64,000 nucleotides of DNA from an uncultured Bacteroidales bacterium (lineage in GTDB: Bacteria; Bacteroidota; Bacteroidia; Bacteroidales; Paludibacteraceae). The stretch spans positions 56,449-120,448 of the forward strand of contig CADCBB010000007.1 of assembly GCA_902799555.1 (NCBI GenBank), given 5' to 3'. The notes below the pieces were generated by a model. It was not told the DNA's origin. It saw only the letters and a list, made by a program, of their open reading frames with translations, and searched no databases. Positions within the stretch are counted from its first letter, which is position 1. Each line of letters begins with the position of its first letter. The position numbers and the translations under genes were made by a program. Below, in pieces: positions 1 to 64,000 of this stretch.

Positions 1-1221
1 AAAATACCATCCGTGCGTACCATCATGGAATGCACCGCCGCTCACCTCGACCGTCTCGTGATCTTCCGGGTAGAAGATAGACGATGCGAAATCGTAGGTC
101 TGAATAGTTCCAATCACTGCGGTCTCGATCGGCGTCACTTTGGCTTGAATAGTGGTATTGCCGTTGATAATATCACCTTCTGCGGCTTTCTTTCCGCTGG
201 TGTAGAACCATCCGCGGAACGCATTGCCTTCACCGATAGCCGGCAGATCTGCCTCTGTATAAGGAATACTGCTCAAGGTAGCACCTTCATAAGTGTCGAA
301 TGTGCCGAGTTTATTGCCGTTCTGGTCTTTGTAAATAACTTGGCACGGAGTGATTTCCGTAGCCTCTGCAAAGAAATACGGGATATAGGTATTACCGGCC
401 AACTCAAAAGTAAGCGTACCTGCTTCACCCGTGTAGGTATAAGTTACGTATTGGTTGTAACTCGGTTTCTGCTCGCCGCAAGCGGCATTGTTGTTTACGG
501 TAGCATAATCCGCACCGTCTTTCTTGACTGCGATGGGAGTACCGCTGTATTGGCAGGCACCGATGGTAAATTTCACCGGACCATCAACAGGAACCGTAAT
601 AGTACCGCCATAAATACCGTGCTGACCACCGTTGTAAGACGTGCCGTCTACCGACACGCCTGCAGGCAGTTCACCGCCTTCCGGCAGGATCACGCTATAA
701 GGATTGTCGCGGAACTCGATCTTGAAATCAACAAACGTACGCGGTTGATCCTCTTTGAAGGAGAGATACTGGAGTACTGACTCTACCGTTCCTGCACGCT
801 TGATATAGATATTGTTCTGCTCTGCAGTCAGTTCCACAATCTGGAAACCATACTCCGATTGAGCGCCGGTCGTGTCTATACTCGTCAACTCGGTCGGTAC
901 GGTGGAAGATGCCGGATCGCCGGACCAGGTCTGAATCACCATTTTCTCGGCATTAGAACCACTACGCGGACCAAAACCTAATTTCAATTTGCCGGCTACG
1001 GCGGCTTTCGTGAAATAAGCATAGCCGCTTCCGTTCATCTTAATGCCGTAAAGGCCATTCTTCGTTCCGGGTCCGTCTGTCACCTTACTGGCGTAATACA
1101 ACCCATTATCCGGATTAGCACTCGGAGCACCCTCCGTGTAATCCCACAGCAGGTCGTTTTCACCTGCTATCATCGCCACGCTGAATAACGCGCACGCGAT
1201 AAAAGAAAAGAGTTTTTTCAT
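1..1221 (-). CDS. Secreted modular protein, 3' end cut by window edge
   Basis: Open frame of 407 codons running off base 1, so only the N-terminal part is visible. It starts with a signal peptide (MKKLFSFIACALFSVAMIAG) and the mature part begins ENDLLWDYTEG. Residues of about 20-150 look like a beta-sandwich module, followed by further all-beta segments. Around residues 300-345 there is a stretch like the Listeria-Bacteroides (InlB B) repeat (VIYKDQNGNKLGTF ... FRGWFYTSG ... KVTP). Such architectures are common in secreted adhesins and polysaccharide lyases of Bacteroidales, but the catalytic or sorting region would lie outside the window. It starts 3 nt after the raiA stop codon, so it is probably cotranscribed with raiA. 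Function not assigned. Confidence 0.75.
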   Translation of the reverse strand, partial: MKKLFSFIACALFSVAMIAGENDLLWDYTEGAPSANPDNGLYYASKVTDGPGTKNGLYGIKMNGSGYAYFTKAAVAGKLKLGFGPRSGSNAEKMVIQTWSGDPASSTVPTELTSIDTTGAQSEYGFQIVELTAEQNNIYIKRAGTVESVLQYLSFKEDQPRTFVDFKIEFRDNPYSVILPEGGELPAGVSVDGTSYNGGQHGIYGGTITVPVDGPVKFTIGACQYSGTPIAVKKDGADYATVNNNAACGEQKPSYNQYVTYTYTGEAGTLTFELAGNTYIPYFFAEATEITPCQVIYKDQNGNKLGTFDTYEGATLSSIPYTEADLPAIGEGNAFRGWFYTSGKKAAEGDIINGNTTIQAKVTPIETAVIGTIQTYDFASSIFYPEDHETVEVSGGAFHDGTHGWYF

Positions 1222-1224
1222 AAA

Positions 1225-1500
1225 TTATGCGTTTTTGCGTTTCTCCAATTGGCCTTCGAGTGCGGCGAGGCAAGCGTCGATACCCTCTTCGAACGAGTCT
1301 GCCACTTTCTCGGCAAACAGCCCGCTGATACGTACCTTCACCTCTTTGTTCGCATTCGTCTGCGGCTTGATGACCGACATGCGGATCTCCACTTTGTCGT
1401 CGGCGTTCAGATGACGCTCAAAACGATTTAATTTCTTCTCAATAAACTGCTCGAGTTTCTCTGCCATCTCGAAATTTACGGCATTAATTGTCAGATTCAT
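1225..1500 (-). CDS. raiA: Short ribosome hibernation factor (HPF/RaiA family)
   Basis: 91 residues, the usual size of the short HPF/RaiA class. It begins MNLTINAVNFEMAEKLEQFI and carries the beta-alpha-beta-beta-beta-alpha pattern with the conserved central block (VEIRMSVIKPQTNANKEVKVRI). Members bind the decoding region of the 30S subunit and keep ribosomes inactive in stationary phase. There is no C-terminal dimerisation domain as in long HPF. It has its own TATCTTTG promoter about 50 nt upstream and is followed after 3 nt by the secreted-protein gene. Assignment by family pattern; confident. Confidence 0.92.
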   Translation of the reverse strand: MNLTINAVNFEMAEKLEQFIEKKLNRFERHLNADDKVEIRMSVIKPQTNANKEVKVRISGLFAEKVADSFEEGIDACLAALEGQLEKRKNA

Positions 1501-1546
1501 AATACATTATTTTAAAGGTTAAACATAAAGTTTCCAAATTACGCTG

Positions 1547-1577
1547 CAAAGATACAAAAAAAGAATGACATACACAA
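1547..1577 (-). promoter_or_regulatory. Promoter of raiA
   Basis: Minus strand -7 element TATCTTTG (1547-1554) and -33 TTGTGTATGTC (1567-1577), 20 bp apart. The -33 element forms the downstream arm of the terminator hairpin of the gene in front. Confidence 0.75.
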
Positions 1578-1598
1578 GAGTGTATGCCATTTTTTGAA
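1558..1598 (-). terminator. Intrinsic terminator of the 141-residue protein gene
   Basis: On the minus strand the arms ATGGCATACAC and GTGTATGTCAT close a 4-nt loop (one mismatch) and are followed by a T-rich run. It lies about 10 nt after the stop codon of the gene ending at 1606 and overlaps the raiA promoter. Confidence 0.75.
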
Positions 1599-1605
1599 AA
1601 AATTA

Positions 1606-2031
1606 TTATTGATTTGAATGTTTTAACTTGAGTTCTTGCATAATCATAGTACGCACAAAGGCATCGAAACGCTTGTATCGCTTTTTGGTGCCATTTGGGA
1701 GCGTGATAGCATAGGGATCAGGTTTGGATCCGCGTGTGACATACAACTGAGCCTCAAAACGTTTTTGCCAATACGCATATAGTTTGGGGTCACTCAGCGC
1801 TTTATCCATGATTTTCGATGCCTTTTGGAAGAGGAGTTGATTCGCCTTTTCCTGACCTTTAGCGGGCTTTTGTTTCCAATTACGCGGGTGCAGCACGTCG
1901 TATGTCTCTTGTATGCCTACGCCAATGATGCGACCTCGTGCGTCCCGATAACGTTTGACGCGATGAATGTGTCCCGGGGACGTAGCGCCGTTGACTTCTT
2001 CTATGCCTGGTGTGAGTCTCTCTCTTGCCAT
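1606..2031 (-). CDS. Uncharacterised basic protein, 141 residues
   Basis: I do not recognise the family. The protein is rich in Lys and Arg (RVKRYRDARGRIIGVG, PRNWKQKPAKGQEKANQ, NGTKKRYKRFDAFVRTMIM), has no signal peptide or membrane segment, and looks like a soluble, possibly nucleic-acid-binding protein. It stands alone, with its own promoter at 2199-2230 and its own terminator at 1558-1598. A 38-bp block including its -33 region is repeated exactly in front of the KilA-N gene. The leader between promoter and start (about 165 nt) contains four 11-bp repeats. Its neighbourhood (zeta toxin, SUMF1 protein, defence genes) suggests accessory rather than core function; that is inference. Confidence 0.7.
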   Translation of the reverse strand: MARERLTPGIEEVNGATSPGHIHRVKRYRDARGRIIGVGIQETYDVLHPRNWKQKPAKGQEKANQLLFQKASKIMDKALSDPKLYAYWQKRFEAQLYVTRGSKPDPYAITLPNGTKKRYKRFDAFVRTMIMQELKLKHSNQ

Positions 2032-2089
2032 AATCGTTTGATTTTATAGTATTTAGTGTAATCCCTTTTATGTTTATTGCTTCGAATCA

Positions 2090-2133
2090 CTCAATAATCA
2101 CACAATAATCGCCCTATAATCACCCAATATGCC
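2090..2133. repeat. 11-bp tandem repeat in leader (4 imperfect units)
   Basis: Units CTCAATAATCA, CACAATAATCG, CCCTATAATCA, CCCAATATGCC, lying between the promoter and start codon of the 141-residue protein gene. Confidence 0.6.
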
Positions 2134-2198
2134 TCCTTCGCAGACCTTATTTTTAATGGGATTACATAGTGTTCTATGGTTGGTTTTTAAATCGGGTG

Positions 2199-2230
2199 CA
2201 AAGGTACAAAGATTTTTTGATATATGCAAA
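2199..2230 (-). promoter_or_regulatory. Promoter of the 141-residue protein gene
   Basis: Minus strand TACCTTTG (2199-2206) with TTTG at 2227-2230 (TTTGCATATATC), 20 bp apart. An AT-rich 38-bp block (2219-2256) covering the -33 element recurs at 5816-5853. Confidence 0.7.
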
Positions 2231-2314
2231 TAAATAAGAGAAAAAAGAAGATTTTTGCAAAATATCGGATATAATCCGATTTCAATAGACGAAACTCGCG
2301 GCGAAGCGATGATT

Positions 2315-2911
2315 TTATCTTATTGATTCAATGATTGTTTCCGTCCATTGAGGGAGTGTATCCGCATATTGCTTTGCGAGTTTACCATCTATTGTACGGA
2401 ACAATAATTGTGCATTTTGATTCTCAATTGAGTTGTCATAGAAGTATGCTCTATCTGCAAAGCCGGCTACCTTTATGGCGTTGATAATTGCTTTCTCGTA
2501 ACGCGATATGATCTTTTTAATTGGCACATCGTGACCACCTTCCATAACGCGATTTGCGATACGAGCAGCATTAATGGTCGGCGATTCGGTGCAGATAAAG
2601 AACATTCGAATGAAATAGCCGGCCTCCTTGGCGCGTTTCATGAAATCTACTTTTCCTTCTGAAGACAAAACCGTCTCAAAGATAAAATCTTTTCGTTCTT
2701 GCAACAATTGTTCGCGCCATGTTTCGCAATACTCCACCGCTTGACGCACGGCATTGACATCATTCCAATCTCCGAACTTGCTCTGCGCAATCTCATCAGG
2801 GTTAATGTACACACATTGCTCCGCCCACTCATGTTTGATGACAAGACGAGTGGTAGACGTTTTTCCTGACCCATTAGGACCGGCAATAACTATCAGAACG
2901 GGCTTTCTCAT
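2315..2911 (-). CDS. Zeta-toxin-like P-loop kinase
   Basis: 198 residues. A Walker A motif GPNGSGKT stands at residues 11-18, followed by the zeta/AAA_33 pattern: YINPDEIA near residue 35, FIFETVLSS near residue 77 and a basic stretch ending in ISRYEKAI. Zeta toxins are kinases; characterised members phosphorylate UDP-N-acetylglucosamine, while the substrates of this chromosomal Bacteroidota subgroup are not known to me. The start codon overlaps the stop of a 51-residue protein (ATGA), the usual arrangement of a toxin-antitoxin pair. An alternative is a stand-alone nucleotide or sugar kinase. Family assignment confident, toxin role less so. Confidence 0.82.
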   Translation of the reverse strand: MRKPVLIVIAGPNGSGKTSTTRLVIKHEWAEQCVYINPDEIAQSKFGDWNDVNAVRQAVEYCETWREQLLQERKDFIFETVLSSEGKVDFMKRAKEAGYFIRMFFICTESPTINAARIANRVMEGGHDVPIKKIISRYEKAIINAIKVAGFADRAYFYDNSIENQNAQLLFRTIDGKLAKQYADTLPQWTETIIESIR

Positions 2912-3063
2912 AATGCTTGCGCCATTTGACGGATATGCGCAAAATAGGCAGCGTGAGCGCGGTCATGACGCTCTTTCGCTTCTGCTGCAACCTCGCGCAT
3001 CAATTGTGCCAATTGTTCCTCTGTCGGCTCCTGATCAATGTTTATGAAACGATAGTCATTCAT
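2908..3063 (-). CDS. Small acidic helical protein, putative antitoxin of the zeta-like kinase
   Basis: 51 codons from ATG at 3063 to a TGA overlapping the kinase start by 4 nt. The sequence begins MNDYRFINIDQEPTEEQ and continues as one amphipathic helix rich in Glu, Arg, Ala and His (LMREVAAEAKERHDRA). There is no recognised domain. Its position first in a two-gene operon, with translational coupling, small size and helical character, fits an antitoxin; it is shorter than classical epsilon antitoxins (about 90 residues). The promoter at 3085-3116 leaves a short leader of about 15-20 nt. Function is inferred from context only. Confidence 0.65.
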   Translation of the reverse strand: MNDYRFINIDQEPTEEQLAQLMREVAAEAKERHDRAHAAYFAHIRQMAQAL

Positions 3064-3072
3064 AGTTTCAAA

Positions 3073-3090
3073 CCTTTGCGGGTGCAAAGG
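3073..3090. promoter_or_regulatory. Dyad CCTTTGC-N4-GCAAAGG over the transcription start
   Basis: Perfect 7-bp arms with a 4-bp centre, overlapping the -7 element of the zeta operon promoter. The same dyad occurs at 12229-12246 and 26234-26251. Possible operator; inference. Confidence 0.4.
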
Positions 3091-3116
3091 TACGAAGATT
3101 TTTTGACATATGCAAA
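3085..3116 (-). promoter_or_regulatory. Promoter of the zeta toxin operon
   Basis: Minus strand TACCTTTG (3085-3092) and TTTGCATATGTC (3105-3116), 20 bp apart. Confidence 0.75.
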
Positions 3117-3147
3117 TAAAAAACAGATTATTTCCAAATTTTGTGCA

Positions 3148-3216
3148 TTTTCACTTCTAAACTTTGCGGTATTATATTTCTAATCTTTGTTTATTTTTAC
3201 TTCTAAACTTTGTGGT
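3148..3216. repeat. 23-bp direct repeat, two copies 46 bp apart
   Basis: Copies at 3148-3170 and 3194-3216 share TTTT-ACTTCTAAACTTTG-GGT with two differences; a weaker third match (TATTTCTAATCTTTG) lies between them. Intergenic, between the zeta promoter and the end of the small membrane protein gene. Confidence 0.6.
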
Positions 3217-3217
3217 G

Positions 3218-3412
3218 CTACTTATCCTCCTTTATAAGTTTGTATAACTCGCTACCTCTATCCCATAGTCCGAGTAAGAGTCCTAAAATTCCGATGGCTA
3301 CACCAATATTGCAAGCCCAACAGCCGCAATACAAGACCTTCATCATACAGAGATATGAAAGGGAAAAAATCAATACAAGCAGTAGTTTGAGTGCCCAAAT
3401 AACGTATTTCAT
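3218..3412 (-). CDS. Small two-helix membrane protein
   Basis: 64 residues with two hydrophobic segments (about 4-22 and 33-50) and a charged tail ending KLIKEDK. Several cysteines sit between the helices (YCGCWACN). No family recognised. The start overlaps the stop of the preceding SUMF1 gene by 4 nt (ATGA), so it is translationally coupled and may be a membrane partner of that protein; this is inference. Confidence 0.6.
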   Translation of the reverse strand: MKYVIWALKLLLVLIFSLSYLCMMKVLYCGCWACNIGVAIGILGLLLGLWDRGSELYKLIKEDK

Positions 3413-4758
3413 TGTTTTGATAAATATATGACTAATCTGAGCGGACGAGTTTCATCGTCTGCCTTCTTGAATTGTAATAACACCGGATCATCCGGTTTAG
3501 GCAGTCTCACACCTACTAATTCCGTCCAAGGAGACAATTTATCGGCAGCCTTTCTTTTTCGCTGGATTTGATGAACATTCCGTTTCTTATGCCGGTGACT
3601 TACATCCGGCTGAAATGGATCTATAATTCCTTGCTGTTCCGCGGCAACAATCTGTTCGGCCGATGCAACAAACAGAGCGTCATTGGACAAGCGGCTGCAA
3701 TATTCAGCAAAGCGCACACGTTCCGCTTTACTCATTCCAAGAGCGATACTTTTTATTCTATCAGGAGCATCTTTTTGCATGATTTTTCTCCATAGACTAC
3801 TCTCTATTTCCTCGGATATATAATAGGGTTGCTCCGCCGGCACATAGACGAATCGGACTTTCTTTCCCTTAATGCGAACGGAGCGAGTCAAAGGAGGTTC
3901 TTCCTGTTGAACCGGCATCATTGGATCATCCGGTAAGGTAAATGCCACGCGGAATCCAATGTATCCGGCTGTTGTTTCGGGCTTATACCATCGACGTACA
4001 GATAAATGGCTATTGGCATTACATTCGTCATAACTGCTACCTCGCACAATACGATATGATCCGGTGTCTGCGCCGCACGGATTAGGAAGAGTACTTAACT
4101 GATAAGCGCCATAAATATCTTGGCACCATTCGGAAACATTACCGGTCATGTCGTACAAGCCTAATTCATTGGGATGCTTGCGCCCGACCGGATGTTTCCA
4201 GTTTCCTGAACAGGAATAAGTCCACCCTATACTATCCGCTATGTTTCCTCCCGCAAAACGGAAAGACTTGCTTTTGTTTCCTCCTCGTGCTGCATATTCC
4301 CATTCCGCTTCTGAAGGAAGACGAAATGGAAGCCCCGTAATACTATCCAAACGATGCACAAATTCCTGGCAGTCATGCCATGAGACATAAGAAATCGGAA
4401 CGGTCGGATAGCCCCTCGGGCTGATGATTTCGCGTTCGGGCATTACTGCATGCCATAATTCGACCGTGACTTCTGTGGTTGCTATATAAAAGGGAGGAAG
4501 GAAGACAAGGTGTGCAGGTTTGTCCGTATAAATGTCAGGATCGTATTGGTCTTTTGTAGCACCCATAATAAACGAACCGCCTTCAACCCTTTGCATAATA
4601 AAATGCAAATCTTTTCCGTCCGAACTATCTTTTCCTGCTATATGAATCTTTATGTCTATCTGTTGTAGCGAGTCCGGCACAACTGATTTATGTCTCCGTG
4701 CTGCCAGAGGTAGCACGGACATAAGAGACACAGTTAATATCAGCCATTTTCGAAACAC
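3409..4758 (-). CDS. Secreted SUMF1/FGE-sulfatase domain protein with a degenerate second copy
   Basis: 449 residues with an N-terminal signal peptide (about 1-20). Residues of about 53-275 form a SUMF1 (formylglycine-generating enzyme-like) domain: GGSFIMG (60-66), FRLPSEAEWEYAARGG (145-160), GLYDMTGNVSEW (200-211), RIVRGSS (236-242) and YIGFRVAF (266-273). The two active-site cysteines of true formylglycine-generating enzymes are not evident, so a structural or binding role as in GldK is likelier than sulfatase activation. Residues of about 300-449 repeat the same landmarks in decayed form (YYISEEIESSLWRKIM, then RPLRLVIYL), suggesting an internal duplication. No TAnnTTTG promoter is visible upstream. 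Confidence 0.78.
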   Translation of the reverse strand: MFRKWLILTVSLMSVLPLAARRHKSVVPDSLQQIDIKIHIAGKDSSDGKDLHFIMQRVEGGSFIMGATKDQYDPDIYTDKPAHLVFLPPFYIATTEVTVELWHAVMPEREIISPRGYPTVPISYVSWHDCQEFVHRLDSITGLPFRLPSEAEWEYAARGGNKSKSFRFAGGNIADSIGWTYSCSGNWKHPVGRKHPNELGLYDMTGNVSEWCQDIYGAYQLSTLPNPCGADTGSYRIVRGSSYDECNANSHLSVRRWYKPETTAGYIGFRVAFTLPDDPMMPVQQEEPPLTRSVRIKGKKVRFVYVPAEQPYYISEEIESSLWRKIMQKDAPDRIKSIALGMSKAERVRFAEYCSRLSNDALFVASAEQIVAAEQQGIIDPFQPDVSHRHKKRNVHQIQRKRKAADKLSPWTELVGVRLPKPDDPVLLQFKKADDETRPLRLVIYLSKQ

Positions 4759-4806
4759 GCATGTGCATCTACAATTTCTGTGCCAAACATCAATTCTAGA
4801 TAATTG

Positions 4807-4840
4807 AAAAAGGATGCCTCGTTATAGGACATCCTTTTCA
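4807..4840. terminator. Bidirectional intrinsic terminator
   Basis: Arms AAAAGGATG and CATCCTTTT around a 14-nt loop with T-runs on both strands. It ends the KilA-N transcript on the minus strand and insulates the SUMF1 gene. Confidence 0.75.
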
Positions 4841-4847
4841 TTAACCC

Positions 4848-4896
4848 TGCGGAGAGTGAGGGATTTCTGCGTAATCTCAACAAGCTGCCGCTGGCA
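4848..4896 (-). other. tRNA-Ser 3'-end fragment joined to a structured-RNA fragment (att-like remnant)
   Basis: 18 bp (4848-4865) are identical to the 3' end of the intact tRNA-Ser at 7160-7177, and 19 bp (4878-4896) are identical to 7072-7090, a hairpin arm just beyond that tRNA. The order of the two pieces is reversed relative to the intact locus. A tRNA 3'-end duplicate beside accessory genes is the usual footprint of an integrative element. Confidence 0.6.
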
Positions 4897-4965
4897 ATAG
4901 TTAATCGATCATATATGGCCGATAGATTAGTTATGTTTTTACGTCATGGAGAGGGGACGGTAATG

Positions 4966-5710
4966 TTATACTTTTAAAATATGCTTGCTTTCCACATTCT
5001 CCAGCACGGTCATTTGTTGTATTGCGATTTGGTTGAGTTTATGGAGACGCTCCTGTTGCGGCATGCCTTCATTGATAAAGACAGCATTGAGGTTCTCCAT
5101 GTTGCTCTGCCGTGATACCAAACAGCGCCACATTGAGCACGTCAGCCTCGTTGGCATAGATAAGCGAGCGATGATATTGGTCAATTTCCTGCGGAATTAG
5201 ATGCTCCTTTATGGCATCGGTATGAATATGATAATTAATCTTCGCCAACTCACGCTTCGCCGACCAACCAAGAGCTTTTTGCTCTTCCTCCTTAAGACGT
5301 TGGAACTCTTTTATCAAATAGAGTTCAAACTCAGCTGAAACCCAACTTGCAAACTTAAACGCTATATCCCGTTGTGCATATGTGCCACCATATCTGCCAG
5401 ACATAGCAACAAGTCCTATAGCGCGTGTAGCCTCAATCCAACGACTTGGGGAAAGTGTGAAAGCATTCAATCCAGCTTGGTTTCTAAACCCCTCGAATTC
5501 GAGGGGGTTAAAATCGGGATTGTTCAACATCTCCCATAAACCAAGATATTCCAGTGTATTACGATTGCGCATCCAATTGCCAACAACTCCGTTAGGATCT
5601 TCTGCATTCTTCTGTCTTGCAATATCCGTAATACAGATAAAGTCCATTCCGTTCTGAACAAAAGAACGAATGGTAGTGTCTTTTACAATAATAGATTGTG
5701 TCTTAGCCAT
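4966..5710 (-). pseudogene. KilA-N domain protein, broken by an internal deletion and frameshift
   Basis: The frame starting at 5710 (MAKTQSIIVKDTTIRSF) encodes a typical KilA-N protein: ICITDIARQKNAEDPN, VVGNWMRNRNTLEYL, NQAGLNAFTLSPSRWIEAT, RYGGTYAQRDIAFKFASW and KEFQRLKEEEQ. It runs to DVLNVALFGIT and then leaves the family pattern, stopping at 5069. The missing C-terminal part continues in another frame (NMENLNAVFINEGMPQQER ... KLNQIAIQQMTVLENVE) to 4966. In family members, as I know them, roughly 25 residues normally lie between these two blocks, so a short out-of-frame deletion near 5105 fits. KilA-N is a DNA-binding domain typical of phages and mobile elements. An upstream extension of the frame to 5809 is unlikely to be translated, because the promoter lies at 5796-5827. 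Confidence 0.75.
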
Positions 5711-5795
5711 ATCTCCGTATTCGGTTTTTAGCGTTTGTTTTTCTTGGCTATAAATTCTAATCCCATCGAATTCGATGCTTTTAAAAATCGCGCTG

Positions 5796-5827
5796 CAAAG
5801 GTACAACAAATTTGCGATATATGCAAA
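5796..5827 (-). promoter_or_regulatory. Promoter of the KilA-N gene
   Basis: Minus strand TACCTTTG (5796-5803) with TTTGCATATATC upstream, 20-bp spacing. It supports the start at 5710. The 38 bp at 5816-5853 equal 2219-2256. Confidence 0.7.
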
Positions 5828-5957
5828 TAAATAAGAGAAAAAAGAAGATTTTTTGCGTCCAGAATATAATTTCTTAGCACGGGGGCACGATTACTTCTGG
5901 AAATGAACGAAGGTGGGATTCAAATTTAACAAATTCTGAAGATTCTTGCCTAAAAAC

Positions 5958-5988
5958 TTGTGTATGTCGTAAAAAAGTAGTACCTTTG
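5958..5988 (+). promoter_or_regulatory. Rightward promoter in front of the Abi gene
   Basis: TTGTGTATGTC (TTG at 5958-5960) and TACCTTTG (5981-5988), 20 bp apart. It would give the Abi mRNA a leader of about 175 nt. Confidence 0.7.
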
Positions 5989-6070
5989 CGACCGAATTTG
6001 AACGCAAGGGTACTATAAAAACGACACCCGATAGTTTGACTTGCGTCAGGGACTACCGGGAATTCCGATG
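5989..6070. other. Gene-free stretch transcribed from both sides
   Basis: The 459 bp between the KilA-N start and the Abi start contain no convincing gene. This central part lies between a rightward and a leftward promoter that face each other, and contains an imperfect hairpin (CCCGATAG ... CTACCGGG, 6028-6061). Overlapping antisense transcripts are expected. Confidence 0.45.
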
Positions 6071-6102
6071 CAAAAGTACTACATTTTTTTGAATTGTGCA
6101 AA
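6071..6102 (-). promoter_or_regulatory. Leftward promoter facing the Abi promoter
   Basis: Minus strand TACTTTTG (6071-6078) and TTTGCACAATTC (from 6102), 20 bp apart. No convincing gene follows before the KilA-N promoter region, so the product may be a small or antisense RNA. Confidence 0.6.
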
Positions 6103-6169
6103 TTTTTGACAAAAAAAATCGTTTTTTATTCAAAAAAAGAAATTTTTATCAAATAAAAATACATTTTTT

Positions 6170-6862
6170 ATGAAATATACTGATTTTGAGGATATAATGT
6201 CGGCAGAAAGGATGGGAAGATACCTCGATGCGTGCAACGGCGATACAAACAAGGCCATGACACTATATCGTAACAACTTACACCTTTCACAAGAAGTTTT
6301 CACAGTTGTTAGTTGCTTTGAAGTTGCGCTCCGCAATGCTATCGACAAACGAATGGTTGCGTTATTCGGCAACGATTGGCTGCGTGATGCGATTATGCCT
6401 GGCGGTATATTTGATGATCCAAAGATGGCAGAGTCGCGCACACAAATACAGAAAGCATATAATAAATTGCTACACGATGGCACATACAAGCACTCAAAAC
6501 TCCTATCGGCGCTCAATATGGGTACATGGAAGTATATGTTTGCCAATGTGCAGTATCGTGCTAGTGGCAAATGTTTGTTGAAGGTATTTCCGAACAAACC
6601 AAGGTCATCTGCAGAGTTCAATTGTAACAACACATATATCTTTAATGAGTTGGATAAGGTGAACACATTACGCAATCGTATTGCGCATCATGAGCCAATA
6701 TGTTTTACACACTCTTCACAAACGGTCGATACCTCGTATATCATCAATGAGTATCAAAAGATACAAACTCTTTTTGCATGGATGGGAATAGATAGCCACG
6801 CGCTACTCTACGGTCTTGATCATGTACAAGCAGTTTGCAACAAGATAAATCAAGTAAAATAA
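6170..6862 (+). CDS. Abi-family (AbiD/F-like) HEPN protein, putative phage defence
   Basis: 230 residues matching the Abi_2 family: an N-terminal YTDFEDIMSAERMGRY, central helices, and the motif LRNRIAHHEP (167-176), which is the R-x4-6-H signature of HEPN ribonucleases. Abi_2 proteins cause abortive infection, probably by cutting RNA. No antitoxin gene is adjacent; the convergent transcript from 6071-6102 might have that role (inference). Base composition is more AT-rich than the flanking core genes and the gene lies inside the segment bounded by tRNA-Ser sequences, so it was probably acquired. Confidence 0.82.
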   Translation: MKYTDFEDIMSAERMGRYLDACNGDTNKAMTLYRNNLHLSQEVFTVVSCFEVALRNAIDKRMVALFGNDWLRDAIMPGGIFDDPKMAESRTQIQKAYNKLLHDGTYKHSKLLSALNMGTWKYMFANVQYRASGKCLLKVFPNKPRSSAEFNCNNTYIFNELDKVNTLRNRIAHHEPICFTHSSQTVDTSYIINEYQKIQTLFAWMGIDSHALLYGLDHVQAVCNKINQVK

Positions 6863-6954
6863 TAAACATCTATAATCAAAAGCATCACCAAAGGCGGATA
6901 TTATCCTATATAAAAATAGCAAATATATGAAACGGCTATTCTTTTTATTAGAAT

Positions 6955-7098
6955 GCAAAGTAATAATAGACAGAGCGCAGCGGCGGAGAACCCTCCGAGA
7001 AGGGGTGTGAGAAGGCCCTCACAGGGATTCGAGGGCACCGACATTGCCTATGGCAATCCCACCTCGAAACCCAACAAGCTGCCGCTGGCACCTTGTTC
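6955..7098 (-). ncRNA. Multi-hairpin structured RNA downstream of tRNA-Ser
   Basis: Read on the minus strand, five hairpins follow each other: AACAAG...CTTGTT, an 11-bp stem GGGTTTCGAGG/CCTCGAATCCC enclosing ATTGCC-ATA-GGCAAT, then TGTGAG-N6-CTCACA, then CGGAG-GGTT-CTCCG. The region is GC-rich between AT-rich neighbours and has no coding frame. The stem with TTCGAATCCC recalls a tRNA T-arm, but no complete tRNA can be folded. Possibly a small RNA or decayed tRNA-like element; function unknown. Confidence 0.45.
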
Positions 7099-7160
7099 AA
7101 AGAAAAAAGACCATTTGCTTGCTTGAGTAAACTCAGACAGACAAATAGTCTTTTTTCTTT
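7099..7160 (-). terminator. Hairpin terminator after tRNA-Ser
   Basis: 19-bp arms (7099-7117 and 7142-7160; AAAGAAAAAAGAC-ATTTG and its complement, one mismatch) around a 24-nt loop, directly after the tRNA, with the second arm T-rich on the minus strand. Confidence 0.6.
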
Positions 7161-7161
7161 G

Positions 7162-7250
7162 CGGAGAGTGAGGGATTCGAACCCCCGATACGACGTAATG
7201 CGTATACCGCATTTCGAGTGCGGCTCTTTCGACCACTCAGACAACTCTCC
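7162..7250 (-). tRNA. tRNA-Ser (anticodon CGA)
   Basis: Acceptor stem GGAGAGT/ACTCTCC, class II long variable arm, anticodon stem CCGCA/TGCGG with loop CTCGAAA giving anticodon CGA, T-loop TTCGAAT and discriminator G. CCA is not encoded. The last 18 bp including the acceptor are duplicated at 4848-4865. Confidence 0.92.
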
Positions 7251-7392
7251 TTCGCGTTCGGCAACAAGATCGTAAGATCGATACCGCTCCGCTAAATCGA
7301 TAGGACGACTTGTGCCTCCGCTCTCCCCACCACAAACGCTTCGCTGGTTTGTGTCGGGGACCCCTATAATAGGGTTCAGCGGAAAAAGCGTG
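7251..7392 (-). other. Structured 5' leader of the tRNA-Ser transcript
   Basis: About 140 nt between promoter and tRNA hold several dyads read on the minus strand: CCTATTATAGG, CACAAAC/GTTTGTG inside a CCCC/GGGG stem, and two ATCGAT copies closing a loop with GCGGAGCGG. Leaders of single tRNAs are normally short, so this may be an independent RNA or a processing signal. Confidence 0.4.
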
Positions 7393-7424
7393 CAAAAGTA
7401 CTGCTTTTTTTTCACATACGCAAA
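7393..7424 (-). promoter_or_regulatory. Promoter of the tRNA-Ser transcript
   Basis: Minus strand TACTTTTG (7393-7400) and TTTGCGTATGTG (from 7424), 20-bp spacing. Confidence 0.7.
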
Positions 7425-7442
7425 TTTTTGCGCATTTTTTTG

Positions 7443-8420
7443 CTATTTTGCCTTAATTTTGTCAAATCCGGAGCCGAAGACACCGCCTACATCGGCGATC
7501 GAGACGAGGGCATTCGGGTCGATCTCATGCACGATACCGAGCACCAACGAACTCTCGGGTTTGCGAACCAGTACCGAGATGACCTTAACCGGTTTTTTCG
7601 AATACCAACCCGTGCCGTCCAGGACTGTGACGCCTCGATTGACGGTGATATTGATGGCCGTCGCTATCTCGTCATACTTAGCCGAATAGATGAGAAAATG
7701 CACGGAACGATGCAGCCGCGCCATGAGCCAGTCCACTGCTGCCGTATAGGAGATCGTCATGCACACACCGTACATCACACGTTTGATCTTGAGCATCGTC
7801 TCGTTACCGCCCTCTTGCAGCATGGATTCGGGCAGGGGCAGGAAGAAAGCCGAGGCGATGACGAGAATATCGCAGACGAGCATGATATTACCGAGCGAGA
7901 TATCCCGATAATGATTGACGATCATCGCGACGATATCCGTACCGCCGGATGAACCGTTCGCCGCCAGGACACAACCGAGGCTGAGACCAAAGACAAATCC
8001 GCCGATGATAGCGCCGAGCCACGGGTCTTCGATGATAGGCGCCGGCATGATGGGGATGATCCGATACCAGAACGTGATGGCTGCCACACCGACCATCGTA
8101 CGGATACAGAACCGCCAGCCGACAGTCAGGCCCGCTATGAGCAGCAGGATGGCATTGAACACAAAGGTCGTCAGCCACACCGGTATCGCCCCTCCGTACT
8201 CCGGAAAGAGCGCCGGGAAGAGTCCGCCGGTCAAGTAATAGATGATCGAACAGATACCGGTCAGACCACCGCCGACAAACGCATGGGGCAGCAAGACCCA
8301 GTTGACCATCAACGCCATCGGCGCGATACCGATGATGATCGCCAAGTACTCAAAGAGCATACGCGTCTTCGACTCATGCGGCGTATTATGCGGATTGACA
8401 AATTGGCTATAGCGGAGCAT
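7443..8420 (-). CDS. YitT family membrane protein (paralogue 1)
   Basis: 325 residues. The N-terminal two thirds have six hydrophobic segments of the YitT_membrane type, including the conserved LPHAFVGGGLTGICSIIYY and ANGSSGGTDIVAMIVNHY. The last 80 residues form a DUF2179 domain (IYSAKYDEIATAINITVNRGVTVLDG ... SIADVGGVFGSGFD). YitT proteins are inner-membrane proteins of unresolved transport function. The gene follows a paralogue after a 27-nt spacer filled by four ACAATTT heptamers, and both lie downstream of gcvP. Confidence 0.9.
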   Translation of the reverse strand: MLRYSQFVNPHNTPHESKTRMLFEYLAIIIGIAPMALMVNWVLLPHAFVGGGLTGICSIIYYLTGGLFPALFPEYGGAIPVWLTTFVFNAILLLIAGLTVGWRFCIRTMVGVAAITFWYRIIPIMPAPIIEDPWLGAIIGGFVFGLSLGCVLAANGSSGGTDIVAMIVNHYRDISLGNIMLVCDILVIASAFFLPLPESMLQEGGNETMLKIKRVMYGVCMTISYTAAVDWLMARLHRSVHFLIYSAKYDEIATAINITVNRGVTVLDGTGWYSKKPVKVISVLVRKPESSLVLGIVHEIDPNALVSIADVGGVFGSGFDKIKAK

Positions 8421-8421
8421 G

Positions 8422-8449
8422 ACAATTTACAATTAACAATTTACAATTT
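8422..8449. repeat. 7-bp tandem repeat (ACAATTT x4) between yitT paralogues
   Basis: ACAATTT, ACAATTA, ACAATTT, ACAATTT. The array touches the stop codon of the upstream gene and ends 1 nt before the next start codon. Confidence 0.85.
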
Positions 8450-9380
8450 ATTTGCCGTTTGCCATGGGGTCGAAGCCTTGGCCGAAAACACCACGTACCT
8501 GACTCTGGCTGACGAAGGCATTCGGATCGATGGCACGCACGAGACGGAAGATCGTAGCCGACTCATAGGAGCGGGCAATACAGGTGACCACTTTCATAGG
8601 CTTCTTGTTATAGCCTCCCTGGGCATCGAGGAAGGTACAACCCCTATGTGCCTGCGTGATGATGGCTTCGGCTATCTCATCGGGTTTCTGCGTGAAGATC
8701 ATGAACTGCACGGACTGCCTCATTCGGTTCATCACCCAGTCCACCGCCGTAGAGAGCATGAAGGTATAAGTGAGACCGAAGAGGATCTTCTCGATCGCGC
8801 CCTGCATGCCTGCCGCTTGGATCGTAGGCAGGAAGAAAGCCGAGGAGATAATGGTCATATCGGCAAACATCAGCACGCGTCCCATAGGCAGGTGATGGTA
8901 CTTATTGACGATCATGGCGATGATGTCCGTACCGCCGGTAGAGCCGTTATTGAGGAAGCATATGCCGAGGAAACAGCCGGTAAACAGACCTCCGATGACG
9001 ACCGCCATGAAAGAGTCTGTAAGCAGCGGCACGGAGGCGATAGGGATCACCTTCAGCCAAATCGTGAGCCAGAGGACACCCCATACCGTCCGCAGCGCAT
9101 AGCGCCATCCGATGGTGAGCGTCGCAATGACGAGCAAGACCACATTGATGACGGCGCTGCTGAGCCAGATCGGGATATAGGTATTCGTCGCGAAATAGAT
9201 AATCTCGCAGATACCCGTCACGCCGCCGCCTACGATAGCATGCGGCACGAGTAACTGATTGACCGTCACCGCATAAGGAATAGTGCAGAGGATGATCATC
9301 AGCAGCTCCTTAAGCGTTATCCAAGGCAAGAAACGCCGGTAATGCTGCAGTTGTTCACGCAATTTCTGATTCGACTTCAT
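8448..9380 (-). CDS. YitT family membrane protein (paralogue 2)
   Basis: 310 residues with the same architecture as its neighbour: membrane part with VPHAIVGGGVTGICEIIYF and LNNGSTGGTDIIAMIVNKYH, then a C-terminal DUF2179 domain (MIFTQKPDEIAEAIITQAHRG ... SQSQVRGVFGQGFD). Tandem duplication is evident from alignment by eye. The start codon stands 1 nt after the gcvP stop codon, so gcvP and both yitT genes probably form one operon. Substrate unknown. Confidence 0.9.
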   Translation of the reverse strand: MKSNQKLREQLQHYRRFLPWITLKELLMIILCTIPYAVTVNQLLVPHAIVGGGVTGICEIIYFATNTYIPIWLSSAVINVVLLVIATLTIGWRYALRTVWGVLWLTIWLKVIPIASVPLLTDSFMAVVIGGLFTGCFLGICFLNNGSTGGTDIIAMIVNKYHHLPMGRVLMFADMTIISSAFFLPTIQAAGMQGAIEKILFGLTYTFMLSTAVDWVMNRMRQSVQFMIFTQKPDEIAEAIITQAHRGCTFLDAQGGYNKKPMKVVTCIARSYESATIFRLVRAIDPNAFVSQSQVRGVFGQGFDPMANGK

Positions 9381-9381
9381 C

Positions 9382-12201
9382 TTAGAATTTCGCTACAAGA
9401 TTGCGGTCTCCGAAACCGTTATCTACCCGTGCCACAGGGCACCAGAACTTATTATCCGCTACCCACACCGTAGGATACGCAGCCTCTTCGCGCGTGTATG
9501 GGTGCGTCCAATCGCTGCTAACAATCTCATATTCCGGGTGAGGAGCATTGAGCAGGACATTATCTTTCTTATCCGCCTTACCGGACTCGATATCCGCTAT
9601 CTCGTGACGTATCTTAAGCAGCACGTTGCAGAAACGATCGATCTCAGCAAGGGACTCGGATTCGGTAGGTTCAATCATGAGCGTACCGTGTACCGGGAAA
9701 GAGAGGGTCGGCGCATGATAGCCGTAGTCCATGAGACGCTTGGCGATATCCGCTTCGGTGATGCCGATGGCGTGGAACTGGCGGCAATCGAGGATCAGCT
9801 CGTGGCCTACTCTGCCTGTAGCGCCGGTATAGACGATGCCGTAGGCATCTTTGAGAAGCGAAGCCATGTAATTGGCAGAGAGGATAGCCGCAGCCGTTGC
9901 ATGCTTGAGTCCCTCAGCGCCCATCATCGCTATATAGCCCCATGAGATAAGCGCCATGTTCGCATTGCCGTAGAGGGCCGACGAGACACGGTTCGTATCT
10001 TCCGTTGGCAGGCAGTCCGCCATGGCTTCGGTGCAACATACAGCACCGACACCCGGGCCACCGCCACCGTGCGGCGAAGCGAAGGACTTATGCAGGTTGA
10101 GGTGGCACACGTCCGCACCGATATACGCGGGGTTGGTCCAGCCTATCTGTGCGTTCATGTTCGCACCGTCCATATAGACGTATCCGCCGTTATCATGCAC
10201 GGCTGCTATCATGGCGCGGATGGCCTGCTCGAAGATACCATGGGTGGACGGATAAGTGATCATACAGCCCGCCAGTACCTCTTTGTTCTCTTCCGCTTTG
10301 GCGGTCCAGTCGGCGAGGTCGGTATTACCCAACTCATCACACTTGACCACGCAGGGCACGAAGCCCGCCTGGGCACAGGACGCAGGGTTGGTACCATGCG
10401 CCGAAGCCGGGATAAGGAGCACGTTACGTTGGCTCTGTCCCTGACGACGGAGGTACTCACGGATCACCACCAGACCTGTGTACTCGCCGGCAGCACCCGA
10501 AGTAGGCTGCAGCGTACAAGCATCAAAACCGGTGATGGCGCAGAGCTGCTCCTGAAGATGCTCCATGATGGTCTCATAACCCGCCACTTGCTCCTTCGGC
10601 GCCATCGGATGCGGCGCCATGGCTGCACCGTAGGTGACCGGAATCATCGCCGCCGCCGGGTTGAGCTTCATCGTACAGCTGCCCAACGGAATCATCGAGG
10701 TAGCGAGCGATATATCTTTGCGGTCGAGACGCTTGAGATAACGCATCAACTCCGTCTCGGTATGGTATAGTTTGAACACCTCTGCCTGCATATAATCGAG
10801 TTCACGCACCCTACTCTCATCGATTGCCCAGAGACCTTCGAAAGCCTCGTCTGAATCTTCGTACTGCGGCATATTGCCGGAGGCTTCGGCGAACAACTCG
10901 ATCAGGTCGTTCATATCGTCTATATCGACCGTCTCATCGATCGAAAGACCGATCCATCCCGCCTCGTCATAATAGAGGTTGATACCGAGTTCTTCGGCTT
11001 TGGCCTTCAAATCGTTCAACTTTAAACTTTCATCTTTCAACTGAATTTTGAGCGTATCGAAGAACTCCACATTCTCCTGTTCGTAGCCATAGGCCTGCAG
11101 CATCTCACTCAGATAGACAGCTTTGCCATGAATACCCTCAGCGATCGAACGGATCCCTTCTGCACCGTGATAGACGCCGTACATACCGGCCATCATGGCA
11201 GAGAGCGCCTCCGCCGTACAGATATTCGAGGTCGCGCGTTCGCGTTTAATATGCTGTTCGCGTGTCTGCAGGGCGAGACGGTAGGCCGGACGATTGTATT
11301 TATCGATACTCAGCCCGATGATACGTCCCGGCATATCGCGCTTGAACTCATCGCGCGTCGCCATGTATCCTGCTGTCGGACCACCGAAGCCCATCGGTAA
11401 ACCGAAACGTTGCGCCGTACCGCACATGATATCTGCATCCAGCGGTTTGAGCAGCGCCAACGCCATGAGGTCCGCTACCACCGTCACTTTGAGACCCGCC
11501 GCATGGCAGTCCTCGATGAAGGCTTCATAATCCTCGATAGCTCCGTCACTGTTGGGCCATTGAACCAATGCACCGAAATATTCTGCGTTCGGCTCGAAAT
11601 CGGCATATGAACCGGTGACGATCTCGATACCCTGCCCCGCTGCGCGCGTGCGCAGAACAGATAAGGTGTTCGGCCAGATCTTCTCGTCCACAAAGACCTT
11701 GCGCACATTCGCCTTCACCTGTTCGCGCGAACGCAAGTTCCGCATCATGGTGACGGACTCCGCTGCCGAAGTGGCCTCATCCAAGAGCGAACAGTTCGCC
11801 AAAGGCAGACCTGTGAGGTCGCTGATCATGGTCTGGAAGACAAAGAGCGCCTCCAAACGGCCCTGGCTCACCTCCGCCTGGTACGGCGTATAAGAGGTGT
11901 ACCAAACAGGGTTCTCCAGCATGTTGCGACGAATGACTGCCGGCGTGATAGTACCGTACCAGCCGCGACCGATATACGAACGCGCCGGCGTATTGGCATT
12001 GAGTACTGCTTCCGAAAGTTCCAAATGAATCTGCTCTGTAACGGGCTCCTCTAAAGCGATGGGTTCCGGCAACAAGATATCTGCCGGCATGGTCTCACGA
12101 ATCAAGGCCTCCATAGACTCCGCTCCGATAGCCTCCAACATGTGTTTTTCATCTTCCTGCGTCAGACCAATGTGACGCGACTCAAGATAATTTTCTTTCA
12201 T
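9382..12201 (-). CDS. gcvP: Glycine dehydrogenase (decarboxylating), P-protein of the glycine cleavage system
   Basis: 939 residues, the single-chain form (N- and C-terminal halves fused). It decarboxylates glycine using pyridoxal phosphate and passes the aminomethyl group to the H-protein. The PLP lysine lies in LNLHKSFASPHGGGGPG (near residue 703). Other landmarks are SYIGRGWYGTITPAVIRRN, TPYQAEVSQGRLEALF and IPLGSCTMKLNPAA. GcvT and GcvH are not in the window. At 11014-11041 the coding sequence contains four heptamers of the GTTGAAA type, encoding a charged insertion near residues 387-396 (LKDESLKLND) beside a variable loop. Promoter at 12241-12271. Confidence 0.96.
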   Translation of the reverse strand: MKENYLESRHIGLTQEDEKHMLEAIGAESMEALIRETMPADILLPEPIALEEPVTEQIHLELSEAVLNANTPARSYIGRGWYGTITPAVIRRNMLENPVWYTSYTPYQAEVSQGRLEALFVFQTMISDLTGLPLANCSLLDEATSAAESVTMMRNLRSREQVKANVRKVFVDEKIWPNTLSVLRTRAAGQGIEIVTGSYADFEPNAEYFGALVQWPNSDGAIEDYEAFIEDCHAAGLKVTVVADLMALALLKPLDADIMCGTAQRFGLPMGFGGPTAGYMATRDEFKRDMPGRIIGLSIDKYNRPAYRLALQTREQHIKRERATSNICTAEALSAMMAGMYGVYHGAEGIRSIAEGIHGKAVYLSEMLQAYGYEQENVEFFDTLKIQLKDESLKLNDLKAKAEELGINLYYDEAGWIGLSIDETVDIDDMNDLIELFAEASGNMPQYEDSDEAFEGLWAIDESRVRELDYMQAEVFKLYHTETELMRYLKRLDRKDISLATSMIPLGSCTMKLNPAAAMIPVTYGAAMAPHPMAPKEQVAGYETIMEHLQEQLCAITGFDACTLQPTSGAAGEYTGLVVIREYLRRQGQSQRNVLLIPASAHGTNPASCAQAGFVPCVVKCDELGNTDLADWTAKAEENKEVLAGCMITYPSTHGIFEQAIRAMIAAVHDNGGYVYMDGANMNAQIGWTNPAYIGADVCHLNLHKSFASPHGGGGPGVGAVCCTEAMADCLPTEDTNRVSSALYGNANMALISWGYIAMMGAEGLKHATAAAILSANYMASLLKDAYGIVYTGATGRVGHELILDCRQFHAIGITEADIAKRLMDYGYHAPTLSFPVHGTLMIEPTESESLAEIDRFCNVLLKIRHEIADIESGKADKKDNVLLNAPHPEYEIVSSDWTHPYTREEAAYPTVWVADNKFWCPVARVDNGFGDRNLVAKF
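11014..11041. repeat. 7-bp tandem repeat inside gcvP
   Basis: GTTCAAC, TTTAAAC, TTTCATC, TTTCAAC on the plus strand (GTTGAAA family on the coding strand), in frame within gcvP. Confidence 0.75.
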
Positions 12202-12228
12202 ATGTATGTGTTAGTTTGTATTCCAAAA

Positions 12229-12246
12229 CCTTTGCGGCTGCAAAGG
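12229..12246. promoter_or_regulatory. Dyad CCTTTGC-N4-GCAAAGG over the gcvP transcription start
   Basis: Perfect 7-bp arms, 4-bp centre, overlapping the -7 element of the gcvP promoter; same dyad as at 3073 and 26234. Confidence 0.4.
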
Positions 12247-12271
12247 TACAAAAAAATTTGCATATATCAAA
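12241..12271 (-). promoter_or_regulatory. Promoter of gcvP, sharing its -33 region with the divergent promoter
   Basis: Minus strand TACCTTTG (12241-12248) and TTTG (12268-12271). The -33 lies in TTTGCATATATCAAA (12257-12271), which also supplies TTTG to the plus-strand promoter. Confidence 0.75.
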
Positions 12272-12288
12272 ATATTTTTGTAATTTTG
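12257..12288 (+). promoter_or_regulatory. Promoter of the permease-trmN operon
   Basis: TTTG (12257-12260) and TAATTTTG (12281-12288), 20 bp apart. Confidence 0.75.
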
Positions 12289-12316
12289 CAGCCGATTTTG
12301 CAAAAAGGACAATTTT

Positions 12317-13048
12317 ATGATACAGGTTTTGACGGCATTATTATTAGGATTACTGACTATTCTGGACCCCTGCACGCTGGTCACGAGCATCACGGCAATC
12401 AGCTATATCGATAAGGAAATCAACAACAAACGGAAGGTGCTGGGCAACGGCGCGATGTTTGTGTTGGGTAAGTTAGCGACCTACGTGCTGCTGAGTATTC
12501 CCTTCCTGGCAGGCGCGCAGACAGAAGGTATCAAGCATGTGTTAGGGCATTTCGGCGAACCGATCTTAGCGGGCTTCATGCTGATCTGCGGCGTGGTGCT
12601 GCTCTTCAGCGGTCATCATCACCATGAGCATGATCACGGCGTGAGTAAGTTCCTCCAGAACGCGGACTCGAATGCCAGTTGGTTATGGTCCTTTATCCTG
12701 GGTATCTTCTTCGCGATCGCTTTCTGTCCGCACCGTCTGGTCTATTTCCTGACGATGATCGATATCACGCTGACGCTGCCAAGCACTTGGAACTGGTTAA
12801 TGCCGGTCATCTTCGGTCTCGGTACCGGTCTGCCGATCATGCTGATCGCGTGGTTAGTAAGCTACAGCGCCGTCAGCATCGGGAACTTGACGCAGAAGAT
12901 GAGTGCCTTCGAAAAATGGTTCCGGCATATCTGTGCGGTGCTTTTCATCGGTATCGGTATCTACCTCTGCATTCATTGCGTGATCGAGTACCACGAACAC
13001 GAACACGGTGATTGCTGCCACCACGAGCATTATGAGCTTCCGCTTTAA
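12317..13048 (+). CDS. CcdA/ArsG-like membrane permease with His-rich tails
   Basis: 243 residues with six hydrophobic segments. A conserved DPC motif (LTILDPCTLVTSITAISY) sits in the first helix and AFCPHRLVYFLTMID in the fourth, as in the DsbD/CcdA superfamily and the related ArsG/Sap-type transporters. Two His-rich clusters, GHHHHEHDHG near residue 100 and EYHEHEHGDCCHHEHYELPL at the C-terminus, point to a metal or metalloid substrate. Redox function would need a cysteine pair; only the DPC and FCP cysteines are visible in membrane segments. The 3' end overlaps trmN by 17 nt. Substrate unknown. Confidence 0.75.
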   Translation: MIQVLTALLLGLLTILDPCTLVTSITAISYIDKEINNKRKVLGNGAMFVLGKLATYVLLSIPFLAGAQTEGIKHVLGHFGEPILAGFMLICGVVLLFSGHHHHEHDHGVSKFLQNADSNASWLWSFILGIFFAIAFCPHRLVYFLTMIDITLTLPSTWNWLMPVIFGLGTGLPIMLIAWLVSYSAVSIGNLTQKMSAFEKWFRHICAVLFIGIGIYLCIHCVIEYHEHEHGDCCHHEHYELPL

Positions 13049-13697
13049 ACAGTTCTACATAGAGGATAGTAAATGCGCCATGAAAGTCGGCACGGATGGC
13101 GTTTTATTAGGTGCGTGGTGTCCTAAAGGCACACGCCTTCTTGATGTAGGCACAGGTAGCGGACTGATTGCACGCATGCTGATGCAGCGCTGTCCGGAGG
13201 CTCATATTGATGCGATAGACATTGATCCCGATGCGGCCGAGCAGGCGAGAGAAAATGGCGTTAATGCGTATTGCTCATCGCTGCAAGATTGGCAGGGATC
13301 TTACGATCTGATCGTCTCTAATCCGCCTTATTTTCAGAACAGCCTGAAGAATCCCGATAAGGGGCGTGAGATGGCGCGGCATACGGATACGCTCTCTTAT
13401 GCTGAACTGATTCAGCATAGTGCGCGGTTATTGCAAGAGGGCGGTCGATTAGCGCTTATTCTGCCGGCGGAAGCGGAGAACGAGATGCGTGAGATTGCCG
13501 CACGCTATTCCTTATATTGTACGCGCGCGACGCGCGTCTATTCGAAAGAGACGAAGCCGGTGAGACGCGTTCTTTTGAGTTTCGTTATGACGACAGTACG
13601 AAATGACGACATGGCGACTGACACTTTGGTCTTAGAAGACGAAAAAGGAGGCCGAAGCCTCCCTTATCAAGAACTGTGTAGAGATTTTTATCTCTAG
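13032..13697 (+). CDS. trmN: tRNA1(Val) (adenine37-N6)-methyltransferase family protein
   Basis: 221 residues from ATG at 13032 (MSFRFKQFYIEDSKCAMKVG). The SAM-binding motif LLDVGTGSGLIA (36-47) and the N6-adenine methyltransferase motif NPPY (97-100) match the YfiC/TrmN6 family, which modifies A37 of tRNA1(Val). The family N-terminus FxFKQFxIxDxxCAMKVGTDGVLLGAW is well kept and fixes the start inside the permease 3' end. The last 50 bp of coding sequence contain the terminator of the opposing rny gene. Confidence 0.9.
   Translation: MSFRFKQFYIEDSKCAMKVGTDGVLLGAWCPKGTRLLDVGTGSGLIARMLMQRCPEAHIDAIDIDPDAAEQARENGVNAYCSSLQDWQGSYDLIVSNPPYFQNSLKNPDKGREMARHTDTLSYAELIQHSARLLQEGGRLALILPAEAENEMREIAARYSLYCTRATRVYSKETKPVRRVLLSFVMTTVRNDDMATDTLVLEDEKGGRSLPYQELCRDFYL
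13641..13662 (-). terminator. UUCG-tetraloop terminator of the rny operon, inside trmN
   Basis: Minus strand GGAGGC-TTCG-GCCTCC followed by TTTTTC, 36 nt after the rny stop codon and wholly inside the coding sequence of convergent trmN. Confidence 0.85.
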
Positions 13698-15221
13698 TTA
13701 TTTAGCCACATTTACAGCGCGAACCTCGCGGATAACGGTCACTTTGATCTGACCCGGATAGGTCATCTCATCCTGGATGCGTTTAGCGAGGTCGAAGGAC
13801 AGGAGTTCGGTATCCTTATCGGAGATCTTATCGGCTCCAACGATGACGCGCAGTTCACGTCCTGCCTGCAGGGCGTAGGTCTTCACCACACCCGGGAACG
13901 ACATGGCGAGGTTCTCCAGGTCATTGAGACGCTTCACGTATGATTCGACGATCTCGCGACGAGCACCCGGACGGGCACCGGAGATAGCATCACACGCTTG
14001 TACGATAGGCGCAATGATGGTCTTCATCTCGCATTCGTCATGGTGCGCGCCTACGGCATTGCAGATATCGGGTTTCTCTCCGTATTTCTCGCAGAGCTTC
14101 ATACCCAGCTCTGCGTGCGGCAGTTCGACATCATCGTCTGCCACCTTACCGATATCGTGCAGTAGACCGGCACGCTTGGCAGCCTTGACGTTCAGACCTA
14201 ACTCTCCTGCCATAGCGGCACAGAGATTCGCGGTCTCACGGCTGTGTTGCAGCAGGTTCTGACCATACGAAGAGCGGTATTTCATCTTACCTACGAGACG
14301 TACCAGTTCAGGATGCAGACCATGGATACCAAGGTCGATGGTCGTACGTTTACCTACCTCGACGATCTCGTCTTCCACTTGTTTGGTCACTTTCGCTACC
14401 ACCTCTTCGATACGTGCCGGGTGGATACGTCCGTCCTGCACGAGTTGGTGGAGCGCAAGACGTGCTATCTCACGACGTACGGGATCGTAGGCGGAGAGGG
14501 TGATCGCCTCCGGCGTATCGTCTACGACGATCTCCACACCGGTAGCCGCTTCGAGGGCACGGATGTTACGTCCTTCACGACCGATGATACGACCCTTCAC
14601 TTCGTCATTCTCGATATGGAAGACGGAAACGGTCGATTCGGCTGCGGTCTCCGAAGCCACACGCTGGATGGTCTGGATGATGATTTTCTTCGCCTCTTTA
14701 TTGGCCTCCAGACGCGCATTATCCATGATCTCGTTGATATAAGACATAGCTGCTGTCTTGGCTTCATCTTTGAGGGACTCTACCAGTTGTTTCTTCGCCT
14801 CTTCCGCCGACATTCCGCTCAGCTGCTCCAGTTGGCGTTGCGCCTCGTGATGCATCTTATCGACTTCCTGTTGACGGAAATCGAGTGCTTGCTGGCGCTG
14901 CTCGACGGCCTGCAGTTTTTGATTCACTTCATTGAGGCTGCGTTGTACATCCCCTTGACGCTGATTGAGCTGTTGCTCACGTTGCTGCAGACGTTGTTCT
15001 TGCTGCTGCAAGCGCTTATCCTGCTCACGCACACTATTGTCGTGCTCCAACTTCAGGGCGATGAATTTCTCCTTAGCCTCAACGATCTTGTTCTTTTTGA
15101 TCATCTCCGCCTCTTCTTCCGCTTTCTTGATGAGATTAGCGGCAGCGATACGCGAGATGAAGTAGTAGATTCCGGCTCCTATGAGGAGACCGACTACTGC
15201 ACAAATAATTTCTCCGATCAT
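13698..15221 (-). CDS. rny: Ribonuclease Y
   Basis: 507 residues. N-terminal membrane anchor (about 5-25, [20 protein letters not shown]), a long Gln/Arg/Glu-rich coiled coil (about 30-150), a KH domain ([24 protein letters not shown] near 205-230) and an HD domain with HDIGK near residue 355. RNase Y is a membrane-bound endoribonuclease that starts mRNA decay. The start codon overlaps the zapA stop by 4 nt (ATGA). The order DUF3078-coiled coil-zapA-rny suggests a single operon; it ends exactly next to trmN (no gap). Confidence 0.96.
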
Positions 15222-15511
15222 TGATTCAGTTTTTCTAATATTAATTGATTTAACTCATTGAGTGCTTTTTCAACCGGCACCAGGCTCTTTTCCCGGGCAT
15301 CGGACTGCAGGGCCACAGCCACCTCGAGGGCGGTATACATCCATAACTGCTCCGCCGATGCGTTGGGACGCAAATGAAGATAATACTGATAACGCTTATT
15401 GAGCAGTTCTGCCGCATTGCGGTAGTTTGCCTCCTGATCACGCGGCACATCGAGCCCAACGGTATGGGCATCGAGATGGAGGTTTATATGCTGGCGATCA
15501 GTATTCAGCAT
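15218..15511 (-). CDS. zapA: Cell division protein ZapA-like
   Basis: 97 residues with the ZapA pattern: an N-terminal beta part ([34 protein letters not shown]) and a C-terminal coiled coil ([18 protein letters not shown]). ZapA bundles FtsZ filaments at midcell. The gene lies between a coiled-coil protein (ZapB-like position) and rny, the usual Bacteroidota order. Its start codon lies within an ACTGAAT heptamer array, and the first codons (MLNTD) are part of that repeat. Confidence 0.85.
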
Positions 15512-15530
15512 TCAGTTTTCAGAATTCAGT
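15496..15530. repeat. 7-bp tandem repeat overlapping the zapA start
   Basis: GATCAGT, ATTCAGC, ATTCAGT, TTTCAGA, ATTCAGT (5 x 7). It spans the spacer and the first codons of zapA. Same family as 31561-31581. Confidence 0.85.
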
Positions 15531-15531
15531 T

Positions 15532-15807
15532 TTATTTCTTTAAAGCGTTAATTGCGCGATCAACTTGGGCGATGAGGGCATTGAGGCGCTTGAGGGCTTC
15601 CTCACTGCTCTCTGCCGAGGTCAAGGCACTAGCGGTCGCCAGACGTTTGTTTTGCTGCTGCAAAGCCAGCAGCTCACTATGCGTCCGAATGAGTTCTTGC
15701 CGTTGACGTTCGATATCCTCGCGCAGCGATGCATTCTCCTGCTGCAACGCCTGATAGCGCTCCAGAAGAAGATGCACATTGCGTGAGAAATCGTCGAGAA
15801 CTTGCAT
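15532..15807 (-). CDS. Small coiled-coil protein upstream of zapA
   Basis: 91 residues, almost entirely heptad-patterned (LLLERYQALQQENASLRED, RQRQELIRTHSELLALQQ) with a second short helix at the C-terminus (LNALIAQVDRAINALKK). The position directly before zapA is typical for a conserved Bacteroidota division-associated coiled coil, perhaps a ZapB analogue; that function is inferred. Start and the stop of the DUF3078 gene overlap by one base. Confidence 0.75.
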   Translation of the reverse strand: MQVLDDFSRNVHLLLERYQALQQENASLREDIERQRQELIRTHSELLALQQQNKRLATASALTSAESSEEALKRLNALIAQVDRAINALKK

Positions 15808-16919
15808 CAGAATGAATAGCCTACGCCAAGACCGAGGATACCTTTGAACTGAACGCGCTCTGCCAACTCACCTGCTTCATTAGCGATGAGCGTACCCGGG
15901 TAGTACTTGAGATCCGTTTGCAGCGTCACTTGCAGACACTTGAGGAACTGGTAACTCAATGCGACGTTCCAGTCTACATCGAACATTCCGAAGTGACGAT
16001 TCATGTTCGAATATTTGAAATACGGGTCTGTACCGTTGAGGTCATAACCTTTGCCGGCATACGGGGTGAAGAGCGCCAACGTCGTTCCAAGTTTGAAATC
16101 TTTGTAGGTATAAGCGATAGCGCCCTTAAAGCTAAGACCGAACTCAGCACGTGCACTGCGGTCGTACTGTTTGTCACCGTTAGCGTCAAAATAAACGACA
16201 CCATAACGATCTTTCAAGTCTTTACGCAGGTCATAACCGGTAGTTCCATGCGCTGCATCATACTCAGCACTGTACTTAGCATTCCAGGCATCGCCGGTAT
16301 AAGCGGTTGTAACACGACCGGCTACCGGAGAGAGGTAGATTGAGAAGTCCGCACCGTTGACGCTCTTCTTCCAGTCAATACCGACCGAGATATCGGTGTA
16401 CGACGGAGCGAGCCATTTGGATACGATCTGGTCGTAGAGCGGACCACCGTCATAGTTACGGCCTAACGCATACTGGCTCTGGAACGAACCCAGCACGGTC
16501 AAATACCAAGTCGGTTGAAACTCCCATCCGAACTTAGTAGCGAGTTTGATATTATCGCTGGATTTCTGGAACGCATCATCCTTCTGGTCAATCCAGGTTA
16601 CACCGAAATCGGTATCGAAGTTAGTCTCCCATGCAATATTGTCCTTGTGGTAGAGAAGATGCAGTTTAGCATAGACGATGCCGTTCACGTTGTTCTTACC
16701 ACCGGCAGCCCAGTTCACGAGGCCCGTAGCGGCAGCATTCAAACCGATTGTACCGTCAAATTTCCAGTTCTTGTCGCCAGCCTCCAGTTTTTTCAAGTCT
16801 GCACCTGCTTTGGCAGCAGCATCCGCGTTACCCGTTACCGTGGCTTTATCGACCGTCTGAGCGGTCATTGTCAGCGCGGCTACAAGCGCCAGCGCTACAG
16901 ATAAAAATTTCTTTTGCAT
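15807..16919 (-). CDS. DUF3078 outer-membrane protein
   Basis: 370 residues with a signal peptide (1-20, cleavage after TMTAQ). The mature part has many alternating amphipathic strands with aromatic ends and terminates in VGYSF, as expected of an outer-membrane beta-barrel. WKFDGTIGLNAAATGLVNWAAGGKN and FGWEFQPTWYLTVLGSFQSQ match DUF3078. Function unknown. First gene of the zapA-rny operon, with promoter at 16965-16996. Confidence 0.85.
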   Translation of the reverse strand: MQKKFLSVALALVAALTMTAQTVDKATVTGNADAAAKAGADLKKLEAGDKNWKFDGTIGLNAAATGLVNWAAGGKNNVNGIVYAKLHLLYHKDNIAWETNFDTDFGVTWIDQKDDAFQKSSDNIKLATKFGWEFQPTWYLTVLGSFQSQYALGRNYDGGPLYDQIVSKWLAPSYTDISVGIDWKKSVNGADFSIYLSPVAGRVTTAYTGDAWNAKYSAEYDAAHGTTGYDLRKDLKDRYGVVYFDANGDKQYDRSARAEFGLSFKGAIAYTYKDFKLGTTLALFTPYAGKGYDLNGTDPYFKYSNMNRHFGMFDVDWNVALSYQFLKCLQVTLQTDLKYYPGTLIANEAGELAERVQFKGILGLGVGYSF

Positions 16920-16964
16920 AGTATAAAAAATTGTTTGTTACACGTATTTTTTTTAAAAACCGTG

Positions 16965-16996
16965 CAAAATTACAAAAAATATCTCACATGTGCAAA
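16965..16996 (-). promoter_or_regulatory. Promoter of the DUF3078-zapA-rny operon
   Basis: Minus strand TAATTTTG (16965-16972) and TTTGCACATGTG (from 16996), 20-bp spacing. Confidence 0.7.
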
Positions 16997-17100
16997 TAAA
17001 AAGAAAATAAATAATGTACGCGCGCGACTTTTTCTGTCAAAAGTGTCAATTTTTACACATTTTTTTATAATATATACACACGTGTTTGCAAAAAAAGCAG

Positions 17101-17108
17101 TAATTTTG
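17101..17108 (+). promoter_or_regulatory. Probable -7 element for the 1193-residue secreted protein gene
   Basis: TAATTTTGCAGCG has the -7 form, but TTTG at 17085-17088 is too close (12 bp) and no good -33 stands 20 bp upstream. Weak or activator-dependent promoter. Confidence 0.4.
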
Positions 17109-17142
17109 CAGCGTGATTTAATATCCCCTAATGTAGGCCTAT

Positions 17143-17177
17143 GAAAGTTGAAAGGTGAAAGGGGAAAGTTGAAAGGA
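17143..17177. repeat. 7-bp tandem repeat (GAAAGTT family, 5 units)
   Basis: GAAAGTT, GAAAGGT, GAAAGGG, GAAAGTT, GAAAGGA in the leader of the 1193-residue protein gene, 19 nt before ATG. Confidence 0.85.
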
Positions 17178-17196
17178 TAATAATAAACAAAACGAT

Positions 17197-20100
17197 ATGA
17201 GAAACATTTTTAAAGGTTTATTCGTTGCAATGAGTTGCTTGTTAGCAACTTCAGTAAGTGCTACAGATGTCACATTTACGATGTCGAGCATCTTTGACGG
17301 AAGCAATCAATCCGCTACTGTAACGACGCCTACTGCGGCAACCGTGACCACCAACGCAACCAAATCAAATGCCAAAGACGGTAAATTGGGATCTGACGGT
17401 CATTATTTTGAGATCGTCCTCGCCACCGAAACGTTTACCGCCGCCAGCATCAATGGTTACATCAACACAAATGACCAATCAAAGAACTGGGCTTTCCAAT
17501 TCAGTACCGATGGAGGAACCAACTGGAGTTCGGAAGTGACGCAAGCGAATGACGGTACTAAATCAAATCACGATATAGCTGTAGGCGTAACGATTCCGGC
17601 AGGAGCCAACGGATTCCGTGTCGTTCGTCGTGCGGGTACATCTACGCATGTTAAGTCTATCACACTGACGCTGGCTGCAGCCGGTCCGGTAGCAGTAACG
17701 GGTGTTACGCTCAATAAGACGTCTCTCACGCTTGAAGCAGGTCAGGATGAGACACTCACAGCTACGGTTGCACCGAGCAATGCGGATAATAAGGACGTAT
17801 CGTGGAGCAGCGACAATCCTTCGGTAGCATCGGTAGATCAAACCGGTAAAGTGAGTGCGATATCTGCCGGTACGGCTACCATCACGGTTACCACAGCGGA
17901 TGGAAACAAGACTGCTAAATGTATTGTAACCGTAACTGCCCCGGCAGCACAGATTCCTGTGACGGCTATAAGTCTTGATGCGACGGCTACGGTAGGTATC
18001 GGTAGCACCATTACGCTTGCTGTGACCTATACGCCGGCTGATGCAAACCAAGGCAAAGCTGTGACCTGGACTACGGCCGATGCCGGCATCGCTATAGTGA
18101 ATAACGGCGTCGTTACTGGTGTTTCAGCAGGAACGGTCGCAATCACGGCTACGTCCACTACCGATCCTTCTATCACTGCGACCTGTAACGTCACCGTTCA
18201 GGCGATCGCCGTGACCGATGTGTCGCTGAATAAATCAAGTTTGAACCTGCAGATAGGCGGCAATGAGACGCTGACAGCTACGGTTGCACCGGCTGACGCA
18301 TCCAACAAAACGGTCACATGGTCCAGCAGCAACCCCGCTGTAGCTACCGTAGCAAATGGTGTAGTAACCGGCATTGCTGCCGGCACCGCCACGATCACAG
18401 CGACTACAGTGGACGGCAACAAGACTGCTACATGTACAGTTACTGTAACCGCCGGTCCTTCGGTACCCTCCACTACCCTCTCGCTCCACGTGCCGGAGAT
18501 TTATGAAGCAAAAGAAATCGCCGGAGGATATGGTGGCACTTTGACTGTCAACAGCGGTAATGAATATGAGGTATTCTATTTCTGCAAAATTAGCAATGCC
18601 ATTGCTGTCGGCACATCGCCTATTAGTGGCAACATAGCAACAACAACCGATAAGAAAAGCTTTGAAGTTAAAGGAGGATGGATGAAAGGTCAATTTAATG
18701 ATGAAGCAGAAGGTGGTACAAGCGAACCTAAAGAAGATGCTCCTGGTTCAGCGGAATTCCAAGCATGCTATGGTGATGTTAAAATGGGTCAGCCGGCAGA
18801 AGTTAGTTTACACATCAAAGGTTACAATGAGTTTGCAATTTATGCTTATGACAACAATACAACTCCAAATAGCGGAAAAAAGCGTTGGATAGATGTTTAC
18901 ATTGACGATATGCAGAATCCGGTCACCACGGGTATTGCAAAGAGTCCGGCAAGCGTTAGACGCTACTCCATTAGCACAGGAGAGCATGTTATAAAACTTA
19001 CTTCTGAATACGGAGGAAGTAAACTATATGCGATATCGTTGCGTTTGCCTAAAGAGCCGCGTACGAGATACCTGAAGGGTAACGACTCGACGCAAGTAGT
19101 GATGCAGACAGCGGCTATCAAGCCTATTACCTATGTCACCAAGTACAACAATATCCCGGGAGCAGTGACGGAACTGGAGTGGATCGGAACTGCAGCTAAC
19201 GGTATCGAGTTGACCAAGATCGATGGCGAGTTGGCCGACACCTTAGTACTCAGCGGTACTGCCAATTGTGCGACCGGCACGTATCACTATGCAGTGGTAG
19301 CCAAATATAACGGCATCGAGACCAGCCGTGCGACCGGTACGTTCACCGTTAAATCCGATATCAAGGCTACGTCTGAGATCGAGGTGGACGTCTATAACAA
19401 CGAAACGATGGATCAGATCACCTTCAAGTATTATGCACTCTCCGACAATGACGTGATTGTGACCTGGCCGAACGGTCAGCCGGCAGGTATCTCCGGTAGC
19501 GGAAACAACGGCAAGTATATCATTGGCGGTACGCCTAACCTCACCGGTACGTTCCCGCAAACTTTCCCCTATAAGATCACTGTGAACGGCGCAGACACTA
19601 TCATTAGCGGTAAGATTACTGTCAAAGAGCTGAACTATACCGACAAGAGTGTACTCTATCTCTATAAAAACAGTTCGGCTTACCAGCATGATGATATCTA
19701 CAAATATTTGAAAATCAAGGGATGGGACCTCATTGAGCGTAAGGCGCTTGAGGATGGTTTGCGTCCCGCGGAGCAATACCGAAACTACAAATTTATTATC
19801 ATATCCGAAGATGCCGATGCTGATAATGCGGAGGTGCTTGCCGTTATGAAGAGCGGTGCTAACTTACCGGTTCTGAACCTCAAGGGCTTCACCTATGCGC
19901 ATCAGCGCAATGAGGATACGCCTGATGGATGGGGAGAACCCGACAACGGCGCTATTGACACGATCGAAATGAAGGGACGAAATATCAAGATTGAACAACC
20001 GTCCCACCCCATCTTTAAAAAGATGAATGGCGTCTCCAATGGTAAAGAGATAGCGATCCTTGACAGCTATGGGCAACACGGTGTGATGCCGATTCGGGTA

Positions 20101-20778
20101 ACCAGACCTGGAACACTCTGTTTGGCTACCGGCTACACGCGCTCCACGTCTGACTACTACGAAGCCGGAGAACTACAGACGGCGATTCATGAGGTACCGG
20201 CAGACATGAACGGCGGAATAAAATACATCTGTTTATCGCTTTCACGCACCGCTGTACTGTCTGCTGACGGCAAGAAACTCATCGATGGTATTGTAGATTA
20301 CTTGACAAGTGATACGCAGTCCGATATAGATGTTCCTAATTGCCAAATCATGACGTTCACGGTAGCAGGCAAAGAAGGTGTGGTCAACCATGCTGCTCAT
20401 TCGATTGTTATCAACATGAGTGTCGATGAGTTCCAAGCAGCAGACAGTCTGAAGAACGCAGAGCCGGTGATTACATTAGCGGATCCGCATACGCATGTTG
20501 TTCCTGACTCCAAAGAACTACGTTATGCTGCGATGGGACTACCGAAGAAATACACCGTAACGGATTATATCAACTTATGGGTATACGAGGTATCTATTCG
20601 TCTCTATACACCGCAAGGCCTCGAGGAGACGTACGAAAGCGGTATGTGGGTAAATATCTTTGATATCTACGGTCGTAAGGTAGCTACCACGAACGAAGAT
20701 ATCTACACGATGGATCTGCCGCACGGCATGTATATCGTAGTGACAGAGACCGGTTCGACCCTCAAAATAATGCGATAA
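17197..20778 (+). CDS. Large secreted protein with three Big_2 domains and a T9SS-like C-terminal tail
   Basis: 1193 residues. Signal peptide (about 1-22), a beta-sandwich module (about 23-165), then three bacterial Ig-like group 2 domains (about 168-250, 253-336, 337-423; each with VTxVxLNxxxLxLxxGxxxTLTA and a GTATIT strand). A further module (about 425-620) is followed by non-repetitive regions. The C-terminus (VNIFDIYGRKVATTNEDIYT ... LPHGMYIVVTETGSTLKIMR) resembles a T9SS type A sorting domain, which fits the por locus at 34-40 kb. No catalytic motif recognised; a surface adhesin or binding protein is likely. The stop codon TAA is followed directly by the queF ATG. Confidence 0.82.
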   Translation: MRNIFKGLFVAMSCLLATSVSATDVTFTMSSIFDGSNQSATVTTPTAATVTTNATKSNAKDGKLGSDGHYFEIVLATETFTAASINGYINTNDQSKNWAFQFSTDGGTNWSSEVTQANDGTKSNHDIAVGVTIPAGANGFRVVRRAGTSTHVKSITLTLAAAGPVAVTGVTLNKTSLTLEAGQDETLTATVAPSNADNKDVSWSSDNPSVASVDQTGKVSAISAGTATITVTTADGNKTAKCIVTVTAPAAQIPVTAISLDATATVGIGSTITLAVTYTPADANQGKAVTWTTADAGIAIVNNGVVTGVSAGTVAITATSTTDPSITATCNVTVQAIAVTDVSLNKSSLNLQIGGNETLTATVAPADASNKTVTWSSSNPAVATVANGVVTGIAAGTATITATTVDGNKTATCTVTVTAGPSVPSTTLSLHVPEIYEAKEIAGGYGGTLTVNSGNEYEVFYFCKISNAIAVGTSPISGNIATTTDKKSFEVKGGWMKGQFNDEAEGGTSEPKEDAPGSAEFQACYGDVKMGQPAEVSLHIKGYNEFAIYAYDNNTTPNSGKKRWIDVYIDDMQNPVTTGIAKSPASVRRYSISTGEHVIKLTSEYGGSKLYAISLRLPKEPRTRYLKGNDSTQVVMQTAAIKPITYVTKYNNIPGAVTELEWIGTAANGIELTKIDGELADTLVLSGTANCATGTYHYAVVAKYNGIETSRATGTFTVKSDIKATSEIEVDVYNNETMDQITFKYYALSDNDVIVTWPNGQPAGISGSGNNGKYIIGGTPNLTGTFPQTFPYKITVNGADTIISGKITVKELNYTDKSVLYLYKNSSAYQHDDIYKYLKIKGWDLIERKALEDGLRPAEQYRNYKFIIISEDADADNAEVLAVMKSGANLPVLNLKGFTYAHQRNEDTPDGWGEPDNGAIDTIEMKGRNIKIEQPSHPIFKKMNGVSNGKEIAILDSYGQHGVMPIRVTRPGTLCLATGYTRSTSDYYEAGELQTAIHEVPADMNGGIKYICLSLSRTAVLSADGKKLIDGIVDYLTSDTQSDIDVPNCQIMTFTVAGKEGVVNHAAHSIVINMSVDEFQAADSLKNAEPVITLADPHTHVVPDSKELRYAAMGLPKKYTVTDYINLWVYEVSIRLYTPQGLEETYESGMWVNIFDIYGRKVATTNEDIYTMDLPHGMYIVVTETGSTLKIMR

Positions 20779-21255
20779 ATGAGAACAGAAGAGGAATTAC
20801 AGGGCGTGACCCTACTGGGAAATCAGGGCGTGAAGTATAGCGACAACTATAATCCCGAGGTGCTGGAGACATTCCCGAACAAGCACCCCGAGAATGAATA
20901 TCTCGTGACCTTCAACTGCCCGGAGTTCACGACACTCTGCCCGAAGACCGGTCAGCCGGATTTCGGACACATCTATATCAGTTACATCCCCCGCGAACGG
21001 ATGGTAGAGAGTAAGAGCCTCAAGCTCTACCTCTTCTCCTTCCGCAACCATGGCGATTTTCATGAGGATTGCGTGAATATTATCATGAAGGATCTGGTAA
21101 AGTTGATGGATCCGAAGTACCTGGAGGTAACGGGTTGGTTCATGCCGCGCGGCGGAATCAGCATCTATCCTTTTGCCAACTACGCAGATGCAGAGCATCA
21201 GGAACTCAAGCAGCAGCGTTTACGCGAGCAGTTTAGTAAGGTGTATGAAAGATAG
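20779..21255 (+). CDS. queF: 7-cyano-7-deazaguanine reductase (preQ0 to preQ1)
   Basis: 158 residues, the short type I QueF. The catalytic Cys54 and Asp61 lie in [19 protein letters not shown], followed by [20 protein letters not shown], the substrate and NADPH-binding region. It reduces preQ0 to preQ1 in queuosine synthesis. It starts immediately after the stop of the large secreted protein gene (no spacer) and overlaps queC by 11 nt. No preQ1 riboswitch is possible at this position because there is no leader. Confidence 0.95.
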
Positions 21256-21883
21256 TTTGATTGTTTTATCGGGTGGATTGGACTCGACGACGATGTTGTA
21301 CGAGTTCAAGGATCGGATCGGCATGGCGGTGTCGTTTCATTACGGGTCTAACCATAACGACCGCGAATTGGAATATGCCAAGTTGCATTGCGAACGCCTC
21401 GGCATTCCGCATCTGGTCATTCGCCTGCCGTTCATCAAGCAGTTCTTTCAGTCATCCTTGTTAGCCGGCGCAGACGCCATTCCCGAAGGTAACTATGACG
21501 ATGAGAATATGAAATCGACCGTAGTGCCTTTCCGAAACGGCATCATGCTGTCAATCGCAGCCGGTATCGCAGAGAACAACAAGATGCAGTATATCATGCT
21601 GGCAAACCATGCCGGCGACCATACGATATACCCGGACTGCCGACCGGCATTCGTAGAAGCAATGAACAACGCCGTGCAGGCCGGCACATGGAACGGCGTA
21701 CAACTGTTAACGCCTTACACGCATATCACAAAGACGGAGATCGTTCGTCACGGCATGCAATTGGGCATCAACTACGACGAGACCTGGTCTTGTTACAAAG
21801 GTGGCGAGAAGCCCTGCGGCGTGTGCGGTACCTGCCGTGAACGCGAAGAAGCCCTCCAAGAAGCAGGATATTATGAAAAGTGA
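21245..21883 (+). CDS. queC: 7-cyano-7-deazaguanine synthase
   Basis: 212 residues from ATG at 21245 ([20 protein letters not shown]). The PP-loop ATP-binding motif SGGLDS (9-14) and the C-terminal zinc site ([22 protein letters not shown]) identify QueC, which turns 7-carboxy-7-deazaguanine and ammonia into preQ0. The start within the queF 3' end is preferred over an upstream ATG at 21173 because the family begins just before the PP-loop. The final codons and stop are part of a heptamer array leading to queD. Confidence 0.95.
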
Positions 21884-21909
21884 AAGGTGAAAAGTGAAAG
21901 GTGAAAGGA
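21875..21909. repeat. 7-bp tandem repeat (GAAAAGT/GAAAGGT x5) joining queC to queD
   Basis: Five exact 7-bp steps from the last codons of queC through its TGA up to the base before the queD ATG. Confidence 0.9.
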
Positions 21910-22242
21910 ATGTATTACGTAGAAAAGAGAATAGAGATATCGGCGGCGCATAACTTGATGTTGAGTTATGAAAGCAAATGTGAGAATCTGCATGGTCATA
22001 ACTGGATCATTGTTGTTTATTGCCGCGCCAAAGAGCTGAACCAAGACGGCATGGTGACCGACTTCACGCATATCAAGAAAGTGGTGAAGGACACTTTTGA
22101 CCATAAGTATATCAACGAGATATTGGATGTGAACCCTTCGGCGGAGAATATCGCCCGCTGGATCTGCGACCATGTAGAGAATTGCTACAAGGTGAGCGTT
22201 CAGGAAAGCGAAGGCAATGTAGCGATCTATGAAAGAGACTAG
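21910..22242 (+). CDS. queD: 6-carboxy-5,6,7,8-tetrahydropterin synthase
   Basis: 110 residues from ATG at 21910 (MYYVEKRIEISAAHNL). Zinc ligands His14 (SAAHN), His28 and His30 (LHGHNW), and Cys24 fit the QueD/6-pyruvoyl-tetrahydropterin synthase fold; the C-terminal SVQESEGNVAIYE holds the family glutamate. It converts dihydroneopterin triphosphate to carboxy-tetrahydropterin for queuosine. A GTG at 21901 lies inside the heptamer repeat and is a less likely start. Confidence 0.94.
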   Translation: MYYVEKRIEISAAHNLMLSYESKCENLHGHNWIIVVYCRAKELNQDGMVTDFTHIKKVVKDTFDHKYINEILDVNPSAENIARWICDHVENCYKVSVQESEGNVAIYERD

Positions 22243-22270
22243 GACTACCTAGGATGACCTAGGTCTACCT
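22239..22270. repeat. 10-bp tandem repeat (CTAGGnnnAC, about 3.2 units) joining queD to queE
   Basis: CTAGGACTAC, CTAGGATGAC, CTAGGTCTAC, CT. It runs from the queD stop codon (TAG) to the base before the queE ATG. Same core as the CTAGG array inside polA. Confidence 0.85.
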
Positions 22271-22897
22271 ATGCAATATAGAGTTAACGAAATATTCTTT
22301 ACCCTTCAAGGCGAGGGAGCGCACAGCGGCATACCCGCTGTGTTTGTTCGTTTCAGCGGTTGCAACCTAAGATGCCCGTGGTGCGACACGGAGTTTGCGG
22401 ACTATACGGAGATGAGCGCAGAGGAGATCGTTCGGCAGATCAACGAACTCTATGACGTACCGAATGAGCGGCGAAAGATGGTCGTACTGACCGGCGGAGA
22501 ACCGTCGCTTCAGGTGGACGCTCCGCTTCTTGACGCGCTGCACCAAGCCGGCTATTATATCTGCATTGAGACGAACGGCACGCGTTCCCTACCCGACGGC
22601 ATCGACTGGATCACCTGTTCGCCTAAAGAGGGCACGAAGTTGGCCTTGACGCAGGTGAATGAAGTGAAAGTGGTCTTCACAGGCACGTATGATCCTGAAG
22701 TTTGGCGACAAAAAATAAAGGCTGAACATTGGTTGTTACAGCCTTTACGATATAATGGAGAATGGTTATTGCTCAGCGGTATCGATGATTTCGAGATCGA
22801 TAGTAACGACAACTTGGACGACACGGTACGTTACATCTTGGCGCACCCTTTCTGGCGCCTCAGCGTACAGTTACACAAGATCGTCGGTCTCCGTTAG
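22271..22897 (+). CDS. queE: 7-carboxy-7-deazaguanine synthase (radical SAM)
   Basis: 208 residues. The radical SAM cysteines Cys31, Cys35 and Cys38 lie in FSGCNLRCPWCDTEF and the SAM-binding VLTGGEPSLQ follows near residue 76. It forms 7-carboxy-7-deazaguanine, the branch point of 7-deazapurine synthesis. Last gene of queFCDE. Its 3' coding part contains a hairpin that acts as terminator for the convergent DJ-1 gene, and the two genes overlap by 4 nt. Confidence 0.95.
   Translation: MQYRVNEIFFTLQGEGAHSGIPAVFVRFSGCNLRCPWCDTEFADYTEMSAEEIVRQINELYDVPNERRKMVVLTGGEPSLQVDAPLLDALHQAGYYICIETNGTRSLPDGIDWITCSPKEGTKLALTQVNEVKVVFTGTYDPEVWRQKIKAEHWLLQPLRYNGEWLLLSGIDDFEIDSNDNLDDTVRYILAHPFWRLSVQLHKIVGLR
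22709..22746 (-). terminator. Terminator of the DJ-1 gene inside queE
   Basis: Minus strand AAAGGCTG, 14-nt loop, CAGCCTTT, then ATTTTTTG; about 150 nt after the DJ-1 stop codon. Confidence 0.7.
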
Positions 22898-23421
22898 TAC
22901 TGCGCCGCATCATACACGGCATCCGCAGCCTCTGAACCCTTGATATGCTCGATGATACAGAACGCGAAGTCGGCACTCAGGCCCGGACCTTTCGCGGTGA
23001 TGATATTCTGCGATTCAACGACCAGACCTCCCACATAACTCTCACCCAGCGCCTCTTGGAAACCCGGATAGCAGGTAGCCTGTTTACCTTCCAGAATACC
23101 TAATTTGCCTAATACAGCCGGCGCGGCACAGATTGCCGAGATGGGTTTATCAGCTTTGTTATGCTCTACCAGCAATTCGCATAATGCGGAACATTCGCCC
23201 AGCTTCGTTTGTCCGCCCGGAAGAATCAGCATCTCTGCATCGGAGAAATCGATTCGTTCAATCAGTCCGTCAGCTTCTACGGCGATGTTATGCGCGCCAA
23301 GAACCATCGGATTGCCTGTGATAGAGACCGTTGTTACCGCAATACCTGCGCGACGCAACAAATCAATCGTCGTGATTGCCTCGATTTCCTCGAAACCATT
23401 GTCTAAGAATAAATAATTCAT
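22894..23421 (-). CDS. DJ-1/PfpI family protein
   Basis: 175 residues with the class I glutamine amidotransferase-like fold. FLDNGFEEIEAITTIDLLRRAG near the N-terminus holds the conserved glutamate, and the nucleophile Cys98 stands in SAICAAPAVLGKLGIL. These features match the YajL/DJ-1 subgroup, linked to protein or metabolite deglycation and oxidative stress; the exact activity is not certain. It overlaps the end of queE by 4 nt on the opposite strand and lies 5 nt downstream of the tonB-like gene, so it may be the last gene of that operon. Confidence 0.9.
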   Translation of the reverse strand: MNYLFLDNGFEEIEAITTIDLLRRAGIAVTTVSITGNPMVLGAHNIAVEADGLIERIDFSDAEMLILPGGQTKLGECSALCELLVEHNKADKPISAICAAPAVLGKLGILEGKQATCYPGFQEALGESYVGGLVVESQNIITAKGPGLSADFAFCIIEHIKGSEAADAVYDAAQY

Positions 23422-23426
23422 ACAAT

Positions 23427-24254
23427 TTAATTTAACTTGAATATATAGGTAATTGTTCCGATCTGATCATGATCGCCCTCGGTGAACTTCGCCTTTTTGG
23501 CGGCCTCGAGTGCGAGTTGGATAGTAGTCTTGTCGGATACATTCGTACCCGTCGTTTCACGTGCATCTACCACTTGACCCGCAGCATTTACACGTATTTG
23601 CACAACTACTTTTCCTGCCTGACCAAAGTTATTGGCCGGTTGCGGTAAGGTACCTTTGATACCTCGTCCGGCAAGGCTCCAAGAGTTGCCTCCCGAAGAA
23701 CCGTGTCCGACAGGATTCCCCTTTTGTCCGGCCCCTTTGCTGTCACCTGAACCGGTATTATTTCCGCTATTGCCGAAGAGCGAACCCATCTGGTTGGCTT
23801 TGGCGATCGCCTCAGCCTCTTTGGCTTTGCGCTCTGCTTCAGCGGCCTCACGTGCTTTACGTTCGGCATCCAGACGTGCTTTCTCTTCTTTCTCCCGCTG
23901 CAGACGTTCCGCCTCGGCCTGTTTGCGCGCTTTCTCTTTCTCTTCTTGCGCCTTGCGCAAGGCCAGCGCCTCTTCGTCTTCCTGCGTCATGAGGTCGTTG
24001 TCCGAAGGAGCGGAAGGTTGCTCCGGTGCGACCGGTTCTGGCGCAGGAAGAGGCACCGCCTCGGACTCCTCAGCCATGTAACCGCCGGCTTCTTCCACTT
24101 CACCGAAAGCGATCTCAACACCCTCTTCCTGCTCCGGCACCACGGCATACAGCCGTACGAGCCATAACAAGATGAAGATCAGCAACATAAAGAGAATCGT
24201 GCCGACCGTTGCAACTATATGTCGTTCTTGTTTTTTAGTCAAATCAAAGTACAA
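23427..24254 (-). CDS. TonB/TolA-like energy transducer
   Basis: 275 residues, starting at TTG 24254 (LYFDLTKKQERHIVATVG; no ATG is available in frame). One transmembrane segment (about 14-36), a long Glu/Lys/Ala-rich helix (about 90-150; EKEKARKQAEAERLQREK), a Gly/Asn-rich linker and a C-terminal TonB-like domain (QPANNFGQAGKVVVQIRVNAAGQVVDARETTGTN). With ExbB and ExbD in front it forms a proton-motive-force-driven transducer reaching the outer membrane. The long helix is more TolA-like than TonB-like. Confidence 0.85.
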   Translation of the reverse strand: MYFDLTKKQERHIVATVGTILFMLLIFILLWLVRLYAVVPEQEEGVEIAFGEVEEAGGYMAEESEAVPLPAPEPVAPEQPSAPSDNDLMTQEDEEALALRKAQEEKEKARKQAEAERLQREKEEKARLDAERKAREAAEAERKAKEAEAIAKANQMGSLFGNSGNNTGSGDSKGAGQKGNPVGHGSSGGNSWSLAGRGIKGTLPQPANNFGQAGKVVVQIRVNAAGQVVDARETTGTNVSDKTTIQLALEAAKKAKFTEGDHDQIGTITYIFKLN

Positions 24255-24264
24255 TTTACAATTA
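24251..24264. repeat. Two ACAATTT heptamers between exbD and tonB-like gene
   Basis: ACAATTT and ACAATTA join the exbD stop codon to the TTG start of the next gene; same unit as at 8422-8449. Confidence 0.6.
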
Positions 24265-24669
24265 TCGTTTAGTAGCCACGACTAAACGCATATGGTGCTC
24301 ATTGGCAATATCGAGCACACGAACCACCTCTTTGTAAGCCACATCCTCATCGGCATGCAGGGCGATGTACATCGTAGAGTCCGATGCCTGGATACCACTC
24401 AGATAGCCCTCGAGGCTCTCCGGATCAATCTGCACCGGTTTCTCTTTCCCGATCGCCACGAAATAATTGCCGATGTTGTCAATCGACACTTTCGCTACCT
24501 GCGGACGCGTCACGTTCTGTGCACGGGAGGTCGGCAAGTTGATCTTGATATCGTTGGGCGACGACATCGTAGATGCCATGACGAAGAAGAGGAGCAAGAG
24601 GAACACCAGGTCCGTCATGGAACTCATCGCAAACGTCGCTTCTACCCTATTGCGTTTCTTGAGACTCAT
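24262..24669 (-). CDS. exbD: ExbD/TolR family biopolymer transport protein
   Basis: 135 residues. N-terminal membrane helix with the conserved aspartate (FAMSSMTDLVFLLLLFFVMAST) and a periplasmic ExbD domain (IKINLPTSRAQ ... VAYKEVVRVLDIANEHHMRLVVATKR). It is the rotor-associated partner of ExbB in proton-driven energisation. The start overlaps the exbB stop (TAATG). Confidence 0.93.
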   Translation of the reverse strand: MSLKKRNRVEATFAMSSMTDLVFLLLLFFVMASTMSSPNDIKINLPTSRAQNVTRPQVAKVSIDNIGNYFVAIGKEKPVQIDPESLEGYLSGIQASDSTMYIALHADEDVAYKEVVRVLDIANEHHMRLVVATKR

Positions 24670-25358
24670 TATGCGGGTTCGTTAAGAAGGTCCATAAATT
24701 CGAGTGTACGGCTCTCGAGCAGACGCACGACGCGGTCGATACGCGCCACGAGGTAGTTGTATGCAAACATGGCGAGAATACCGACGATCAGACCGCCGAT
24801 CGTGGTGACCATGGCTTGATACATACCCGTTGAGAGGGCACTCATCTCGATCACGCCACCAGAGGTCTGCGCCATATTATAGAAAGTCTGCACCATACCG
24901 AGCACCGTACCCAAGAAACCGAGCATCGGCGCACCGCCGGCGATCGTCGCCATGATGACCAAGCCCTTCTCCAGACGGCCTACCTCGAGGTTACCTACGT
25001 TCTCTATAGCCACCTGCACGTCCTGCATCGGACGGCCGATACGCGTGATTCCTTTCTCTATCATATGCGCCGACGGAGTGTCGGTCTGCTTGCAGAGGTT
25101 GAGCGCCGAGTCGATCTTACCGTCATGGATATAATCGCGGATGCGATCCATGAAGGATTTGTCTTCGCGCGTAGCCTGCTTAATAACTACCAGACGTGCG
25201 ATGAAGATATAACATGCGGCAGCCAGCAGAATAGCGAGGATGATCATGATCCAGCCGCCGTACTGCGCCATTTCCCACAAGTTAATCGATGTTTCTTGTA
25301 CTGTTTCTTCGATGATCGGCTCTTCTGCAGCCAATGAGTCCAAAATTTGTAAAAGCAT
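24669..25358 (-). CDS. exbB: MotA/TolQ/ExbB proton channel family protein
   Basis: 229 residues with three transmembrane segments (about 30-52, 135-155 and 180-205) and the family core VIMATIAGGAPMLGFLGTVLGMVQTFYNM and MVTTIGGLIVGILAMFAYNYL. It forms the proton channel of the ExbBD complex. Followed directly by exbD; preceded by pdxJ across a spacer made of ACGATTT repeats. Confidence 0.94.
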   Translation of the reverse strand: MLLQILDSLAAEEPIIEETVQETSINLWEMAQYGGWIMIILAILLAAACYIFIARLVVIKQATREDKSFMDRIRDYIHDGKIDSALNLCKQTDTPSAHMIEKGITRIGRPMQDVQVAIENVGNLEVGRLEKGLVIMATIAGGAPMLGFLGTVLGMVQTFYNMAQTSGGVIEMSALSTGMYQAMVTTIGGLIVGILAMFAYNYLVARIDRVVRLLESRTLEFMDLLNEPA

Positions 25359-25369
25359 AAAGATTATTT

Positions 25370-25391
25370 ACGATTTAACGATTTACGATTT
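25370..25391. repeat. 7-bp tandem repeat (ACGATTT x3) between pdxJ and exbB
   Basis: Three ACGATTT units, one extra A between the first two; touches the pdxJ stop codon. Confidence 0.75.
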
Positions 25392-26106
25392 ATTTTTTTA
25401 AGCACTCAAGGTATTCTTGAATAGTCTCCTGGATGCCGAGATAGAGGGCGTCACACACGATCGCGTGACCGATAGACACCTCTGCAGTCCATGGGAAAGC
25501 CTTGATGAAAGGCTTAAGGTTCTTGAGGTTAAGGTCATGACCGGCATTCATACCGAGGCCCAGTTCGTGCGCTTTCTCTGCGGCAGGACGGTATAGCTCG
25601 ATCGCCTTCTTCGGGTTCTCAGCAAACATCTCTGCATAGGGACCTGTATAGAGCTCTACACGGTCTGCACCGGTACGCAACGCGTACTCGACCATCTCGG
25701 GATCGGGATCGACGAAGATGCTGACACGAATACGATAGGCATGTAACTCATTGACCACCCCTTTGAGAAAATCGAGGTGCCGGTGGGTATCCCAGCCGTG
25801 GTTAGAAGTGAGCTGATTCGGGTCATCGGGCACCAAGGTCACTTGCGTGGGACGGATATCGGTCACCAAGGCCAAAAACTCCTCCGTCGGATTTCCCTCC
25901 ACATTCAACTCTGTCGTCACCATCGACTTGAGCTGATACACATCTTCCTTACGAATATGACGCTCATCAGGCCGCGGATGAACCGTTATTCCCTGCGCGC
26001 CGAACAACTCGCAATCCACTGCAAAACGTTGAACATCAGGCAGATTACCTCCACGCGCATTACGCAGCGTAGCCACCTTATTGATATTAACACTCAGTCT
26101 GGTCAT
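25390..26106 (-). CDS. pdxJ: Pyridoxine 5'-phosphate synthase
   Basis: 238 residues from ATG at 26106 ([20 protein letters not shown]). It condenses 1-deoxyxylulose 5-phosphate with 3-amino-2-oxopropyl phosphate to give PNP. Family blocks [57 protein letters not shown] and [13 protein letters not shown] are all present. An upstream frame extension to 26172 runs across the promoter and is not translated. First gene of the pdxJ-exbB-exbD-tonB operon. Confidence 0.96.
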
Positions 26107-26129
26107 AACCCTTCTTTCAAAATCCGCTG

Positions 26130-26160
26130 CAAATTTACTGCTTTTTTTTGATATACGCAA
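26130..26160 (-). promoter_or_regulatory. Promoter of the pdxJ operon
   Basis: Minus strand TAAATTTG (26130-26137) and TTGCGTATATC (from 26160), 20-bp spacing. Confidence 0.7.
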
Positions 26161-26208
26161 GCGCACGCGCATTTTTTATAAAAAAATATAGGAATGTCTC
26201 TCAAAAAC

Positions 26209-26239
26209 TTGCATATATGCAATTTTTGTAGTACCTTTG
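26209..26239 (+). promoter_or_regulatory. Promoter of the DUF4886 gene
   Basis: TTGCATATATGCAA (from 26209) and TACCTTTG (26232-26239), 20 bp apart. The -33 region is a perfect palindrome. Confidence 0.75.
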
Positions 26240-26251
26240 CAGTCGCAAAGG
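26234..26251. promoter_or_regulatory. Dyad CCTTTGC-N4-GCAAAGG over the transcription start
   Basis: Third copy of the dyad seen at 3073 and 12229, again centred just after the -7 element. Confidence 0.4.
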
Positions 26252-26282
26252 TGAAACTATTTAGAACTAAAGGGAAACATAT

Positions 26283-27098
26283 ATGACTTGTTTGGCTACC
26301 ATTTTACTGACAATTAGAGTGCTCTGTATCGGCAACAGTTTCTCATGGGACGCAGTCGAGCAGGAGTTAGTGCCGCTCTGCGATGCCAAAGGTATCGACG
26401 TAGAGATTCATAACTTATACTACGGCGGATGTTCGCTGCAGCAACATGCGGAGTTTTTATTCAAAGACACCGCCGCCTATTCGCATAGAGTCTGTACGAA
26501 TCATAAATCGGCTATCCAGCATCGGCAGTCCCGGGAAATGCGCGGAGATATATCCCTACGGGATGCGTTGCGGGACGGTACGTATGATTATATCTCGTTC
26601 CAACAGGCAAGTCACGACAGCGGTATCCGGGAGTCGTACGAACCTTGGCTCTCTATTCTCATCGATTCCGTACGCGCGTATCAGCCACAGGCGCAGTTAT
26701 GCTGGATGCAGACATGGGCGTATAGCCGCGATGCCAAACATCCTGCCTATCCGCGTTATCATAATGATCAGCAGGAGATGTGGGATAGCATACAGGCGTG
26801 TACGCGCTATGTGAAAGAGGTGGTGAACCGCCATCCGGATCATGGCAAATGGCTTCTTATCCCCTGCGGACAAGCGATTCAATTAGGTCGCTCTTCGTCC
26901 CTCGGCGACACGTTCTGCCGGGACGGATATCATCTGAACTACACCTACGGTCGCTATACAGCTGCCTGTGTATGGTACGAGATCATCACGAAAAAAGATG
27001 TTCGTCACAACCCTCAACGCCATCCGGAGATGAGCCGTCGCGAGCAGCGAATTGCCCAGAAATGTGCGCATAAAGCCGTGAAAAAGGTGCAAAAATGA
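26283..27098 (+). CDS. DUF4886 SGNH-hydrolase-like protein
   Basis: 271 residues. The N-terminal hydrophobic stretch (TCLATILLTIRVLCIG) is probably a short signal or anchor. GNSFSWDAVEQEL carries the block I serine of SGNH hydrolases, and DGYHLNYTYGRYTAACVWYE near the C-terminus supplies the conserved Asp-x-x-His. DUF4886 proteins are secreted or periplasmic esterase-like proteins of unknown substrate in Bacteroidota. The C-terminal tail is very basic (KKDVRHNPQRHPEMSRREQR). Single gene with its own promoter, followed by tRNA genes. Confidence 0.85.
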   Translation: MTCLATILLTIRVLCIGNSFSWDAVEQELVPLCDAKGIDVEIHNLYYGGCSLQQHAEFLFKDTAAYSHRVCTNHKSAIQHRQSREMRGDISLRDALRDGTYDYISFQQASHDSGIRESYEPWLSILIDSVRAYQPQAQLCWMQTWAYSRDAKHPAYPRYHNDQQEMWDSIQACTRYVKEVVNRHPDHGKWLLIPCGQAIQLGRSSSLGDTFCRDGYHLNYTYGRYTAACVWYEIITKKDVRHNPQRHPEMSRREQRIAQKCAHKAVKKVQK

Positions 27099-27136
27099 GG
27101 TTAAATGCACTTTTTTTGCATTTTTTTGCCAAAAAA

Positions 27137-27168
27137 TTTGGTCATGTCAAAAAAAAGCAGTACTTTTG
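27137..27168 (+). promoter_or_regulatory. Promoter of the tRNA-Asp/tRNA-Arg transcript
   Basis: TTTGGTCATGTC (TTTG 27137-27140) and TACTTTTG (27161-27168), 20 bp apart, 28 nt before tRNA-Asp. Confidence 0.75.
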
Positions 27169-27195
27169 CACCCGCTTTTGAAAAGGAGACTACCT

Positions 27196-27272
27196 GGTGC
27201 GGTAGTTCAGTTGGTTAGAATACCGGCCTGTCACGCCGTAGGTCGCGAGTTCGAGTCTCGTCCGCACCGCCA
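27196..27272 (+). tRNA. tRNA-Asp (anticodon GTC)
   Basis: Acceptor GGTGCGG/CCGCACC, loop CTGTCAC giving anticodon GTC, T-arm with TTCGAGT, discriminator G and encoded CCA (27270-27272). The outermost pair of the anticodon stem appears mismatched (C-T). A GUN anticodon makes it a substrate for queuosine, whose genes are in this window. Confidence 0.9.
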
Positions 27273-27273
27273 G

Positions 27274-27294
27274 CCAGCGCAAGCTGGTTTCCTT
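27274..27294 (+). terminator. GNRA-loop hairpin after tRNA-Asp
   Basis: CCAGC-GCAA-GCTGG followed by TTTCCTTTTC between the two tRNAs. Weak terminator or processing signal. Confidence 0.45.
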
Positions 27295-27305
27295 TTCAAA
27301 AGAAG

Positions 27306-27379
27306 GGTCCATTAGCTCAACTGAATAGAGTACCACACTACGGATGTGGGGGTTGCAGGTTTGAATCCTGCATGGATCA
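27306..27379 (+). tRNA. tRNA-Arg (anticodon ACG)
   Basis: Acceptor GGTCCAT/ATGGATC, anticodon stem CCACA/TGTGG with loop CTACGGA giving anticodon ACG (A34 becomes inosine through TadA), T-arm GCAGG-TTTGAAT-CCTGC, discriminator A. CCA is not encoded. Confidence 0.9.
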
Positions 27380-27382
27380 CGA

Positions 27383-27410
27383 AAGGACGACCGAAAGGCC
27401 GTCCTTTTTC
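27383..27410 (+). terminator. Intrinsic terminator after tRNA-Arg
   Basis: AAGGACGACC-GAAA-GGCCGTCCTT (one mismatch) followed by TTTC. It may also stop polA transcription on the other strand. Confidence 0.85.
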
Positions 27411-27447
27411 TGTCTCATGCAAGAGAGATATACGTAGAAATCCTGCA

Positions 27448-29760
27448 TTAGTGTGCGACGAGCCAATTCTCGCCGACACCGCATTCGGCTGTTAAGGGCA
27501 CGGAGAGATGGACGGCGTTCTGCATCTCGGTCACGACGATCTCGCGAACACGCTCCACTTCGGCGGCAGGCACATTAAAGTTCAATTCGTCATGCACCTG
27601 CATGATCATCTGCGCCTTTAATCCTTCCTCTTTCAGCCTTCTATGGATGGAAACCATGGCCATCTTGATGATATCGGCCGCAGTACCTTGGATCGGCGCA
27701 TTGACGGCATTGCGTTCGGCAAAAGAGCGGACGGTAGCGTTCTGCGAATGGATATCCGGCAAATAGCGCTTGCGTCCAAAGAGCGTCTCGGCGTAGCCTC
27801 GTTGACGCGCCAGTTCTTTCTGACTCTCTATATAACTGATCACGCGCGGAAAAGCAGCAAAATAATCGTCTATGAGTTGTTTGGCTTCGGTGCGGGAACA
27901 GTCGAGTTGTTGTGCAAGACCGAAAGCCGAGATGCCGTAGATGATACCAAAGTTCGCCGTTTTGGCTTTGCGGCGCTGGTCTTTGGTGATCTGATCGATC
28001 GGCAGTCCGTAGATGCGTGCCGCAGTAGCCGCATGGATATCCTGTCCGGAACGGAAAGCGGCCAGCATATGTTCGTCCTGCGAGAAATGCGCCATAAGTC
28101 GCAGTTCGATCTGACTGTAATCGGCACTGAGGAAGAGGCAGCCCTCATCGGGAATGACGGCCTCGCGGATGAATCGTCCGCGCTCCGAACGGATCGGAAG
28201 GTTCTGTAAGTTCGGATTCGAACTGGACAAGCGTCCCGTAGCCGTGACAGTCTGGTTATAAGTCGTATGGATTTTACCGTCCTCCGCGATGTAACTCGGC
28301 AGCGCAGCGATATAAGTAGAGATGAGTTTCTTCAACTCACGGTAGTCTAAGATAAGGCCTACTATCTCATGCTTCTCCTTGAGTCCCATCAGCACCTCTT
28401 CGGAAGTCGAATACTGACCGGTTTTGGATTTCTTGGCTTTCGCATCGAGTTTGAGTTTCTCGAACAGCAATTCGCCTACCTGCTTAGGGCTATTGATGTT
28501 AAAGGGCTCTTCGGACAGCGCATAGATACGTTGCTCGAGGGCTTCGAGTTCAGCCGTAAGGGCCGTCTCAGCCTCTTTGAGTTTAGCCACATCGATCCGT
28601 ACGCCTGCTGCTTCCATCTCACGCAGTACCTCTACCAGCGGCAGTTCAACCTCGTTGTACAAGTTCCACAAATCGGCATCGGCTTGGAGTGCCTTCCAGT
28701 CGGGTTCTTTGTAGGGATTGAAAGCCACTTCCGGATTCAACAAATACTGACAGAGGCGGTTCTCGATGGTATCGAAAGTCGGCATACTCTGCGTATTCTG
28801 AGTACTCGAATCTTCTCCGTAGCCGAAGAGATCTAACTGAGCGGGATCGGCTGGTTTGTTAGGCTTCCTAGGAATACTAGGCTGACTAGGACTACTAGGG
28901 AGATCCAGTTTCTTGAGCAACGTATTGAACTCAAGCTCGCGATAGAGGGCAGAGAGCGAATCTATGTTAGGTTCTTTCTTGGCGAGTAGCGCCTCGTCCA
29001 ATGCGATAGGCACATCGGTGCGGATGGTAGCGAGGAAGCGGGAGAACTGAATCTCCTCGACCTGGCTTTCTACTTTCTGTCGCAAGGCACCTTTGATCTC
29101 ATCCGTATGGGCAAGCATATTATCGATCGACCCGAACTGCTGCAAGAGTGCTACGGCGGTCTTCTCCCCTACTCCTTTGCAACCCGGTATATTATCGGAG
29201 GCATCGCCCATAAGACCCAAGAGATCGATGACCTGATGCTGGTTCTGCAGTCCGTATTTATCGCAGACCTCTTTGATGCCCATCAGTTCGAAACCGCCCG
29301 TATGGCGCGGACGATACATGAACACATGATCGGTGACCAACTGCGCGTAATCCTTGTCCGGCGTAGCCATATAGACCTCAAATCCGGCTTGTTCGCCTTG
29401 CTTGGAGAGCGTACCGATGACATCGTCCGCTTCGAAACCAGGCACTTCGAGCACAGGGATATTCATTGCCTCCAGCAGTTGTTTGATGACCGGCACGGCT
29501 TTGCGAATATCTTCGGGTGTCTCGGGTCGTTGCGCTTTGTACTGCTCATAGGCCTCATGGCGGAAGGTACCGCCGGCAGGATCAAAAGCAACGCCTACAT
29601 GCGTCGGATTGATTTTCTTGAGCAGGTCTTCGAGCGTGACACAGAAACCGAAGATAGCGGAGGTGTTTTCTCCCTTACTATTCATTCGCGGCGCACGGAT
29701 GAAGGCGTAATAGGCACGAAAGATCATCGCATACGCGTCTACCAAAAGCAGTTTTTTCAT
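27448..29760 (-). CDS. polA: DNA polymerase I lacking the 3'-5' exonuclease domain
   Basis: 770 residues, clearly shorter than the 900-950 usual in Bacteroidota. Residues 1 to about 285 form the 5'-3' flap nuclease (LLLVDAYAMIFRAYYAF, EADDVIGTLS, GCKGVGEKTA). Residues of about 367-770 form family A polymerase (LYNEVELPLVEVLREMEAAG, SADYSQIELRLMAH, KTANFGIIYGISAFGLAQQL, QVHDELNFNV). Only about 80 residues separate them instead of some 200, so the proofreading domain is lost; a scrap (FDTIENRLCQYLLNPE) remains. The linker has SxP triplets encoded by a 9-bp repeat (28868-28903). It fills gaps and removes RNA primers during replication and repair. Last gene of the por-ftsX-polA train. Confidence 0.95.
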   Translation of the reverse strand: MKKLLLVDAYAMIFRAYYAFIRAPRMNSKGENTSAIFGFCVTLEDLLKKINPTHVGVAFDPAGGTFRHEAYEQYKAQRPETPEDIRKAVPVIKQLLEAMNIPVLEVPGFEADDVIGTLSKQGEQAGFEVYMATPDKDYAQLVTDHVFMYRPRHTGGFELMGIKEVCDKYGLQNQHQVIDLLGLMGDASDNIPGCKGVGEKTAVALLQQFGSIDNMLAHTDEIKGALRQKVESQVEEIQFSRFLATIRTDVPIALDEALLAKKEPNIDSLSALYRELEFNTLLKKLDLPSSPSQPSIPRKPNKPADPAQLDLFGYGEDSSTQNTQSMPTFDTIENRLCQYLLNPEVAFNPYKEPDWKALQADADLWNLYNEVELPLVEVLREMEAAGVRIDVAKLKEAETALTAELEALEQRIYALSEEPFNINSPKQVGELLFEKLKLDAKAKKSKTGQYSTSEEVLMGLKEKHEIVGLILDYRELKKLISTYIAALPSYIAEDGKIHTTYNQTVTATGRLSSSNPNLQNLPIRSERGRFIREAVIPDEGCLFLSADYSQIELRLMAHFSQDEHMLAAFRSGQDIHAATAARIYGLPIDQITKDQRRKAKTANFGIIYGISAFGLAQQLDCSRTEAKQLIDDYFAAFPRVISYIESQKELARQRGYAETLFGRKRYLPDIHSQNATVRSFAERNAVNAPIQGTAADIIKMAMVSIHRRLKEEGLKAQMIMQVHDELNFNVPAAEVERVREIVVTEMQNAVHLSVPLTAECGVGENWLVAH
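28868..28903. repeat. 9-bp tandem repeat (CTAGGnnnn x4) inside polA
   Basis: CTAGGAATA, CTAGGCTGA, CTAGGACTA, CTAGGGAGA; in frame, encoding a Ser-Pro-rich linker where the proofreading domain should be. Confidence 0.85.
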
Positions 29761-29761
29761 G

Positions 29762-30424
29762 TTACCAGTTGATGGGTTGTAAGCCGTTTTTAATCAGATA
29801 GTTATTGGCTGCACTAAAATGTCCGCATCCGTCAAATCCACGATAGACGGAGAGGGGCGAGGGGTGCGAGGTCTGCAGCACGAGATGCTTGCGTCGGTCG
29901 ATGAACTGCCCTTTGCGTTGGGCGTAAGAGCCCCAAAGCATGAACACCAGATGCTCGCGTCCTTTATTAAGCGCGTCGATAGCCGCATCAGTCAGTTCTT
30001 CCCATCCTTTGCCCTGATGGCTGCCGGCTTTATGGGCTTCGACGGTGAGCGTTGCATTGAGGAGCAGCACCCCTTGTTCCGCCCAACGGCGTAAGTCACC
30101 GGTGGCAGGGATAGGCGTACCTAAGTCGCGGTGTATCTCCTTGTAGATATTCATCAAGGACGGCGGGATCTGTACGCCTTCGGGTACGGAGAAAGAGAGC
30201 CCCATGGCCTGATTCTCCTCGTGGTACGGATCCTGGCCGATGATGACCACGCGCACCTTATCGAACGGACAGGAGTCAAAAGCATTAAAAATCAGACCGG
30301 CAGGCGGGAAACACCTGCGAGTCTGATATTGGGTACGCACATACTGAGTGAGGAGTTCGAAATATGGCTTGTCAAACTCCGGTTGCAACACCTTGCGCCA
30401 TGACTCCTCGATACGTACGTTCAT
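29762..30424 (-). CDS. ung: Uracil-DNA glycosylase
   Basis: 220 residues of family 1 UDG. Catalytic Asp65 lies in GQDPYHEENQAMGLSFSV and the DNA-binding His187 in HPSPLSVYRG. It removes uracil from DNA at the start of base-excision repair. It sits between queA (3-nt gap) and polA (1-nt gap), so glycosylase and repair polymerase are cotranscribed. Confidence 0.96.
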   Translation of the reverse strand: MNVRIEESWRKVLQPEFDKPYFELLTQYVRTQYQTRRCFPPAGLIFNAFDSCPFDKVRVVIIGQDPYHEENQAMGLSFSVPEGVQIPPSLMNIYKEIHRDLGTPIPATGDLRRWAEQGVLLLNATLTVEAHKAGSHQGKGWEELTDAAIDALNKGREHLVFMLWGSYAQRKGQFIDRRKHLVLQTSHPSPLSVYRGFDGCGHFSAANNYLIKNGLQPINW

Positions 30425-30427
30425 AAA

Positions 30428-31549
30428 CTAATCCACAATTAACATCGCGTCACCGTAATCGCCGAAGCGGTATCCTTCTTTGACGGCTTCTTTGTAAGCG
30501 TTCATTGTCTCTTCATAGCCTGCGAAAGCCGCTACCATGAGCAACTGGCTGGAGCACGGCATGTAAAAGTTAACGAAGAAGCTGTTCGCCGTCGCAAAAT
30601 GGTAAGGCGGGAAGATAAATTTATTGGTCCATCCGTCGTACTCTTTGAGTTGACCTGCCGAACCGGCTACATGCTCGATTGCACGCATGACCTCGGTACC
30701 TACGGCGCAGACGCGATGCTGTGTATCACGAGCCTTATTGACCGCCTCCGCCATCTTAGCCGAGAGAATGATCTGCTCGGACTCCATCTTGTTCTTCGTC
30801 AAGTCCTCCACATCGATATCCTTGAAGACACCGAGCGATACGTGGCTGGTAAGGAACGTGGTCTCGATGCCGTGTATCTCCATGCGTTTGAGCAGATGTT
30901 TGGAGAAATGCAGTCCGGCAGCCGGTACAGCCACCGCACCGATCTTATCGGCGAAGATCGTCTGATAGCGCTCCATATCCATCTCGCGAACCGGCTGGTC
31001 ATGAAAGACCTCCTCGTACTGCGCTTGTACTTCGGGACTCATCGGTCGCTTGATATACTTGGGCAGCGGTGCGCTACCTAAAGCGTACAGACGCGGTACG
31101 AACTCCTCGTTGTCATAGTCCGTCAGGAAACGGAAGGTACGACCACGGCTGGTCGTATTGTCAATGACTTCTGCCACAATAGCCGGATCATCCTCAAAGG
31201 TCAGTTTATTACCTATACGGATCTTACGCGCCGGCTCCACGAGCACATCCCAATAACGCAGTTTATGACTCAACTCACGAAGCAGGAACACCTCGATCAG
31301 CGCATTCGTTTTCTCTTTGTGCGCCCATAAGCGAGCCGGGAAGACCTTGGTATCGTTGAAGACAAAAAGATCGCCTTCATCAAAATAGTTCACCAGATCC
31401 TGCAAACTCATATGCTCAATCTCACCGGTCTTGCGATGCAGCACCATCAGGCGTGCGTCGTCGCGGTACGGTGCAGGGAACTGGGCAATTAACTCCTCCG
31501 GCAGATCAAACTTGAACTGACAGAGTCTCATATCATTGGATTTATACAT
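30428..31549 (-). CDS. queA: S-adenosylmethionine:tRNA ribosyltransferase-isomerase
   Basis: 373 residues from ATG 31549; relatives begin close to MRLCQFKFDLPEEL, so ATG 31531 is an equally good start. Motifs LIAQFPAPYRDDARLMVLHR, FNDTKVFPARLW, VAVPAAGLHFS and FPPYHFATANSFFVNFYMP identify QueA, which transfers the ribosyl part of SAM to preQ1 at tRNA position 34 to give epoxyqueuosine. It complements queFCDE at 20.8-22.9 kb. The ACTGATT heptamers between truB and this gene lie 12 nt in front of the start. Confidence 0.95.
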   Translation of the reverse strand: MYKSNDMRLCQFKFDLPEELIAQFPAPYRDDARLMVLHRKTGEIEHMSLQDLVNYFDEGDLFVFNDTKVFPARLWAHKEKTNALIEVFLLRELSHKLRYWDVLVEPARKIRIGNKLTFEDDPAIVAEVIDNTTSRGRTFRFLTDYDNEEFVPRLYALGSAPLPKYIKRPMSPEVQAQYEEVFHDQPVREMDMERYQTIFADKIGAVAVPAAGLHFSKHLLKRMEIHGIETTFLTSHVSLGVFKDIDVEDLTKNKMESEQIILSAKMAEAVNKARDTQHRVCAVGTEVMRAIEHVAGSAGQLKEYDGWTNKFIFPPYHFATANSFFVNFYMPCSSQLLMVAAFAGYEETMNAYKEAVKEGYRFGDYGDAMLIVD

Positions 31550-31560
31550 ATTCTATTAGT

Positions 31561-31581
31561 GATCAGTAATCAGTAATCAGC
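31561..31581. repeat. 7-bp tandem repeat (AATCAGT family, 3 units) between truB and queA
   Basis: GATCAGT, AATCAGT, AATCAGC, then a decayed ATTTAG. It covers the truB stop codon. Same family as 15496-15530. Confidence 0.8.
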
Positions 31582-32265
31582 ATTTAGTTTTTCGAGAAAA
31601 CTCTCGATGGTCATGCAGTCTTCGACTCGTGTGTCGCCGACTCGGGTGCGGCGCAGAGCAATGAGGTGCGCTCCGCTGCGGAGTTTCTCGCCGATGTCGC
31701 GTGCCAAGGCCCGGATATATGTGCCTTTAGAGCATACGACACGGATGGTCAGTTGCATGGTCGCTTCGTCAAAAGCCAGCACCTCTATCTCATCAATGAC
31801 CAGCAGCTTGGGTTTGAGTTCCACCGTCTCTCCTTTGCGTGCAAACTCATAGGCCCGTTTGCCGTTGATCTGCACAGCGGAGAAGATAGGCGGCACTTGC
31901 CATTGTTCGCCCAGGAAAAGCGGGATCGTCTCGTCTATCAGTTGGCGGTTAATATGCGCCGTCGGATAGGTGGCGTCTATCTCTTTCTCCAGGTCATAAC
32001 TTGGTGTGGTAGCGCCTAACTGGAGGGTAGCGATATATTCCTTCACATCGTACTGCAACTGCTCGATCATCTTCGTTTTCTTTCCCGTACAGACGATGAC
32101 AACGCCGGTAGCCAAGGGGTCTAAGGTGCCGGTATGACCGACCTTGAGTTTCTTGGTCTTGAGTACGCGGCAGAGGTTGTACCGTACTTTCGCCACCACA
32201 TCGAACGAGGTCCAATGCAGCGGTTTATCGAATGCCAGTATTTCTCCTGTCTCAAAATCCCACAT
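31570..32265 (-). CDS. truB: tRNA pseudouridine(55) synthase
   Basis: 231 residues from ATG at 32265 (MWDFETGEILAFDKPLHWTS), which stands 1 nt after the uppP stop codon; the longer frame from 32283 would overlap uppP and is less likely. The catalytic aspartate lies in KVGHTGTLDPLATGVVIVCTG. It makes pseudouridine 55 in the T-loop of tRNAs. Its last codons (NADY-stop) are made of the heptamer repeat. Confidence 0.94.
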   Translation of the reverse strand: MWDFETGEILAFDKPLHWTSFDVVAKVRYNLCRVLKTKKLKVGHTGTLDPLATGVVIVCTGKKTKMIEQLQYDVKEYIATLQLGATTPSYDLEKEIDATYPTAHINRQLIDETIPLFLGEQWQVPPIFSAVQINGKRAYEFARKGETVELKPKLLVIDEIEVLAFDEATMQLTIRVVCSKGTYIRALARDIGEKLRSGAHLIALRRTRVGDTRVEDCMTIESFLEKLNADY

Positions 32266-32266
32266 A

Positions 32267-33073
32267 TCAGCAAAGGGTAGCAATGATGGTAGCCGTACCC
32301 ACTATAGCGCAATAGAGCGCAAACCAAACCAGACGTTGACGGCGTACGATTTCGATCATGAAACGGCAGGCGAAACAGCCGGTGAGGAAAGCAGCCAGGA
32401 AACCGACGATTGCCGGTATGAGGCCTAAGTCACTCGTCATCTCGCCCTGCAGCAACTTGAGCAGATCGAGGAAGGCCTCGCCTAAGATCGGGATGAGTAC
32501 CATCAGGAACGAGAATTGCGCTACACTCTCTTTCTTCACGCCGCAGAGCAGTCCAGTAGCGATCGTCGTACCGGAACGGCTCAAACCGGGCAGTACAGCA
32601 CAGGCTTGCGCCAGACCGATGATGATGGCATCCTTGTAGGTCACCTCATGGCCTGCGTTCTGACGTTTCTTTTGCAACCACTCGCTGAGCGCCAACAGAC
32701 AAGCCGTGATGAGCAGGCAGATGCCTACCAGCAGCAGACCATTACCGAAGAAAGCCTCTACCTGGTCCTTAAAGAACATACCGACGATGAAGACCGGTAT
32801 CATCGATACCAGAATCTTCGCCACATAGTCTTTCTCTGCGTTCCATTGGAGCGTTGTGAAGGTGCCTTTGAAGAGCTTTGCCACTTCGCTCCATAAGATG
32901 ACGAGGGTGGACAAGACGGTAGCAGCATGCACCAAGACGGCAAAAGTCAGATTCTCTTCACCCGCTGTACCTAACAGCGCCTGACCGATCTCAAGATGTC
33001 CCGACGAGGACACCGGCAAGAACTCCGTCAAGCCCTGCACTATACCTAAGATCAATGCTTCTAACCAACTCAT
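32267..33073 (-). CDS. uppP: Undecaprenyl-diphosphatase
   Basis: 268 residues with eight or so membrane segments. The family motifs [18 protein letters not shown] near the N-terminus and [16 protein letters not shown] near residue 165 are intact. It dephosphorylates undecaprenyl diphosphate for recycling of the cell-wall lipid carrier. Coupled to the DUF3098 gene in front by a 4-nt overlap. Confidence 0.95.
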
Positions 33074-33285
33074 TTCTTCTTACCGCGATATAAGATAGCA
33101 AAAAGCATCAACACAAAGCCCGCCAAGGAGATCATCGGACCTACCGTGATGCGGCGGACAGAGAAGATATCGGGATTATAGGTCTCACCGGACGGTGCAC
33201 CTGCCATCAATGCAAAACCGATCACAATGATAGCAAAAGACACCGCGATAAGGTAGAGATTCAGTTTCGGTAATGTATGTTTCAT
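33070..33285 (-). CDS. DUF3098 small membrane protein
   Basis: 71 residues with two membrane helices (about 10-28 and 48-65) and the conserved [20 protein letters not shown] between them, followed by [25 protein letters not shown]3098 is restricted to Bacteroidota and regularly lies between ftsX and uppP, as here with 4-nt overlaps on both sides. Function unknown; an envelope or division role is suggested by context. Confidence 0.88.
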
Positions 33286-34142
33286 ATTTCGTAAAGTGAA
33301 TTATTATCCATGCGAATATAGCGTCCGGTGGCGATAAGCGAAGCGATGAGCGTAATCAGCAATCCCGAGCAGAGCACAACTACCGCGATGAAGGCGATGT
33401 TCTGTCCTGTCAACGGGAAGAGCAACATCCCCATGCGGAACTCGACATAATAGACGACAACGCCTAAGATCGTCAATGCTACGATACCGGCGATAAAGCC
33501 CATGACCATGTTTCGTAACACGAACGGACGGCGAGTAACCCAAGAGGTAGCACCGACCAGCGTCATCGTGTTGATTAGGAACCGTTTGGCGTAGATCTGC
33601 AGACGGATCGTATTCACGATGAGCACCATCGATATCAGCAGGAGGGCCAAAGCGACCGCCAGCAGGATATACGAGAACTCATGCACATTACTGCTCATCA
33701 GGTCCGCCAGGTCACGGGGATAGATCACCTCGCTCACATAGGGCAAGGACTCCAGGTCGGAAGCCAAGAGCGCCAAGCTGTCCGGTGCACTATACGAATC
33801 CGTCGGATGGATCTCATAACTTGCCGAAAGGGGATTGTATCCCAAGAATTTCGCCGGATCTTCGCCCAAGAGGCGTATATGCTCTTCGAGTGCTTCTTCG
33901 GCCGAGACATACTTATAGGCGCTGCATCGGTCACCGGCTTTTAATACGCTCTCCAGACGTGCACACTGCGTGCTATCCGCATCGCTCGTCAACACAGCGG
34001 TCAGCGTGATGTTCTCGCGCATGCGCGTAATAAGAGAATCGGCGGAGAGCAAAAGAATGCTCTCCAACCCGATCAGACACAAGACCAGCGACACGCTGAT
34101 AGCAGATGTCACATAGGAATTACGAAAACGATGTTTACGCAT
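33282..34142 (-). CDS. ftsX: Cell division ABC transporter permease FtsX
   Basis: 286 residues with the FtsX layout: one N-terminal membrane helix, a periplasmic domain (about 45-165), and three C-terminal membrane helices. FLINTMTLVGATSWVTRRPFVLRNMVMGFIAG is the typical cytoplasmic loop and helix. With FtsE it activates cell-wall hydrolases at the septum. ftsE is not adjacent. The start overlaps the gldN stop (TAATG), linking secretion and division genes. Confidence 0.92.
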   Translation of the reverse strand: MRKHRFRNSYVTSAISVSLVLCLIGLESILLLSADSLITRMRENITLTAVLTSDADSTQCARLESVLKAGDRCSAYKYVSAEEALEEHIRLLGEDPAKFLGYNPLSASYEIHPTDSYSAPDSLALLASDLESLPYVSEVIYPRDLADLMSSNVHEFSYILLAVALALLLISMVLIVNTIRLQIYAKRFLINTMTLVGATSWVTRRPFVLRNMVMGFIAGIVALTILGVVVYYVEFRMGMLLFPLTGQNIAFIAVVVLCSGLLITLIASLIATGRYIRMDNNSLYEI

Positions 34143-35098
34143 TAGTATTCCCAGAGATCTTGCTCAAAGTTCAATAACTCCGTAGCGATACGCTCTTGCT
34201 CTTTGCGCACTTCTTCCTCCGAACCCGAATAGTCAGGGATCCAGCGGTTGTACATGTTACCTTCACCTACAATATAGGAAGTAAACAGACGTTTCTGGAA
34301 GAACTCGTCAAACGTCACACGTTTCACCTCATTGCGGTTAGGGATCGAGTACTGCATAGCCAGGTAAGGACGCAAGTTATCGAACGGAATCCAGAACATG
34401 ATCGACTCACGCAACGAAGCCATCACTTTGGTACTGTCTTGCGTACTGATCAGTACCGGATGTAACGGCGCGATAGCCATGATCTTCGTATGCAGACGCG
34501 AGGTGTGCTTGTCGAAGAATACAACCTCTTGGATCAAGTACTTGAGTTGGTTGCGAACCACGTTCTCAAACGAGTACGGTTGCGAACGCAACTCATCCGC
34601 TATACTGTCATAGTTGATGAGCATAGCCGTAGAACGGGAGATATCCCAGTACTCTTCCGCATCATCCGAGTGGTCTTCGGTCTTGTCCACAACCATCATA
34701 GCGTCGATAGGAATCTGCGCTTTCGTGAAAGGTTCGGTAGTCTTGAAGTCCGGCTTAATGGTCTCTGCATTCTTCGGATAGATCTGCAGGCCGTCCACTA
34801 CAGCATCTACGATAACCTTGAATAAGTTACGATAGTCAGGATCGTCCACTCTGGTCGGGAAATAGATGCGATAGTTCTGCTTATAACGCATATCGATGAT
34901 GCGATATACATAACGTGCCCAGATAACATCATCCAGTCGATGCTCTACCATCACTATGGTATCATGAGCCTGAGAAAACTCCTCAGTCTGGATACGCGCG
35001 CTACCCATCTCATCGAAGAATGAGATCACTTTATGCTGCGCCTGTGCGGTCATAACGCCCAGCAACAGGCAAGCAATCATACTAATTTTCTTTATCAT
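34142..35098 (-). CDS. gldN: T9SS component GldN/PorN
   Basis: 318 residues, signal peptide about 1-20 (cut before QHKVISFF). The family core DDVIWARYVYRIIDMRYKQNYRIYFPTR and the C-terminal FDEFFQKRLFTSYIVGEGNMYNR are present. PorN forms the periplasmic ring with the GldK/PorK lipoprotein around the outer-membrane translocon. Follows gldM after 12 nt. Confidence 0.95.
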   Translation of the reverse strand: MIKKISMIACLLLGVMTAQAQHKVISFFDEMGSARIQTEEFSQAHDTIVMVEHRLDDVIWARYVYRIIDMRYKQNYRIYFPTRVDDPDYRNLFKVIVDAVVDGLQIYPKNAETIKPDFKTTEPFTKAQIPIDAMMVVDKTEDHSDDAEEYWDISRSTAMLINYDSIADELRSQPYSFENVVRNQLKYLIQEVVFFDKHTSRLHTKIMAIAPLHPVLISTQDSTKVMASLRESIMFWIPFDNLRPYLAMQYSIPNRNEVKRVTFDEFFQKRLFTSYIVGEGNMYNRWIPDYSGSEEEVRKEQERIATELLNFEQDLWEY

Positions 35099-35110
35099 AT
35101 TGTTTCGCTA

Positions 35111-36637
35111 TTAGTTCAGAGTAAATACAAGCGGCGACAAGTTTTTCTTCTGTCCGCCGGGACCTTCTGCACGGATATCCTGAATAACGACCATACCACC
35201 TTTCTTCAGCTTACCGATCTGGTTCAACTGATCTCTGGTGAATTGGTTACCATTGGAAGAGGTCGTCATACCGTTGATGATCGCGCGGAAGCTGGTTACC
35301 TTAAACGGCAGATCCAGCAGACCGTCCGGACCGTACGAAGCAGTAATAACACCGTTGGCATTGGTCAGCACACTCGGCGGGATGTTTCCCGAAGTGTACT
35401 CTTTCTCTTTAGCAGAGAACCAAGCCGACGGGTTCGGCAATGCTCTTACCTTATAATCCTTGCTACCCATCGGTTGCATACGGCCGTCGAGTTCAGCAGA
35501 TACTGAGATGGTAACGCTCTTGGTGTTATCACCCGGTTTGATGATCCATACACCACCCTGCTGACGTACCTGCGCACCGTTCACCGACACTTTCACCTTA
35601 TCGTTTGACACACCCGGTACGGAGATTGAGAATTTATTCTCATATCCGCGGTACATGATGTTGAGGTCGTTGTTCGAGATCGTCACAGCCGGCTCACCTA
35701 CGCTATACTCGCTAGAGAACGGAAGGTTCTCCATCTCGCCCGTAGCCGGGTTCTGGTAAGCGATCCAACCGGAGTATTTTTTCAGTCCCAGACCGGCAGC
35801 ACCTACTTCGTAGATACCTTGGTCGTTGATGCGTTGACCTTCTACATAGTACTCAGGACGTTGCGTAGAGTCGATAGCCGCCAAGATGATCTGCGCTGAA
35901 TATTTACCGCCACGGATAACATAGTTGGACTTCGGAATCACGTACGCGTTCAGTTTATTTACGCGCAGGTCACCTGCATCCGTACGATCCATGAGGTATT
36001 GAATCAACTGACTCTCGGTAGCACGTACGTCGTTCTGCATCTTGGTCAAGATGGTGATGGTTGCACCTACCGGCATACCTTCGAACACAGCGATCTCCCA
36101 GTCGCAGGAGTCTTTCTCGTGTGCGTTATAGTCACGCTCGGTAGCAAGATTCTGCTGGATAGAGGTTCTCAACTCCGCATCGTCCTCTGCCAAGCCGGCA
36201 GCATAGTCACGGTAGTAAGCCACCATCTCTTTGAGAATGATACCGTTACCTTCGTTGATGGCATATTGCGCCGTTACGTCCAGGTTCGAGTTTCCTTCGA
36301 TATGCATCGTCGGGTCGATACCCTGCGCTTTCCACTCGTCCACTTTCTTCTTACCGTCGGCGAGGATGGCGATATGCTCTTTGAAATCCTGAATATAATT
36401 AAACAACGAGTCAGCACGTTTCTGAACCTCTATGGCTTTATCAAACCACTCTTGCGTCTTCTCGGGGTTATCTGCATTAGCAGCCTTGAAGTCGTTATAG
36501 AGTTTCGCATTACGCGTATCCGAAGCAGCGATAGAAGAATGCAGACTCTTATCCACCAATGTAAAACCATTGAGGATATCCGTACTTACGTTCAACGCCA
36601 ACATGGCGGTGAGCACCAAGTACATCATACCAATCAT
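35111..36637 (-). CDS. gldM: T9SS motor component GldM/PorM
   Basis: 508 residues. The N-terminus MIGMMYLVLTAMLALNVSTDIL is the single inner-membrane helix, followed by a long periplasmic part with four domains ending in VVIQDIRAEGPGGQKKNLSPLVFTLN. GldL and GldM form the proton-driven rotary motor of the T9SS. Homologues start 10-20 residues earlier with a cytoplasmic segment ending PRQKM; here codons for Pro-Arg-Gln-Lys stand just before the ATG in the same frame but overlap the gldL 3' end, and no upstream start codon exists before a stop. Confidence 0.94.
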   Translation of the reverse strand: MIGMMYLVLTAMLALNVSTDILNGFTLVDKSLHSSIAASDTRNAKLYNDFKAANADNPEKTQEWFDKAIEVQKRADSLFNYIQDFKEHIAILADGKKKVDEWKAQGIDPTMHIEGNSNLDVTAQYAINEGNGIILKEMVAYYRDYAAGLAEDDAELRTSIQQNLATERDYNAHEKDSCDWEIAVFEGMPVGATITILTKMQNDVRATESQLIQYLMDRTDAGDLRVNKLNAYVIPKSNYVIRGGKYSAQIILAAIDSTQRPEYYVEGQRINDQGIYEVGAAGLGLKKYSGWIAYQNPATGEMENLPFSSEYSVGEPAVTISNNDLNIMYRGYENKFSISVPGVSNDKVKVSVNGAQVRQQGGVWIIKPGDNTKSVTISVSAELDGRMQPMGSKDYKVRALPNPSAWFSAKEKEYTSGNIPPSVLTNANGVITASYGPDGLLDLPFKVTSFRAIINGMTTSSNGNQFTRDQLNQIGKLKKGGMVVIQDIRAEGPGGQKKNLSPLVFTLN

Positions 36638-37563
36638 TTTTTGTCTCGGGCGAGTGCATTCAACATATTGCCGTAGATATCGTTCAAGCCTGCTACCTGG
36701 CTCTGCAGTTTCTTAGCGCCTGCAGCGAAAGCGGTCTGAGCCTCTGCAGCCTCTTTAGCAGCAGCTGCTGCAGCTTTTTGAGCCTCTGTCTGAGCGTTAA
36801 CGGATTGCAGTTGCAGTTCGTAAACCGTATTCAGAGCAGCGATGCTCTTACCTACCTGGTCGATACCTTCTTTGTATGCCTTTGTTCCGTCTACAACGAG
36901 TTTCATATCGCTGCTTACCTGTGCATAACTCTGTGCCAAGGTAGCGGTAGCGGCGGTGTAGTTATCGGTTGCAGCACCGGCAGCATTCATCTTAGCAGCA
37001 TAAGCCTCCGAAGCAGCGCCGGCAGCCTCCAGCTTCTCACCCAGTTTAACACCGGTCTGAGCCACTTTACCCAGTTCAGACAACTGCGAAGCCGTCTTAG
37101 CCAGATCAGCGATGCCTTCCTTCAAAGCCTTGAAATCCTCATCCTTGAGACCCGGAGCTTTTGCAGAAGTAGTAATCTGCTCGCCGGCAGGAGCGTTCGT
37201 ATTACCGAAGGTTTGAGGACCACCTGCAACGCCAGCACCCAACAAAGTCGGACGCGGTTGTTTTGATTTCTCTTCCAACAATTCAGGCTTGGTACCATAC
37301 TCCAACAACTGCGGGAATACATTCTCCCAGTGGAACTCCGGATGCGGGTGCTCCAATGTACCGATAAGGAACAAGAAAGCCTCCGTAAACATACCTATCA
37401 TCAACACTTGACTTGCACCCGGCCAGTGAAGAATCTTAAACAAAGCACCGATAATAACGACAGATGCACCTGCCGAATAAATGATGTTTACAACATCTTT
37501 TCCTTTGTAGGAACCATACCAGTGCATGAATTTTGCACCAAAACCTTGCTTTTCAGTAGCCAT
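36634..37563 (-). CDS. gldL: T9SS motor component GldL/PorL
   Basis: 309 residues. Two membrane helices near the N-terminus (about 24-45 and 53-70) contain the functionally important glutamate in MIGMFTEAFLFLIGTLEHPHPEFHW. The remaining 230 residues are cytoplasmic and helical, rich in Ala and Lys, ending LNDIYGNMLNALARDKK. It forms the stator-like pentamer around GldM. The stop overlaps the gldM start by 4 nt. Confidence 0.95.
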   Translation of the reverse strand: MATEKQGFGAKFMHWYGSYKGKDVVNIIYSAGASVVIIGALFKILHWPGASQVLMIGMFTEAFLFLIGTLEHPHPEFHWENVFPQLLEYGTKPELLEEKSKQPRPTLLGAGVAGGPQTFGNTNAPAGEQITTSAKAPGLKDEDFKALKEGIADLAKTASQLSELGKVAQTGVKLGEKLEAAGAASEAYAAKMNAAGAATDNYTAATATLAQSYAQVSSDMKLVVDGTKAYKEGIDQVGKSIAALNTVYELQLQSVNAQTEAQKAAAAAAKEAAEAQTAFAAGAKKLQSQVAGLNDIYGNMLNALARDKK

Positions 37564-37608
37564 AATTCTATATATTTTTTATTAATTTCGATTGTTTAAG
37601 TATTACTA

Positions 37609-38958
37609 TTAGTCTCCGATATATGCACGTACGCAACGGAAGCCTATGTACGGGCGACTCTCATATTGATATTCGTACGTACGCACGCCGCATTGCATGA
37701 AGTAACTGATATCTTTCCAGCTACCACCCTTCACAATTTTACGCTTCAGGATATCCGGATCGGCTTTACGAGCCATATAGCTGTAATCCGGGTTAAGGTC
37801 ATGTACGTGCGTGTTCGCAGCCGGCTGATAAGAGGAGTTTGTCCACTCCGATACGTTACCTGCCATATCGAACAGACCGAAGTCATTCGGACGGAACTGA
37901 GCCACTTTCATAGTCGTAGTACCCGTATCATCGTTGTAAGCACCACGGTACGGCTTGAAGTTCGCAAAGAAGCAACCCTTTGCGTCACGAGCATAATTGC
38001 TACCCCACGGATACATCGCCATCTTACGACCGCCACGTGCAGCATACTCCCATTGTGCCTCCGTCGGCAGACGATACTCATTCGCCTCCGAAGCCGCATA
38101 CTTATTGAAATATTTCGTACGCCAGTTACAGAACGCATGCGCCTGCTCCCAGGTAACACCTACGACAGGATACTCTGCATAGCCCGGGTGTTTAAAATAC
38201 ATGTGCAGCAACGGATCGTTGTACGAGAACTGGAAGTCACGTGCCCAAACGAGGGTATCCGGATAGATACAAATGATCTTCTCCGTGATCAAGTCCTTCG
38301 GCTCACGTAACGGACGGAAAATCGTCGAGTCTTTGATCTCGCCGTTTTCGTTTACCCAGAAGGTATCTACACGTGCTGTGGATCCAGGAGGATATGTACT
38401 TGTGGACACATCGAACTTATTACGTTGCGGCAGCGCCTCGTCCATATTCACCCAAGTGTAACGATAGTGCAGGTTGTTGTTATTCAACCGACCATCCGAA
38501 TAGTACATATGGGACAAAGCATCTACAACGTCCTCTTCCTTGCTCTTCCAGGGCACTTTCTTACTCCAGTTGAGCGTAAAATGCTCCTCATCGAAGTCCT
38601 CGTCCTTCGGCTGGATAGCATAGTCGGTCATACCGGCAGCTACAAGCGAAGACAAAGCAATCGAGTCACGTACCCAATCCACAAACTGATGGTACTCATT
38701 ATTGGTAATCTCGGTCTCATCCATCCAGAACGCATCTACCGTTACCATCAACACGTTATCCGGCTGTTCAAAAACAGCAGATTGCGTGTTTGCACCCATC
38801 ATAAAAGAACCTTTCTTGATGAACAACATACCATAAGGATTAGCCTCCTTAAAAGTAGTAGCACTGTATGCTCCAACGAGCTCACCGGCCGGTTTGTTAC
38901 ATCCAACCATTACCATCGCTACCAAAGCGACTAACGGCAAAAATTTTGTTACTTTCAT
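37609..38958 (-). CDS. gldK: T9SS lipoprotein GldK/PorK
   Basis: 449 residues. Lipoprotein signal with lipobox VMVGC (Cys20). SUMF1-type domain with KKGSFMMGANTQ, YRLPTEAQWEYAARGGRKMAMYPWGSNY, FGLFDMAGNVSEWTNSSY, IVKGGSWKDI and the C-terminal YIGFRCVRA. PorK sits in the periplasmic ring with PorN. The catalytic cysteines of sulfatase-modifying enzymes are not needed. A 45-nt spacer to gldL has no promoter. Confidence 0.95.
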   Translation of the reverse strand: MKVTKFLPLVALVAMVMVGCNKPAGELVGAYSATTFKEANPYGMLFIKKGSFMMGANTQSAVFEQPDNVLMVTVDAFWMDETEITNNEYHQFVDWVRDSIALSSLVAAGMTDYAIQPKDEDFDEEHFTLNWSKKVPWKSKEEDVVDALSHMYYSDGRLNNNNLHYRYTWVNMDEALPQRNKFDVSTSTYPPGSTARVDTFWVNENGEIKDSTIFRPLREPKDLITEKIICIYPDTLVWARDFQFSYNDPLLHMYFKHPGYAEYPVVGVTWEQAHAFCNWRTKYFNKYAASEANEYRLPTEAQWEYAARGGRKMAMYPWGSNYARDAKGCFFANFKPYRGAYNDDTGTTTMKVAQFRPNDFGLFDMAGNVSEWTNSSYQPAANTHVHDLNPDYSYMARKADPDILKRKIVKGGSWKDISYFMQCGVRTYEYQYESRPYIGFRCVRAYIGD

Positions 38959-38960
38959 AC

Positions 38961-39926
38961 TTACAAGTATCGAATTGATTTATATTTATTCGTTCTTTTC
39001 GGCTTCAGGATATCAAATCCATAGGCCAGATATATTTCGTGACTTCCATAACTCTCCAGCAGCAGTTTGTTGGTCGGCAGTTCACAACTGTAACCCAATT
39101 GCAGGCCGGAGATGATGTCTATTCCTAATAATATATTTACACTTCCCGCTATGCGGTATCCGAGTCCCCACCGGTATCGGTCTTTGTAATCGCACATAAG
39201 GGTTAAGTTCACATCCCAACTGACGAAATCACTCATTATCAATGCGCTGGGAGTCAGCACCCACTCTTTGTAGTTCTTCAGCCTGAAGTGATAGCCTCCC
39301 GTCACATACATCGTTCCGACCAATGTTACCACCTGCTCCACGCCGCTTGTTCCGTCGCTCCAATCAATCTGCGGCCGGGTCAAATGACTGTAACTTGCTC
39401 CTACCCACCATGTCGGGGCGCAGTAGTAAAGGCCGACACCCATGTCAAACTTCATTCCCGACTTAGCGCCTCGTGGGATCGCATCGTCATTCGCATCGTG
39501 GTAATCATCCCCCATCTTGCTCAAGTTGACTGAATCCCCTTTAAAGCCGACATTCACAAATCCCAGATCCACTCCGGCACTCAAGTAGCCATTTCCGATC
39601 TTATGCCGGTAAGCGTACTGTGCATATAGCGACTGAGTAGTGAACAGTCCGTACCGGTCGTTGAGGAATCGAATGCCTGCGCCGTGGCTGGTCTTGCCGA
39701 TTACGAAAGGCGAACTGAATCCGAACCAGGTACTCATCGGTGCGTTTGTTATATCAACATACTGCATGCGGTGCATTCCTGCCACTTTCATCAAGTTCCC
39801 CTCGCCGACGGCAGCCGGGTTGTAGGCTGATGCCAAATACATATATTGTCCCATCTGCGGATCAAACTGCGCGCTCGCAGTCATAACGGCCATCAGACCG
39901 AGCAGAAGGCTAATACTCTTCTTCAT
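38961..39926 (-). CDS. porP: T9SS outer-membrane protein PorP/SprF
   Basis: 321 residues from ATG at 39926 (MKKSISLLLGLMAVMTASAQ, a signal peptide). The PorP/SprF pattern is clear: FDPQMGQYMYLASAYNPAAVG, GAGIRFLNDRYGLFTTQSLYAQYAYR and a barrel ending KPKRTNKYKSIRYL. It connects the periplasmic ring to the surface. The start lies inside the 3' end of the DUF2795 gene (17-nt overlap). A longer frame to 40001 is an artefact of that overlap. Confidence 0.94.
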   Translation of the reverse strand: MKKSISLLLGLMAVMTASAQFDPQMGQYMYLASAYNPAAVGEGNLMKVAGMHRMQYVDITNAPMSTWFGFSSPFVIGKTSHGAGIRFLNDRYGLFTTQSLYAQYAYRHKIGNGYLSAGVDLGFVNVGFKGDSVNLSKMGDDYHDANDDAIPRGAKSGMKFDMGVGLYYCAPTWWVGASYSHLTRPQIDWSDGTSGVEQVVTLVGTMYVTGGYHFRLKNYKEWVLTPSALIMSDFVSWDVNLTLMCDYKDRYRWGLGYRIAGSVNILLGIDIISGLQLGYSCELPTNKLLLESYGSHEIYLAYGFDILKPKRTNKYKSIRYL

Positions 39927-40137
39927 CAAAGAAGAAATCCTCATCTTGCGTGGGATACTCTGGCCAAATATCCAGTATGCTTTCATATTGTTCTTCGTCA
40001 TCGCCTTCGAGTTCCTCTAAGTTTTCAATCACCTCTGCAGGCACTCCGATGCGATTCGCATAGTCCAGTAATTCATCCTTCGTAGCAGGCCAAGGTGCGT
40101 CATCCAATTTTGATGCCAATTCCAGTGTCCAATACAT
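39910..40137 (-). CDS. DUF2795 small acidic protein
   Basis: 75 residues: MYWTLELASKLDDAPWPATKDELLDYANRIGVPAEVIENLEELE followed by a very acidic tail (DEDFFFDEEEY). The DUF2795 core (WPATKxELLDYAxRxGxPxEVxENL) is clear. Function unknown; a common first gene before Bacteroidales porP loci. It is the promoter-proximal gene of the 12.7-kb train ending with polA. Confidence 0.9.
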   Translation of the reverse strand: MYWTLELASKLDDAPWPATKDELLDYANRIGVPAEVIENLEELEGDDEEQYESILDIWPEYPTQDEDFFFDEEEY

Positions 40138-40215
40138 ATCTTTATCGTTTCAAATCGGTTTTTGTTTCGCTATTAAACGCATGCCCTCACGGGTATGTAT
40201 TCGTAAAAAAACGTG

Positions 40216-40247
40216 CAAAGGTACTCAATTTCTACGAAATATGCAAA
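40216..40247 (-). promoter_or_regulatory. Promoter of the DUF2795-por-ftsX-polA gene train
   Basis: Minus strand TACCTTTG (40216-40223) and TTTGCATATTTC (from 40247), 20-bp spacing. The only recognisable promoter of this type for the following 13 genes. Confidence 0.75.
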
Positions 40248-40312
40248 TATTTTTTTGTTTTATTAACAATTTTCGGCATTTTTTACACATTTTGATACTA
40301 TTCCGTCAATTT

Positions 40313-40822
40313 TTACACAAAAACGTCTTTGTTCCACGCTGTTTCTTGTTCATTTTGTTGATAAGCAATGAAGCGTGCTAAAACGAAACAATAGTCACTG
40401 AGACGGTTCATAAAGCGCAAATACACTTCGTCTGCTTGTGATCGGATCATTTGACGCTCTGCACGACGGCAAACGGTACGGCAAAGATGACATCGACAAA
40501 CTGCTTCGCTACCGGCAGGCAAGAGGAAGGCTTTCATCTTCGGCAACTTGGCTTGCATGGCATCGATCCAATGCTCCAATTGTTGCACATCGGCATCGGT
40601 AATCCATTCTCCGGGCGCCTCACTCAGTGCCGCACCGAGATTGAAAAGTTTATTCTGGATCCATTCGAGTTGAGGTTCGTTCACAGCTACGCGTAATACC
40701 CCGAACCAACTATTCAGTTCATCTACCGTTCCGTACGCTTCAATGCGCAAATCGGTCTTGGGCACCCGCTCACCATTCGCTAGCGAAGTGGTACCTTTGT
40801 CTCCTGTTTTTGTGTAAATCAT
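40313..40822 (-). CDS. Cob(I)alamin adenosyltransferase, PduO type
   Basis: 169 residues. N-terminal IYTKTGDKGTTSLANGERVPKTDLRIEAYGTVDELNS binds ATP, and RRAERQMIR plus RFMNRLSDYCFVLARF complete the PduO-type signature. It makes adenosylcobalamin. Two extra cysteines lie in CRCHLCRTVCRRAER. The start overlaps the methyltransferase stop by 4 nt. Confidence 0.94.
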   Translation of the reverse strand: MIYTKTGDKGTTSLANGERVPKTDLRIEAYGTVDELNSWFGVLRVAVNEPQLEWIQNKLFNLGAALSEAPGEWITDADVQQLEHWIDAMQAKLPKMKAFLLPAGSEAVCRCHLCRTVCRRAERQMIRSQADEVYLRFMNRLSDYCFVLARFIAYQQNEQETAWNKDVFV

Positions 40823-41631
40823 ATGCGTATCTTATAATGTCTTTTAAGGAAGTAGGGATTGACAAAGAGGATACCGATATGGTAAAGGTCCATAGAGGTG
40901 GTCACCCGTTCATCATTTTTCAGCTCATTCCAAGCGCGCTCCATCTCTTCCGAATAATGGATATCATCGAGAATGAGCATGCCGTTGGTCGAGATCATCG
41001 GCAACAAGTGTTGCGCATAACGCATTGTCGCCTCATAGGTATGATTAGCGTCCACATAAGCGATATCCCTTTGCGTACGCGCGTGAATAAATAAGGTATG
41101 GTCTATATTACCCTGTTGCCATGTTATATTCTCCAAGTGAAGGATTTTCCAAACGCCTTGCGCGACATGGAGCACACTTTCGCTGCCTTCGAAGGTCACA
41201 ACGCTATTTCTGCTGTCCGCGGATGCCAGATAGGCGGTGGAAATGCCCAATGAAGTACCTAACTCGATGATCTGGAGCGGCCTATGCTCATGTTGTTGCA
41301 TGAATAAGACGAGGCGGAAGAGCAGTTGGCCTATTTTAGGACTCTCGAGGTGATTCTTGGCGATATCGCACACACGATGAGACACATGCAGACCTTCCGG
41401 TGACCCCTGCGAACCGTAATCGACGACATCCAGTTCATCTTCACAGGCCAGGAGCAGTTCTCTGCGTCGCTCTATATCCGCAAAACAGTAGTAACTATTC
41501 TCGTCACGCATGATAAGGCGCACGATGGCGAACAAGTAAGGCGAATGAATGCCTTCGCCGGTTGTATTCCATGCCGTCAAAACATGCCGAACATATGCCC
41601 AGATTCTATGAAAATTACCACTTTTTGTCAT
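40819..41631 (-). CDS. Class I SAM-dependent methyltransferase (O-methyltransferase-like)
   Basis: 270 residues. Rossmann-type SAM site at QIIELGTSLGISTAYLASAD (near 120-140), then VVTFEGSE and IAYVDANHTYEATMRYAQHLLP with GMLILDDIHYS, as in the Methyltransf_24/catechol O-methyltransferase-like group. Substrate unknown. Upstream partner of the cobalamin adenosyltransferase, translationally coupled by ATGA. Confidence 0.85.
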   Translation of the reverse strand: MTKSGNFHRIWAYVRHVLTAWNTTGEGIHSPYLFAIVRLIMRDENSYYCFADIERRRELLLACEDELDVVDYGSQGSPEGLHVSHRVCDIAKNHLESPKIGQLLFRLVLFMQQHEHRPLQIIELGTSLGISTAYLASADSRNSVVTFEGSESVLHVAQGVWKILHLENITWQQGNIDHTLFIHARTQRDIAYVDANHTYEATMRYAQHLLPMISTNGMLILDDIHYSEEMERAWNELKNDERVTTSMDLYHIGILFVNPYFLKRHYKIRI

Positions 41632-41639
41632 TTATGGTG

Positions 41640-41670
41640 CAAAATTACACTTTTTTTTGCATATGTGCAA
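41640..41670 (-). promoter_or_regulatory. Promoter of the methyltransferase operon, sharing a palindromic -33
   Basis: Minus strand TAATTTTG (41640-41647) and TTG (41668-41670) in the palindrome TTGCATATGTGCAA (41657-41670), used by both divergent promoters. Confidence 0.75.
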
Positions 41671-41687
41671 GAATTTTTGTAATTTTG
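41656..41687 (+). promoter_or_regulatory. Promoter of spmAB
   Basis: TTTG (41656-41659) and TAATTTTG (41680-41687), 20 bp apart. The -7 element ends only 4 nt before the ATG, which implies a leaderless or nearly leaderless mRNA. Confidence 0.75.
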
Positions 41688-41691
41688 CGGC

Positions 41692-42924
41692 ATGATTTTG
41701 AATTATATTTGGATTTCGCTCATCTTGCTGGCCATTTTGATGGGTTTGGTGCAAGCAATATGTTATGGAAACGTGGATATCTTCTCCGCGATTCTCAATT
41801 CTACTTTTGATAGTGCCAAGACGGGTTTTGAATTATCATTGGGTCTGACGGGTGTTCTGGCATTATGGATGGGTATCATGAAGATCGGTGAGCAAGCCGG
41901 GGCGGTGAATACGCTGGGTAAAGCGATCAATCCTTTCTTCAGTCGTATCTTTCCGGATATCCCAAAGGGACATCCGGTTTACGGGTCAATGCTGATGAAT
42001 TTTGCGGCGAACATGTTAGGTCTGGATAATGCGGCGACGCCCATGGGGCTGAAGGCGATGGGGGAGCTGCAGGAACTGAATACGGATAAGACCAAAGCAT
42101 CGAATGCGATGATTATGTTCGTGGTGTTAGGCGCCAGTGGTCTGACACTTATCCCGACTACTATTATGGCATACCGTGCACAGTTGGGCGCCGCTAATCC
42201 GGCGGACGTCTTCCTGCCGATACTTATTGCCACTTATGTAGCGACGTTGGTGGGCCTCATATGTGTCTGTATCGCGCAGAAAATCAAGCTCAAAGACCCG
42301 GTAGTTATCGGCACATTAGTAGGCCTGACAGCCTTGGTTGGTCTGCTCGTTTGGGGTGCAACATTGCTGAGTCCACATGCCTTGTCGGTGGTATCGGCAG
42401 CGGTAGCGGCGATCTTATTGTTAGGCGTAATTTGCTGGTTTGTGATCCAGGCAATGTGTAAGAAAATAAACGTCTATGATGCGTTTATCGATGGTGCGAA
42501 AGGCGGTTTCCAGACAGCTATCGGCATCATCCCCTACCTCATCGCGATTCTTGTGGCAGTAGGCATGTTCCGTGCCAGCGGCGCGATGGGATTGTTGGAA
42601 CAGGGTTTGGCGGCTCTTTTTGCAGCCTGCGGCATCAATCCGGACATGGCAGGAGCAGTACCGACCGCTTTGATGAAACCGCTGAGCGGAGGCGGGGCAA
42701 GAGGCTTGATGTTGGAAGCCATGACCACGCACGGCGCTGACAGTCTCGTAGGTCGTCTGTGCTGTATCCTACAAGGCACTACAGACACGACGTTCTACGT
42801 TCTGGCCGTCTATTTCGGGAGTGTGAATATCAAGGACACCCGTCATGCAGTAGCCTGCTGCCTGTTGGCGGATTTGGCAGGTGCTATTGCGGCTTTTGCT
42901 ATTGCACCGATTTTCTTTGGTTAA
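41692..42924 (+). CDS. Fused spore maturation protein A/B family membrane protein
   Basis: 410 residues joining an SpmA half (about 1-195; GTVLALWMG-like LGLTGVLALWMGIMKIGEQAG, MNFAANMLGLDNAATPMGLKAM) to an SpmB half (about 225-410; AKGGFQTAIGIIPYLIAILVAVGMFRASG, LMKPLSGGGARGLMLEAM, ILQGTTDTTFYVLAVYFGSVN). Both carry nucleoside-recognition (Gate) motifs. The fusion is common in Bacteroidota, where it cannot concern sporulation and is thought to be a transporter-like membrane protein. A leaderless start is suggested by the promoter position. Confidence 0.9.
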   Translation: MILNYIWISLILLAILMGLVQAICYGNVDIFSAILNSTFDSAKTGFELSLGLTGVLALWMGIMKIGEQAGAVNTLGKAINPFFSRIFPDIPKGHPVYGSMLMNFAANMLGLDNAATPMGLKAMGELQELNTDKTKASNAMIMFVVLGASGLTLIPTTIMAYRAQLGAANPADVFLPILIATYVATLVGLICVCIAQKIKLKDPVVIGTLVGLTALVGLLVWGATLLSPHALSVVSAAVAAILLLGVICWFVIQAMCKKINVYDAFIDGAKGGFQTAIGIIPYLIAILVAVGMFRASGAMGLLEQGLAALFAACGINPDMAGAVPTALMKPLSGGGARGLMLEAMTTHGADSLVGRLCCILQGTTDTTFYVLAVYFGSVNIKDTRHAVACCLLADLAGAIAAFAIAPIFFG

Positions 42925-42942
42925 AAACAAGAAAAATGACAA

Positions 42943-42972
42943 AAAGTATATATATACAAAGTATATATATAG
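42943..42972. repeat. 15-bp tandem repeat (2 units) after spmAB
   Basis: AAAGTATATATATAC and AAAGTATATATATAG in the spacer to ybeY. Confidence 0.7.
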
Positions 42973-43009
42973 TAAATGCACAAAAATAGCAAAAAAGTTA
43001 AAGTATCTT

Positions 43010-43048
43010 ATGGGAATCCTATGGGAATGTTATGGGAATCCTATGGGG
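43010..43048. repeat. 11-bp tandem repeat (3.5 units) before ybeY
   Basis: ATGGGAATCCT, ATGGGAATGTT, ATGGGAATCCT, ATGGGG. Confidence 0.85.
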
Positions 43049-43081
43049 CAGATAGCTAAAGAATAGCAGAAAGAAAGGTAA

Positions 43082-43495
43082 ATGATACGATTTAGTGCAG
43101 ATAGTATAGAGATGCCGGCGTTGGATGAGCGCAAGGTGACACGATGGATCCGTGCCGTGGCAGCGGATTACGGGTTTAGTGTGGGTAATATCAATTATAT
43201 CTTTTGTTCCGATGAGCGAGAGTTAGCGGTGAATCGGGAGTTTTTGGGGCATGATTACTATACAGACGTCATTACGTTTGATTATACGACGCAGAGTACG
43301 CTGAACGGCGATATCTTTATCTCCTTGGACACGGTGCGATCGAATGCCGAAATGGTAGGTGTGCCGTTTGAGCACGAGTTGCTGCGAATTATTATCCACG
43401 GTGTACTGCATCTGACGGGGCAAGGCGACAAGACGCCTGAGACGAAGGCGCAGATGACTGAAAAAGAAGAAAAAGCATTAGCCAAATTACACTGA
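43082..43495 (+). CDS. ybeY: Endoribonuclease YbeY (rRNA maturation factor)
   Basis: 137 residues. The metal-binding part HGVLHLTGQGDKTPE starts with His106 and His110; the third histidine of the E. coli-type motif is replaced by the Asp-Lys form I associate with Bacteroidota homologues. FLGHDYYTDVITFDY is the usual preceding block. YbeY acts in 16S rRNA 3'-end maturation and ribosome quality control. Separated from spmAB by 157 bp of tandem repeats and followed after 1 nt by the pectate lyase gene. Confidence 0.93.
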   Translation: MIRFSADSIEMPALDERKVTRWIRAVAADYGFSVGNINYIFCSDERELAVNREFLGHDYYTDVITFDYTTQSTLNGDIFISLDTVRSNAEMVGVPFEHELLRIIIHGVLHLTGQGDKTPETKAQMTEKEEKALAKLH

Positions 43496-43496
43496 T

Positions 43497-44654
43497 ATGA
43501 AAAAGATTGCTCTTATTGTTCTGTGTTCCTTGTTCCTTCTTCCGATCAAGGCAGTCAACTACTGCGCTACGCAGAGTTGGGGCTATGCAGGCAGCAATGT
43601 GACCGGTGGAGGTAGTGCGACACCGACCTTAGTAGCGAACGAGAGTCAGTTGAGTACCGCACTCAATAAGAAAAACAGCGTCATCATCATCACGCAGGAC
43701 ATCACCGTCACGAATCATATCAGTTCGGATAAAAACAACCTGACCATCATGGCATTGCCCGGTAAGAAACTGATTTCCAACAAACAGAACGATTCCGAAT
43801 CGGGTATTCTATACCTCAAGGGCAATAACCTTATACTGCGCAACTTGACCCTTATCGGTCCGGGTGCATATGACTGTGACGGATGGGATCTGCTCTGTCT
43901 GGACAAAGCCACGAACGTATGGGTGGACCACTGTGATTTCCAGGACGGAGTAGATGGAAACTTCGATATCAAAGGTACATCGGACAATATCACCGTTACA
44001 TGGTGCCGTTTCCGATATCTGAAAGCGCCTAAGGCAGGTGGATCAGGTGGCGCAGACGACCATCGTTTTTCAAACCTCGTGGGATCCGGTAGCAGCGACA
44101 AACCTTCTGACGGCACATATAATATCACATACGCTTTTTGTTGGTGGGACGAGGGTTGTAAACAACGTATGACGCGCTGCCGCAACTGTCTGATTCATTA
44201 TCTGAACTGCTATTGGAACAGTTCAGTAGCGGATTATTATGTAGGTCCGGAGAAGGCTTCTTCCTACTTCGAGGGCTGCACTTTTGCCGGTAAAGCCAAC
44301 AGCGCGAAGAATATCTACAAGGGTTTCAACAACACCACCAACTATTGCAAGTTCGTAAACTGCTCCGGCAATCTTCCGTCTAATGCCGGTTCGGTTGCAG
44401 CACCGACCTATTCGTACGATCAGCTGACAGCTTCTGAGGCACTCAATTACGTTACGAACGCTTCCTGCGGCGCAGGAGCGACGCTTACCATTACCAACAC
44501 GGCCGAGGTCTCATCTGCATGCGCCGGCGGCGACACCACGGCTATTGATGAAATACAAAGCGAGAAAGCATGCACAAAGATCCTGCGTAACGGACAAGTA
44601 TTCATCGTTCGGAAAGAACAGATTTACAATCTCTTAGGTCATCATGTCGAATAA
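43497..44654 (+). CDS. Secreted pectate lyase family protein (PL1-like)
   Basis: 385 residues with a signal peptide (1-19). The parallel beta-helix pattern is clear: NNLILRNLTLIGPGAYDCDGWDLLCLD, ATNVWVDHCDFQDGVDGNFDIKG, DNITVTWCRFRY and YNITYAFCWWDEGCKQRMTRCR. VWVDHCxxxxxxDGxxDIKxxSDxITVxWxxF is the Pec_lyase_C signature with the Ca-binding aspartates. It would cleave pectate by beta-elimination outside the inner membrane. The tail (CTKILRNGQVFIVRKEQIYN) resembles a short C-terminal export tail seen in Bacteroidales. The 3' end overlaps the DUF1963 gene by 11 nt. Confidence 0.87.
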   Translation: MKKIALIVLCSLFLLPIKAVNYCATQSWGYAGSNVTGGGSATPTLVANESQLSTALNKKNSVIIITQDITVTNHISSDKNNLTIMALPGKKLISNKQNDSESGILYLKGNNLILRNLTLIGPGAYDCDGWDLLCLDKATNVWVDHCDFQDGVDGNFDIKGTSDNITVTWCRFRYLKAPKAGGSGGADDHRFSNLVGSGSSDKPSDGTYNITYAFCWWDEGCKQRMTRCRNCLIHYLNCYWNSSVADYYVGPEKASSYFEGCTFAGKANSAKNIYKGFNNTTNYCKFVNCSGNLPSNAGSVAAPTYSYDQLTASEALNYVTNASCGAGATLTITNTAEVSSACAGGDTTAIDEIQSEKACTKILRNGQVFIVRKEQIYNLLGHHVE

Positions 44655-45183
44655 GCCTGCAGATGCACATTGGTGGGGTTACGCCGCATTGCCGGAAGGG
44701 ATGGAGTATCCTTACACGGTGGACGATACCCCCATGCACCTCGTTTGTCAGTTTCATCTGGACGAGGGGATGGTGTATGTGTTTGCCGACCTCGATTATT
44801 TCTTCGGGGACTTAGAAGCGGAAGGCGGTCATCTGGGCGAATGGGACGAGGTGTTTTACAAGGTACTTTATTCCCCTACCCGCGAGAATCTGCATGAACA
44901 CGAAGTAGTCGACGAGCATGGTAAGCCGGCCGTTCCGGCCGCACAGACGATGGATGAACCGGCGAAACGAGGCGAAGAGTCGGCTGTGCTCTGTCACCCG
45001 CATTGCTATTATGACGAACTGGAAGGCGACTTTCCGGGCTATCAGGTACTACTCGAATTGGATGAGTGCGAGCCGCTTGGTTTGCGATTCTATGACTGCG
45101 GCATGCTCTTCTTCCTTATCCGCCCTGACGATCTCTCTGCACGCCGTTTTGATCGTGTCAAATGTGCCTTGTATTCATTTTGA
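44644..45183 (+). CDS. DUF1963 (YwqG-like) protein
   Basis: 179 residues. ADAHWWGYAALPEGMEYPY, MHLVCQFHLDEGMVYVFADLDYFFGD, a middle acidic part and VLLELDECEPLGLRFYDCGMLFFLIRPDDLSARRFDRVKCALYSF fit DUF1963, a cytosolic family without known activity. It is coupled to the pectate lyase by an 11-nt overlap. A terminator follows at 45194. Confidence 0.8.
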   Translation: MSNKPADAHWWGYAALPEGMEYPYTVDDTPMHLVCQFHLDEGMVYVFADLDYFFGDLEAEGGHLGEWDEVFYKVLYSPTRENLHEHEVVDEHGKPAVPAAQTMDEPAKRGEESAVLCHPHCYYDELEGDFPGYQVLLELDECEPLGLRFYDCGMLFFLIRPDDLSARRFDRVKCALYSF

Positions 45184-45193
45184 AAAAAAACAG

Positions 45194-45225
45194 AAAAATC
45201 GCCCGAATTGAGTGATTTTTTTGTT
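45194..45225 (+). terminator. Terminator of the spmAB-ybeY-pectate lyase-DUF1963 group
   Basis: AAAAATCGC, 9-nt loop, GTGATTTTTTT; imperfect stem followed by seven T. Confidence 0.6.
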
Positions 45226-45229
45226 TTTA

Positions 45230-45261
45230 TTTGCATATGTCAAAAAAACATTGTATCTTTG
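45230..45261 (+). promoter_or_regulatory. Promoter of the 79-residue protein/beta-barrel/apbE group
   Basis: TTTGCATATGTC (from 45230) and TATCTTTG (45254-45261), 20 bp apart. Confidence 0.75.
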
Positions 45262-45333
45262 CAGCGAATTTTGGGGAATAGCCCCTAAAAAATCGATAAA
45301 TAACATATATAAACTATAAAAATACAACACATT

Positions 45334-45573
45334 ATGCGTACGACATTTAATCGCCTTCGTGCAGTAAAAGACAGCCTTCCGCATGGCAGTATGGACGCTA
45401 TTGCAGCTGAATTGGGAATTTCCGGAGAGGAAGTAAGAGCTTATTTCAACGGTGAGGGTAATGCTGATTACCACTTGGAGCCGGGCTTCGATGGCGGTAT
45501 TGTAGATTTCAGCAACACTCGCATTTTGGAGGTTGCCCTGCGCAAAGCATGGGAAGTGCAGAATGCACTTTAA
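45334..45573 (+). CDS. Small helix-turn-helix-like protein
   Basis: 79 residues. TFNRLRAVKDSLPHGSMDAIAAELGISGEEVRAYFNG reads like a short helix-turn-helix, followed by EPGFDGGIVDFSNTRILEVALRKAWE. I associate it with a conserved Bacteroidales small protein of unknown function; DNA binding is inferred. First gene after the promoter. Its stop codon is directly followed by a heptamer array that also includes the start region of the next gene. Confidence 0.75.
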   Translation: MRTTFNRLRAVKDSLPHGSMDAIAAELGISGEEVRAYFNGEGNADYHLEPGFDGGIVDFSNTRILEVALRKAWEVQNAL

Positions 45574-45601
45574 GTGGAAAGTGGAAAGTTGAAAGTTGAA
45601 A
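45574..45601. repeat. 7-bp tandem repeat (GTGGAAA x2, GTTGAAA x2)
   Basis: Four 7-bp units starting directly after the stop codon of the 79-residue gene. Confidence 0.9.
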
Positions 45602-46356
45602 AGTTTTTCAAAAGAGTAATAGCTCTGGTGCTATGCATCGGAGCATTACCTTTTGTAAATAACGCGAACGCGTGCGTACGAGACACGGTGGGTTTTACCT
45701 ACGGTGCGCAAGCGAGGGTGCAGGCCGCGTATTTATGGCGTGGTTTGTATGCCGGCGGGGCGAATATACAGGGTAGCGTCAATGTAGGCTACGGCGGTTT
45801 GTATGCCGACATGTGGTGGAACATCGGCGTGACGGATATGACGTTTCAGCAGTTCCAACCCGAAGTGGACTTCAGTCTGGGTTTTGCCCGATGGGGCTTG
45901 GACATATACGCCCTGTACATTCATAATTTCAACTGCGGGTTCTTTGATTTTGCGAACTATGCCGACAAGGGAAACCGCTTGGAGTTGAATGTGCGCTATA
46001 CGATCAGCAAGAAGATTCCGCTGACCCTCGCATGGGGTACGCGCGTGGCCGCTTCGGATTGTTATCTGAATGCCGTCGGGGAGATCGTTCGCGCTTATTC
46101 CAGTTACGCCGAGATCAGTTATACGCAAGCCCTTCGAGACGGCTGGAGCGTGTTCGGTGCAATCGGCGTGACGCCCTGGAAAGGATGCTACAACCCGAAT
46201 GGTGCTGCGCTGCAGAATATCGAAGTGCGAATCCGTAAAGACTGGGATTTGGGCAACCGATGCGGACTGATGGTACAAGGCCAACTTGCCGTAAGTCCGA
46301 TGGCTATGGTGCATGTGATCAATCCGAATATAACGTTTGGCGTTTATTTGAAATAA
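45574..46356 (+). CDS. Outer-membrane beta-barrel protein (paralogue 1)
   Basis: Up to 260 residues; the start is uncertain. GTG 45574 follows the previous stop directly, but the first codons (ESGKLKVEKFF) are encoded by GTGGAAA/GTTGAAA heptamers, so TTG 45589 or TTG 45595-97 just before KFFKRVIALVLCIG, a signal peptide ending VNNANA, is also possible. The mature part (AAYLWRGLYAGGANIQGSVNVGYGGLYADMWW ... NPNITFGVYLK) has barrel-like alternating strands. It shares AYLWRGxYxGG and PEVDF with the next gene, so the two are tandem paralogues. Putative porin-like protein; substrate unknown. Confidence 0.75.
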   Translation: MESGKLKVEKFFKRVIALVLCIGALPFVNNANACVRDTVGFTYGAQARVQAAYLWRGLYAGGANIQGSVNVGYGGLYADMWWNIGVTDMTFQQFQPEVDFSLGFARWGLDIYALYIHNFNCGFFDFANYADKGNRLELNVRYTISKKIPLTLAWGTRVAASDCYLNAVGEIVRAYSSYAEISYTQALRDGWSVFGAIGVTPWKGCYNPNGAALQNIEVRIRKDWDLGNRCGLMVQGQLAVSPMAMVHVINPNITFGVYLK

Positions 46357-46379
46357 CAAAAATAGAAATAACAAACAAT
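46350..46379. repeat. 15-bp tandem repeat (2 units) between the two beta-barrel genes
   Basis: GAAATAACAAAAATA and GAAATAACAAACAAT; it includes the upstream stop codon and reaches the next ATG. Confidence 0.8.
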
Positions 46380-47217
46380 GAAAAAGGTATTAGTATTAGT
46401 AGCCGCTATGATGGCGGTGGTTTTGTCTGCGAAAGCAGAAGTAGAGTTCGCTTATGAAGCGGGTGCCGATTTGGTAAGTGCTTATCTCTGGCGTGGTCAG
46501 TACAACGGTGGTTTGAGTTTCCAGCCGGAAGGTCTCGTTGGTTTTGACGCTAATGACGGAAATATCGAGTTCCGTGCCGGTGTTTGGGCCAATATTGGTG
46601 CTTCGGACTGGATGTTCAAGAAAGACGGTCTCGTTATTCCTGATGCATACAACCCCAACACGCAGTTTATGCCGGAGGTAGACTTTATTGCTTCGGTAAC
46701 AGCTTACGGCGCCAGCCTGGGTTATAACGCCTATTACTACTGCAACGACGGTAGCAACCACACTTCGGAGTTGTGGGTAGGTTATAACTTCAGCCATTTC
46801 TTCGGTGAACACGCCGGCGCGTACATCAACTGGTACACCACGATAGCCGGTGGTGGTGACCTCAAACCCGCACCTACCTTGACAGACCCCTTACGCGAAG
46901 TACAGGCGTTCTCTACCTATATCGAATTGGGCTATGACTACACGTTTGAAGACTATGGTCTGACTCTCGGCGCACAAGTAGGCCTCTCTCCGTGGGAGAG
47001 CCCGATCTACGGCAATGATAAATTCGCTTGCACCAACCTCAGCCTCAAGGTCAATAAAGAGTGGGAGTTTGAGTATCTAACACTGGATTTGTATGCAGTA
47101 GGTAGCCTGAACCCGGACGGCATCAACAAAGATAATGTTTATATCAGCGCAGCCGGTGACGACAAGCTGTATAATCAGAAACTGAACGGTTGCATTGGCG
47201 TAGGTGTTTGGTTTTAA
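46378..47217 (+). CDS. Outer-membrane beta-barrel protein (paralogue 2)
   Basis: 279 residues with a clear signal peptide (MKKVLVLVAAMMAVVLSAKA). The mature part begins EVEFAYEAGADLVSAYLWRGQYNGGLSFQPEG and shows amphipathic strands ending in GCIGVGVWF with a terminal aromatic residue, as expected for an outer-membrane barrel. It is related to the gene in front. Function unknown, possibly a porin. Confidence 0.82.
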   Translation: MKKVLVLVAAMMAVVLSAKAEVEFAYEAGADLVSAYLWRGQYNGGLSFQPEGLVGFDANDGNIEFRAGVWANIGASDWMFKKDGLVIPDAYNPNTQFMPEVDFIASVTAYGASLGYNAYYYCNDGSNHTSELWVGYNFSHFFGEHAGAYINWYTTIAGGGDLKPAPTLTDPLREVQAFSTYIELGYDYTFEDYGLTLGAQVGLSPWESPIYGNDKFACTNLSLKVNKEWEFEYLTLDLYAVGSLNPDGINKDNVYISAAGDDKLYNQKLNGCIGVGVWF

Positions 47218-47221
47218 ACAA

Positions 47222-47242
47222 GTTGAAAATTGAAAATTGAAA
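47222..47242. repeat. 7-bp tandem repeat (GTTGAAA, ATTGAAA x2) before apbE
   Basis: Three heptamers between the barrel stop codon and apbE, followed by AGGAGA, one of the few Shine-Dalgarno-like sequences in the window. Confidence 0.85.
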
Positions 47243-47250
47243 GGAGACAT

Positions 47251-48252
47251 ATGATCACAGCGTTGTTGGGCGTAGGTTTGGCAGCGTTGTTAATTTGGGG
47301 ATGGGATAATAACCCGAAGGCGCAGTACTTCCATAACGAAGGCCGCGTTTTCGGGACCTATTATAACATCCGCTATGAGGCTACGAACGACCTTGAAGAC
47401 AGTATTCAAGCTGCCTTTAATGCGTTTGATAACAGCCTCAGTCTCTTTAATCCCCACTCTATCCTCTCGGCCGTAAATGAGAACCGTGACACCACGACGA
47501 ACGCACTCTTCGAGACGATGTGGGCAGAGGCGGAAAAGGTGTATAGTCTTTCGGGCGGTGCTTTCGATGTTACCGTCGCGCCGCTGGTGAAGGCTTTCGG
47601 CTTTGGTAGAAAGAGCGATCAGTTTTCAGCCATCAGTAGCCAGACGATTGATTCGTTGCGCGCGTTTGTTGGTTTCGATAAAGTACAACTCATTGACCAT
47701 CATATCATTAAGTCGGATCCGCGTATACAGATAGACGGCGGAGCAGTAGCCAAAGGGCAGGCATGCGACCTGATTGCATCGTTACTTCGCTCCCAGGGTT
47801 GCGAGAACTACTTAGTTGACATAGGCGGAGAAGTGGTCGCACATGGTCTCAACGCCAAAGGAGAACCCTGGCATGTGGGCATCACGAAGCCAAACCTCAA
47901 TAACGAAGGGGCGCAGGACGAATTACAGGATATCTTGGCAGTGACCGATATCTGCATGGCCACCAGCGGCAACTACCGCAACTATTATTACGAAGGTACG
48001 GAACGTCGTTCGCATACAATCGACCCGCGTACCGGTTATCCCGTGCAACACTCCGTTTTGAGTGCCACTGTAGTCAGCTCGAGTTGTATGCGTGCCGATG
48101 CGTTGGCGACCGCCTGTATGGTATTGGGAGCAGAACAAGCGATCGATATGATCAACCGCGCTGAAGACGCAGCTTGTTACCTGATCGTAGCAAAAAAAGA
48201 CAGTTTAACGGTCATTTCCTCCCAAAATTGGGCGGAATTTATTAAAAAATAA
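47251..48252 (+). CDS. apbE: FAD:protein FMN transferase
   Basis: 333 residues from ATG 47251, preceded by AGGAGA; a TTG at 47230 inside the repeat is less likely. One N-terminal membrane anchor (ITALLGVGLAALLIWGW). ApbE landmarks: GTYYNIRYE, SLFNPHSILSAVN, GGAFDVTVAPLV, QIDGGAVAKGQACD, NYLVDIGGEVVAHG and SHTIDPRTGYPV. It attaches FMN covalently to threonine in proteins such as Nqr or Rnf subunits in the periplasm. Those targets are not in the window. Confidence 0.94.
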   Translation: MITALLGVGLAALLIWGWDNNPKAQYFHNEGRVFGTYYNIRYEATNDLEDSIQAAFNAFDNSLSLFNPHSILSAVNENRDTTTNALFETMWAEAEKVYSLSGGAFDVTVAPLVKAFGFGRKSDQFSAISSQTIDSLRAFVGFDKVQLIDHHIIKSDPRIQIDGGAVAKGQACDLIASLLRSQGCENYLVDIGGEVVAHGLNAKGEPWHVGITKPNLNNEGAQDELQDILAVTDICMATSGNYRNYYYEGTERRSHTIDPRTGYPVQHSVLSATVVSSSCMRADALATACMVLGAEQAIDMINRAEDAACYLIVAKKDSLTVISSQNWAEFIKK

Positions 48253-48260
48253 ATTTTTTT
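48236..48260 (+). terminator. Weak AT-only hairpin at the end of apbE
   Basis: AATTTATT-AAAA-AATAAATT followed by TTTTT, overlapping the apbE stop codon. Confidence 0.4.
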
Positions 48261-48261
48261 C

Positions 48262-48292
48262 TTGCATAATTCAAAAAAAAGCAGTACCTTTG
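48262..48292 (+). promoter_or_regulatory. Promoter of bamD-rpoZ-coaBC
   Basis: TTGCATAATTC (TTG 48262-48264) and TACCTTTG (48285-48292), 20 bp apart. Confidence 0.75.
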
Positions 48293-48355
48293 CGGGCTTT
48301 TTTATCGAGTGTTTAGAACACGAGAAAAAAATCTAGCTTGGGCTTATTTGGTAAA

Positions 48356-49159
48356 ATGCGCAATAAAGGCTTATTCATATTGCTTATTATGGTGTTCCTT
48401 ACGAGTTGTGGGGAGTACCAGCAGTTATTGAAATCGCGTGACCCGGAGGTGAAGTACCAGGCGGCCTTGCGGTATTTCAATGACAAGCAGTATGTAAAGG
48501 CGCAGACCTTGCTAGATGACGTCAGTTCGTACTACAAAGGTACGGAGCGTTCGGAGGATATCCTCGCTTACCTTGCCCGCAGTTATATGGGGCAGAAAGC
48601 CTACGAGTCCGCCACCGACTACTACCAAGCGTATGTGCGCAATTACCCAAAGGGTAAGTATGCGACCGAAGCGTATTTTCAGGTAGGCCACTGTCAGTAC
48701 TTGGACTCCCCGGATCCGCGTCTTGACCAACAGATCACCCGCAAAGCCATCGAGGCATTTACCCAATTTGTGGAGCTGTACCCCGAGAGTCCCTATGCCG
48801 AACAGGCCTACAGCGAGATGAGCGAGTTGTATGACAAGTTAGCCCTCAAAGAACTGAAAAGTGCACAACTCTATTATAACTTAGGCACCTATCTTGGCAA
48901 TAATTATTTGAGTTGCGAAGTGGTATGTAAGAATGCGCTCAAGAACTACCCGAGTAATGCCTACCGCGAGGATTTCAGTTGGCTCGTGCTGCAAGCCAAA
49001 TACCAGCAGATGCTCAACTCGTTCGAGGAGAAAAAAGTAGAACGAGCGCGGGAAGCCCAAGATGAATATTATAATTTCGTCACCGAGTACCCAGAGTCCA
49101 AGCATCGCAAAGAAGCCGACCGCATGCTTGCACAAATCAAGAAAATTACAAAAGAATAA
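48356..49159 (+). CDS. bamD: Outer-membrane assembly lipoprotein BamD
   Basis: 267 residues from ATG 48356 (MRNKGLFILLIMVFLTSCGE) with lipobox LTSC (Cys18); the longer frame from TTG 48338 is less likely. Tetratricopeptide-like repeats follow (KYQAALRYFNDKQYVKAQTLLDDV, DILAYLARSYMGQKAYESATDYYQ, AEAYFQVGHCQYLDSP). BamD is the periplasmic partner of BamA in beta-barrel insertion. First gene of a conserved Bacteroidota order bamD-rpoZ-coaBC. Confidence 0.94.
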   Translation: MRNKGLFILLIMVFLTSCGEYQQLLKSRDPEVKYQAALRYFNDKQYVKAQTLLDDVSSYYKGTERSEDILAYLARSYMGQKAYESATDYYQAYVRNYPKGKYATEAYFQVGHCQYLDSPDPRLDQQITRKAIEAFTQFVELYPESPYAEQAYSEMSELYDKLALKELKSAQLYYNLGTYLGNNYLSCEVVCKNALKNYPSNAYREDFSWLVLQAKYQQMLNSFEEKKVERAREAQDEYYNFVTEYPESKHRKEADRMLAQIKKITKE

Positions 49160-49163
49160 CAAT

Positions 49164-49496
49164 ATGGATTACAAAAATTCAAAAGCCCCAAGAAACACCG
49201 TAACACGTGACATCAACCAGCTCATGGAGCCGGTAGGCAACGTGTATGAGACGGTAGCTATCATCGCTAAACGTGCTAACCAGATCAGTATTGGTATCAA
49301 GCGCGAGCTGGACGCTAAACTGCAGGATTTCTCTATTCCTCAAGACAACTTGGAGGAGACCTTTGAGAATCGCGAGCAGATTGAGATCAGTCGTCAGTAC
49401 GAGCGTCTGCCGAAGCCGACACTGATGGCTACGCAGGAGTTTATCGACGGTGACCTCGTGTACCGTACCGGTAACCGCGATGAAGCATTGAAGTAA
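49164..49496 (+). CDS. rpoZ: RNA polymerase omega subunit, Bacteroidota type
   Basis: 110 residues from ATG 49164 (MDYKNSKAPRNTVTRDINQL). VYETVAIIAKRANQISIGIKRELDAKL is the omega core that clamps RNA polymerase beta', and FENREQIEISRQYERLPKPTLMATQEFIDGDL is the Bacteroidota-typical tail. Position between bamD and coaBC supports the call. Confidence 0.93.
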   Translation: MDYKNSKAPRNTVTRDINQLMEPVGNVYETVAIIAKRANQISIGIKRELDAKLQDFSIPQDNLEETFENREQIEISRQYERLPKPTLMATQEFIDGDLVYRTGNRDEALK

Positions 49497-49661
49497 GTCA
49501 CTTCGTGACGTTAAAAAGTTAAAATGGTCACTACGTGACGTTAAAAGGTTAAAATGGTGACTGCGTCACGTTACTATGCAGCGTGTTAACGTCGAAGACC
49601 ATTTTAACGTCGAAGACCATCTTAACTATTTAACGTTTTTTCGCTGAAAAACCATCTTAAC
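49497..49661. repeat. Complex direct and inverted repeat between rpoZ and coaBC
   Basis: Two copies of a 30-bp unit plus a third partial copy, each with a GTCAC-nnn-GTGAC hairpin and GTTAAAATGG, are followed by two copies of an 18-bp unit (GTCGAAGACCATTTTAAC) containing its inverse. The inverted parts can form a long stem. Two mini-frames occur: ATG GTC ACT ACG TGA at 49523 and an 11-codon frame starting near 49554. Leader or attenuator function possible. Confidence 0.75.
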
Positions 49662-50873
49662 ATGAGTTTGTGCAACAAACGAATATTAGTCGGGATAAGC
49701 GGCGGGATAGCGGCGTACAAGATCCCGGAACTGATTCGTTCGCTGGTTAAGGCGGGCGCGGAAGTAAGGGTCGCCACGACGCAGAACGCACTGCAATTCG
49801 TCACCGAGTTGACGCTGCAAACCGTTTCGGGTTGCAGCGTTTATTCCGATGTGTTTGCTGCTATCAACGCCCACGCCACGGAGCATATATCCTTGCCCGA
49901 ATGGGCAGATGCGATGATTGTGGCGCCGGCGACAGCCAACGTGTTGTGTAAGATGGCGAACGGCATCGCTGACGATGCGTTGACGACGACTATCTGTTCG
50001 TGCGTGGCTCGCAAACCGATTGTTGTGGCACCGGCGATGAACGATAAGATGTGGGAGAACCCTGCCGTGCAAAAGGCGGTAGAAACCATCCGTTCGTGGA
50101 GCAACATCCGCATCGTCGGCCCCGAAGAAGGACCTCTTGCATGCGGCGCCAACGGCAAAGGACGCATGGCGGAGATCGAAGTGCTGCAAGAAGCGATTGA
50201 GTATGCCCTGACTCCACAGACAATGACCGGTCAGCATGTACTTATCACCGCCGGCGGCACGCAGGAGAAGATTGATCCTGTGCGTTTTATCAGCAACTAC
50301 TCCACCGGCAAGATGGGTGTAGCCTTGGCGCATGCCTGCGCCCGTAGAGGTGCGCATGTGACACTCGTATGCGGAAATATATCGGTACCGGTATTTAATC
50401 CGTTTGGTCAGATTGAACGGGTGGACGCCTTGTCGGCGAAAGCAATGTACGAAGCATGTATGGCTGCCTGGCCAAAACAGGATGCGGCTATCTTATGTGC
50501 CGCTGTAGCGGATTTTGCTCCGGAACACGAAGCGGCGGAGAAAATCAAGAAACAAGAAGGGCAGACCACGCTTGAGCTGCATCTCACGATGACTCCGGAT
50601 ATCGCCAAAGCCTTAGGAGAAACCAAGCATGCCGGCCAGCGCCTGATCGGTTTTGCCTTGGAAACGGAGCATGAAAAAGAAAATGCGCTCCGTAAGATGG
50701 AGCGCAAAAATCTGAATGCTATTGTTCTTAATTCGTTGCGTGATAAAGGAGCCGGTTTTGGAACCGATACGAATCGTGTGACGATACTTCAAGCGGACGG
50801 CCTTTCAACCGAACTTCCGCTGCTCAGCAAAGCGGACGTTGCCGCGCGTATTGTTGAGACTTTATTTACTTAA
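49662..50873 (+). CDS. coaBC: Bifunctional phosphopantothenoylcysteine decarboxylase/phosphopantothenate-cysteine ligase
   Basis: 403 residues. CoaC half (about 1-180): ILVGISGGIAAYKIPELIRSL, catalytic His in HATEHISL, PAMNDKMWENPAVQ and CGANGKGRM. CoaB half (about 185-403): VLITAGGTQEKIDPVRFISNYSTGKMG and the nucleotide-binding C-terminus with LNAIVLNSL. It carries out two steps of coenzyme A synthesis. Its last 8 nt overlap convergent DUF3276, and its coding part at 50684-50706 holds the likely terminator of that gene. Confidence 0.95.
   Translation: MSLCNKRILVGISGGIAAYKIPELIRSLVKAGAEVRVATTQNALQFVTELTLQTVSGCSVYSDVFAAINAHATEHISLPEWADAMIVAPATANVLCKMANGIADDALTTTICSCVARKPIVVAPAMNDKMWENPAVQKAVETIRSWSNIRIVGPEEGPLACGANGKGRMAEIEVLQEAIEYALTPQTMTGQHVLITAGGTQEKIDPVRFISNYSTGKMGVALAHACARRGAHVTLVCGNISVPVFNPFGQIERVDALSAKAMYEACMAAWPKQDAAILCAAVADFAPEHEAAEKIKKQEGQTTLELHLTMTPDIAKALGETKHAGQRLIGFALETEHEKENALRKMERKNLNAIVLNSLRDKGAGFGTDTNRVTILQADGLSTELPLLSKADVAARIVETLFT
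50674..50706 (-). terminator. Terminator of the DUF3276 gene inside coaBC
   Basis: Minus strand TGCGCTCC, 7-nt loop, GGAGCGCA, then TTTTCTTTTTC; about 160 nt after the DUF3276 stop codon. Confidence 0.7.
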
Positions 50874-51246
50874 AAATTCCGAAGATACCTTTGCGTTTAC
50901 CGCCTTCCTCATTGGCGGCTGCTTCTGCATCTGCATCAGCCTGCTGCTCAGGCACGTACTCCTCACGCTCGGCGATCTCGCCTAACTCATTCCGTACATA
51001 CCCGATCACATCCTGCAAACCCTCCAGGAAGTGTGCAAAATCCTCCTTGTAAAGGAATAACTTATGCTTCTCAAACGAAGGAGCTTCTTCTCCCTCTGCC
51101 TGACGACGCTTGCTCTCTGTGATCGAGAGGTAAAGGTCGTTATTACGCGCTTTGCGTACGTCTAAATAATAGATTCGCTTACCTGCTTTAATGGCACGGC
51201 TGTAAACGATTTCTTGCTCACGTCTTTCGTCTTGATTCTTCTCCAT
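50866..51246 (-). CDS. DUF3276 PUR-alpha-like nucleic-acid-binding protein
   Basis: 126 residues. EIVYSRAIKAGKRIYYLDVRKARNNDLYLSITESKRR and FEKHKLFLYKEDFAHFLEGLQDVIGYV form the PUR repeat of DUF3276, known to bind single-stranded nucleic acids in Bacteroidota and spirochaete members. The tail is acidic and Ala-rich, ending KRKGIFGIFK. Single gene, convergent with coaBC and divergent from nusB. Confidence 0.9.
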   Translation of the reverse strand: MEKNQDERREQEIVYSRAIKAGKRIYYLDVRKARNNDLYLSITESKRRQAEGEEAPSFEKHKLFLYKEDFAHFLEGLQDVIGYVRNELGEIAEREEYVPEQQADADAEAAANEEGGKRKGIFGIFK

Positions 51247-51272
51247 TTTGACTCATTTTTATAAAAACTCTG

Positions 51273-51304
51273 CAAAAATACGCATTTTTTCTGATTTATG
51301 CAAA
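51273..51304 (-). promoter_or_regulatory. Promoter of the DUF3276 gene
   Basis: Minus strand TATTTTTG (51273-51280) and TTTGCATAAATC (from 51304), 20-bp spacing. Confidence 0.7.
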
Positions 51305-51329
51305 TATTTGGGTAATTTTTTTATATTTT

Positions 51330-51361
51330 TTTGCATATATGCGAGTTTTTTTGTAACTTTG
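51330..51361 (+). promoter_or_regulatory. Promoter of the nusB operon
   Basis: TTTGCATATATGC (from 51330) and TAACTTTG (51354-51361), 20 bp apart. Confidence 0.75.
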
Positions 51362-51386
51362 CGCGATTTTTAGATACAGTGACCCT

Positions 51387-52340
51387 ATGATCAATAGAAC
51401 GATGGTGCGAACACGAGTTGTCCAGACGATGTTCGCCTATTACCAAGACTCGGACAAAACGTTGCTGAGTGCCCGCAAGGAGTTGAATAAGTGTTTTGCT
51501 GACACCTATGACCTCTATTTCCTTCTGTTGGATTTTATCAACGAACTGACCGCCCACGCTCAACGCATGCTCGAAGACCAACAGGCGCGCGCACGTGCTA
51601 CCCATATGTCGTTCACGCCGAATCGCCGGTTTGTGCAAAACCGCTTGGCGCAGCAGATTTTTGACAATAATGCCTTGCGCACCCGCGTGCAAGAGCAAAA
51701 GTTGAGTTGGGAAAGCAGCCTGCAGGCGGTAAGCGATGTCTACAAACGTCTCATTGAGAGCGATTTCTACATGGAGTACATGCGTGCGCAGGAGTGCACC
51801 TATGAGGACGACAAACGCCTTTGGCGTCAAATCTTCCAATATTTGCTCGCCGGCAACGAAACGTTCTATGACGCATTGGACGAGATGGAGGTCGTGCTGG
51901 ACAAAACGAATTGGGTGACCGATGCCGATATCGTGATCAGTTATGTAATCAAGACCATCAAGCGTTTTAAAGAGAACAGTACGCCTCAGACGCCGCTTCT
52001 GGAGATGTTTGACAACGAAGATGAGATTCGTTTTGCCGAGCAGCTGTTGGAGCATGCCATCCAAGGACATGAGCAGTACGAGGTATGGATCAACTCGCAC
52101 CTGAAGGGCTGGGACGCAGATCGTATCGCGTATATGGATCGCATCATTCTGGAAGTCGCTTTGGCAGAAATCACTTCTTTCGACGAGATTGCGTTGACCA
52201 TCTCGCTCAACGAATATATCGAAATAGCCAAAGAGTATTCGGGCGATAAGAATTACATGTTCATCAACGGAATCCTGACAGAGATCTTGCGCGACATGAA
52301 GCATCAAGGTACATTACTCAAAGCAGAAACATTAAAATAA
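51387..52340 (+). CDS. nusB: Transcription antitermination factor NusB, long Bacteroidota form
   Basis: 317 residues, about twice the E. coli protein. The N-terminus MVRTRVVQTMFAYYQDSD and the C-terminal block MDRIILEVALAEITSFDEIALTISLNEYIEIAKEYSGDKNYMFINGILTEI form the NusB fold; the middle is an extra helical region found in Bacteroidota homologues. NusB joins NusE/S10 in rRNA antitermination. It heads nusB-yajC-ybbR. Confidence 0.93.
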   Translation: MINRTMVRTRVVQTMFAYYQDSDKTLLSARKELNKCFADTYDLYFLLLDFINELTAHAQRMLEDQQARARATHMSFTPNRRFVQNRLAQQIFDNNALRTRVQEQKLSWESSLQAVSDVYKRLIESDFYMEYMRAQECTYEDDKRLWRQIFQYLLAGNETFYDALDEMEVVLDKTNWVTDADIVISYVIKTIKRFKENSTPQTPLLEMFDNEDEIRFAEQLLEHAIQGHEQYEVWINSHLKGWDADRIAYMDRIILEVALAEITSFDEIALTISLNEYIEIAKEYSGDKNYMFINGILTEILRDMKHQGTLLKAETLK

Positions 52341-52352
52341 AATCATACAATT

Positions 52353-52691
52353 ATGTTAAATCTCATTTTTTTACAAGCAGCGGAAGGTGCTGCTCAGCAA
52401 GGTAGTCAATGGTCCTTCTGGATCATGATGATTTTGATTTTCGTAGTATTCTATTTCTTCATGATTCGTCCTCAGACCAAGAAGCAGAAAGAGTTACAGG
52501 CGCAACGCGACGCCATGAAGAAAGGCGATAAGGTTGTTACCGCAGGTGGTATCTACGGCGAGATCAAGGAAGTGCAAGAGAATGCTTTCATCATCACAAT
52601 CGCCAAGGAAGTGACCATCAAGGTGGCTAAAGAGAGCGTCTTTGCGGATGCTTCCGACGCTGCAGAGCAAGCAGCTGCTGACAAGAAGTAA
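52353..52691 (+). CDS. yajC: Preprotein translocase subunit YajC
   Basis: 112 residues. One membrane helix (about 21-43: WSFWIMMILIFVVFYFFMIRPQTKKQKE) followed by GDKVVTAGGIYGEIKEVQENAFIITIAKEVTIKVAKESV, the YajC signature. Accessory subunit of the Sec translocon with SecDF. Confidence 0.95.
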   Translation: MLNLIFLQAAEGAAQQGSQWSFWIMMILIFVVFYFFMIRPQTKKQKELQAQRDAMKKGDKVVTAGGIYGEIKEVQENAFIITIAKEVTIKVAKESVFADASDAAEQAAADKK

Positions 52692-52694
52692 AAA

Positions 52695-53612
52695 GTGGTG
52701 AAAAAGGACATCCTGACTTTTCTGTTGTTCGTCGTATTGGCGGCCTGTATTTGGTACGGCCATGCGATGCAGTCGGTGCGTAACACGCGCGTGCCTGTTT
52801 CCATACATTATACAGGCAAGCCAGGTACGATCGGCTTGGGAGAGCCGGGCCTTCCGGACACAGTGATGGTCGTCATTCGCGATGCCGGTAGTAGATTGAA
52901 TACTTATCACCGCGAGCCCCTTCGCCTTACCATCGACCTCAGACAATATATCCACGGTGAGAAAGGTACGATCCACGTACCGGCCGACGCTTTGCGACGC
53001 AGTATAAGCGACCTGCTGCAGGGAACAAGTAGTCTCATCGCCACCACCCCGGACGAGATCTCTTGTCCGTATTTTACGGAGCAGGAGCGTACCGTACAAC
53101 TGGCGTTAAAGGGTTCGTTGACCCCGGCTGCTGAGTATCAGTTTGTGGAGCAACCGAGATTGAGTCGTAAGACCATTAAGATCTATGGGCAAGATAAGAC
53201 GATCAACGCGATCGACACCATCTATACCCAAGCGGTAGCTTTGAGCAATCTAATGGACACGACCAATATACAGGTAGCTTTGGCATTACCGACCGGAGTT
53301 CGTGCCGAGTCAGACAGCGTGAATCTATATATTCTGGCGGAGCGGTTTACGGAGAAGAAATTTATCCTGCCTATTCATGCTGTCGGTGTACCCGAGGGCT
53401 ATCACTTGCATCTCTTCCCGCAAACGGTCGAAGTATACGTACGCGTAGGGATGAGTCATTTCGCCCAAGTGCAACCCGAAGATATACACGTCAGATGCGT
53501 CTATTCGCCGGAAAGGGTGGACAAACTGGATGTCGAACTGAACTATAAAAATCCTGCCATCACATCGGCTTGGGCGTATCCCGGCGTGGTGGAATATATT
53601 TTAGAACAATGA
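52695..53612 (+). CDS. YbbR-like domain protein
   Basis: About 305 residues starting at GTG 52695 or GTG 52698 (no ATG nearby), with an N-terminal membrane anchor (DILTFLLFVVLAACIWYG). The periplasmic part shows YbbR-like beta modules (RVPVSIHYTGKPG ... PVHAVGVPEGY-like LPIHAVGVPEGYHLHLFPQTVEVYVRV). In Bacteroidota this gene follows nusB-yajC and normally precedes coaE; here a DegT aminotransferase gene follows with a 4-nt overlap. Relation to CdaR-type regulation of cyclic di-AMP is not shown. Confidence 0.85.
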   Translation: MVKKDILTFLLFVVLAACIWYGHAMQSVRNTRVPVSIHYTGKPGTIGLGEPGLPDTVMVVIRDAGSRLNTYHREPLRLTIDLRQYIHGEKGTIHVPADALRRSISDLLQGTSSLIATTPDEISCPYFTEQERTVQLALKGSLTPAAEYQFVEQPRLSRKTIKIYGQDKTINAIDTIYTQAVALSNLMDTTNIQVALALPTGVRAESDSVNLYILAERFTEKKFILPIHAVGVPEGYHLHLFPQTVEVYVRVGMSHFAQVQPEDIHVRCVYSPERVDKLDVELNYKNPAITSAWAYPGVVEYILEQ

Positions 53613-54769
53613 AAAACGAAGTTAATCGTGGCCTTGCGCCTAAGAAAAAGATACAAATGGTGGACCTGCAGTCGCAGTATGCGAAGATCAAGAACGAGAT
53701 CGATGCAGGTATACAGGAAGTGATTGATTCGGCTGCTTTTATCAAAGGACCTAAAGTAGCGGAGTTTCAGGCGCACTTAGAGGCCTACACCGGCGCCAAA
53801 CATGTGATCAACGTAGGTAACGGTACAGACGCCTTGCAGATCGCCCTGATGGGTTTGGGTCTGAAGCCGGGCGATGAGGTCATTACGCCGACTTTCACTT
53901 TCATTGCTACCGCCGAAGTGGTAGCGCTCTTAGGTCTGACGCCGGTAGTGGTTGACGTAGACTGGAATACGATGAATATGGATATCGAGTCCGTGCGTCG
54001 CGCCATCACGCCTCGTACCAAAGCGATCGTGCCGGTGCACCTCTTCGGTCAATGCGCCGACATGGAAGCGATCATGGCTTTGGCGAACGAGCATCATCTG
54101 TATGTAGTAGAGGATGCCTGTCAGGCGATAGGAGCCCAATTCACCTTCTCTAACGGAGAAACCAAGCAGGCCGGAACAATCGGTCATATCGGTTGCACCT
54201 CTTTCTTCCCCTCGAAGAACCTCGGTTGCTACGGCGACGGCGGCGCTATCTTCACCAACGACGATGCTTTGGCTGATCGCATGCGTGCGATCGCGAACCA
54301 CGGCTGTCATGTGCGTTATCACCATGACGAAGTGGGTGTCAACAGCCGTTTGGATTCGATCCAAGCCGCTATTCTGGATGCAAAACTGCCGCATCTGAAC
54401 GACTATATCGCAGCGCGTCAACGCGCGGCAGCTTTCTATGACGAAGCATTTAAAAACAACGATAAGTTGCTCATTCCGGGTCGTCAAGCGCACTCGACGC
54501 ATGTGTTCCATCAATACACGCTGCGCGTGATAGGAGCGGATCGCGATGCGTTGCGCGAAGGGCTGGCTGAACGCGGTATTCCGGCAATGATTTATTATCC
54601 CGTTCCGCTGCACCAACAGAAAGCATACCTCGATCCCCGTTATAAAGACGGAGACTTCCCTGTTGCCGAAAAACTGGCTGCATGTGTGCTGTCCTTACCG
54701 ATGCATACAGAGTTGGACAATGAGCAACTTGAATACATTGTAAGCAATGTACTTGAATTGCTCCGTTAA
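53609..54769 (+). CDS. DegT/DnrJ/EryC1/StrS family PLP aminotransferase
   Basis: 386 residues from ATG 53609 (MKNEVNRGLAPKKKIQMVDLQSQYAKIKNEID), overlapping the ybbR-like stop by 4 nt. Core: HVINVGNGTDALQIALMGLGLKPGDEVI, VPVHLFGQCADMEAI, VVEDACQAIGA, the PLP lysine in CTSFFPSKNLGCYGDGGAIFTND (near residue 202) and GVNSRLDSIQAAILDAKL. Such sugar aminotransferases make amino sugars for lipopolysaccharide or glycans. No other sugar genes are adjacent, so the substrate is open; WbpE/PglE-like function is possible. Confidence 0.9.
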   Translation: MKNEVNRGLAPKKKIQMVDLQSQYAKIKNEIDAGIQEVIDSAAFIKGPKVAEFQAHLEAYTGAKHVINVGNGTDALQIALMGLGLKPGDEVITPTFTFIATAEVVALLGLTPVVVDVDWNTMNMDIESVRRAITPRTKAIVPVHLFGQCADMEAIMALANEHHLYVVEDACQAIGAQFTFSNGETKQAGTIGHIGCTSFFPSKNLGCYGDGGAIFTNDDALADRMRAIANHGCHVRYHHDEVGVNSRLDSIQAAILDAKLPHLNDYIAARQRAAAFYDEAFKNNDKLLIPGRQAHSTHVFHQYTLRVIGADRDALREGLAERGIPAMIYYPVPLHQQKAYLDPRYKDGDFPVAEKLAACVLSLPMHTELDNEQLEYIVSNVLELLR

Positions 54770-54786
54770 ACCGTTAAAGCATTAAA
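54763..54786. repeat. 8-bp tandem repeat (CCGTTAAA x2, GCATTAAA) before rpoN
   Basis: It starts in the last codons of the aminotransferase gene, includes its stop codon and ends 5 nt before the rpoN ATG. Confidence 0.8.
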
Positions 54787-54791
54787 TAGTT

Positions 54792-56306
54792 ATGCAATCT
54801 ATCGGACTAAGTCAATCGCTCACGCAGACGACCAAGTTGACGCCTACGCAGATTCAAGTCATTCGCATGCTTGAACTGCCGTCTATTGAGTTATGCCAAC
54901 GTATCAACGAAGAGTTGCAGGAGAACCCTGCCTTGGAGGAAGGTCCTGAAAGCGCAGGAGAAGAGGGGAAGAACGGCATAGAGGGAGATGAGTTCGATGA
55001 TAACTACATGCCGGACGATGGATACGATGACGGCCGTCAACGTGATCCGTTGCAGAACGATGAGTTCAACTACGAGCAGTACATATCTGACGACGAGACA
55101 CCGAGTTATATGCTGCAGCCCCAATATAGCGGGGCGGACGAAGACCGGCGTGAAGTGCCGATCATCGGTGGAAGCAGTATGATCGAAGAACTCAAATCGC
55201 AGATCTACCTCACGAAAATGACCAAGCCTCAGCGGCATATCGCCAAGTGGGTTTTAGGTAATATTGACGATGACGGCTATCTGCGTCGCACGACCGAGCA
55301 ACTCGTGGACGATCTGATGTTCCAAGAGCAGATTACGGTCTCCGATGCCGAGATGGAGGATATCGTTCGTCAGATCAAGCAGTTTGACCCTCCCGGCATC
55401 GCCAGCGCGAACTTGCAAGAGTGCTTGCTCAGGCAATTGGAAGTGAAGATGGAAGAAAAATCCACTCCTGCTATCGAGTTGGCGTACCGAATCCTCAAAG
55501 AACATTTTGAGGCATTCTCCAAGCATCATTTTGATAAGATCCAACAGCGTTTGGACTGCTCGGAGGAGGAGTTTCAGGCCGCCGTTCAGGAGATCGTACA
55601 TCTGAATCAGAAGCCGGCCAATGCCATTAGCGGCAATATCTACGAGACCCAACGGGAGACGATCATTCCGGATTTCTTCATCGAAGAACGGGACGAGGAG
55701 TTGTATGTGGTGCTCAACACAGGCGATATCCCGGAACTGCATGTGAGCCGGGAGTATAGTGCGATGCTGGATCAGTATAGCGCGATGCCGAAGAACAAAG
55801 AAAGTCGTCAAGCGGCTACTTTTATTCGTCAGCGCCTAAATTCCGCCAAGAGTTTTATCGATGCCATCCAGCAACGCAATGAGACGCTGATGCGCACCAT
55901 GACGGCTATCCTTCAGGCGCAGTATGACTTCTTCCTGGACGGCGAAGAGACAAGTCTCAAGCCGATGATTCTGCAGGACATAGCAGACAAGACCGGATAC
56001 GATGTATCCACCATCTCGCGTGTGAGCAACAGTAAGTATGTCCAGACGCGCTTCGGTATCTATCCGCTCAAGTATTTCTTCTCCGAAGCCATGACCAATA
56101 TGGACGGCGACGAAGTATCTACGCGAGAAATCAAGAAGATCTTGCAGGAGTTAGTGGACAGTGAAGACAAGTCGAATCCGTTAACCGATGAGCAGTTAGT
56201 GGAGTTGATGAAAACGCACGGCTACACCATCGCACGCCGTACGATCGCCAAATACAGAGACTTATTAGGTATTCCGGTAGCGCGCTTACGTAAAGCCCTT
56301 CTATGA
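54792..56306 (+). CDS. rpoN: RNA polymerase sigma-54 factor
   Basis: 504 residues. Region I (about 1-55) is Gln/Leu-rich (QSLTQTTKLTPTQIQVIRMLELPSIELCQRINEELQENPALEE), followed by an acidic region II, the core-binding region and the C-terminal RpoN box (GYTIARRTIAKYRDLLGIPVARLRKALL). It directs polymerase to -24/-12 promoters with AAA+ activators, none of which are in the window. The stop overlaps the next start by 4 nt. Confidence 0.96.
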   Translation: MQSIGLSQSLTQTTKLTPTQIQVIRMLELPSIELCQRINEELQENPALEEGPESAGEEGKNGIEGDEFDDNYMPDDGYDDGRQRDPLQNDEFNYEQYISDDETPSYMLQPQYSGADEDRREVPIIGGSSMIEELKSQIYLTKMTKPQRHIAKWVLGNIDDDGYLRRTTEQLVDDLMFQEQITVSDAEMEDIVRQIKQFDPPGIASANLQECLLRQLEVKMEEKSTPAIELAYRILKEHFEAFSKHHFDKIQQRLDCSEEEFQAAVQEIVHLNQKPANAISGNIYETQRETIIPDFFIEERDEELYVVLNTGDIPELHVSREYSAMLDQYSAMPKNKESRQAATFIRQRLNSAKSFIDAIQQRNETLMRTMTAILQAQYDFFLDGEETSLKPMILQDIADKTGYDVSTISRVSNSKYVQTRFGIYPLKYFFSEAMTNMDGDEVSTREIKKILQELVDSEDKSNPLTDEQLVELMKTHGYTIARRTIAKYRDLLGIPVARLRKALL

Positions 56307-56944
56307 ATCGATTTGCAGACATAGTAGCGAAGATATTAAGCGTCGTACTCTACCCGCTTTTTGTGCCCACCTACGGAATTTCTCTTTTCTGTTACGCGTA
56401 CAGCCTCCATGTAGCGCCGATGGATATCCGGTGGATACTCATCGCGATCATCGGTACGTTCCTACTCACCTGCGTTTTACCCATCACCGCCATCTGGATT
56501 ATGATGCGTCGCGGAGAAGTGAAGGACCTTCAGATCGAAGACGCGAACGAACGTACGATGCCCTATCTCTATGCCTTCATGGGTTTTGCTTTCTGGGCGT
56601 ACCTTTTGGTAGCCATCCTGCATGCGCCGCTATTCCTTTCCTATATCGCTATCGGCGCGACGATAGCGATCGGCATTGTGGCGACCGTGAATAGATGGTG
56701 GAAGATCAGCGCCCATCTGACGGGTTTGGGTGGTTTGGTAGGCAGCCTTTTCTGTTACTGCATCGGTATAGGCGCTATCCCGACGATCGGCACGATGGTG
56801 TTATGGTTCAGTCTGTCACTTATCCTAATGATCGCACGGATCATTCTCCATGCCCATACGCCGGCACAAGTATGTGCGGGATGGTTAGTGGGTTTGGCTT
56901 GCACCGCCCTGCCCTATTGTATCGTAAGTTTATGCGCAAGATAA
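56303..56944 (+). CDS. Multi-pass membrane protein, remnant PAP2-like
   Basis: 213 residues with about six membrane helices. NRWWKISAHLTGLGGLVGS and ARIILHAHTPAQVCAGWLVG stand where PAP2 phosphatases have SGH and SRxxxxxHxxxD, but the catalytic arginine-histidine set is incomplete, so phosphatase activity is doubtful. Coupled to rpoN in front (ATGA) and to DUF4105 behind (13-nt overlap). Envelope lipid role possible. Confidence 0.7.
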   Translation: MNRFADIVAKILSVVLYPLFVPTYGISLFCYAYSLHVAPMDIRWILIAIIGTFLLTCVLPITAIWIMMRRGEVKDLQIEDANERTMPYLYAFMGFAFWAYLLVAILHAPLFLSYIAIGATIAIGIVATVNRWWKISAHLTGLGGLVGSLFCYCIGIGAIPTIGTMVLWFSLSLILMIARIILHAHTPAQVCAGWLVGLACTALPYCIVSLCAR

Positions 56945-57909
56945 TACTGACATATATGTTGCTGCTGGCGCTGAGTCTCAGTGCCGGTACGCTGAGTGAC
57001 CAAGCACGTATCTCGCTGCTCACTTGTACACCGGGTGAAGAGTTGTATGCCCGTTATGGTCACACAGCGATACGAGTATGCGACACGGTGCAGGACATCG
57101 ATATCGTGTTCAACTACGGTATCTTTGATTTCAACACGGATCATTTCTACTGGAAGTTTGTCAAAGGCGAGACCTGGTACGAGTTGGGCGCCAGTCCTTA
57201 CTGGTGGTTCATGCGCGAGTATGAAGAGACGCAGCGACCGGTGTATGAGCAGGTGCTGAACTTGGATTCAACCCAACGCGAGGCAATTTGGCAAGCCTTG
57301 GTCGTCAACTATCAACCCGAAAACCGGCAGTACCTCTATAATTTTGTCTTTGACAATTGCGCAACACGACCTTTTGTGTTGTTCGAGCAAGCCTTAGGTG
57401 ACAGCATTGTCTCGCCTTATACCGGCTATACCGGCGTAAGTTACCGGCGCTTTATCCGGCACTATACGCCACAAGGTTCGTGGGCTGATTTCGGTATCAA
57501 CTTGCTCTTCGGTCCAAGAGCCGACCAGCCGATGAATAACAGACAGCGTTTGTTCCTGCCGGAAGAGCTGATGCGGTATATGAGTCAGGCGCACCATGGG
57601 AGTACACCTATGATCTCTTCCGAACAGATCGGTGCTTTTGCTATTCAACCCGTTCCATGGTACAAGACCTGGTATTTCGGGCTCGTTCTTTATTTTATAG
57701 CACTCTGCCTTATCAGCCTCTACGACCGAAAGCGTCAACGCTGGTCATGGGGCATTGAGTTGGCGATCGGCATTCCTTATGCCCTGCTGCTTATTATTGT
57801 CACTTTCCTAACCTTCTTCTCCTGCCATCCTTTAGTTGGTTTCGGCTGGAGACTTTTAATCCTTCCTTTGACACATCTATGCGCACGATTCATTTATATA
57901 TTACGTTGA
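56932..57909 (+). CDS. DUF4105 membrane protein
   Basis: 325 residues from ATG 56932 (MRKIILTYMLLLALSLSAGT, signal peptide). DUF4105 core: SLLTCTPGEELYARYGHTAIRVCD, FNYGIFDFNTDHFYWKFVKGETWYELG and the nucleophile-like NFVFDNCATRPFVLFEQALG, all periplasmic; His and Cys in conserved positions recall NlpC/P60-like folds. The C-terminal third has three to four membrane helices. Overlaps both neighbours. Function unknown. Confidence 0.87.
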   Translation: MRKIILTYMLLLALSLSAGTLSDQARISLLTCTPGEELYARYGHTAIRVCDTVQDIDIVFNYGIFDFNTDHFYWKFVKGETWYELGASPYWWFMREYEETQRPVYEQVLNLDSTQREAIWQALVVNYQPENRQYLYNFVFDNCATRPFVLFEQALGDSIVSPYTGYTGVSYRRFIRHYTPQGSWADFGINLLFGPRADQPMNNRQRLFLPEELMRYMSQAHHGSTPMISSEQIGAFAIQPVPWYKTWYFGLVLYFIALCLISLYDRKRQRWSWGIELAIGIPYALLLIIVTFLTFFSCHPLVGFGWRLLILPLTHLCARFIYILR

Positions 57910-59339
57910 TTCTCAGCCTCTTATCCTTCGGGCTGAATGCGGCTCCGCGCCTTACCGTGGTAGCGGTAGTGGACGGAATGACGACCGAAGATCTCAATAA
58001 ACTGCGTCCTTACTGGCAGCAAGGAGGCTTACGGACACTGAGCGAAGAGGCGTATCAGACGAGTATCTCTTATCCGCACCTCGTGTATGGCGGAAATGAG
58101 ACGACCGCTACGCTGATGACCGGTGTGCTGCCTCAACGGCACGGTTATACGATGGACACCTATTTCCTGCGCCGGGATCGAAATATCCATATGCTTTTGG
58201 AAGACGAGTCGGCACATGGCATCGGTACCAACGCCCATATATCTCCCAAAGCGCTGCTGGCGCAAACCATGACCGACCAGATGCGCCTGAGATATCCCGA
58301 GGCCAAGATCTATGCCATCGGTACGAGTCCTCAGACAACGGTTCTGATGGCCGGCCATGCGGCAAATGCCTGCTGCTGGATCGACTCGGAGAGAAAGACT
58401 TGGGTGGCTACAGCTGCGTATACCGAAGGTCTTCCTTCGGCAGCGTACGAGCAGAATAAGAACGGTAAAATAGCAACTATTGCCGAACGGACATGGACCC
58501 CGCGTATGGAGATACCGGTATATACCTGTCCTACCGAACAAGAGAAGAAGAAAGGATTCAGTTATCCGGTCGGCCAAGTGCTCTTGCGTGCGCCCCAAGC
58601 TAACACACTGGTCATTGAGTTGGCCTTGGATATCCAAAAAGAAGCTAAATTAGGTACAGACGCTACACCGGATATGCTGATGCTGCACCTCAACACCTTG
58701 AGTCCCGCGGCGGAATCGGATTATATCGCCAGCGCCGAACACGAAGATATGTACTTATGGCTCAATCAGGATCTGGGCTATCTGATGGAGCAGTTGGACA
58801 AACGTATCGGACGCACGAACTACCAGATCTTGGTCGTTGGCCGCCCTGTCTTAGGCACCTCTTCACAAACGCTGACGAACCTGCACATGCCGGTTCAGAC
58901 CTTTAATACGGATCGGGCAGCAGCCCTGACCGGTACGTACCTCATGGCCCTCTACGGACACGAACGATGGATAGACGGCAGTTATGGGCAATCGATCTAT
59001 CTCAACCGCACGCTCATTGAGCAGAAACGCTTGAGTCTGGAGACCTTCCAGCGGCAAGTAGCCAATTTCTTGATGGATTTTGAAGGAATACAGATTGCCA
59101 TGCCTAACTACGAAGCCGTTCTTTATCCGCAACTTGGTACCAGCCTCAGCAAACGACATACAGGCGATGTGGTCTTTATGCTGCAACCTGGATGGCAACT
59201 CAAGCACGGAGAGACACGCGTCATTGATCATGTGATCGACGACAAACCCTCTTCACCGCTTCTGCTTTGGAGCGGCACCCTGCGACCGATGCCACAAGAT
59301 CAATTGGACGCAACCGATGTGATGGGATTGATCTTCTAA
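57879..59339 (+). CDS. Alkaline-phosphatase-superfamily protein lacking the second metal site
   Basis: 486 residues with a signal peptide (1-21). The fold resembles PafA-type phosphodiesterases/alkaline phosphatases: VVAVVDGMTTEDLNKLRPYW (first metal Asp in VDGM), YGGNETTATLMTGVLPQRHGYTMDTYF (nucleophile region) and AIGTSPQTTVLMAG. In active members the later blocks read like DYIGHAFGP and TADHG; here they are ESDYIASAEHEDMY and LVVGRPVLG, so the Asp/His metal ligands are gone. A non-catalytic sensor or scaffold is likely. It overlaps DUF4105 by 31 nt. Confidence 0.82.
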   Translation: MRTIHLYITLILSLLSFGLNAAPRLTVVAVVDGMTTEDLNKLRPYWQQGGLRTLSEEAYQTSISYPHLVYGGNETTATLMTGVLPQRHGYTMDTYFLRRDRNIHMLLEDESAHGIGTNAHISPKALLAQTMTDQMRLRYPEAKIYAIGTSPQTTVLMAGHAANACCWIDSERKTWVATAAYTEGLPSAAYEQNKNGKIATIAERTWTPRMEIPVYTCPTEQEKKKGFSYPVGQVLLRAPQANTLVIELALDIQKEAKLGTDATPDMLMLHLNTLSPAAESDYIASAEHEDMYLWLNQDLGYLMEQLDKRIGRTNYQILVVGRPVLGTSSQTLTNLHMPVQTFNTDRAAALTGTYLMALYGHERWIDGSYGQSIYLNRTLIEQKRLSLETFQRQVANFLMDFEGIQIAMPNYEAVLYPQLGTSLSKRHTGDVVFMLQPGWQLKHGETRVIDHVIDDKPSSPLLLWSGTLRPMPQDQLDATDVMGLIF

Positions 59340-59340
59340 A

Positions 59341-59370
59341 TAACAAAATGGTAAATGACAAAATAGTAAA
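59341..59370. repeat. 15-bp tandem repeat (2 units) before the DUF4494 gene
   Basis: TAACAAAATGGTAAA and TGACAAAATAGTAAA. If translated from ATG 59348 it would give the repeated peptide VNDKIVND. Confidence 0.8.
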
Positions 59371-59374
59371 TGAT

Positions 59375-59791
59375 ATGATATTTCACGAGATTAAAGTTCA
59401 TTACGATCGCCAAACAGGCGAAGATAACCCGGGTAAAGTAAAAGAAGTATATCTGGTTCACGGAGCAGTCAGTTTTGCAGATGCAGAGAACTGCTTGCTG
59501 ACAGAGATCAAGCCGTTCATCTTCGGTGACTGCGAAGTGCAGAACTGCAAACGTAGCCAGTATTTTGAAGTTTTCCCGAACGAAGGAGGCGCTTTCTGGT
59601 ACAAAGCCCGCGTAGAAATGATCACTATCGACGGCGAGAAAGAGACCCGCAAGAACGTACCCGTTCTGGTTCAAGCCAATACGCTGGACGATGCGGTCTT
59701 CGCCCTCAAACAAGCGCTCAAGTCTTACGATTGCGAGCTCATCTCAATCGCGAAGTCACCGGTAGTGGATATCTTGAACGCCGTTCAATAA
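59375..59791 (+). CDS. DUF4494 protein
   Basis: 138 residues from ATG 59375 (MIFHEIKVHYDRQTGEDNPGKVKEVYLVHGAVSFADAE); an in-frame ATG at 59348 would add nine residues encoded by the 15-bp repeat. DUF4494 core: YLVxxxSFADAE, LTEIKPFIFGDCEVQNCKRSQYFEVFP, WYKARVEMITIDGEKETRKNVPVLVQA. Restricted to Bacteroidota, function unknown, often next to the YggS gene as here. Confidence 0.88.
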   Translation: MIFHEIKVHYDRQTGEDNPGKVKEVYLVHGAVSFADAENCLLTEIKPFIFGDCEVQNCKRSQYFEVFPNEGGAFWYKARVEMITIDGEKETRKNVPVLVQANTLDDAVFALKQALKSYDCELISIAKSPVVDILNAVQ

Positions 59792-59792
59792 A

Positions 59793-61124
59793 GTGAACAC
59801 CATACGCGAAAACATAAGGAGCGTACGCGCGCATATACCTGCGAGCGTCACGCTTGTGTGCGTGAGTAAGTATCAGCCCATAGAGGCGATACGCGAAGCG
59901 TACGAAGCCGGAGAACGCCATTTTGGCGAGAGTCGTGTACAGGAATTGAAGCAGAAAGTGAGCCTCCTGCCCTCCGACATTCATTGGCATTTTATCGGGC
60001 ATCTGCAAACCAATAAAGTGCGGGACTTGATTAAGTTACGCCCCTATCTCATTCAGTCCGTTGATTCAGAGCACTTGTTACAAGCCATCAACGACGAAGC
60101 CGCCAAACAAGGCATCGTGCAAGATGTGCTATTGGAAGTGCATGTGGCCCAAGAGACTACTAAAACGGGTCTCGAAGCATCTAATGTACTATCCATCCTA
60201 GACTTTACCCGTACCCATCTGCATAGTATCCGCGTACGTGGCCTTATGGCGATGGCGACAAATACGGAGGATGAAACCGAGATAAGAAGGTGCTTTACGG
60301 AAGTGAAGCAATTATCGGATGGCGGGATTCTATCTATGGGAATGTCTGATGATTATAGGATAGCTATTGAATGTGGAAGTAATATGGTACGCATAGGAAG
60401 TATGATCTTTGGTGATCGGTCGAGCGGCTCGACACCCGAAAAGCCATTCGGTCACACCATCAAAGCCGTTTTCTTTGATCAAGACGGTGTGTTATATAAC
60501 TCCATGCCCTATCATGCAGAGTCATGGGCGTGGGCGATGACCAAGCACGGTCTTCCCTATACGGCAATGGAGTGTTACCGCAACGAAGGGCGCACGAGTA
60601 CGGGCGTTATCCAAGAGCATCATCAGCAGATGTACGGGAAGGATGCTTCGCCGGAACTGATTAAAGCCATCTATAAGGATAAGACCGAACATTTCACACA
60701 AATGACCGGTGGTTTTCCCGGTATCATCCCCAACGTGGATAAGGTGCTTTATTTCTTGCGTTCACATGGTGTGCAATGTTGGGTAGTAACGGGTTCCGGA
60801 CAACGCAACCTGATCGATGCGCTCAATAAGACCTTCGATAATGTATTTACCGGTATCATCTCTTCGTTTGATGTCACCAAAGGTAAACCCGATCCGGAGC
60901 CGTACTTGAAAGCCTGGGAGCGGAGCGGATTCAAGAAAGAGGAATGCATGGTCGTGGAAAATGCGCCCTTAGGAGTACGTGCTGCCAAAGCCGCAGGGTT
61001 ATACACGTTTGCTGTCAATACCGGTCCTCTACCCGATGAGGAGTTATGGGACGAGAAAGCGGATGAGGTGCTACCGGACATGCAGGCGCTATTGGCACGA
61101 TTAACTGCCATTTTGTCAGTCTAA
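59793..61124 (+). CDS. Fusion of YggS (PLP-binding homeostasis protein) and HAD-family hydrolase
   Basis: 443 residues, GTG start at 59793, 1 nt after the DUF4494 stop. Residues 1 to about 212 are the YggS/PLPBP fold: the PLP lysine Lys26 in LVCVSKYQPIEAI, FGESRVQELKQK, HWHFIGHLQTNKVR, and SMGMSDDYRIAIECGSNMVRIGSMIFG at the end. Residues of about 222-443 are a HAD hydrolase of the beta-phosphoglucomutase group: nucleophile Asp229 in FFDQDGVLYNS, VVTGSGQRNLI, GKPDPEPYLKAWERSG and ENAPLGVRAAKAAG. Both parts look intact and in frame with a short linker. The HAD half may act on a phosphorylated vitamer or sugar; the link to PLP is inference. Confidence 0.9.
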   Translation: MNTIRENIRSVRAHIPASVTLVCVSKYQPIEAIREAYEAGERHFGESRVQELKQKVSLLPSDIHWHFIGHLQTNKVRDLIKLRPYLIQSVDSEHLLQAINDEAAKQGIVQDVLLEVHVAQETTKTGLEASNVLSILDFTRTHLHSIRVRGLMAMATNTEDETEIRRCFTEVKQLSDGGILSMGMSDDYRIAIECGSNMVRIGSMIFGDRSSGSTPEKPFGHTIKAVFFDQDGVLYNSMPYHAESWAWAMTKHGLPYTAMECYRNEGRTSTGVIQEHHQQMYGKDASPELIKAIYKDKTEHFTQMTGGFPGIIPNVDKVLYFLRSHGVQCWVVTGSGQRNLIDALNKTFDNVFTGIISSFDVTKGKPDPEPYLKAWERSGFKKEECMVVENAPLGVRAAKAAGLYTFAVNTGPLPDEELWDEKADEVLPDMQALLARLTAILSV

Positions 61125-61187
61125 GACCGTTTGGAACATAGTTTGTGTGTGTTGAAGTAGAAATTATTAACTAAAACACACATAACT

Positions 61188-63248
61188 ATGAATAATTCCA
61201 ACAATCAAAACGAAAACCTCAAGAAGTTCGCCATCAATCTTTGTGAGCGGGCTAAAGAAGGTAAATTAGATCCCGTCATCGGTAGAGATGACGAGATTCG
61301 GCGTGTGCTGCAGATTCTGAGTCGGCGTACGAAGAACAACCCTATTTTAATCGGTGAACCGGGTGTCGGTAAGACGGCGATCGCCGAAGGACTTGCGCAT
61401 CGTATCGTGCGAGGCGATGTACCGGAGAATCTGAAGAAGAAACAGATCTACTCCCTCGATATGGGTGCCCTGATTGCGGGTGCCAAATACCAAGGTGAGT
61501 TTGAGGAGCGACTCAAAGGTGTTGTCAATGAGGTCGTAGCAGCAGCAGGTGAGATCATTCTCTTTATTGATGAGATTCACACGCTGGTAGGAGCCGGTAA
61601 GAGTAGCGGCGCCATGGATGCAGCGAATATTCTGAAGCCGGCTTTGGCAAGAGGAGACCTGCGCGCTATCGGTGCGACTACGCTGGACGAATATCAGAAA
61701 TATTTCGAGACCGATAAGGCGCTGGAGAGACGATTCCAAAAGGTCATGGTAGATGAACCGGACGAGGCAGCAACAATTAGTATTCTGCGTGGTCTGAAAG
61801 AGCGGTACGAGACGCATCATAAGGTGCGTATCAAGGATGACGCCATCATTGCGGCTGTGACGCTGAGTGCACGGTATATCACCGACCGATTCTTACCGGA
61901 TAAAGCGATCGACCTGGTCGATGAAGCCGCCGCTAAGTTACGTCTGGAGGTGGATAGTAAACCGGAAGAGATCGATAGTTTGGATCGTCAGATCAAACAA
62001 CTGGAGATCGAACGCGAGGCTATCAAACGCGATAAGGACGATGCGAAGTTGAAAGTCATTGAGCAACAACTCAAAGAACTCAAAGCGAAGAGCGAAGAGC
62101 TCAATGCTCGCTGGAACAAGGAGAAAGGCTATGTAGCCACTATCCAGAACGAGAAAGCGCGTATTGAAACGCTCAAGCATCAAGCAGAGGTAGCGGAGCG
62201 CGAAGGCGATTACGGCAAAGTAGCAGAGATTCGGTATAGTCAGATTCCGGCCGCCGAAGCCAATATCAAATCCGCACAAGACGCGCTGCACGCGATTAGT
62301 AATGAGACCTTGATCAAAGAGGAGGTCGATGAAGACGATATCGCAGAAGTAGTAGCTCGTTGGACGGGTATACCGGTTGCAAAAATGATGCAGAGTGAAC
62401 GGGATAAGTTACTGCACCTCGAAGAAGAGTTGCATAAACGAATCATCGGTCAGAACGAAGCCATCGAAGCAGTTAGTGATGCCATAAGAAGAAGCCGTGC
62501 GGGTCTGCAAGATCCGAAACGACCGATCGGAAGCTTTATCTTCTTAGGTACAACGGGTGTCGGTAAAACCGAATTGGCGAAAGCCCTCGCGGACTACCTC
62601 TTCGACGATGAGAATATGATCACGCGTATCGATATGAGTGAGTACCAAGAGAAGTTCAGCGCGACGCGTCTGATCGGTGCGCCTCCGGGATACGTAGGAT
62701 ACGATGAGGGTGGTCAATTGACTGAAGCAATCCGTAGAAAACCCTACTCTGTCGTGCTGTTCGATGAGATCGAGAAAGCGCATCCGGATGTATTCAACGT
62801 GTTGCTCCAAGTGCTCGACGACGGCCGTCTGACGGATAACAAAGGCCGTTTGGTCAACTTCAAGAACACCTTGATTATTATGACCTCCAACCTCACGGAA
62901 GAGCAACTCCGTGCACAAGTCCGTCCTGAGTTCATCAATCGTATTGACGAGATCATCCACTTCAGCGAACTGACCGAATCGGATATCAAAGCCGTCGTCG
63001 GCCTGCAAGTCAGCCGCATCCATAAGATGCTCGAAGACCAAGGAATCGACCTGCGTGTCACGGACGATGCAATCAACTACATCGCCAAAGAAGGCTACGA
63101 TCCGCAATTTGGTGCGCGTCCTGTCAAGAGAGCGCTTCAACGCCTCGTACTCAATGAACTGAGCAAACAGATCATCGGCGGTAAGGTAGATAGCAAACGA
63201 CCTGTCATCGTCGAACTCCGCGACGGCGAACTCAAGTTCCGCAACTAA
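61188..63248 (+). CDS. clpB: ClpB-type disaggregase lacking the N-terminal domain
   Basis: 686 residues against about 860 for full-length ClpB. The roughly 150-residue Clp_N substrate domain is missing; the protein begins just before AAA1 ([30 protein letters not shown]). Walker A1 GEPGVGKTA (56-64), Walker B1 [10 protein letters not shown], the coiled-coil M-domain (about 250-375), Walker A2 GTTGVGKTE (454-462), Walker B2 [16 protein letters not shown], and the C-terminal domain are present. The loop after MTSNL is shortened ([18 protein letters not shown]). It threads aggregated proteins with DnaK. The absence of the N-domain resembles the short ClpB made by internal initiation elsewhere. 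Confidence 0.93.
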
Positions 63249-63254
63249 CGGATG

Positions 63255-63277
63255 TTATGGTAACTTTTTTACCATAA
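63255..63277 (+). terminator. Hairpin after clpB
   Basis: Perfect 9-bp arms TTATGGTAA/TTACCATAA with a 5-nt loop, 7 nt after the stop codon. It has no long T-run itself; a second terminator follows at 63298. Confidence 0.5.
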
Positions 63278-63297
63278 TCAATCACTAATTTTCAAAA

Positions 63298-63333
63298 AAT
63301 GGCATACAAATTTGCGTATGTCATTTTTTTTGT
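63298..63333 (+). terminator. Intrinsic terminator overlapping the next promoter
   Basis: AATGGCATAC/GTATGTCATT with eight T after it. Nearly identical to the terminator at 1558-1598; the downstream arm is the -33 element of the RhuM promoter. Confidence 0.7.
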
Positions 63334-63342
63334 GTACCTTTG
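63311..63342 (+). promoter_or_regulatory. Promoter of the RhuM gene
   Basis: TTTGCGTATGTC (from 63311) and TACCTTTG (63335-63342), 20 bp apart. Confidence 0.75.
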
Positions 63343-63364
63343 CAAGCGCAATTAGATTCTTTTT

Positions 63365-64000
63365 ATGAAGACACAAGATCTTACAAATGACACAAGAGGC
63401 GAGATTGTTATCTATCAATCCGAAGAAGGCAAAGCCGCTATTGATGTTATTCTTCAAGACGAAACAGTTTGGGTAACTCAGGAGCAGATGGTTGCCCTCT
63501 TTGGTAAGGCAAAATCTACTATTAGTGAACATCTTAAGCACATTTTCGAAGAAGGAGAATTGGACCAAAATTCAGTTGTTCGGTTTTTCCGAACTACTGC
63601 CGCTGATGGCAAATCATATAATACCGCATATTACAACCTTGATGTCGTCATTTCTGTCGGTTATCGTGTTCATTCTGTGCAAGGTACACGTTTCCGTCAA
63701 TGGGCAACTCAGCGCATTCACGAATATATCATAAAAGGCTACACATTGGATGACGAACGGCTAAAAGGTAACGGAGGACGTTATTTCCGCGAATTACTCC
63801 AACGCATTCGGGATATTCGCAGTAGCGAACGTAACCTATATCAGCAGGTGACCGACATCTATGCAACTGCGGTGGATTATGATCCGAAAGCTGAGATTAC
63901 GCGTCAGTTCTTTGCTACGGTGCAAAACAAGATGCACTATGCAGCACACCAACATACAGCGGCTGAGGTGGTCTATGACAGAGTCGATAATGAAAAGCCG
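63365..64000 (+). CDS. RhuM-family protein, 3' end cut by window edge
   Basis: 212 codons visible from ATG 63365. IDVILQDETVWVTQEQMVALFGKAKSTISEHLKHIFEEGEL, VVRFFRTTAADGKSYNTAYYNLDVVISVGYRVHSVQGTRFRQWATQRI and HEYIIKGYTLDDERLKG are the Virulence_RhuM signature; QFFATVQNKMHYAAHQHTAAEVVYDRVD follows. RhuM-like proteins are common on genomic islands next to restriction-modification or toxin genes and have a winged-helix-like, KilA-N-type N-terminus. Function unknown. It may begin another accessory segment beyond the window. Confidence 0.88.
   Translation, partial: MKTQDLTNDTRGEIVIYQSEEGKAAIDVILQDETVWVTQEQMVALFGKAKSTISEHLKHIFEEGELDQNSVVRFFRTTAADGKSYNTAYYNLDVVISVGYRVHSVQGTRFRQWATQRIHEYIIKGYTLDDERLKGNGGRYFRELLQRIRDIRSSERNLYQQVTDIYATAVDYDPKAEITRQFFATVQNKMHYAAHQHTAAEVVYDRVDNEKP

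Follow-up and report, generated by a model that had tools for sequence, protein, structure and literature searches.

Tandem arrays of short units separate abutting genes and lie in enzyme loops in a genus of Bacteroidales, and often change unit between related species

The window, the whole 64,000-nt stretch of uncultured Bacteroidales DNA analysed here, carries short tandem arrays that a sequence-only reading had put at about 17 sites, its own list counting 16. The listed arrays are real: at 14 of the 16 sites the array was matched by 0–1 of 300 dinucleotide shuffles of each 64-nt stretch, with 3 matches at 22239 and 13 at 24251, and for 15 of the 16 Tandem Repeats Finder reported an array at the listed position or a few bases away. 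Its output lacks 24251, a weak ACAATTT x2 (24251..24262, minus strand) that the sister species does not have either. Gene calls and gaps come from a simple purpose-made gene caller that used no annotation; the sister species referred to throughout is 90.9% identical to the window's own species.

The role of the arrays as stop-to-start spacers was borne out, including two cases claimed as exact. The 7-bp TGAAAAG/TGAAAGG array (21874..21908, plus strand) begins just 5' of a TGA (21881–21883) and ends 1 nt before the ATG at 21910; the sister and relative L036 have TTTGTAA units here and L038 has TTGGTAA. The 10-bp CTAGG array (22239..22271, plus) reaches over 22239–22270 from a TAG (22240–22242) through to the ATG at 22271, a place where L029, L036 and L038 hold 8-bp CTAG arrays and the sister an unrelated hairpin-like element. 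On the minus strand, a 7-bp ACAATTT array (8422..8450) runs from a TAA stop to 1 nt before an ATG (TCAGTAT units in the sister, GTAGAAA in L117), and a 7-bp TCAGnnn array (15498..15533) makes up the entire stop-to-start spacer, with the same unit and one more copy in the sister and an ATGA overlap in many relatives. Two further minus-strand arrays also keep their unit in the sister, namely the 7+8-bp CGTAAAT array (25366..25392), which extends from a stop to near the start and is 7 nt longer there, and a 7-bp array reading CTGATTA in sense (31558..31580), with one additional unit. On the plus strand, a GTGGAAA/GTTGAAA array of period 7 (45572..45605) leads from the stop at 45573 toward the next gene (sister AACGGTT/ATCGGTA), an 8-bp array (CCGTTAAA; 54763..54786) joins stop to start where the sister has a 7-bp ATTTGTG array, and a 7-bp TTGAAAA array (47222..47242), shorter in the sister, lies upstream of the ATG at 47251. 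Two 15-bp arrays on the same strand span both stop and start, one (46349..46383) with a similar but sub-threshold counterpart in the sister, the other (59337..59373) with the same unit.

The description as tight spacers does not hold for the arrays near 2090 (283 nt), 17143 (divergent, 310 nt), or 42943 and 43010 (157 nt). The first is an 11-bp array of 4.1 copies in an upstream region (2085..2129, minus) whose unit the sister keeps. The second, a 7-bp TGAAAGG/TGAAAGT array (17142..17176, plus), lies in a divergent upstream region; when 201 bases including it were used in BLAST, at least 33 further places in the genome matched at E<=0.001 among the best 40 of 129 candidates scored. The last two, a 15-bp and an 11-bp array, belong to a single composite element (42943..43047, plus), which is dispersed, lies upstream of a gene and is also present in L138, L136 and L017. 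The recurrence of GAAAGTT, ACAATTT, ATTCAGT/AATCAGT and CTAGG at distant sites is real.

The CTAGG copy at 28868 lies inside polA, as a 9/18-bp array in frame in the PolA linker (28860..28899, minus; codons about 288–301) where the sister has a different 9-mer array. A 7-bp array in frame in gcvP (11015..11042, minus; codons about 387–397) was missing from the list; in other species this position holds an 8-mer, another 7-mer, a 6-mer or no array, according to a protein alignment with 20 usable relatives' sequences from which the off-frame row L120 was left out and in which arrays were labelled by eye. The TrmN-like methyltransferase gene (13032..13697, plus) is array-free in the window. Among 16 sequences of it, matches of 100 bits or less having been dropped beforehand, 12 carry species-specific arrays at three loop sites, which modelling puts in or across predicted coil between strands and helices; L030 and L031 differ there by +21 nt in frame. 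Protein alignment places further in-gene arrays in PolA, the YihA/YsxC GTPase, MATE and AmpG-like transporters, an RND adaptor, a 4'-PPT-like protein, DapA, YgiQ and TrmN-like proteins, those in TrmN, DapA and others being in frame in relatives. In-gene arrays show open frames, and none of 28 own and 18 sister arrays within genes carries stops in all three frames, as follows from what a gene is.

The comparison of junctions between the sisters kept 58, after the removal of 17 unaligned junctions and of 13 whose gap exceeded 100 nt; 6 of the 58, with weak arrays, were set aside. Where only one sister has an array, 11–61 nt in that sister stand against a gap of <=3 nt in the other at 11 of 12 junctions. 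Abutting is also the usual state of junctions that are array-free in both, with a gap of <=3 nt at 21 of 32. Since the genes of the array-free sister abut or overlap in those 11 of 12 cases, the junction array is itself the spacer. The term filler reverses the order, as relatives that lack the array mostly lack a spacer as well, and of the idea of spacer filler as a whole the stop-to-start position stands, while the in-gene arrays and the spacerless relatives do not fit it. The suggestion that arrays vary the coupling between genes was supported insofar as an abutting or overlapping junction is replaced by about 30 nt, which could, judged from sequence, change coupling.

At orthologous sites the unit often changes while place and span stay. 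Between own and sister genome 13 of 28 mapped arrays were scored as switched, with span differences of -18 to +12 nt; 11 of the 13 are clear by eye and two (C7 2536 and 49208) fail this inspection. Nine of the 28 mapped own arrays keep their unit, and among the labels of sameness in this scoring two are doubtful, as sister 8609 fails by eye and 38159 consists of T-rich sequence. The array in gcvP is below the scoring threshold and stands outside these counts. Among 216 mapped comparisons over locus pairs, many of which have species in common and are non-independent, 71 were switched; of the 612 comparisons for pairs above 78% identity, the 396 that could not be mapped do not enter the rates. 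For polarity from outgroup G015 too few arrays could be mapped.

Arrays of this kind are abundant. Across 438 kb of genome sequence, a span that contains the window, 103 arrays of period 5–16 reached a score of >=12, and two shuffles gave 0; 58 have period 7, 15 period 8, and 7 each periods 11 and 15. The proposed scan of the genome against shuffled spacers came out in favour of the arrays, which occupy 33 of 68 codirectional spacers of 20–60 nt in 495 kb (about 0.8 in shuffles). Array density is about 131 per 10 kb in spacers of 20–40 nt and 1.3 in genes. The arrays are not special to spacers, since of the 66 with period 7 in the 495 kb, 33 lie in codirectional spacers and 28 inside predicted genes, several of these in named enzymes upheld by protein alignment. 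Pairs of arrays with identical unit number 129 among the 66 own arrays (5.2 expected, maximum 17 in 2000 draws) and 102 among 52 sister arrays (3.2 expected, maximum 15), so that units recur about 25-fold over a draw from non-array spacer heptamers. The dominant units are lineage-specific: AAAGGTG, the commonest own unit, occurs in 13 of 66 own and 0 of 52 sister arrays, AAAAATT in 1 and 13, respectively. Within the genus a three-unit GTGAAAG pattern was found in 14 of 61 genomes and AATTAAA in 18 of 61, with different leading genomes; order-wide, GTGAAAG occurs in 6 of 295 genomes including our own, and is therefore rare and not unique to the genus. Array units have a constant core and a variable linker (89 variable positions versus 117 at random, reached in 0 of 500; 48 arrays). 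Relative L035 has 0 arrays in its 21-kb locus, yet 20 in 101 kb of its genome, and was dropped as a natural array-free relative for comparing gene content.

Copy number has a commonest class as well. With period 7 the commonest class is 4.5 copies (96 of 333 arrays), with period 8 it is 4–4.5 (38 of 86) and with period 11 it is 4 (19 of 56). The preference is tightest inside genes, where 27 of 46 arrays have 4.5 copies and none fewer than 3.5, the detection floor lying near 2.9; this peak holds even though a step of one 7-nt unit would throw the gene out of frame. A second class at 2.5 copies (53 of 333 at period 7, 4 in shuffles) means that the distribution is not cleanly single-peaked.

We consider the chances about even that a high-turnover process writes whole patches of four to five units, taken from a lineage-specific repertoire, into tolerant sites, with slippage and selection acting afterwards. 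Such a patch, of period 7 but also 8 and 11, would arise in one step at a tolerant site, either where two genes abut or in a protein loop, and its unit would be drawn from a repertoire differing between lineages. Most simply, resident arrays would be copied by template switching at short homologies during replication or repair. Later slippage would proceed by whole units, one in spacers and three, in frame, inside genes; arrays could be lost or replaced by another array, and selection would retain those that end the upstream gene with sense-frame stops, or are open and in frame within genes. No donor–recipient pair was identified for such copying, and the mosaics of units in the arrays vary between sites. 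Template switching does not predict the peak at 4–4.5 units.

Local slippage, in which a 7-bp word beside a tolerant site duplicates, expands and drifts with no copying from elsewhere, is a possible but doubtful explanation for the whole. Single-unit steps are observed, as had been supposed when slippage in unit number was proposed: the sister is longer by 7 nt, a whole unit, at 15498, 25366 and 31558. Arrays of 2.5 copies are common, the CTAG arrays at 22239 fit the local stop context, and a 2007 survey, as cited in the available text of PMC4679880, had heptanucleotides as the most frequent long simple repeats in most of its genomes. In 15 cases of period-7 or -14 arrays whose sister is array-free, low-identity and short segments excluded, the array-free ortholog contains the full unit in 3 (0.8 expected, reached in 13 of 400 permutations), and mean best similarity is above that of every one of the 400 permutations; the longest exact match, reached by 50 of 400, does not stand out. 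From the full units and this similarity we conclude that some local seeding exists. However, the full unit is missing from the other 12 orthologs, and slippage leaves unexplained the roughly 25-fold, lineage-specific recurrence of units, the lack of in-gene arrays below 3.5 copies where 7-nt steps break the frame, and the keeping of span but not of unit at switched sites.

It appears improbable that a dedicated, template-bearing machinery writes counted patches of about four to five units into breaks or junctions, with a template that sets the period and varies by lineage. We give scant credence to its specific form, by analogy a telomerase-like reverse transcriptase or other enzyme whose lineage-specific template product would heal breaks, much like telomeric repeats at interstitial sites of eukaryotes. 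The constant core with variable linker, and a count of about 4–4.5 whatever the period, would suit such an enzyme. Interstitial telomeric insertions are similar in anatomy, in that complete short arrays have been inserted at sites whose orthologs have none, according to the text available (PMC7215372), and whole arrays opposite array-free orthologs are found here. A bacterial precedent for templated tandem-repeat synthesis is DRT10, which produces 9-nt tandem cDNA in the accessible part of its description (PMC12632851). In contrast to both systems, there are no telomeres here and a reverse transcriptase was not found in 3 of 8 genomes: RVT_1 occurs in 5 of 8 array-bearing genomes and is missing from G063, among the richest in arrays, in MAGs that are incomplete and from which divergent enzymes could escape. 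A reverse transcriptase as general cause is not supported on this basis. Mismatch-repair loss as a simple reason and Ku-type end joining were discarded, as the MutS_V family is present in 8 of 8 genomes and Ku in 0 of 8.

That arrays are selected for function, as an unstructured ribosome landing zone or tunable couplers of genes, seems unlikely on sequence grounds. They are dense in tight codirectional spacers, sense orientation prevails there (TGAAA-type units in 14 of 18 own, AATT-type in 15 of 22 sister arrays), and TAACTGA arrays have been proposed to act in translation (PMC4679880). However, the need for stop codons accounts for the sense bias at least as well as a landing zone, since stops in all three sense frames occur in 18 of 33 own and 24 of 32 sister arrays of codirectional spacers, against 7 of 33 and 11 of 32 for antisense. 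Coding sequences hold arrays of identical commonest copy number and many relatives have no array; the landing zone proposed earlier fails by itself to explain these in-gene copies, or wholly different units at one junction in the sisters. Assembly or binning artefact, or exchange of whole alleles by recombination between species, is very improbable: the genus loci used are metagenome assemblies, most so titled, but arrays occur in assemblies from several projects, one (C7 43011) is identical in both sisters, in-gene frames stay open, and allele exchange would move arrays, not create them.

With patch writing from a lineage-specific repertoire as our preferred reading, the arrays amount to a natural record, open to counting, of a mutational process by which abutting genes are moved apart and loops in housekeeping enzymes are changed. 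In this Bacteroidales genus there are many patches, in which a word of 7, 8 or 11 letters is typically repeated four to five times, and their turnover is fast enough to differ between species 91% identical. A start–stop overlap can be broken by about 30 nt with no recognisable mobile element, arrays are a source of new protein segments, and the spread of heptamer arrays becomes testable through orthologous array-free and switched sites. If a dedicated writer were true, it would be rewriting spacers and enzyme loops across the genome within the time that species take to diverge.

STRR heptamers of cyanobacteria, which are mostly intergenic, are likewise dispersed arrays with several sequences per genome, and dispersed multi-copy direct repeats of 7 bp are what we find. 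For STRR or other long simple repeats, we know of no account in which arrays turn over in frame within housekeeping enzymes or switch unit between orthologous sites, and none for such arrays appeared among the papers listed in a search of the open-licence literature. Rickettsia palindromic elements resemble them as short DNA in frame at tolerated positions of housekeeping genes, but are palindromes of shared sequence, whereas here tandem units differ between species at one site. The sequence-only reading knew of no account of heptamer arrays as spacer filler in Bacteroidales; heptamer arrays near starts are already known: TAACTGA repeats occur in Beggiatoaceae, cyanobacteria and some Bacteroidetes, with two sets reported from Paludibacter propionicigenes (MacGregor 2015, PMC4679880, available text). 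They too are few-unit 7-bp direct repeats, placed for the most part shortly before a start or over the stop of the preceding gene, with forward stops in all frames and some reverse copies in ORFs. A single sequence dominates there and related heptamers are seldom repeated, as far as that text extends, whereas many units and periods coexist here, the dominant ones differ between sisters and orthologous sites switch unit. GGGNATC repeats of Xanthomonas and Nostoc prefer four units, linked to G4 folding in the accessible text (PMC4692102); the dominant units here are not G-rich, and their similar number suggests that this preference extends beyond quadruplex formers. Composition or the stop codon could favour some units, as CTAG arrays stand beside a TAG stop.

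The 16 listed arrays proved largely robust, as Tandem Repeats Finder detected 15 of the sites and 14 were matched by at most one of 300 dinucleotide shuffles (22239 by three, 24251 by 13). In 438 kb of the source genome (2.34 Mb, 82 contigs, completeness 86%; window at G000:C7:56449-120448) our ungapped detector (score ≥12, period 5–16) found 103 arrays, compared to none in two shuffles. The closest relative, locus L028 of genome G061 (the sister), is collinear with the source contig over 98.5 kb of alignment at 90.9% identity. At 20–40 nt, 21 of 48 codirectional spacers in the source genome and 18 of 36 in the sister carried an array; at 41–60 nt, 12 of 20 and 5 of 14 did, against 0.2–0.9 per class after shuffling; since a 30-nt array alone creates a spacer of such length, this excess is partly built in. 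Among the best 80 of 585 relatives collected via RNase Y, mostly uncultured Paludibacteraceae or Bacteroidales assemblies and many of ruminant origin, array density was high in the nearest relatives and, with exceptions, low in Bacteroides, Phocaeicola and Parabacteroides loci.

The sequence-only reading described the arrays as filler of gene-to-gene spacers. Codirectional spacers do hold 33 of 66 period-7 arrays in the source genome and 32 of 52 in the sister, but 28 and 18, respectively, lie in predicted genes. The 58 comparable codirectional junctions do not support the filling of old spacers: an array was present only in the source genome at four and only in the sister at eight, and the gap in the array-free species was ≤3 nt in three of the four and all of the eight. 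Because the genes of the array-free species mostly abut (11 of 12), the arrays pry neighbouring genes apart; gaps of ≤3 nt also occur at 21 of 32 junctions without an array in either species, so abutting is the usual state. We infer that one-sided arrays reflect gain, not loss, a direction best supported at 15498, where an ATGA overlap occurs in many relatives, and in the TrmN-like gene, since more distant sequences at both are mostly without arrays. The array at 45572-45605 may be the source of the next gene's start codon: by eye, a GTG or TTG within the repeat is in frame and lies before a signal-peptide-like stretch.

Orthologous sites frequently carry different units. From source genome to sister, 13 of 32 arrays were switched (11 clear by eye), 9 kept their unit, 6 had no array and 4 were unmapped; in the reverse direction the 84 arrays gave 13, 8, 14 and 49, many of the latter beyond the source contig. 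Clear examples are 8422 (ACAATTT vs TCAGTAT in the sister), 21874 (TGAAAGG vs TTTGTAA) and 45572 (GTTGAAA vs AACGGTT). A length difference of exactly one unit was seen in two of nine kept arrays, plus 25366, which is under the threshold of that comparison. In pairs of fetched loci with at least 78% identity, which are not independent, the unit had switched in 71 cases, was retained in 15 and was retained but decayed in 5, with 125 cases array-free and 396 unmapped. At 95.8% identity (L030 vs L031), 3 of 6 mapped arrays, or 2 of 5 in reverse, shared a unit.

Each genome reuses its own units. Compared to draws from each genome's own non-array spacer heptamers, identical-unit pairs numbered 129 vs 5.2 expected in the source genome (maximum 17 in 2000 draws) and 102 vs 3.2 in the sister (maximum 15). 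AAAGGTG occurs in 13 of 66 source but 0 of 52 sister arrays (Fisher p 5e-4), AAAAATT in 1 of 66 and 13 of 52 (p 8e-5). Over 61 genus genomes, GTGAAAG occurs as an exact three-unit pattern in 14 (22 matches at 9 places in the source genome) and AATTAAA in 18 (61 matches in G043, 3 in the source genome). Units combine a constant core (TGAAA, AATT) with variable linker positions; within 48 arrays 89 positions varied, compared to 117 by random placement (0/500).

Protein-level comparison of source genome and sister verified in-gene arrays in the PolA linker, the YihA/YsxC GTPase (source +7 aa), a MATE transporter (two sites), an RND adaptor, DapA (sister +9 aa), YgiQ and AmpG-like, 4'-PPT-like and TrmN-like proteins (the last sister +8 aa), the latter three names being matches under the curated cut-offs for those exact names. 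In GcvP, aligned for the window and 21 relatives' sequences (off-frame L120 disregarded; labels by eye), the same codons consist of GTTGAAA units in the window and L108, 8-bp GGATTAG(T/C) units in L028 and L114, TTCAG heptamers in L117, GTCGAAA/GTTGAAA units in L122, 6-bp AAAG units in L113 and L119, and a plain RDEDEGWQ-type stretch in most others. The clearest case is the TrmN-like protein, with species-specific 7- or 8-bp arrays at three sites in 12 of 16 sequences and none at score ≥11 in the window, L035, L041 and L060. AlphaFold2 models the sister protein (mean pLDDT 79) with coil at residues 14-26, 79-97 and 194-202, and the three sites lie within or span these predicted coils, in part at low confidence (pLDDT <50 at 20-22 and 88-94).

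The commonest copy number is similar across periods. Across 91 pieces of genus sequence totalling 1.61 Mb, 333 period-7 arrays (9 in shuffles) included 53 at 2.5 copies, 56 at 3.5, 47 at 4, 96 at 4.5 and 16 above 5.5, while 4–4.5 copies were commonest for period 8 (n=86) and 4 for period 11 (n=56). In the source genome and sister, with a detection floor near 2.9 copies, 27 of 46 in-gene arrays had 4.5 copies and none fewer than 3.5; spacer arrays spread more widely (24 of 65 at 4.5). Given that each 7-nt step would change the reading frame, the in-gene arrays point to an origin as whole blocks. One TrmN array differs by 21 nt, three units, between L030 and L031, with the frame kept.

Foreign-unit blocks, repertoires that differ between lineages, and the turnover seen at tolerant sites lead us to favour copying of resident arrays over purely local slippage, although the step itself was not observed; the copying would proceed through short-homology template switching. 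Local seeding, in which an array grows from a unit already at the site, is still a tenable alternative: array-free orthologs contained the unit in 3 of 15 cases (0.8 expected) and their mean best similarity to it exceeded all 400 permutations, but their longest exact match was reached by 50 of the 400. MutS_V was found in all eight genomes tested, RVT_1 in five and Ku in none of the eight. A dedicated enzyme that writes arrays, for instance one resembling telomerase (cf. DRT10, PMC12632851), would be the boldest reading and is quite improbable.

Part of the present finding is already covered by MacGregor (2015, PMC4679880), who described TAACTGA arrays preceding gene starts in Beggiatoaceae, cyanobacteria and five Bacteroidetes, among them Paludibacter propionicigenes, with reverse copies in ORFs. 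In the literature searched we found no account of unit switching at orthologous sites, a common copy number across periods or recurrent in-frame array turnover in enzymes.

Other repeats were also observed. The 15-bp TATATATAC and 11-bp TATGGGAATCC arrays at 42943-43047 form one composite dispersed element that recurs at L138 and L136 of the sister and at L017 of the source genome. A hairpin-like element TTTAACGTTTTTTCG..GAAAAACCATCTTAAC (49586-49661) lies immediately 5' of ATG 49662, and a near copy precedes another gene on the minus strand of L028 at 2739-2770 (L140 represents this site as well). The 30-bp repeat of GTCACTACGTGACGTTAAAA units at 49497-49573 has similar stretches in L010, L108, L144, L155 and L054, and the 23/46-bp repeat AACTTTG... 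at 3128-3216 lacks ∼41 nt in the sister. An exact GTGAAAGGTGAAAGGTGAAAG stretch occurs in six viral contigs (L174-L179). Arrays of the 11-bp TTAGTAGGTGA type occupy long upstream regions at L010:2296-2360 and L025:8789-8853, and one on the sister contig measures 82 nt.
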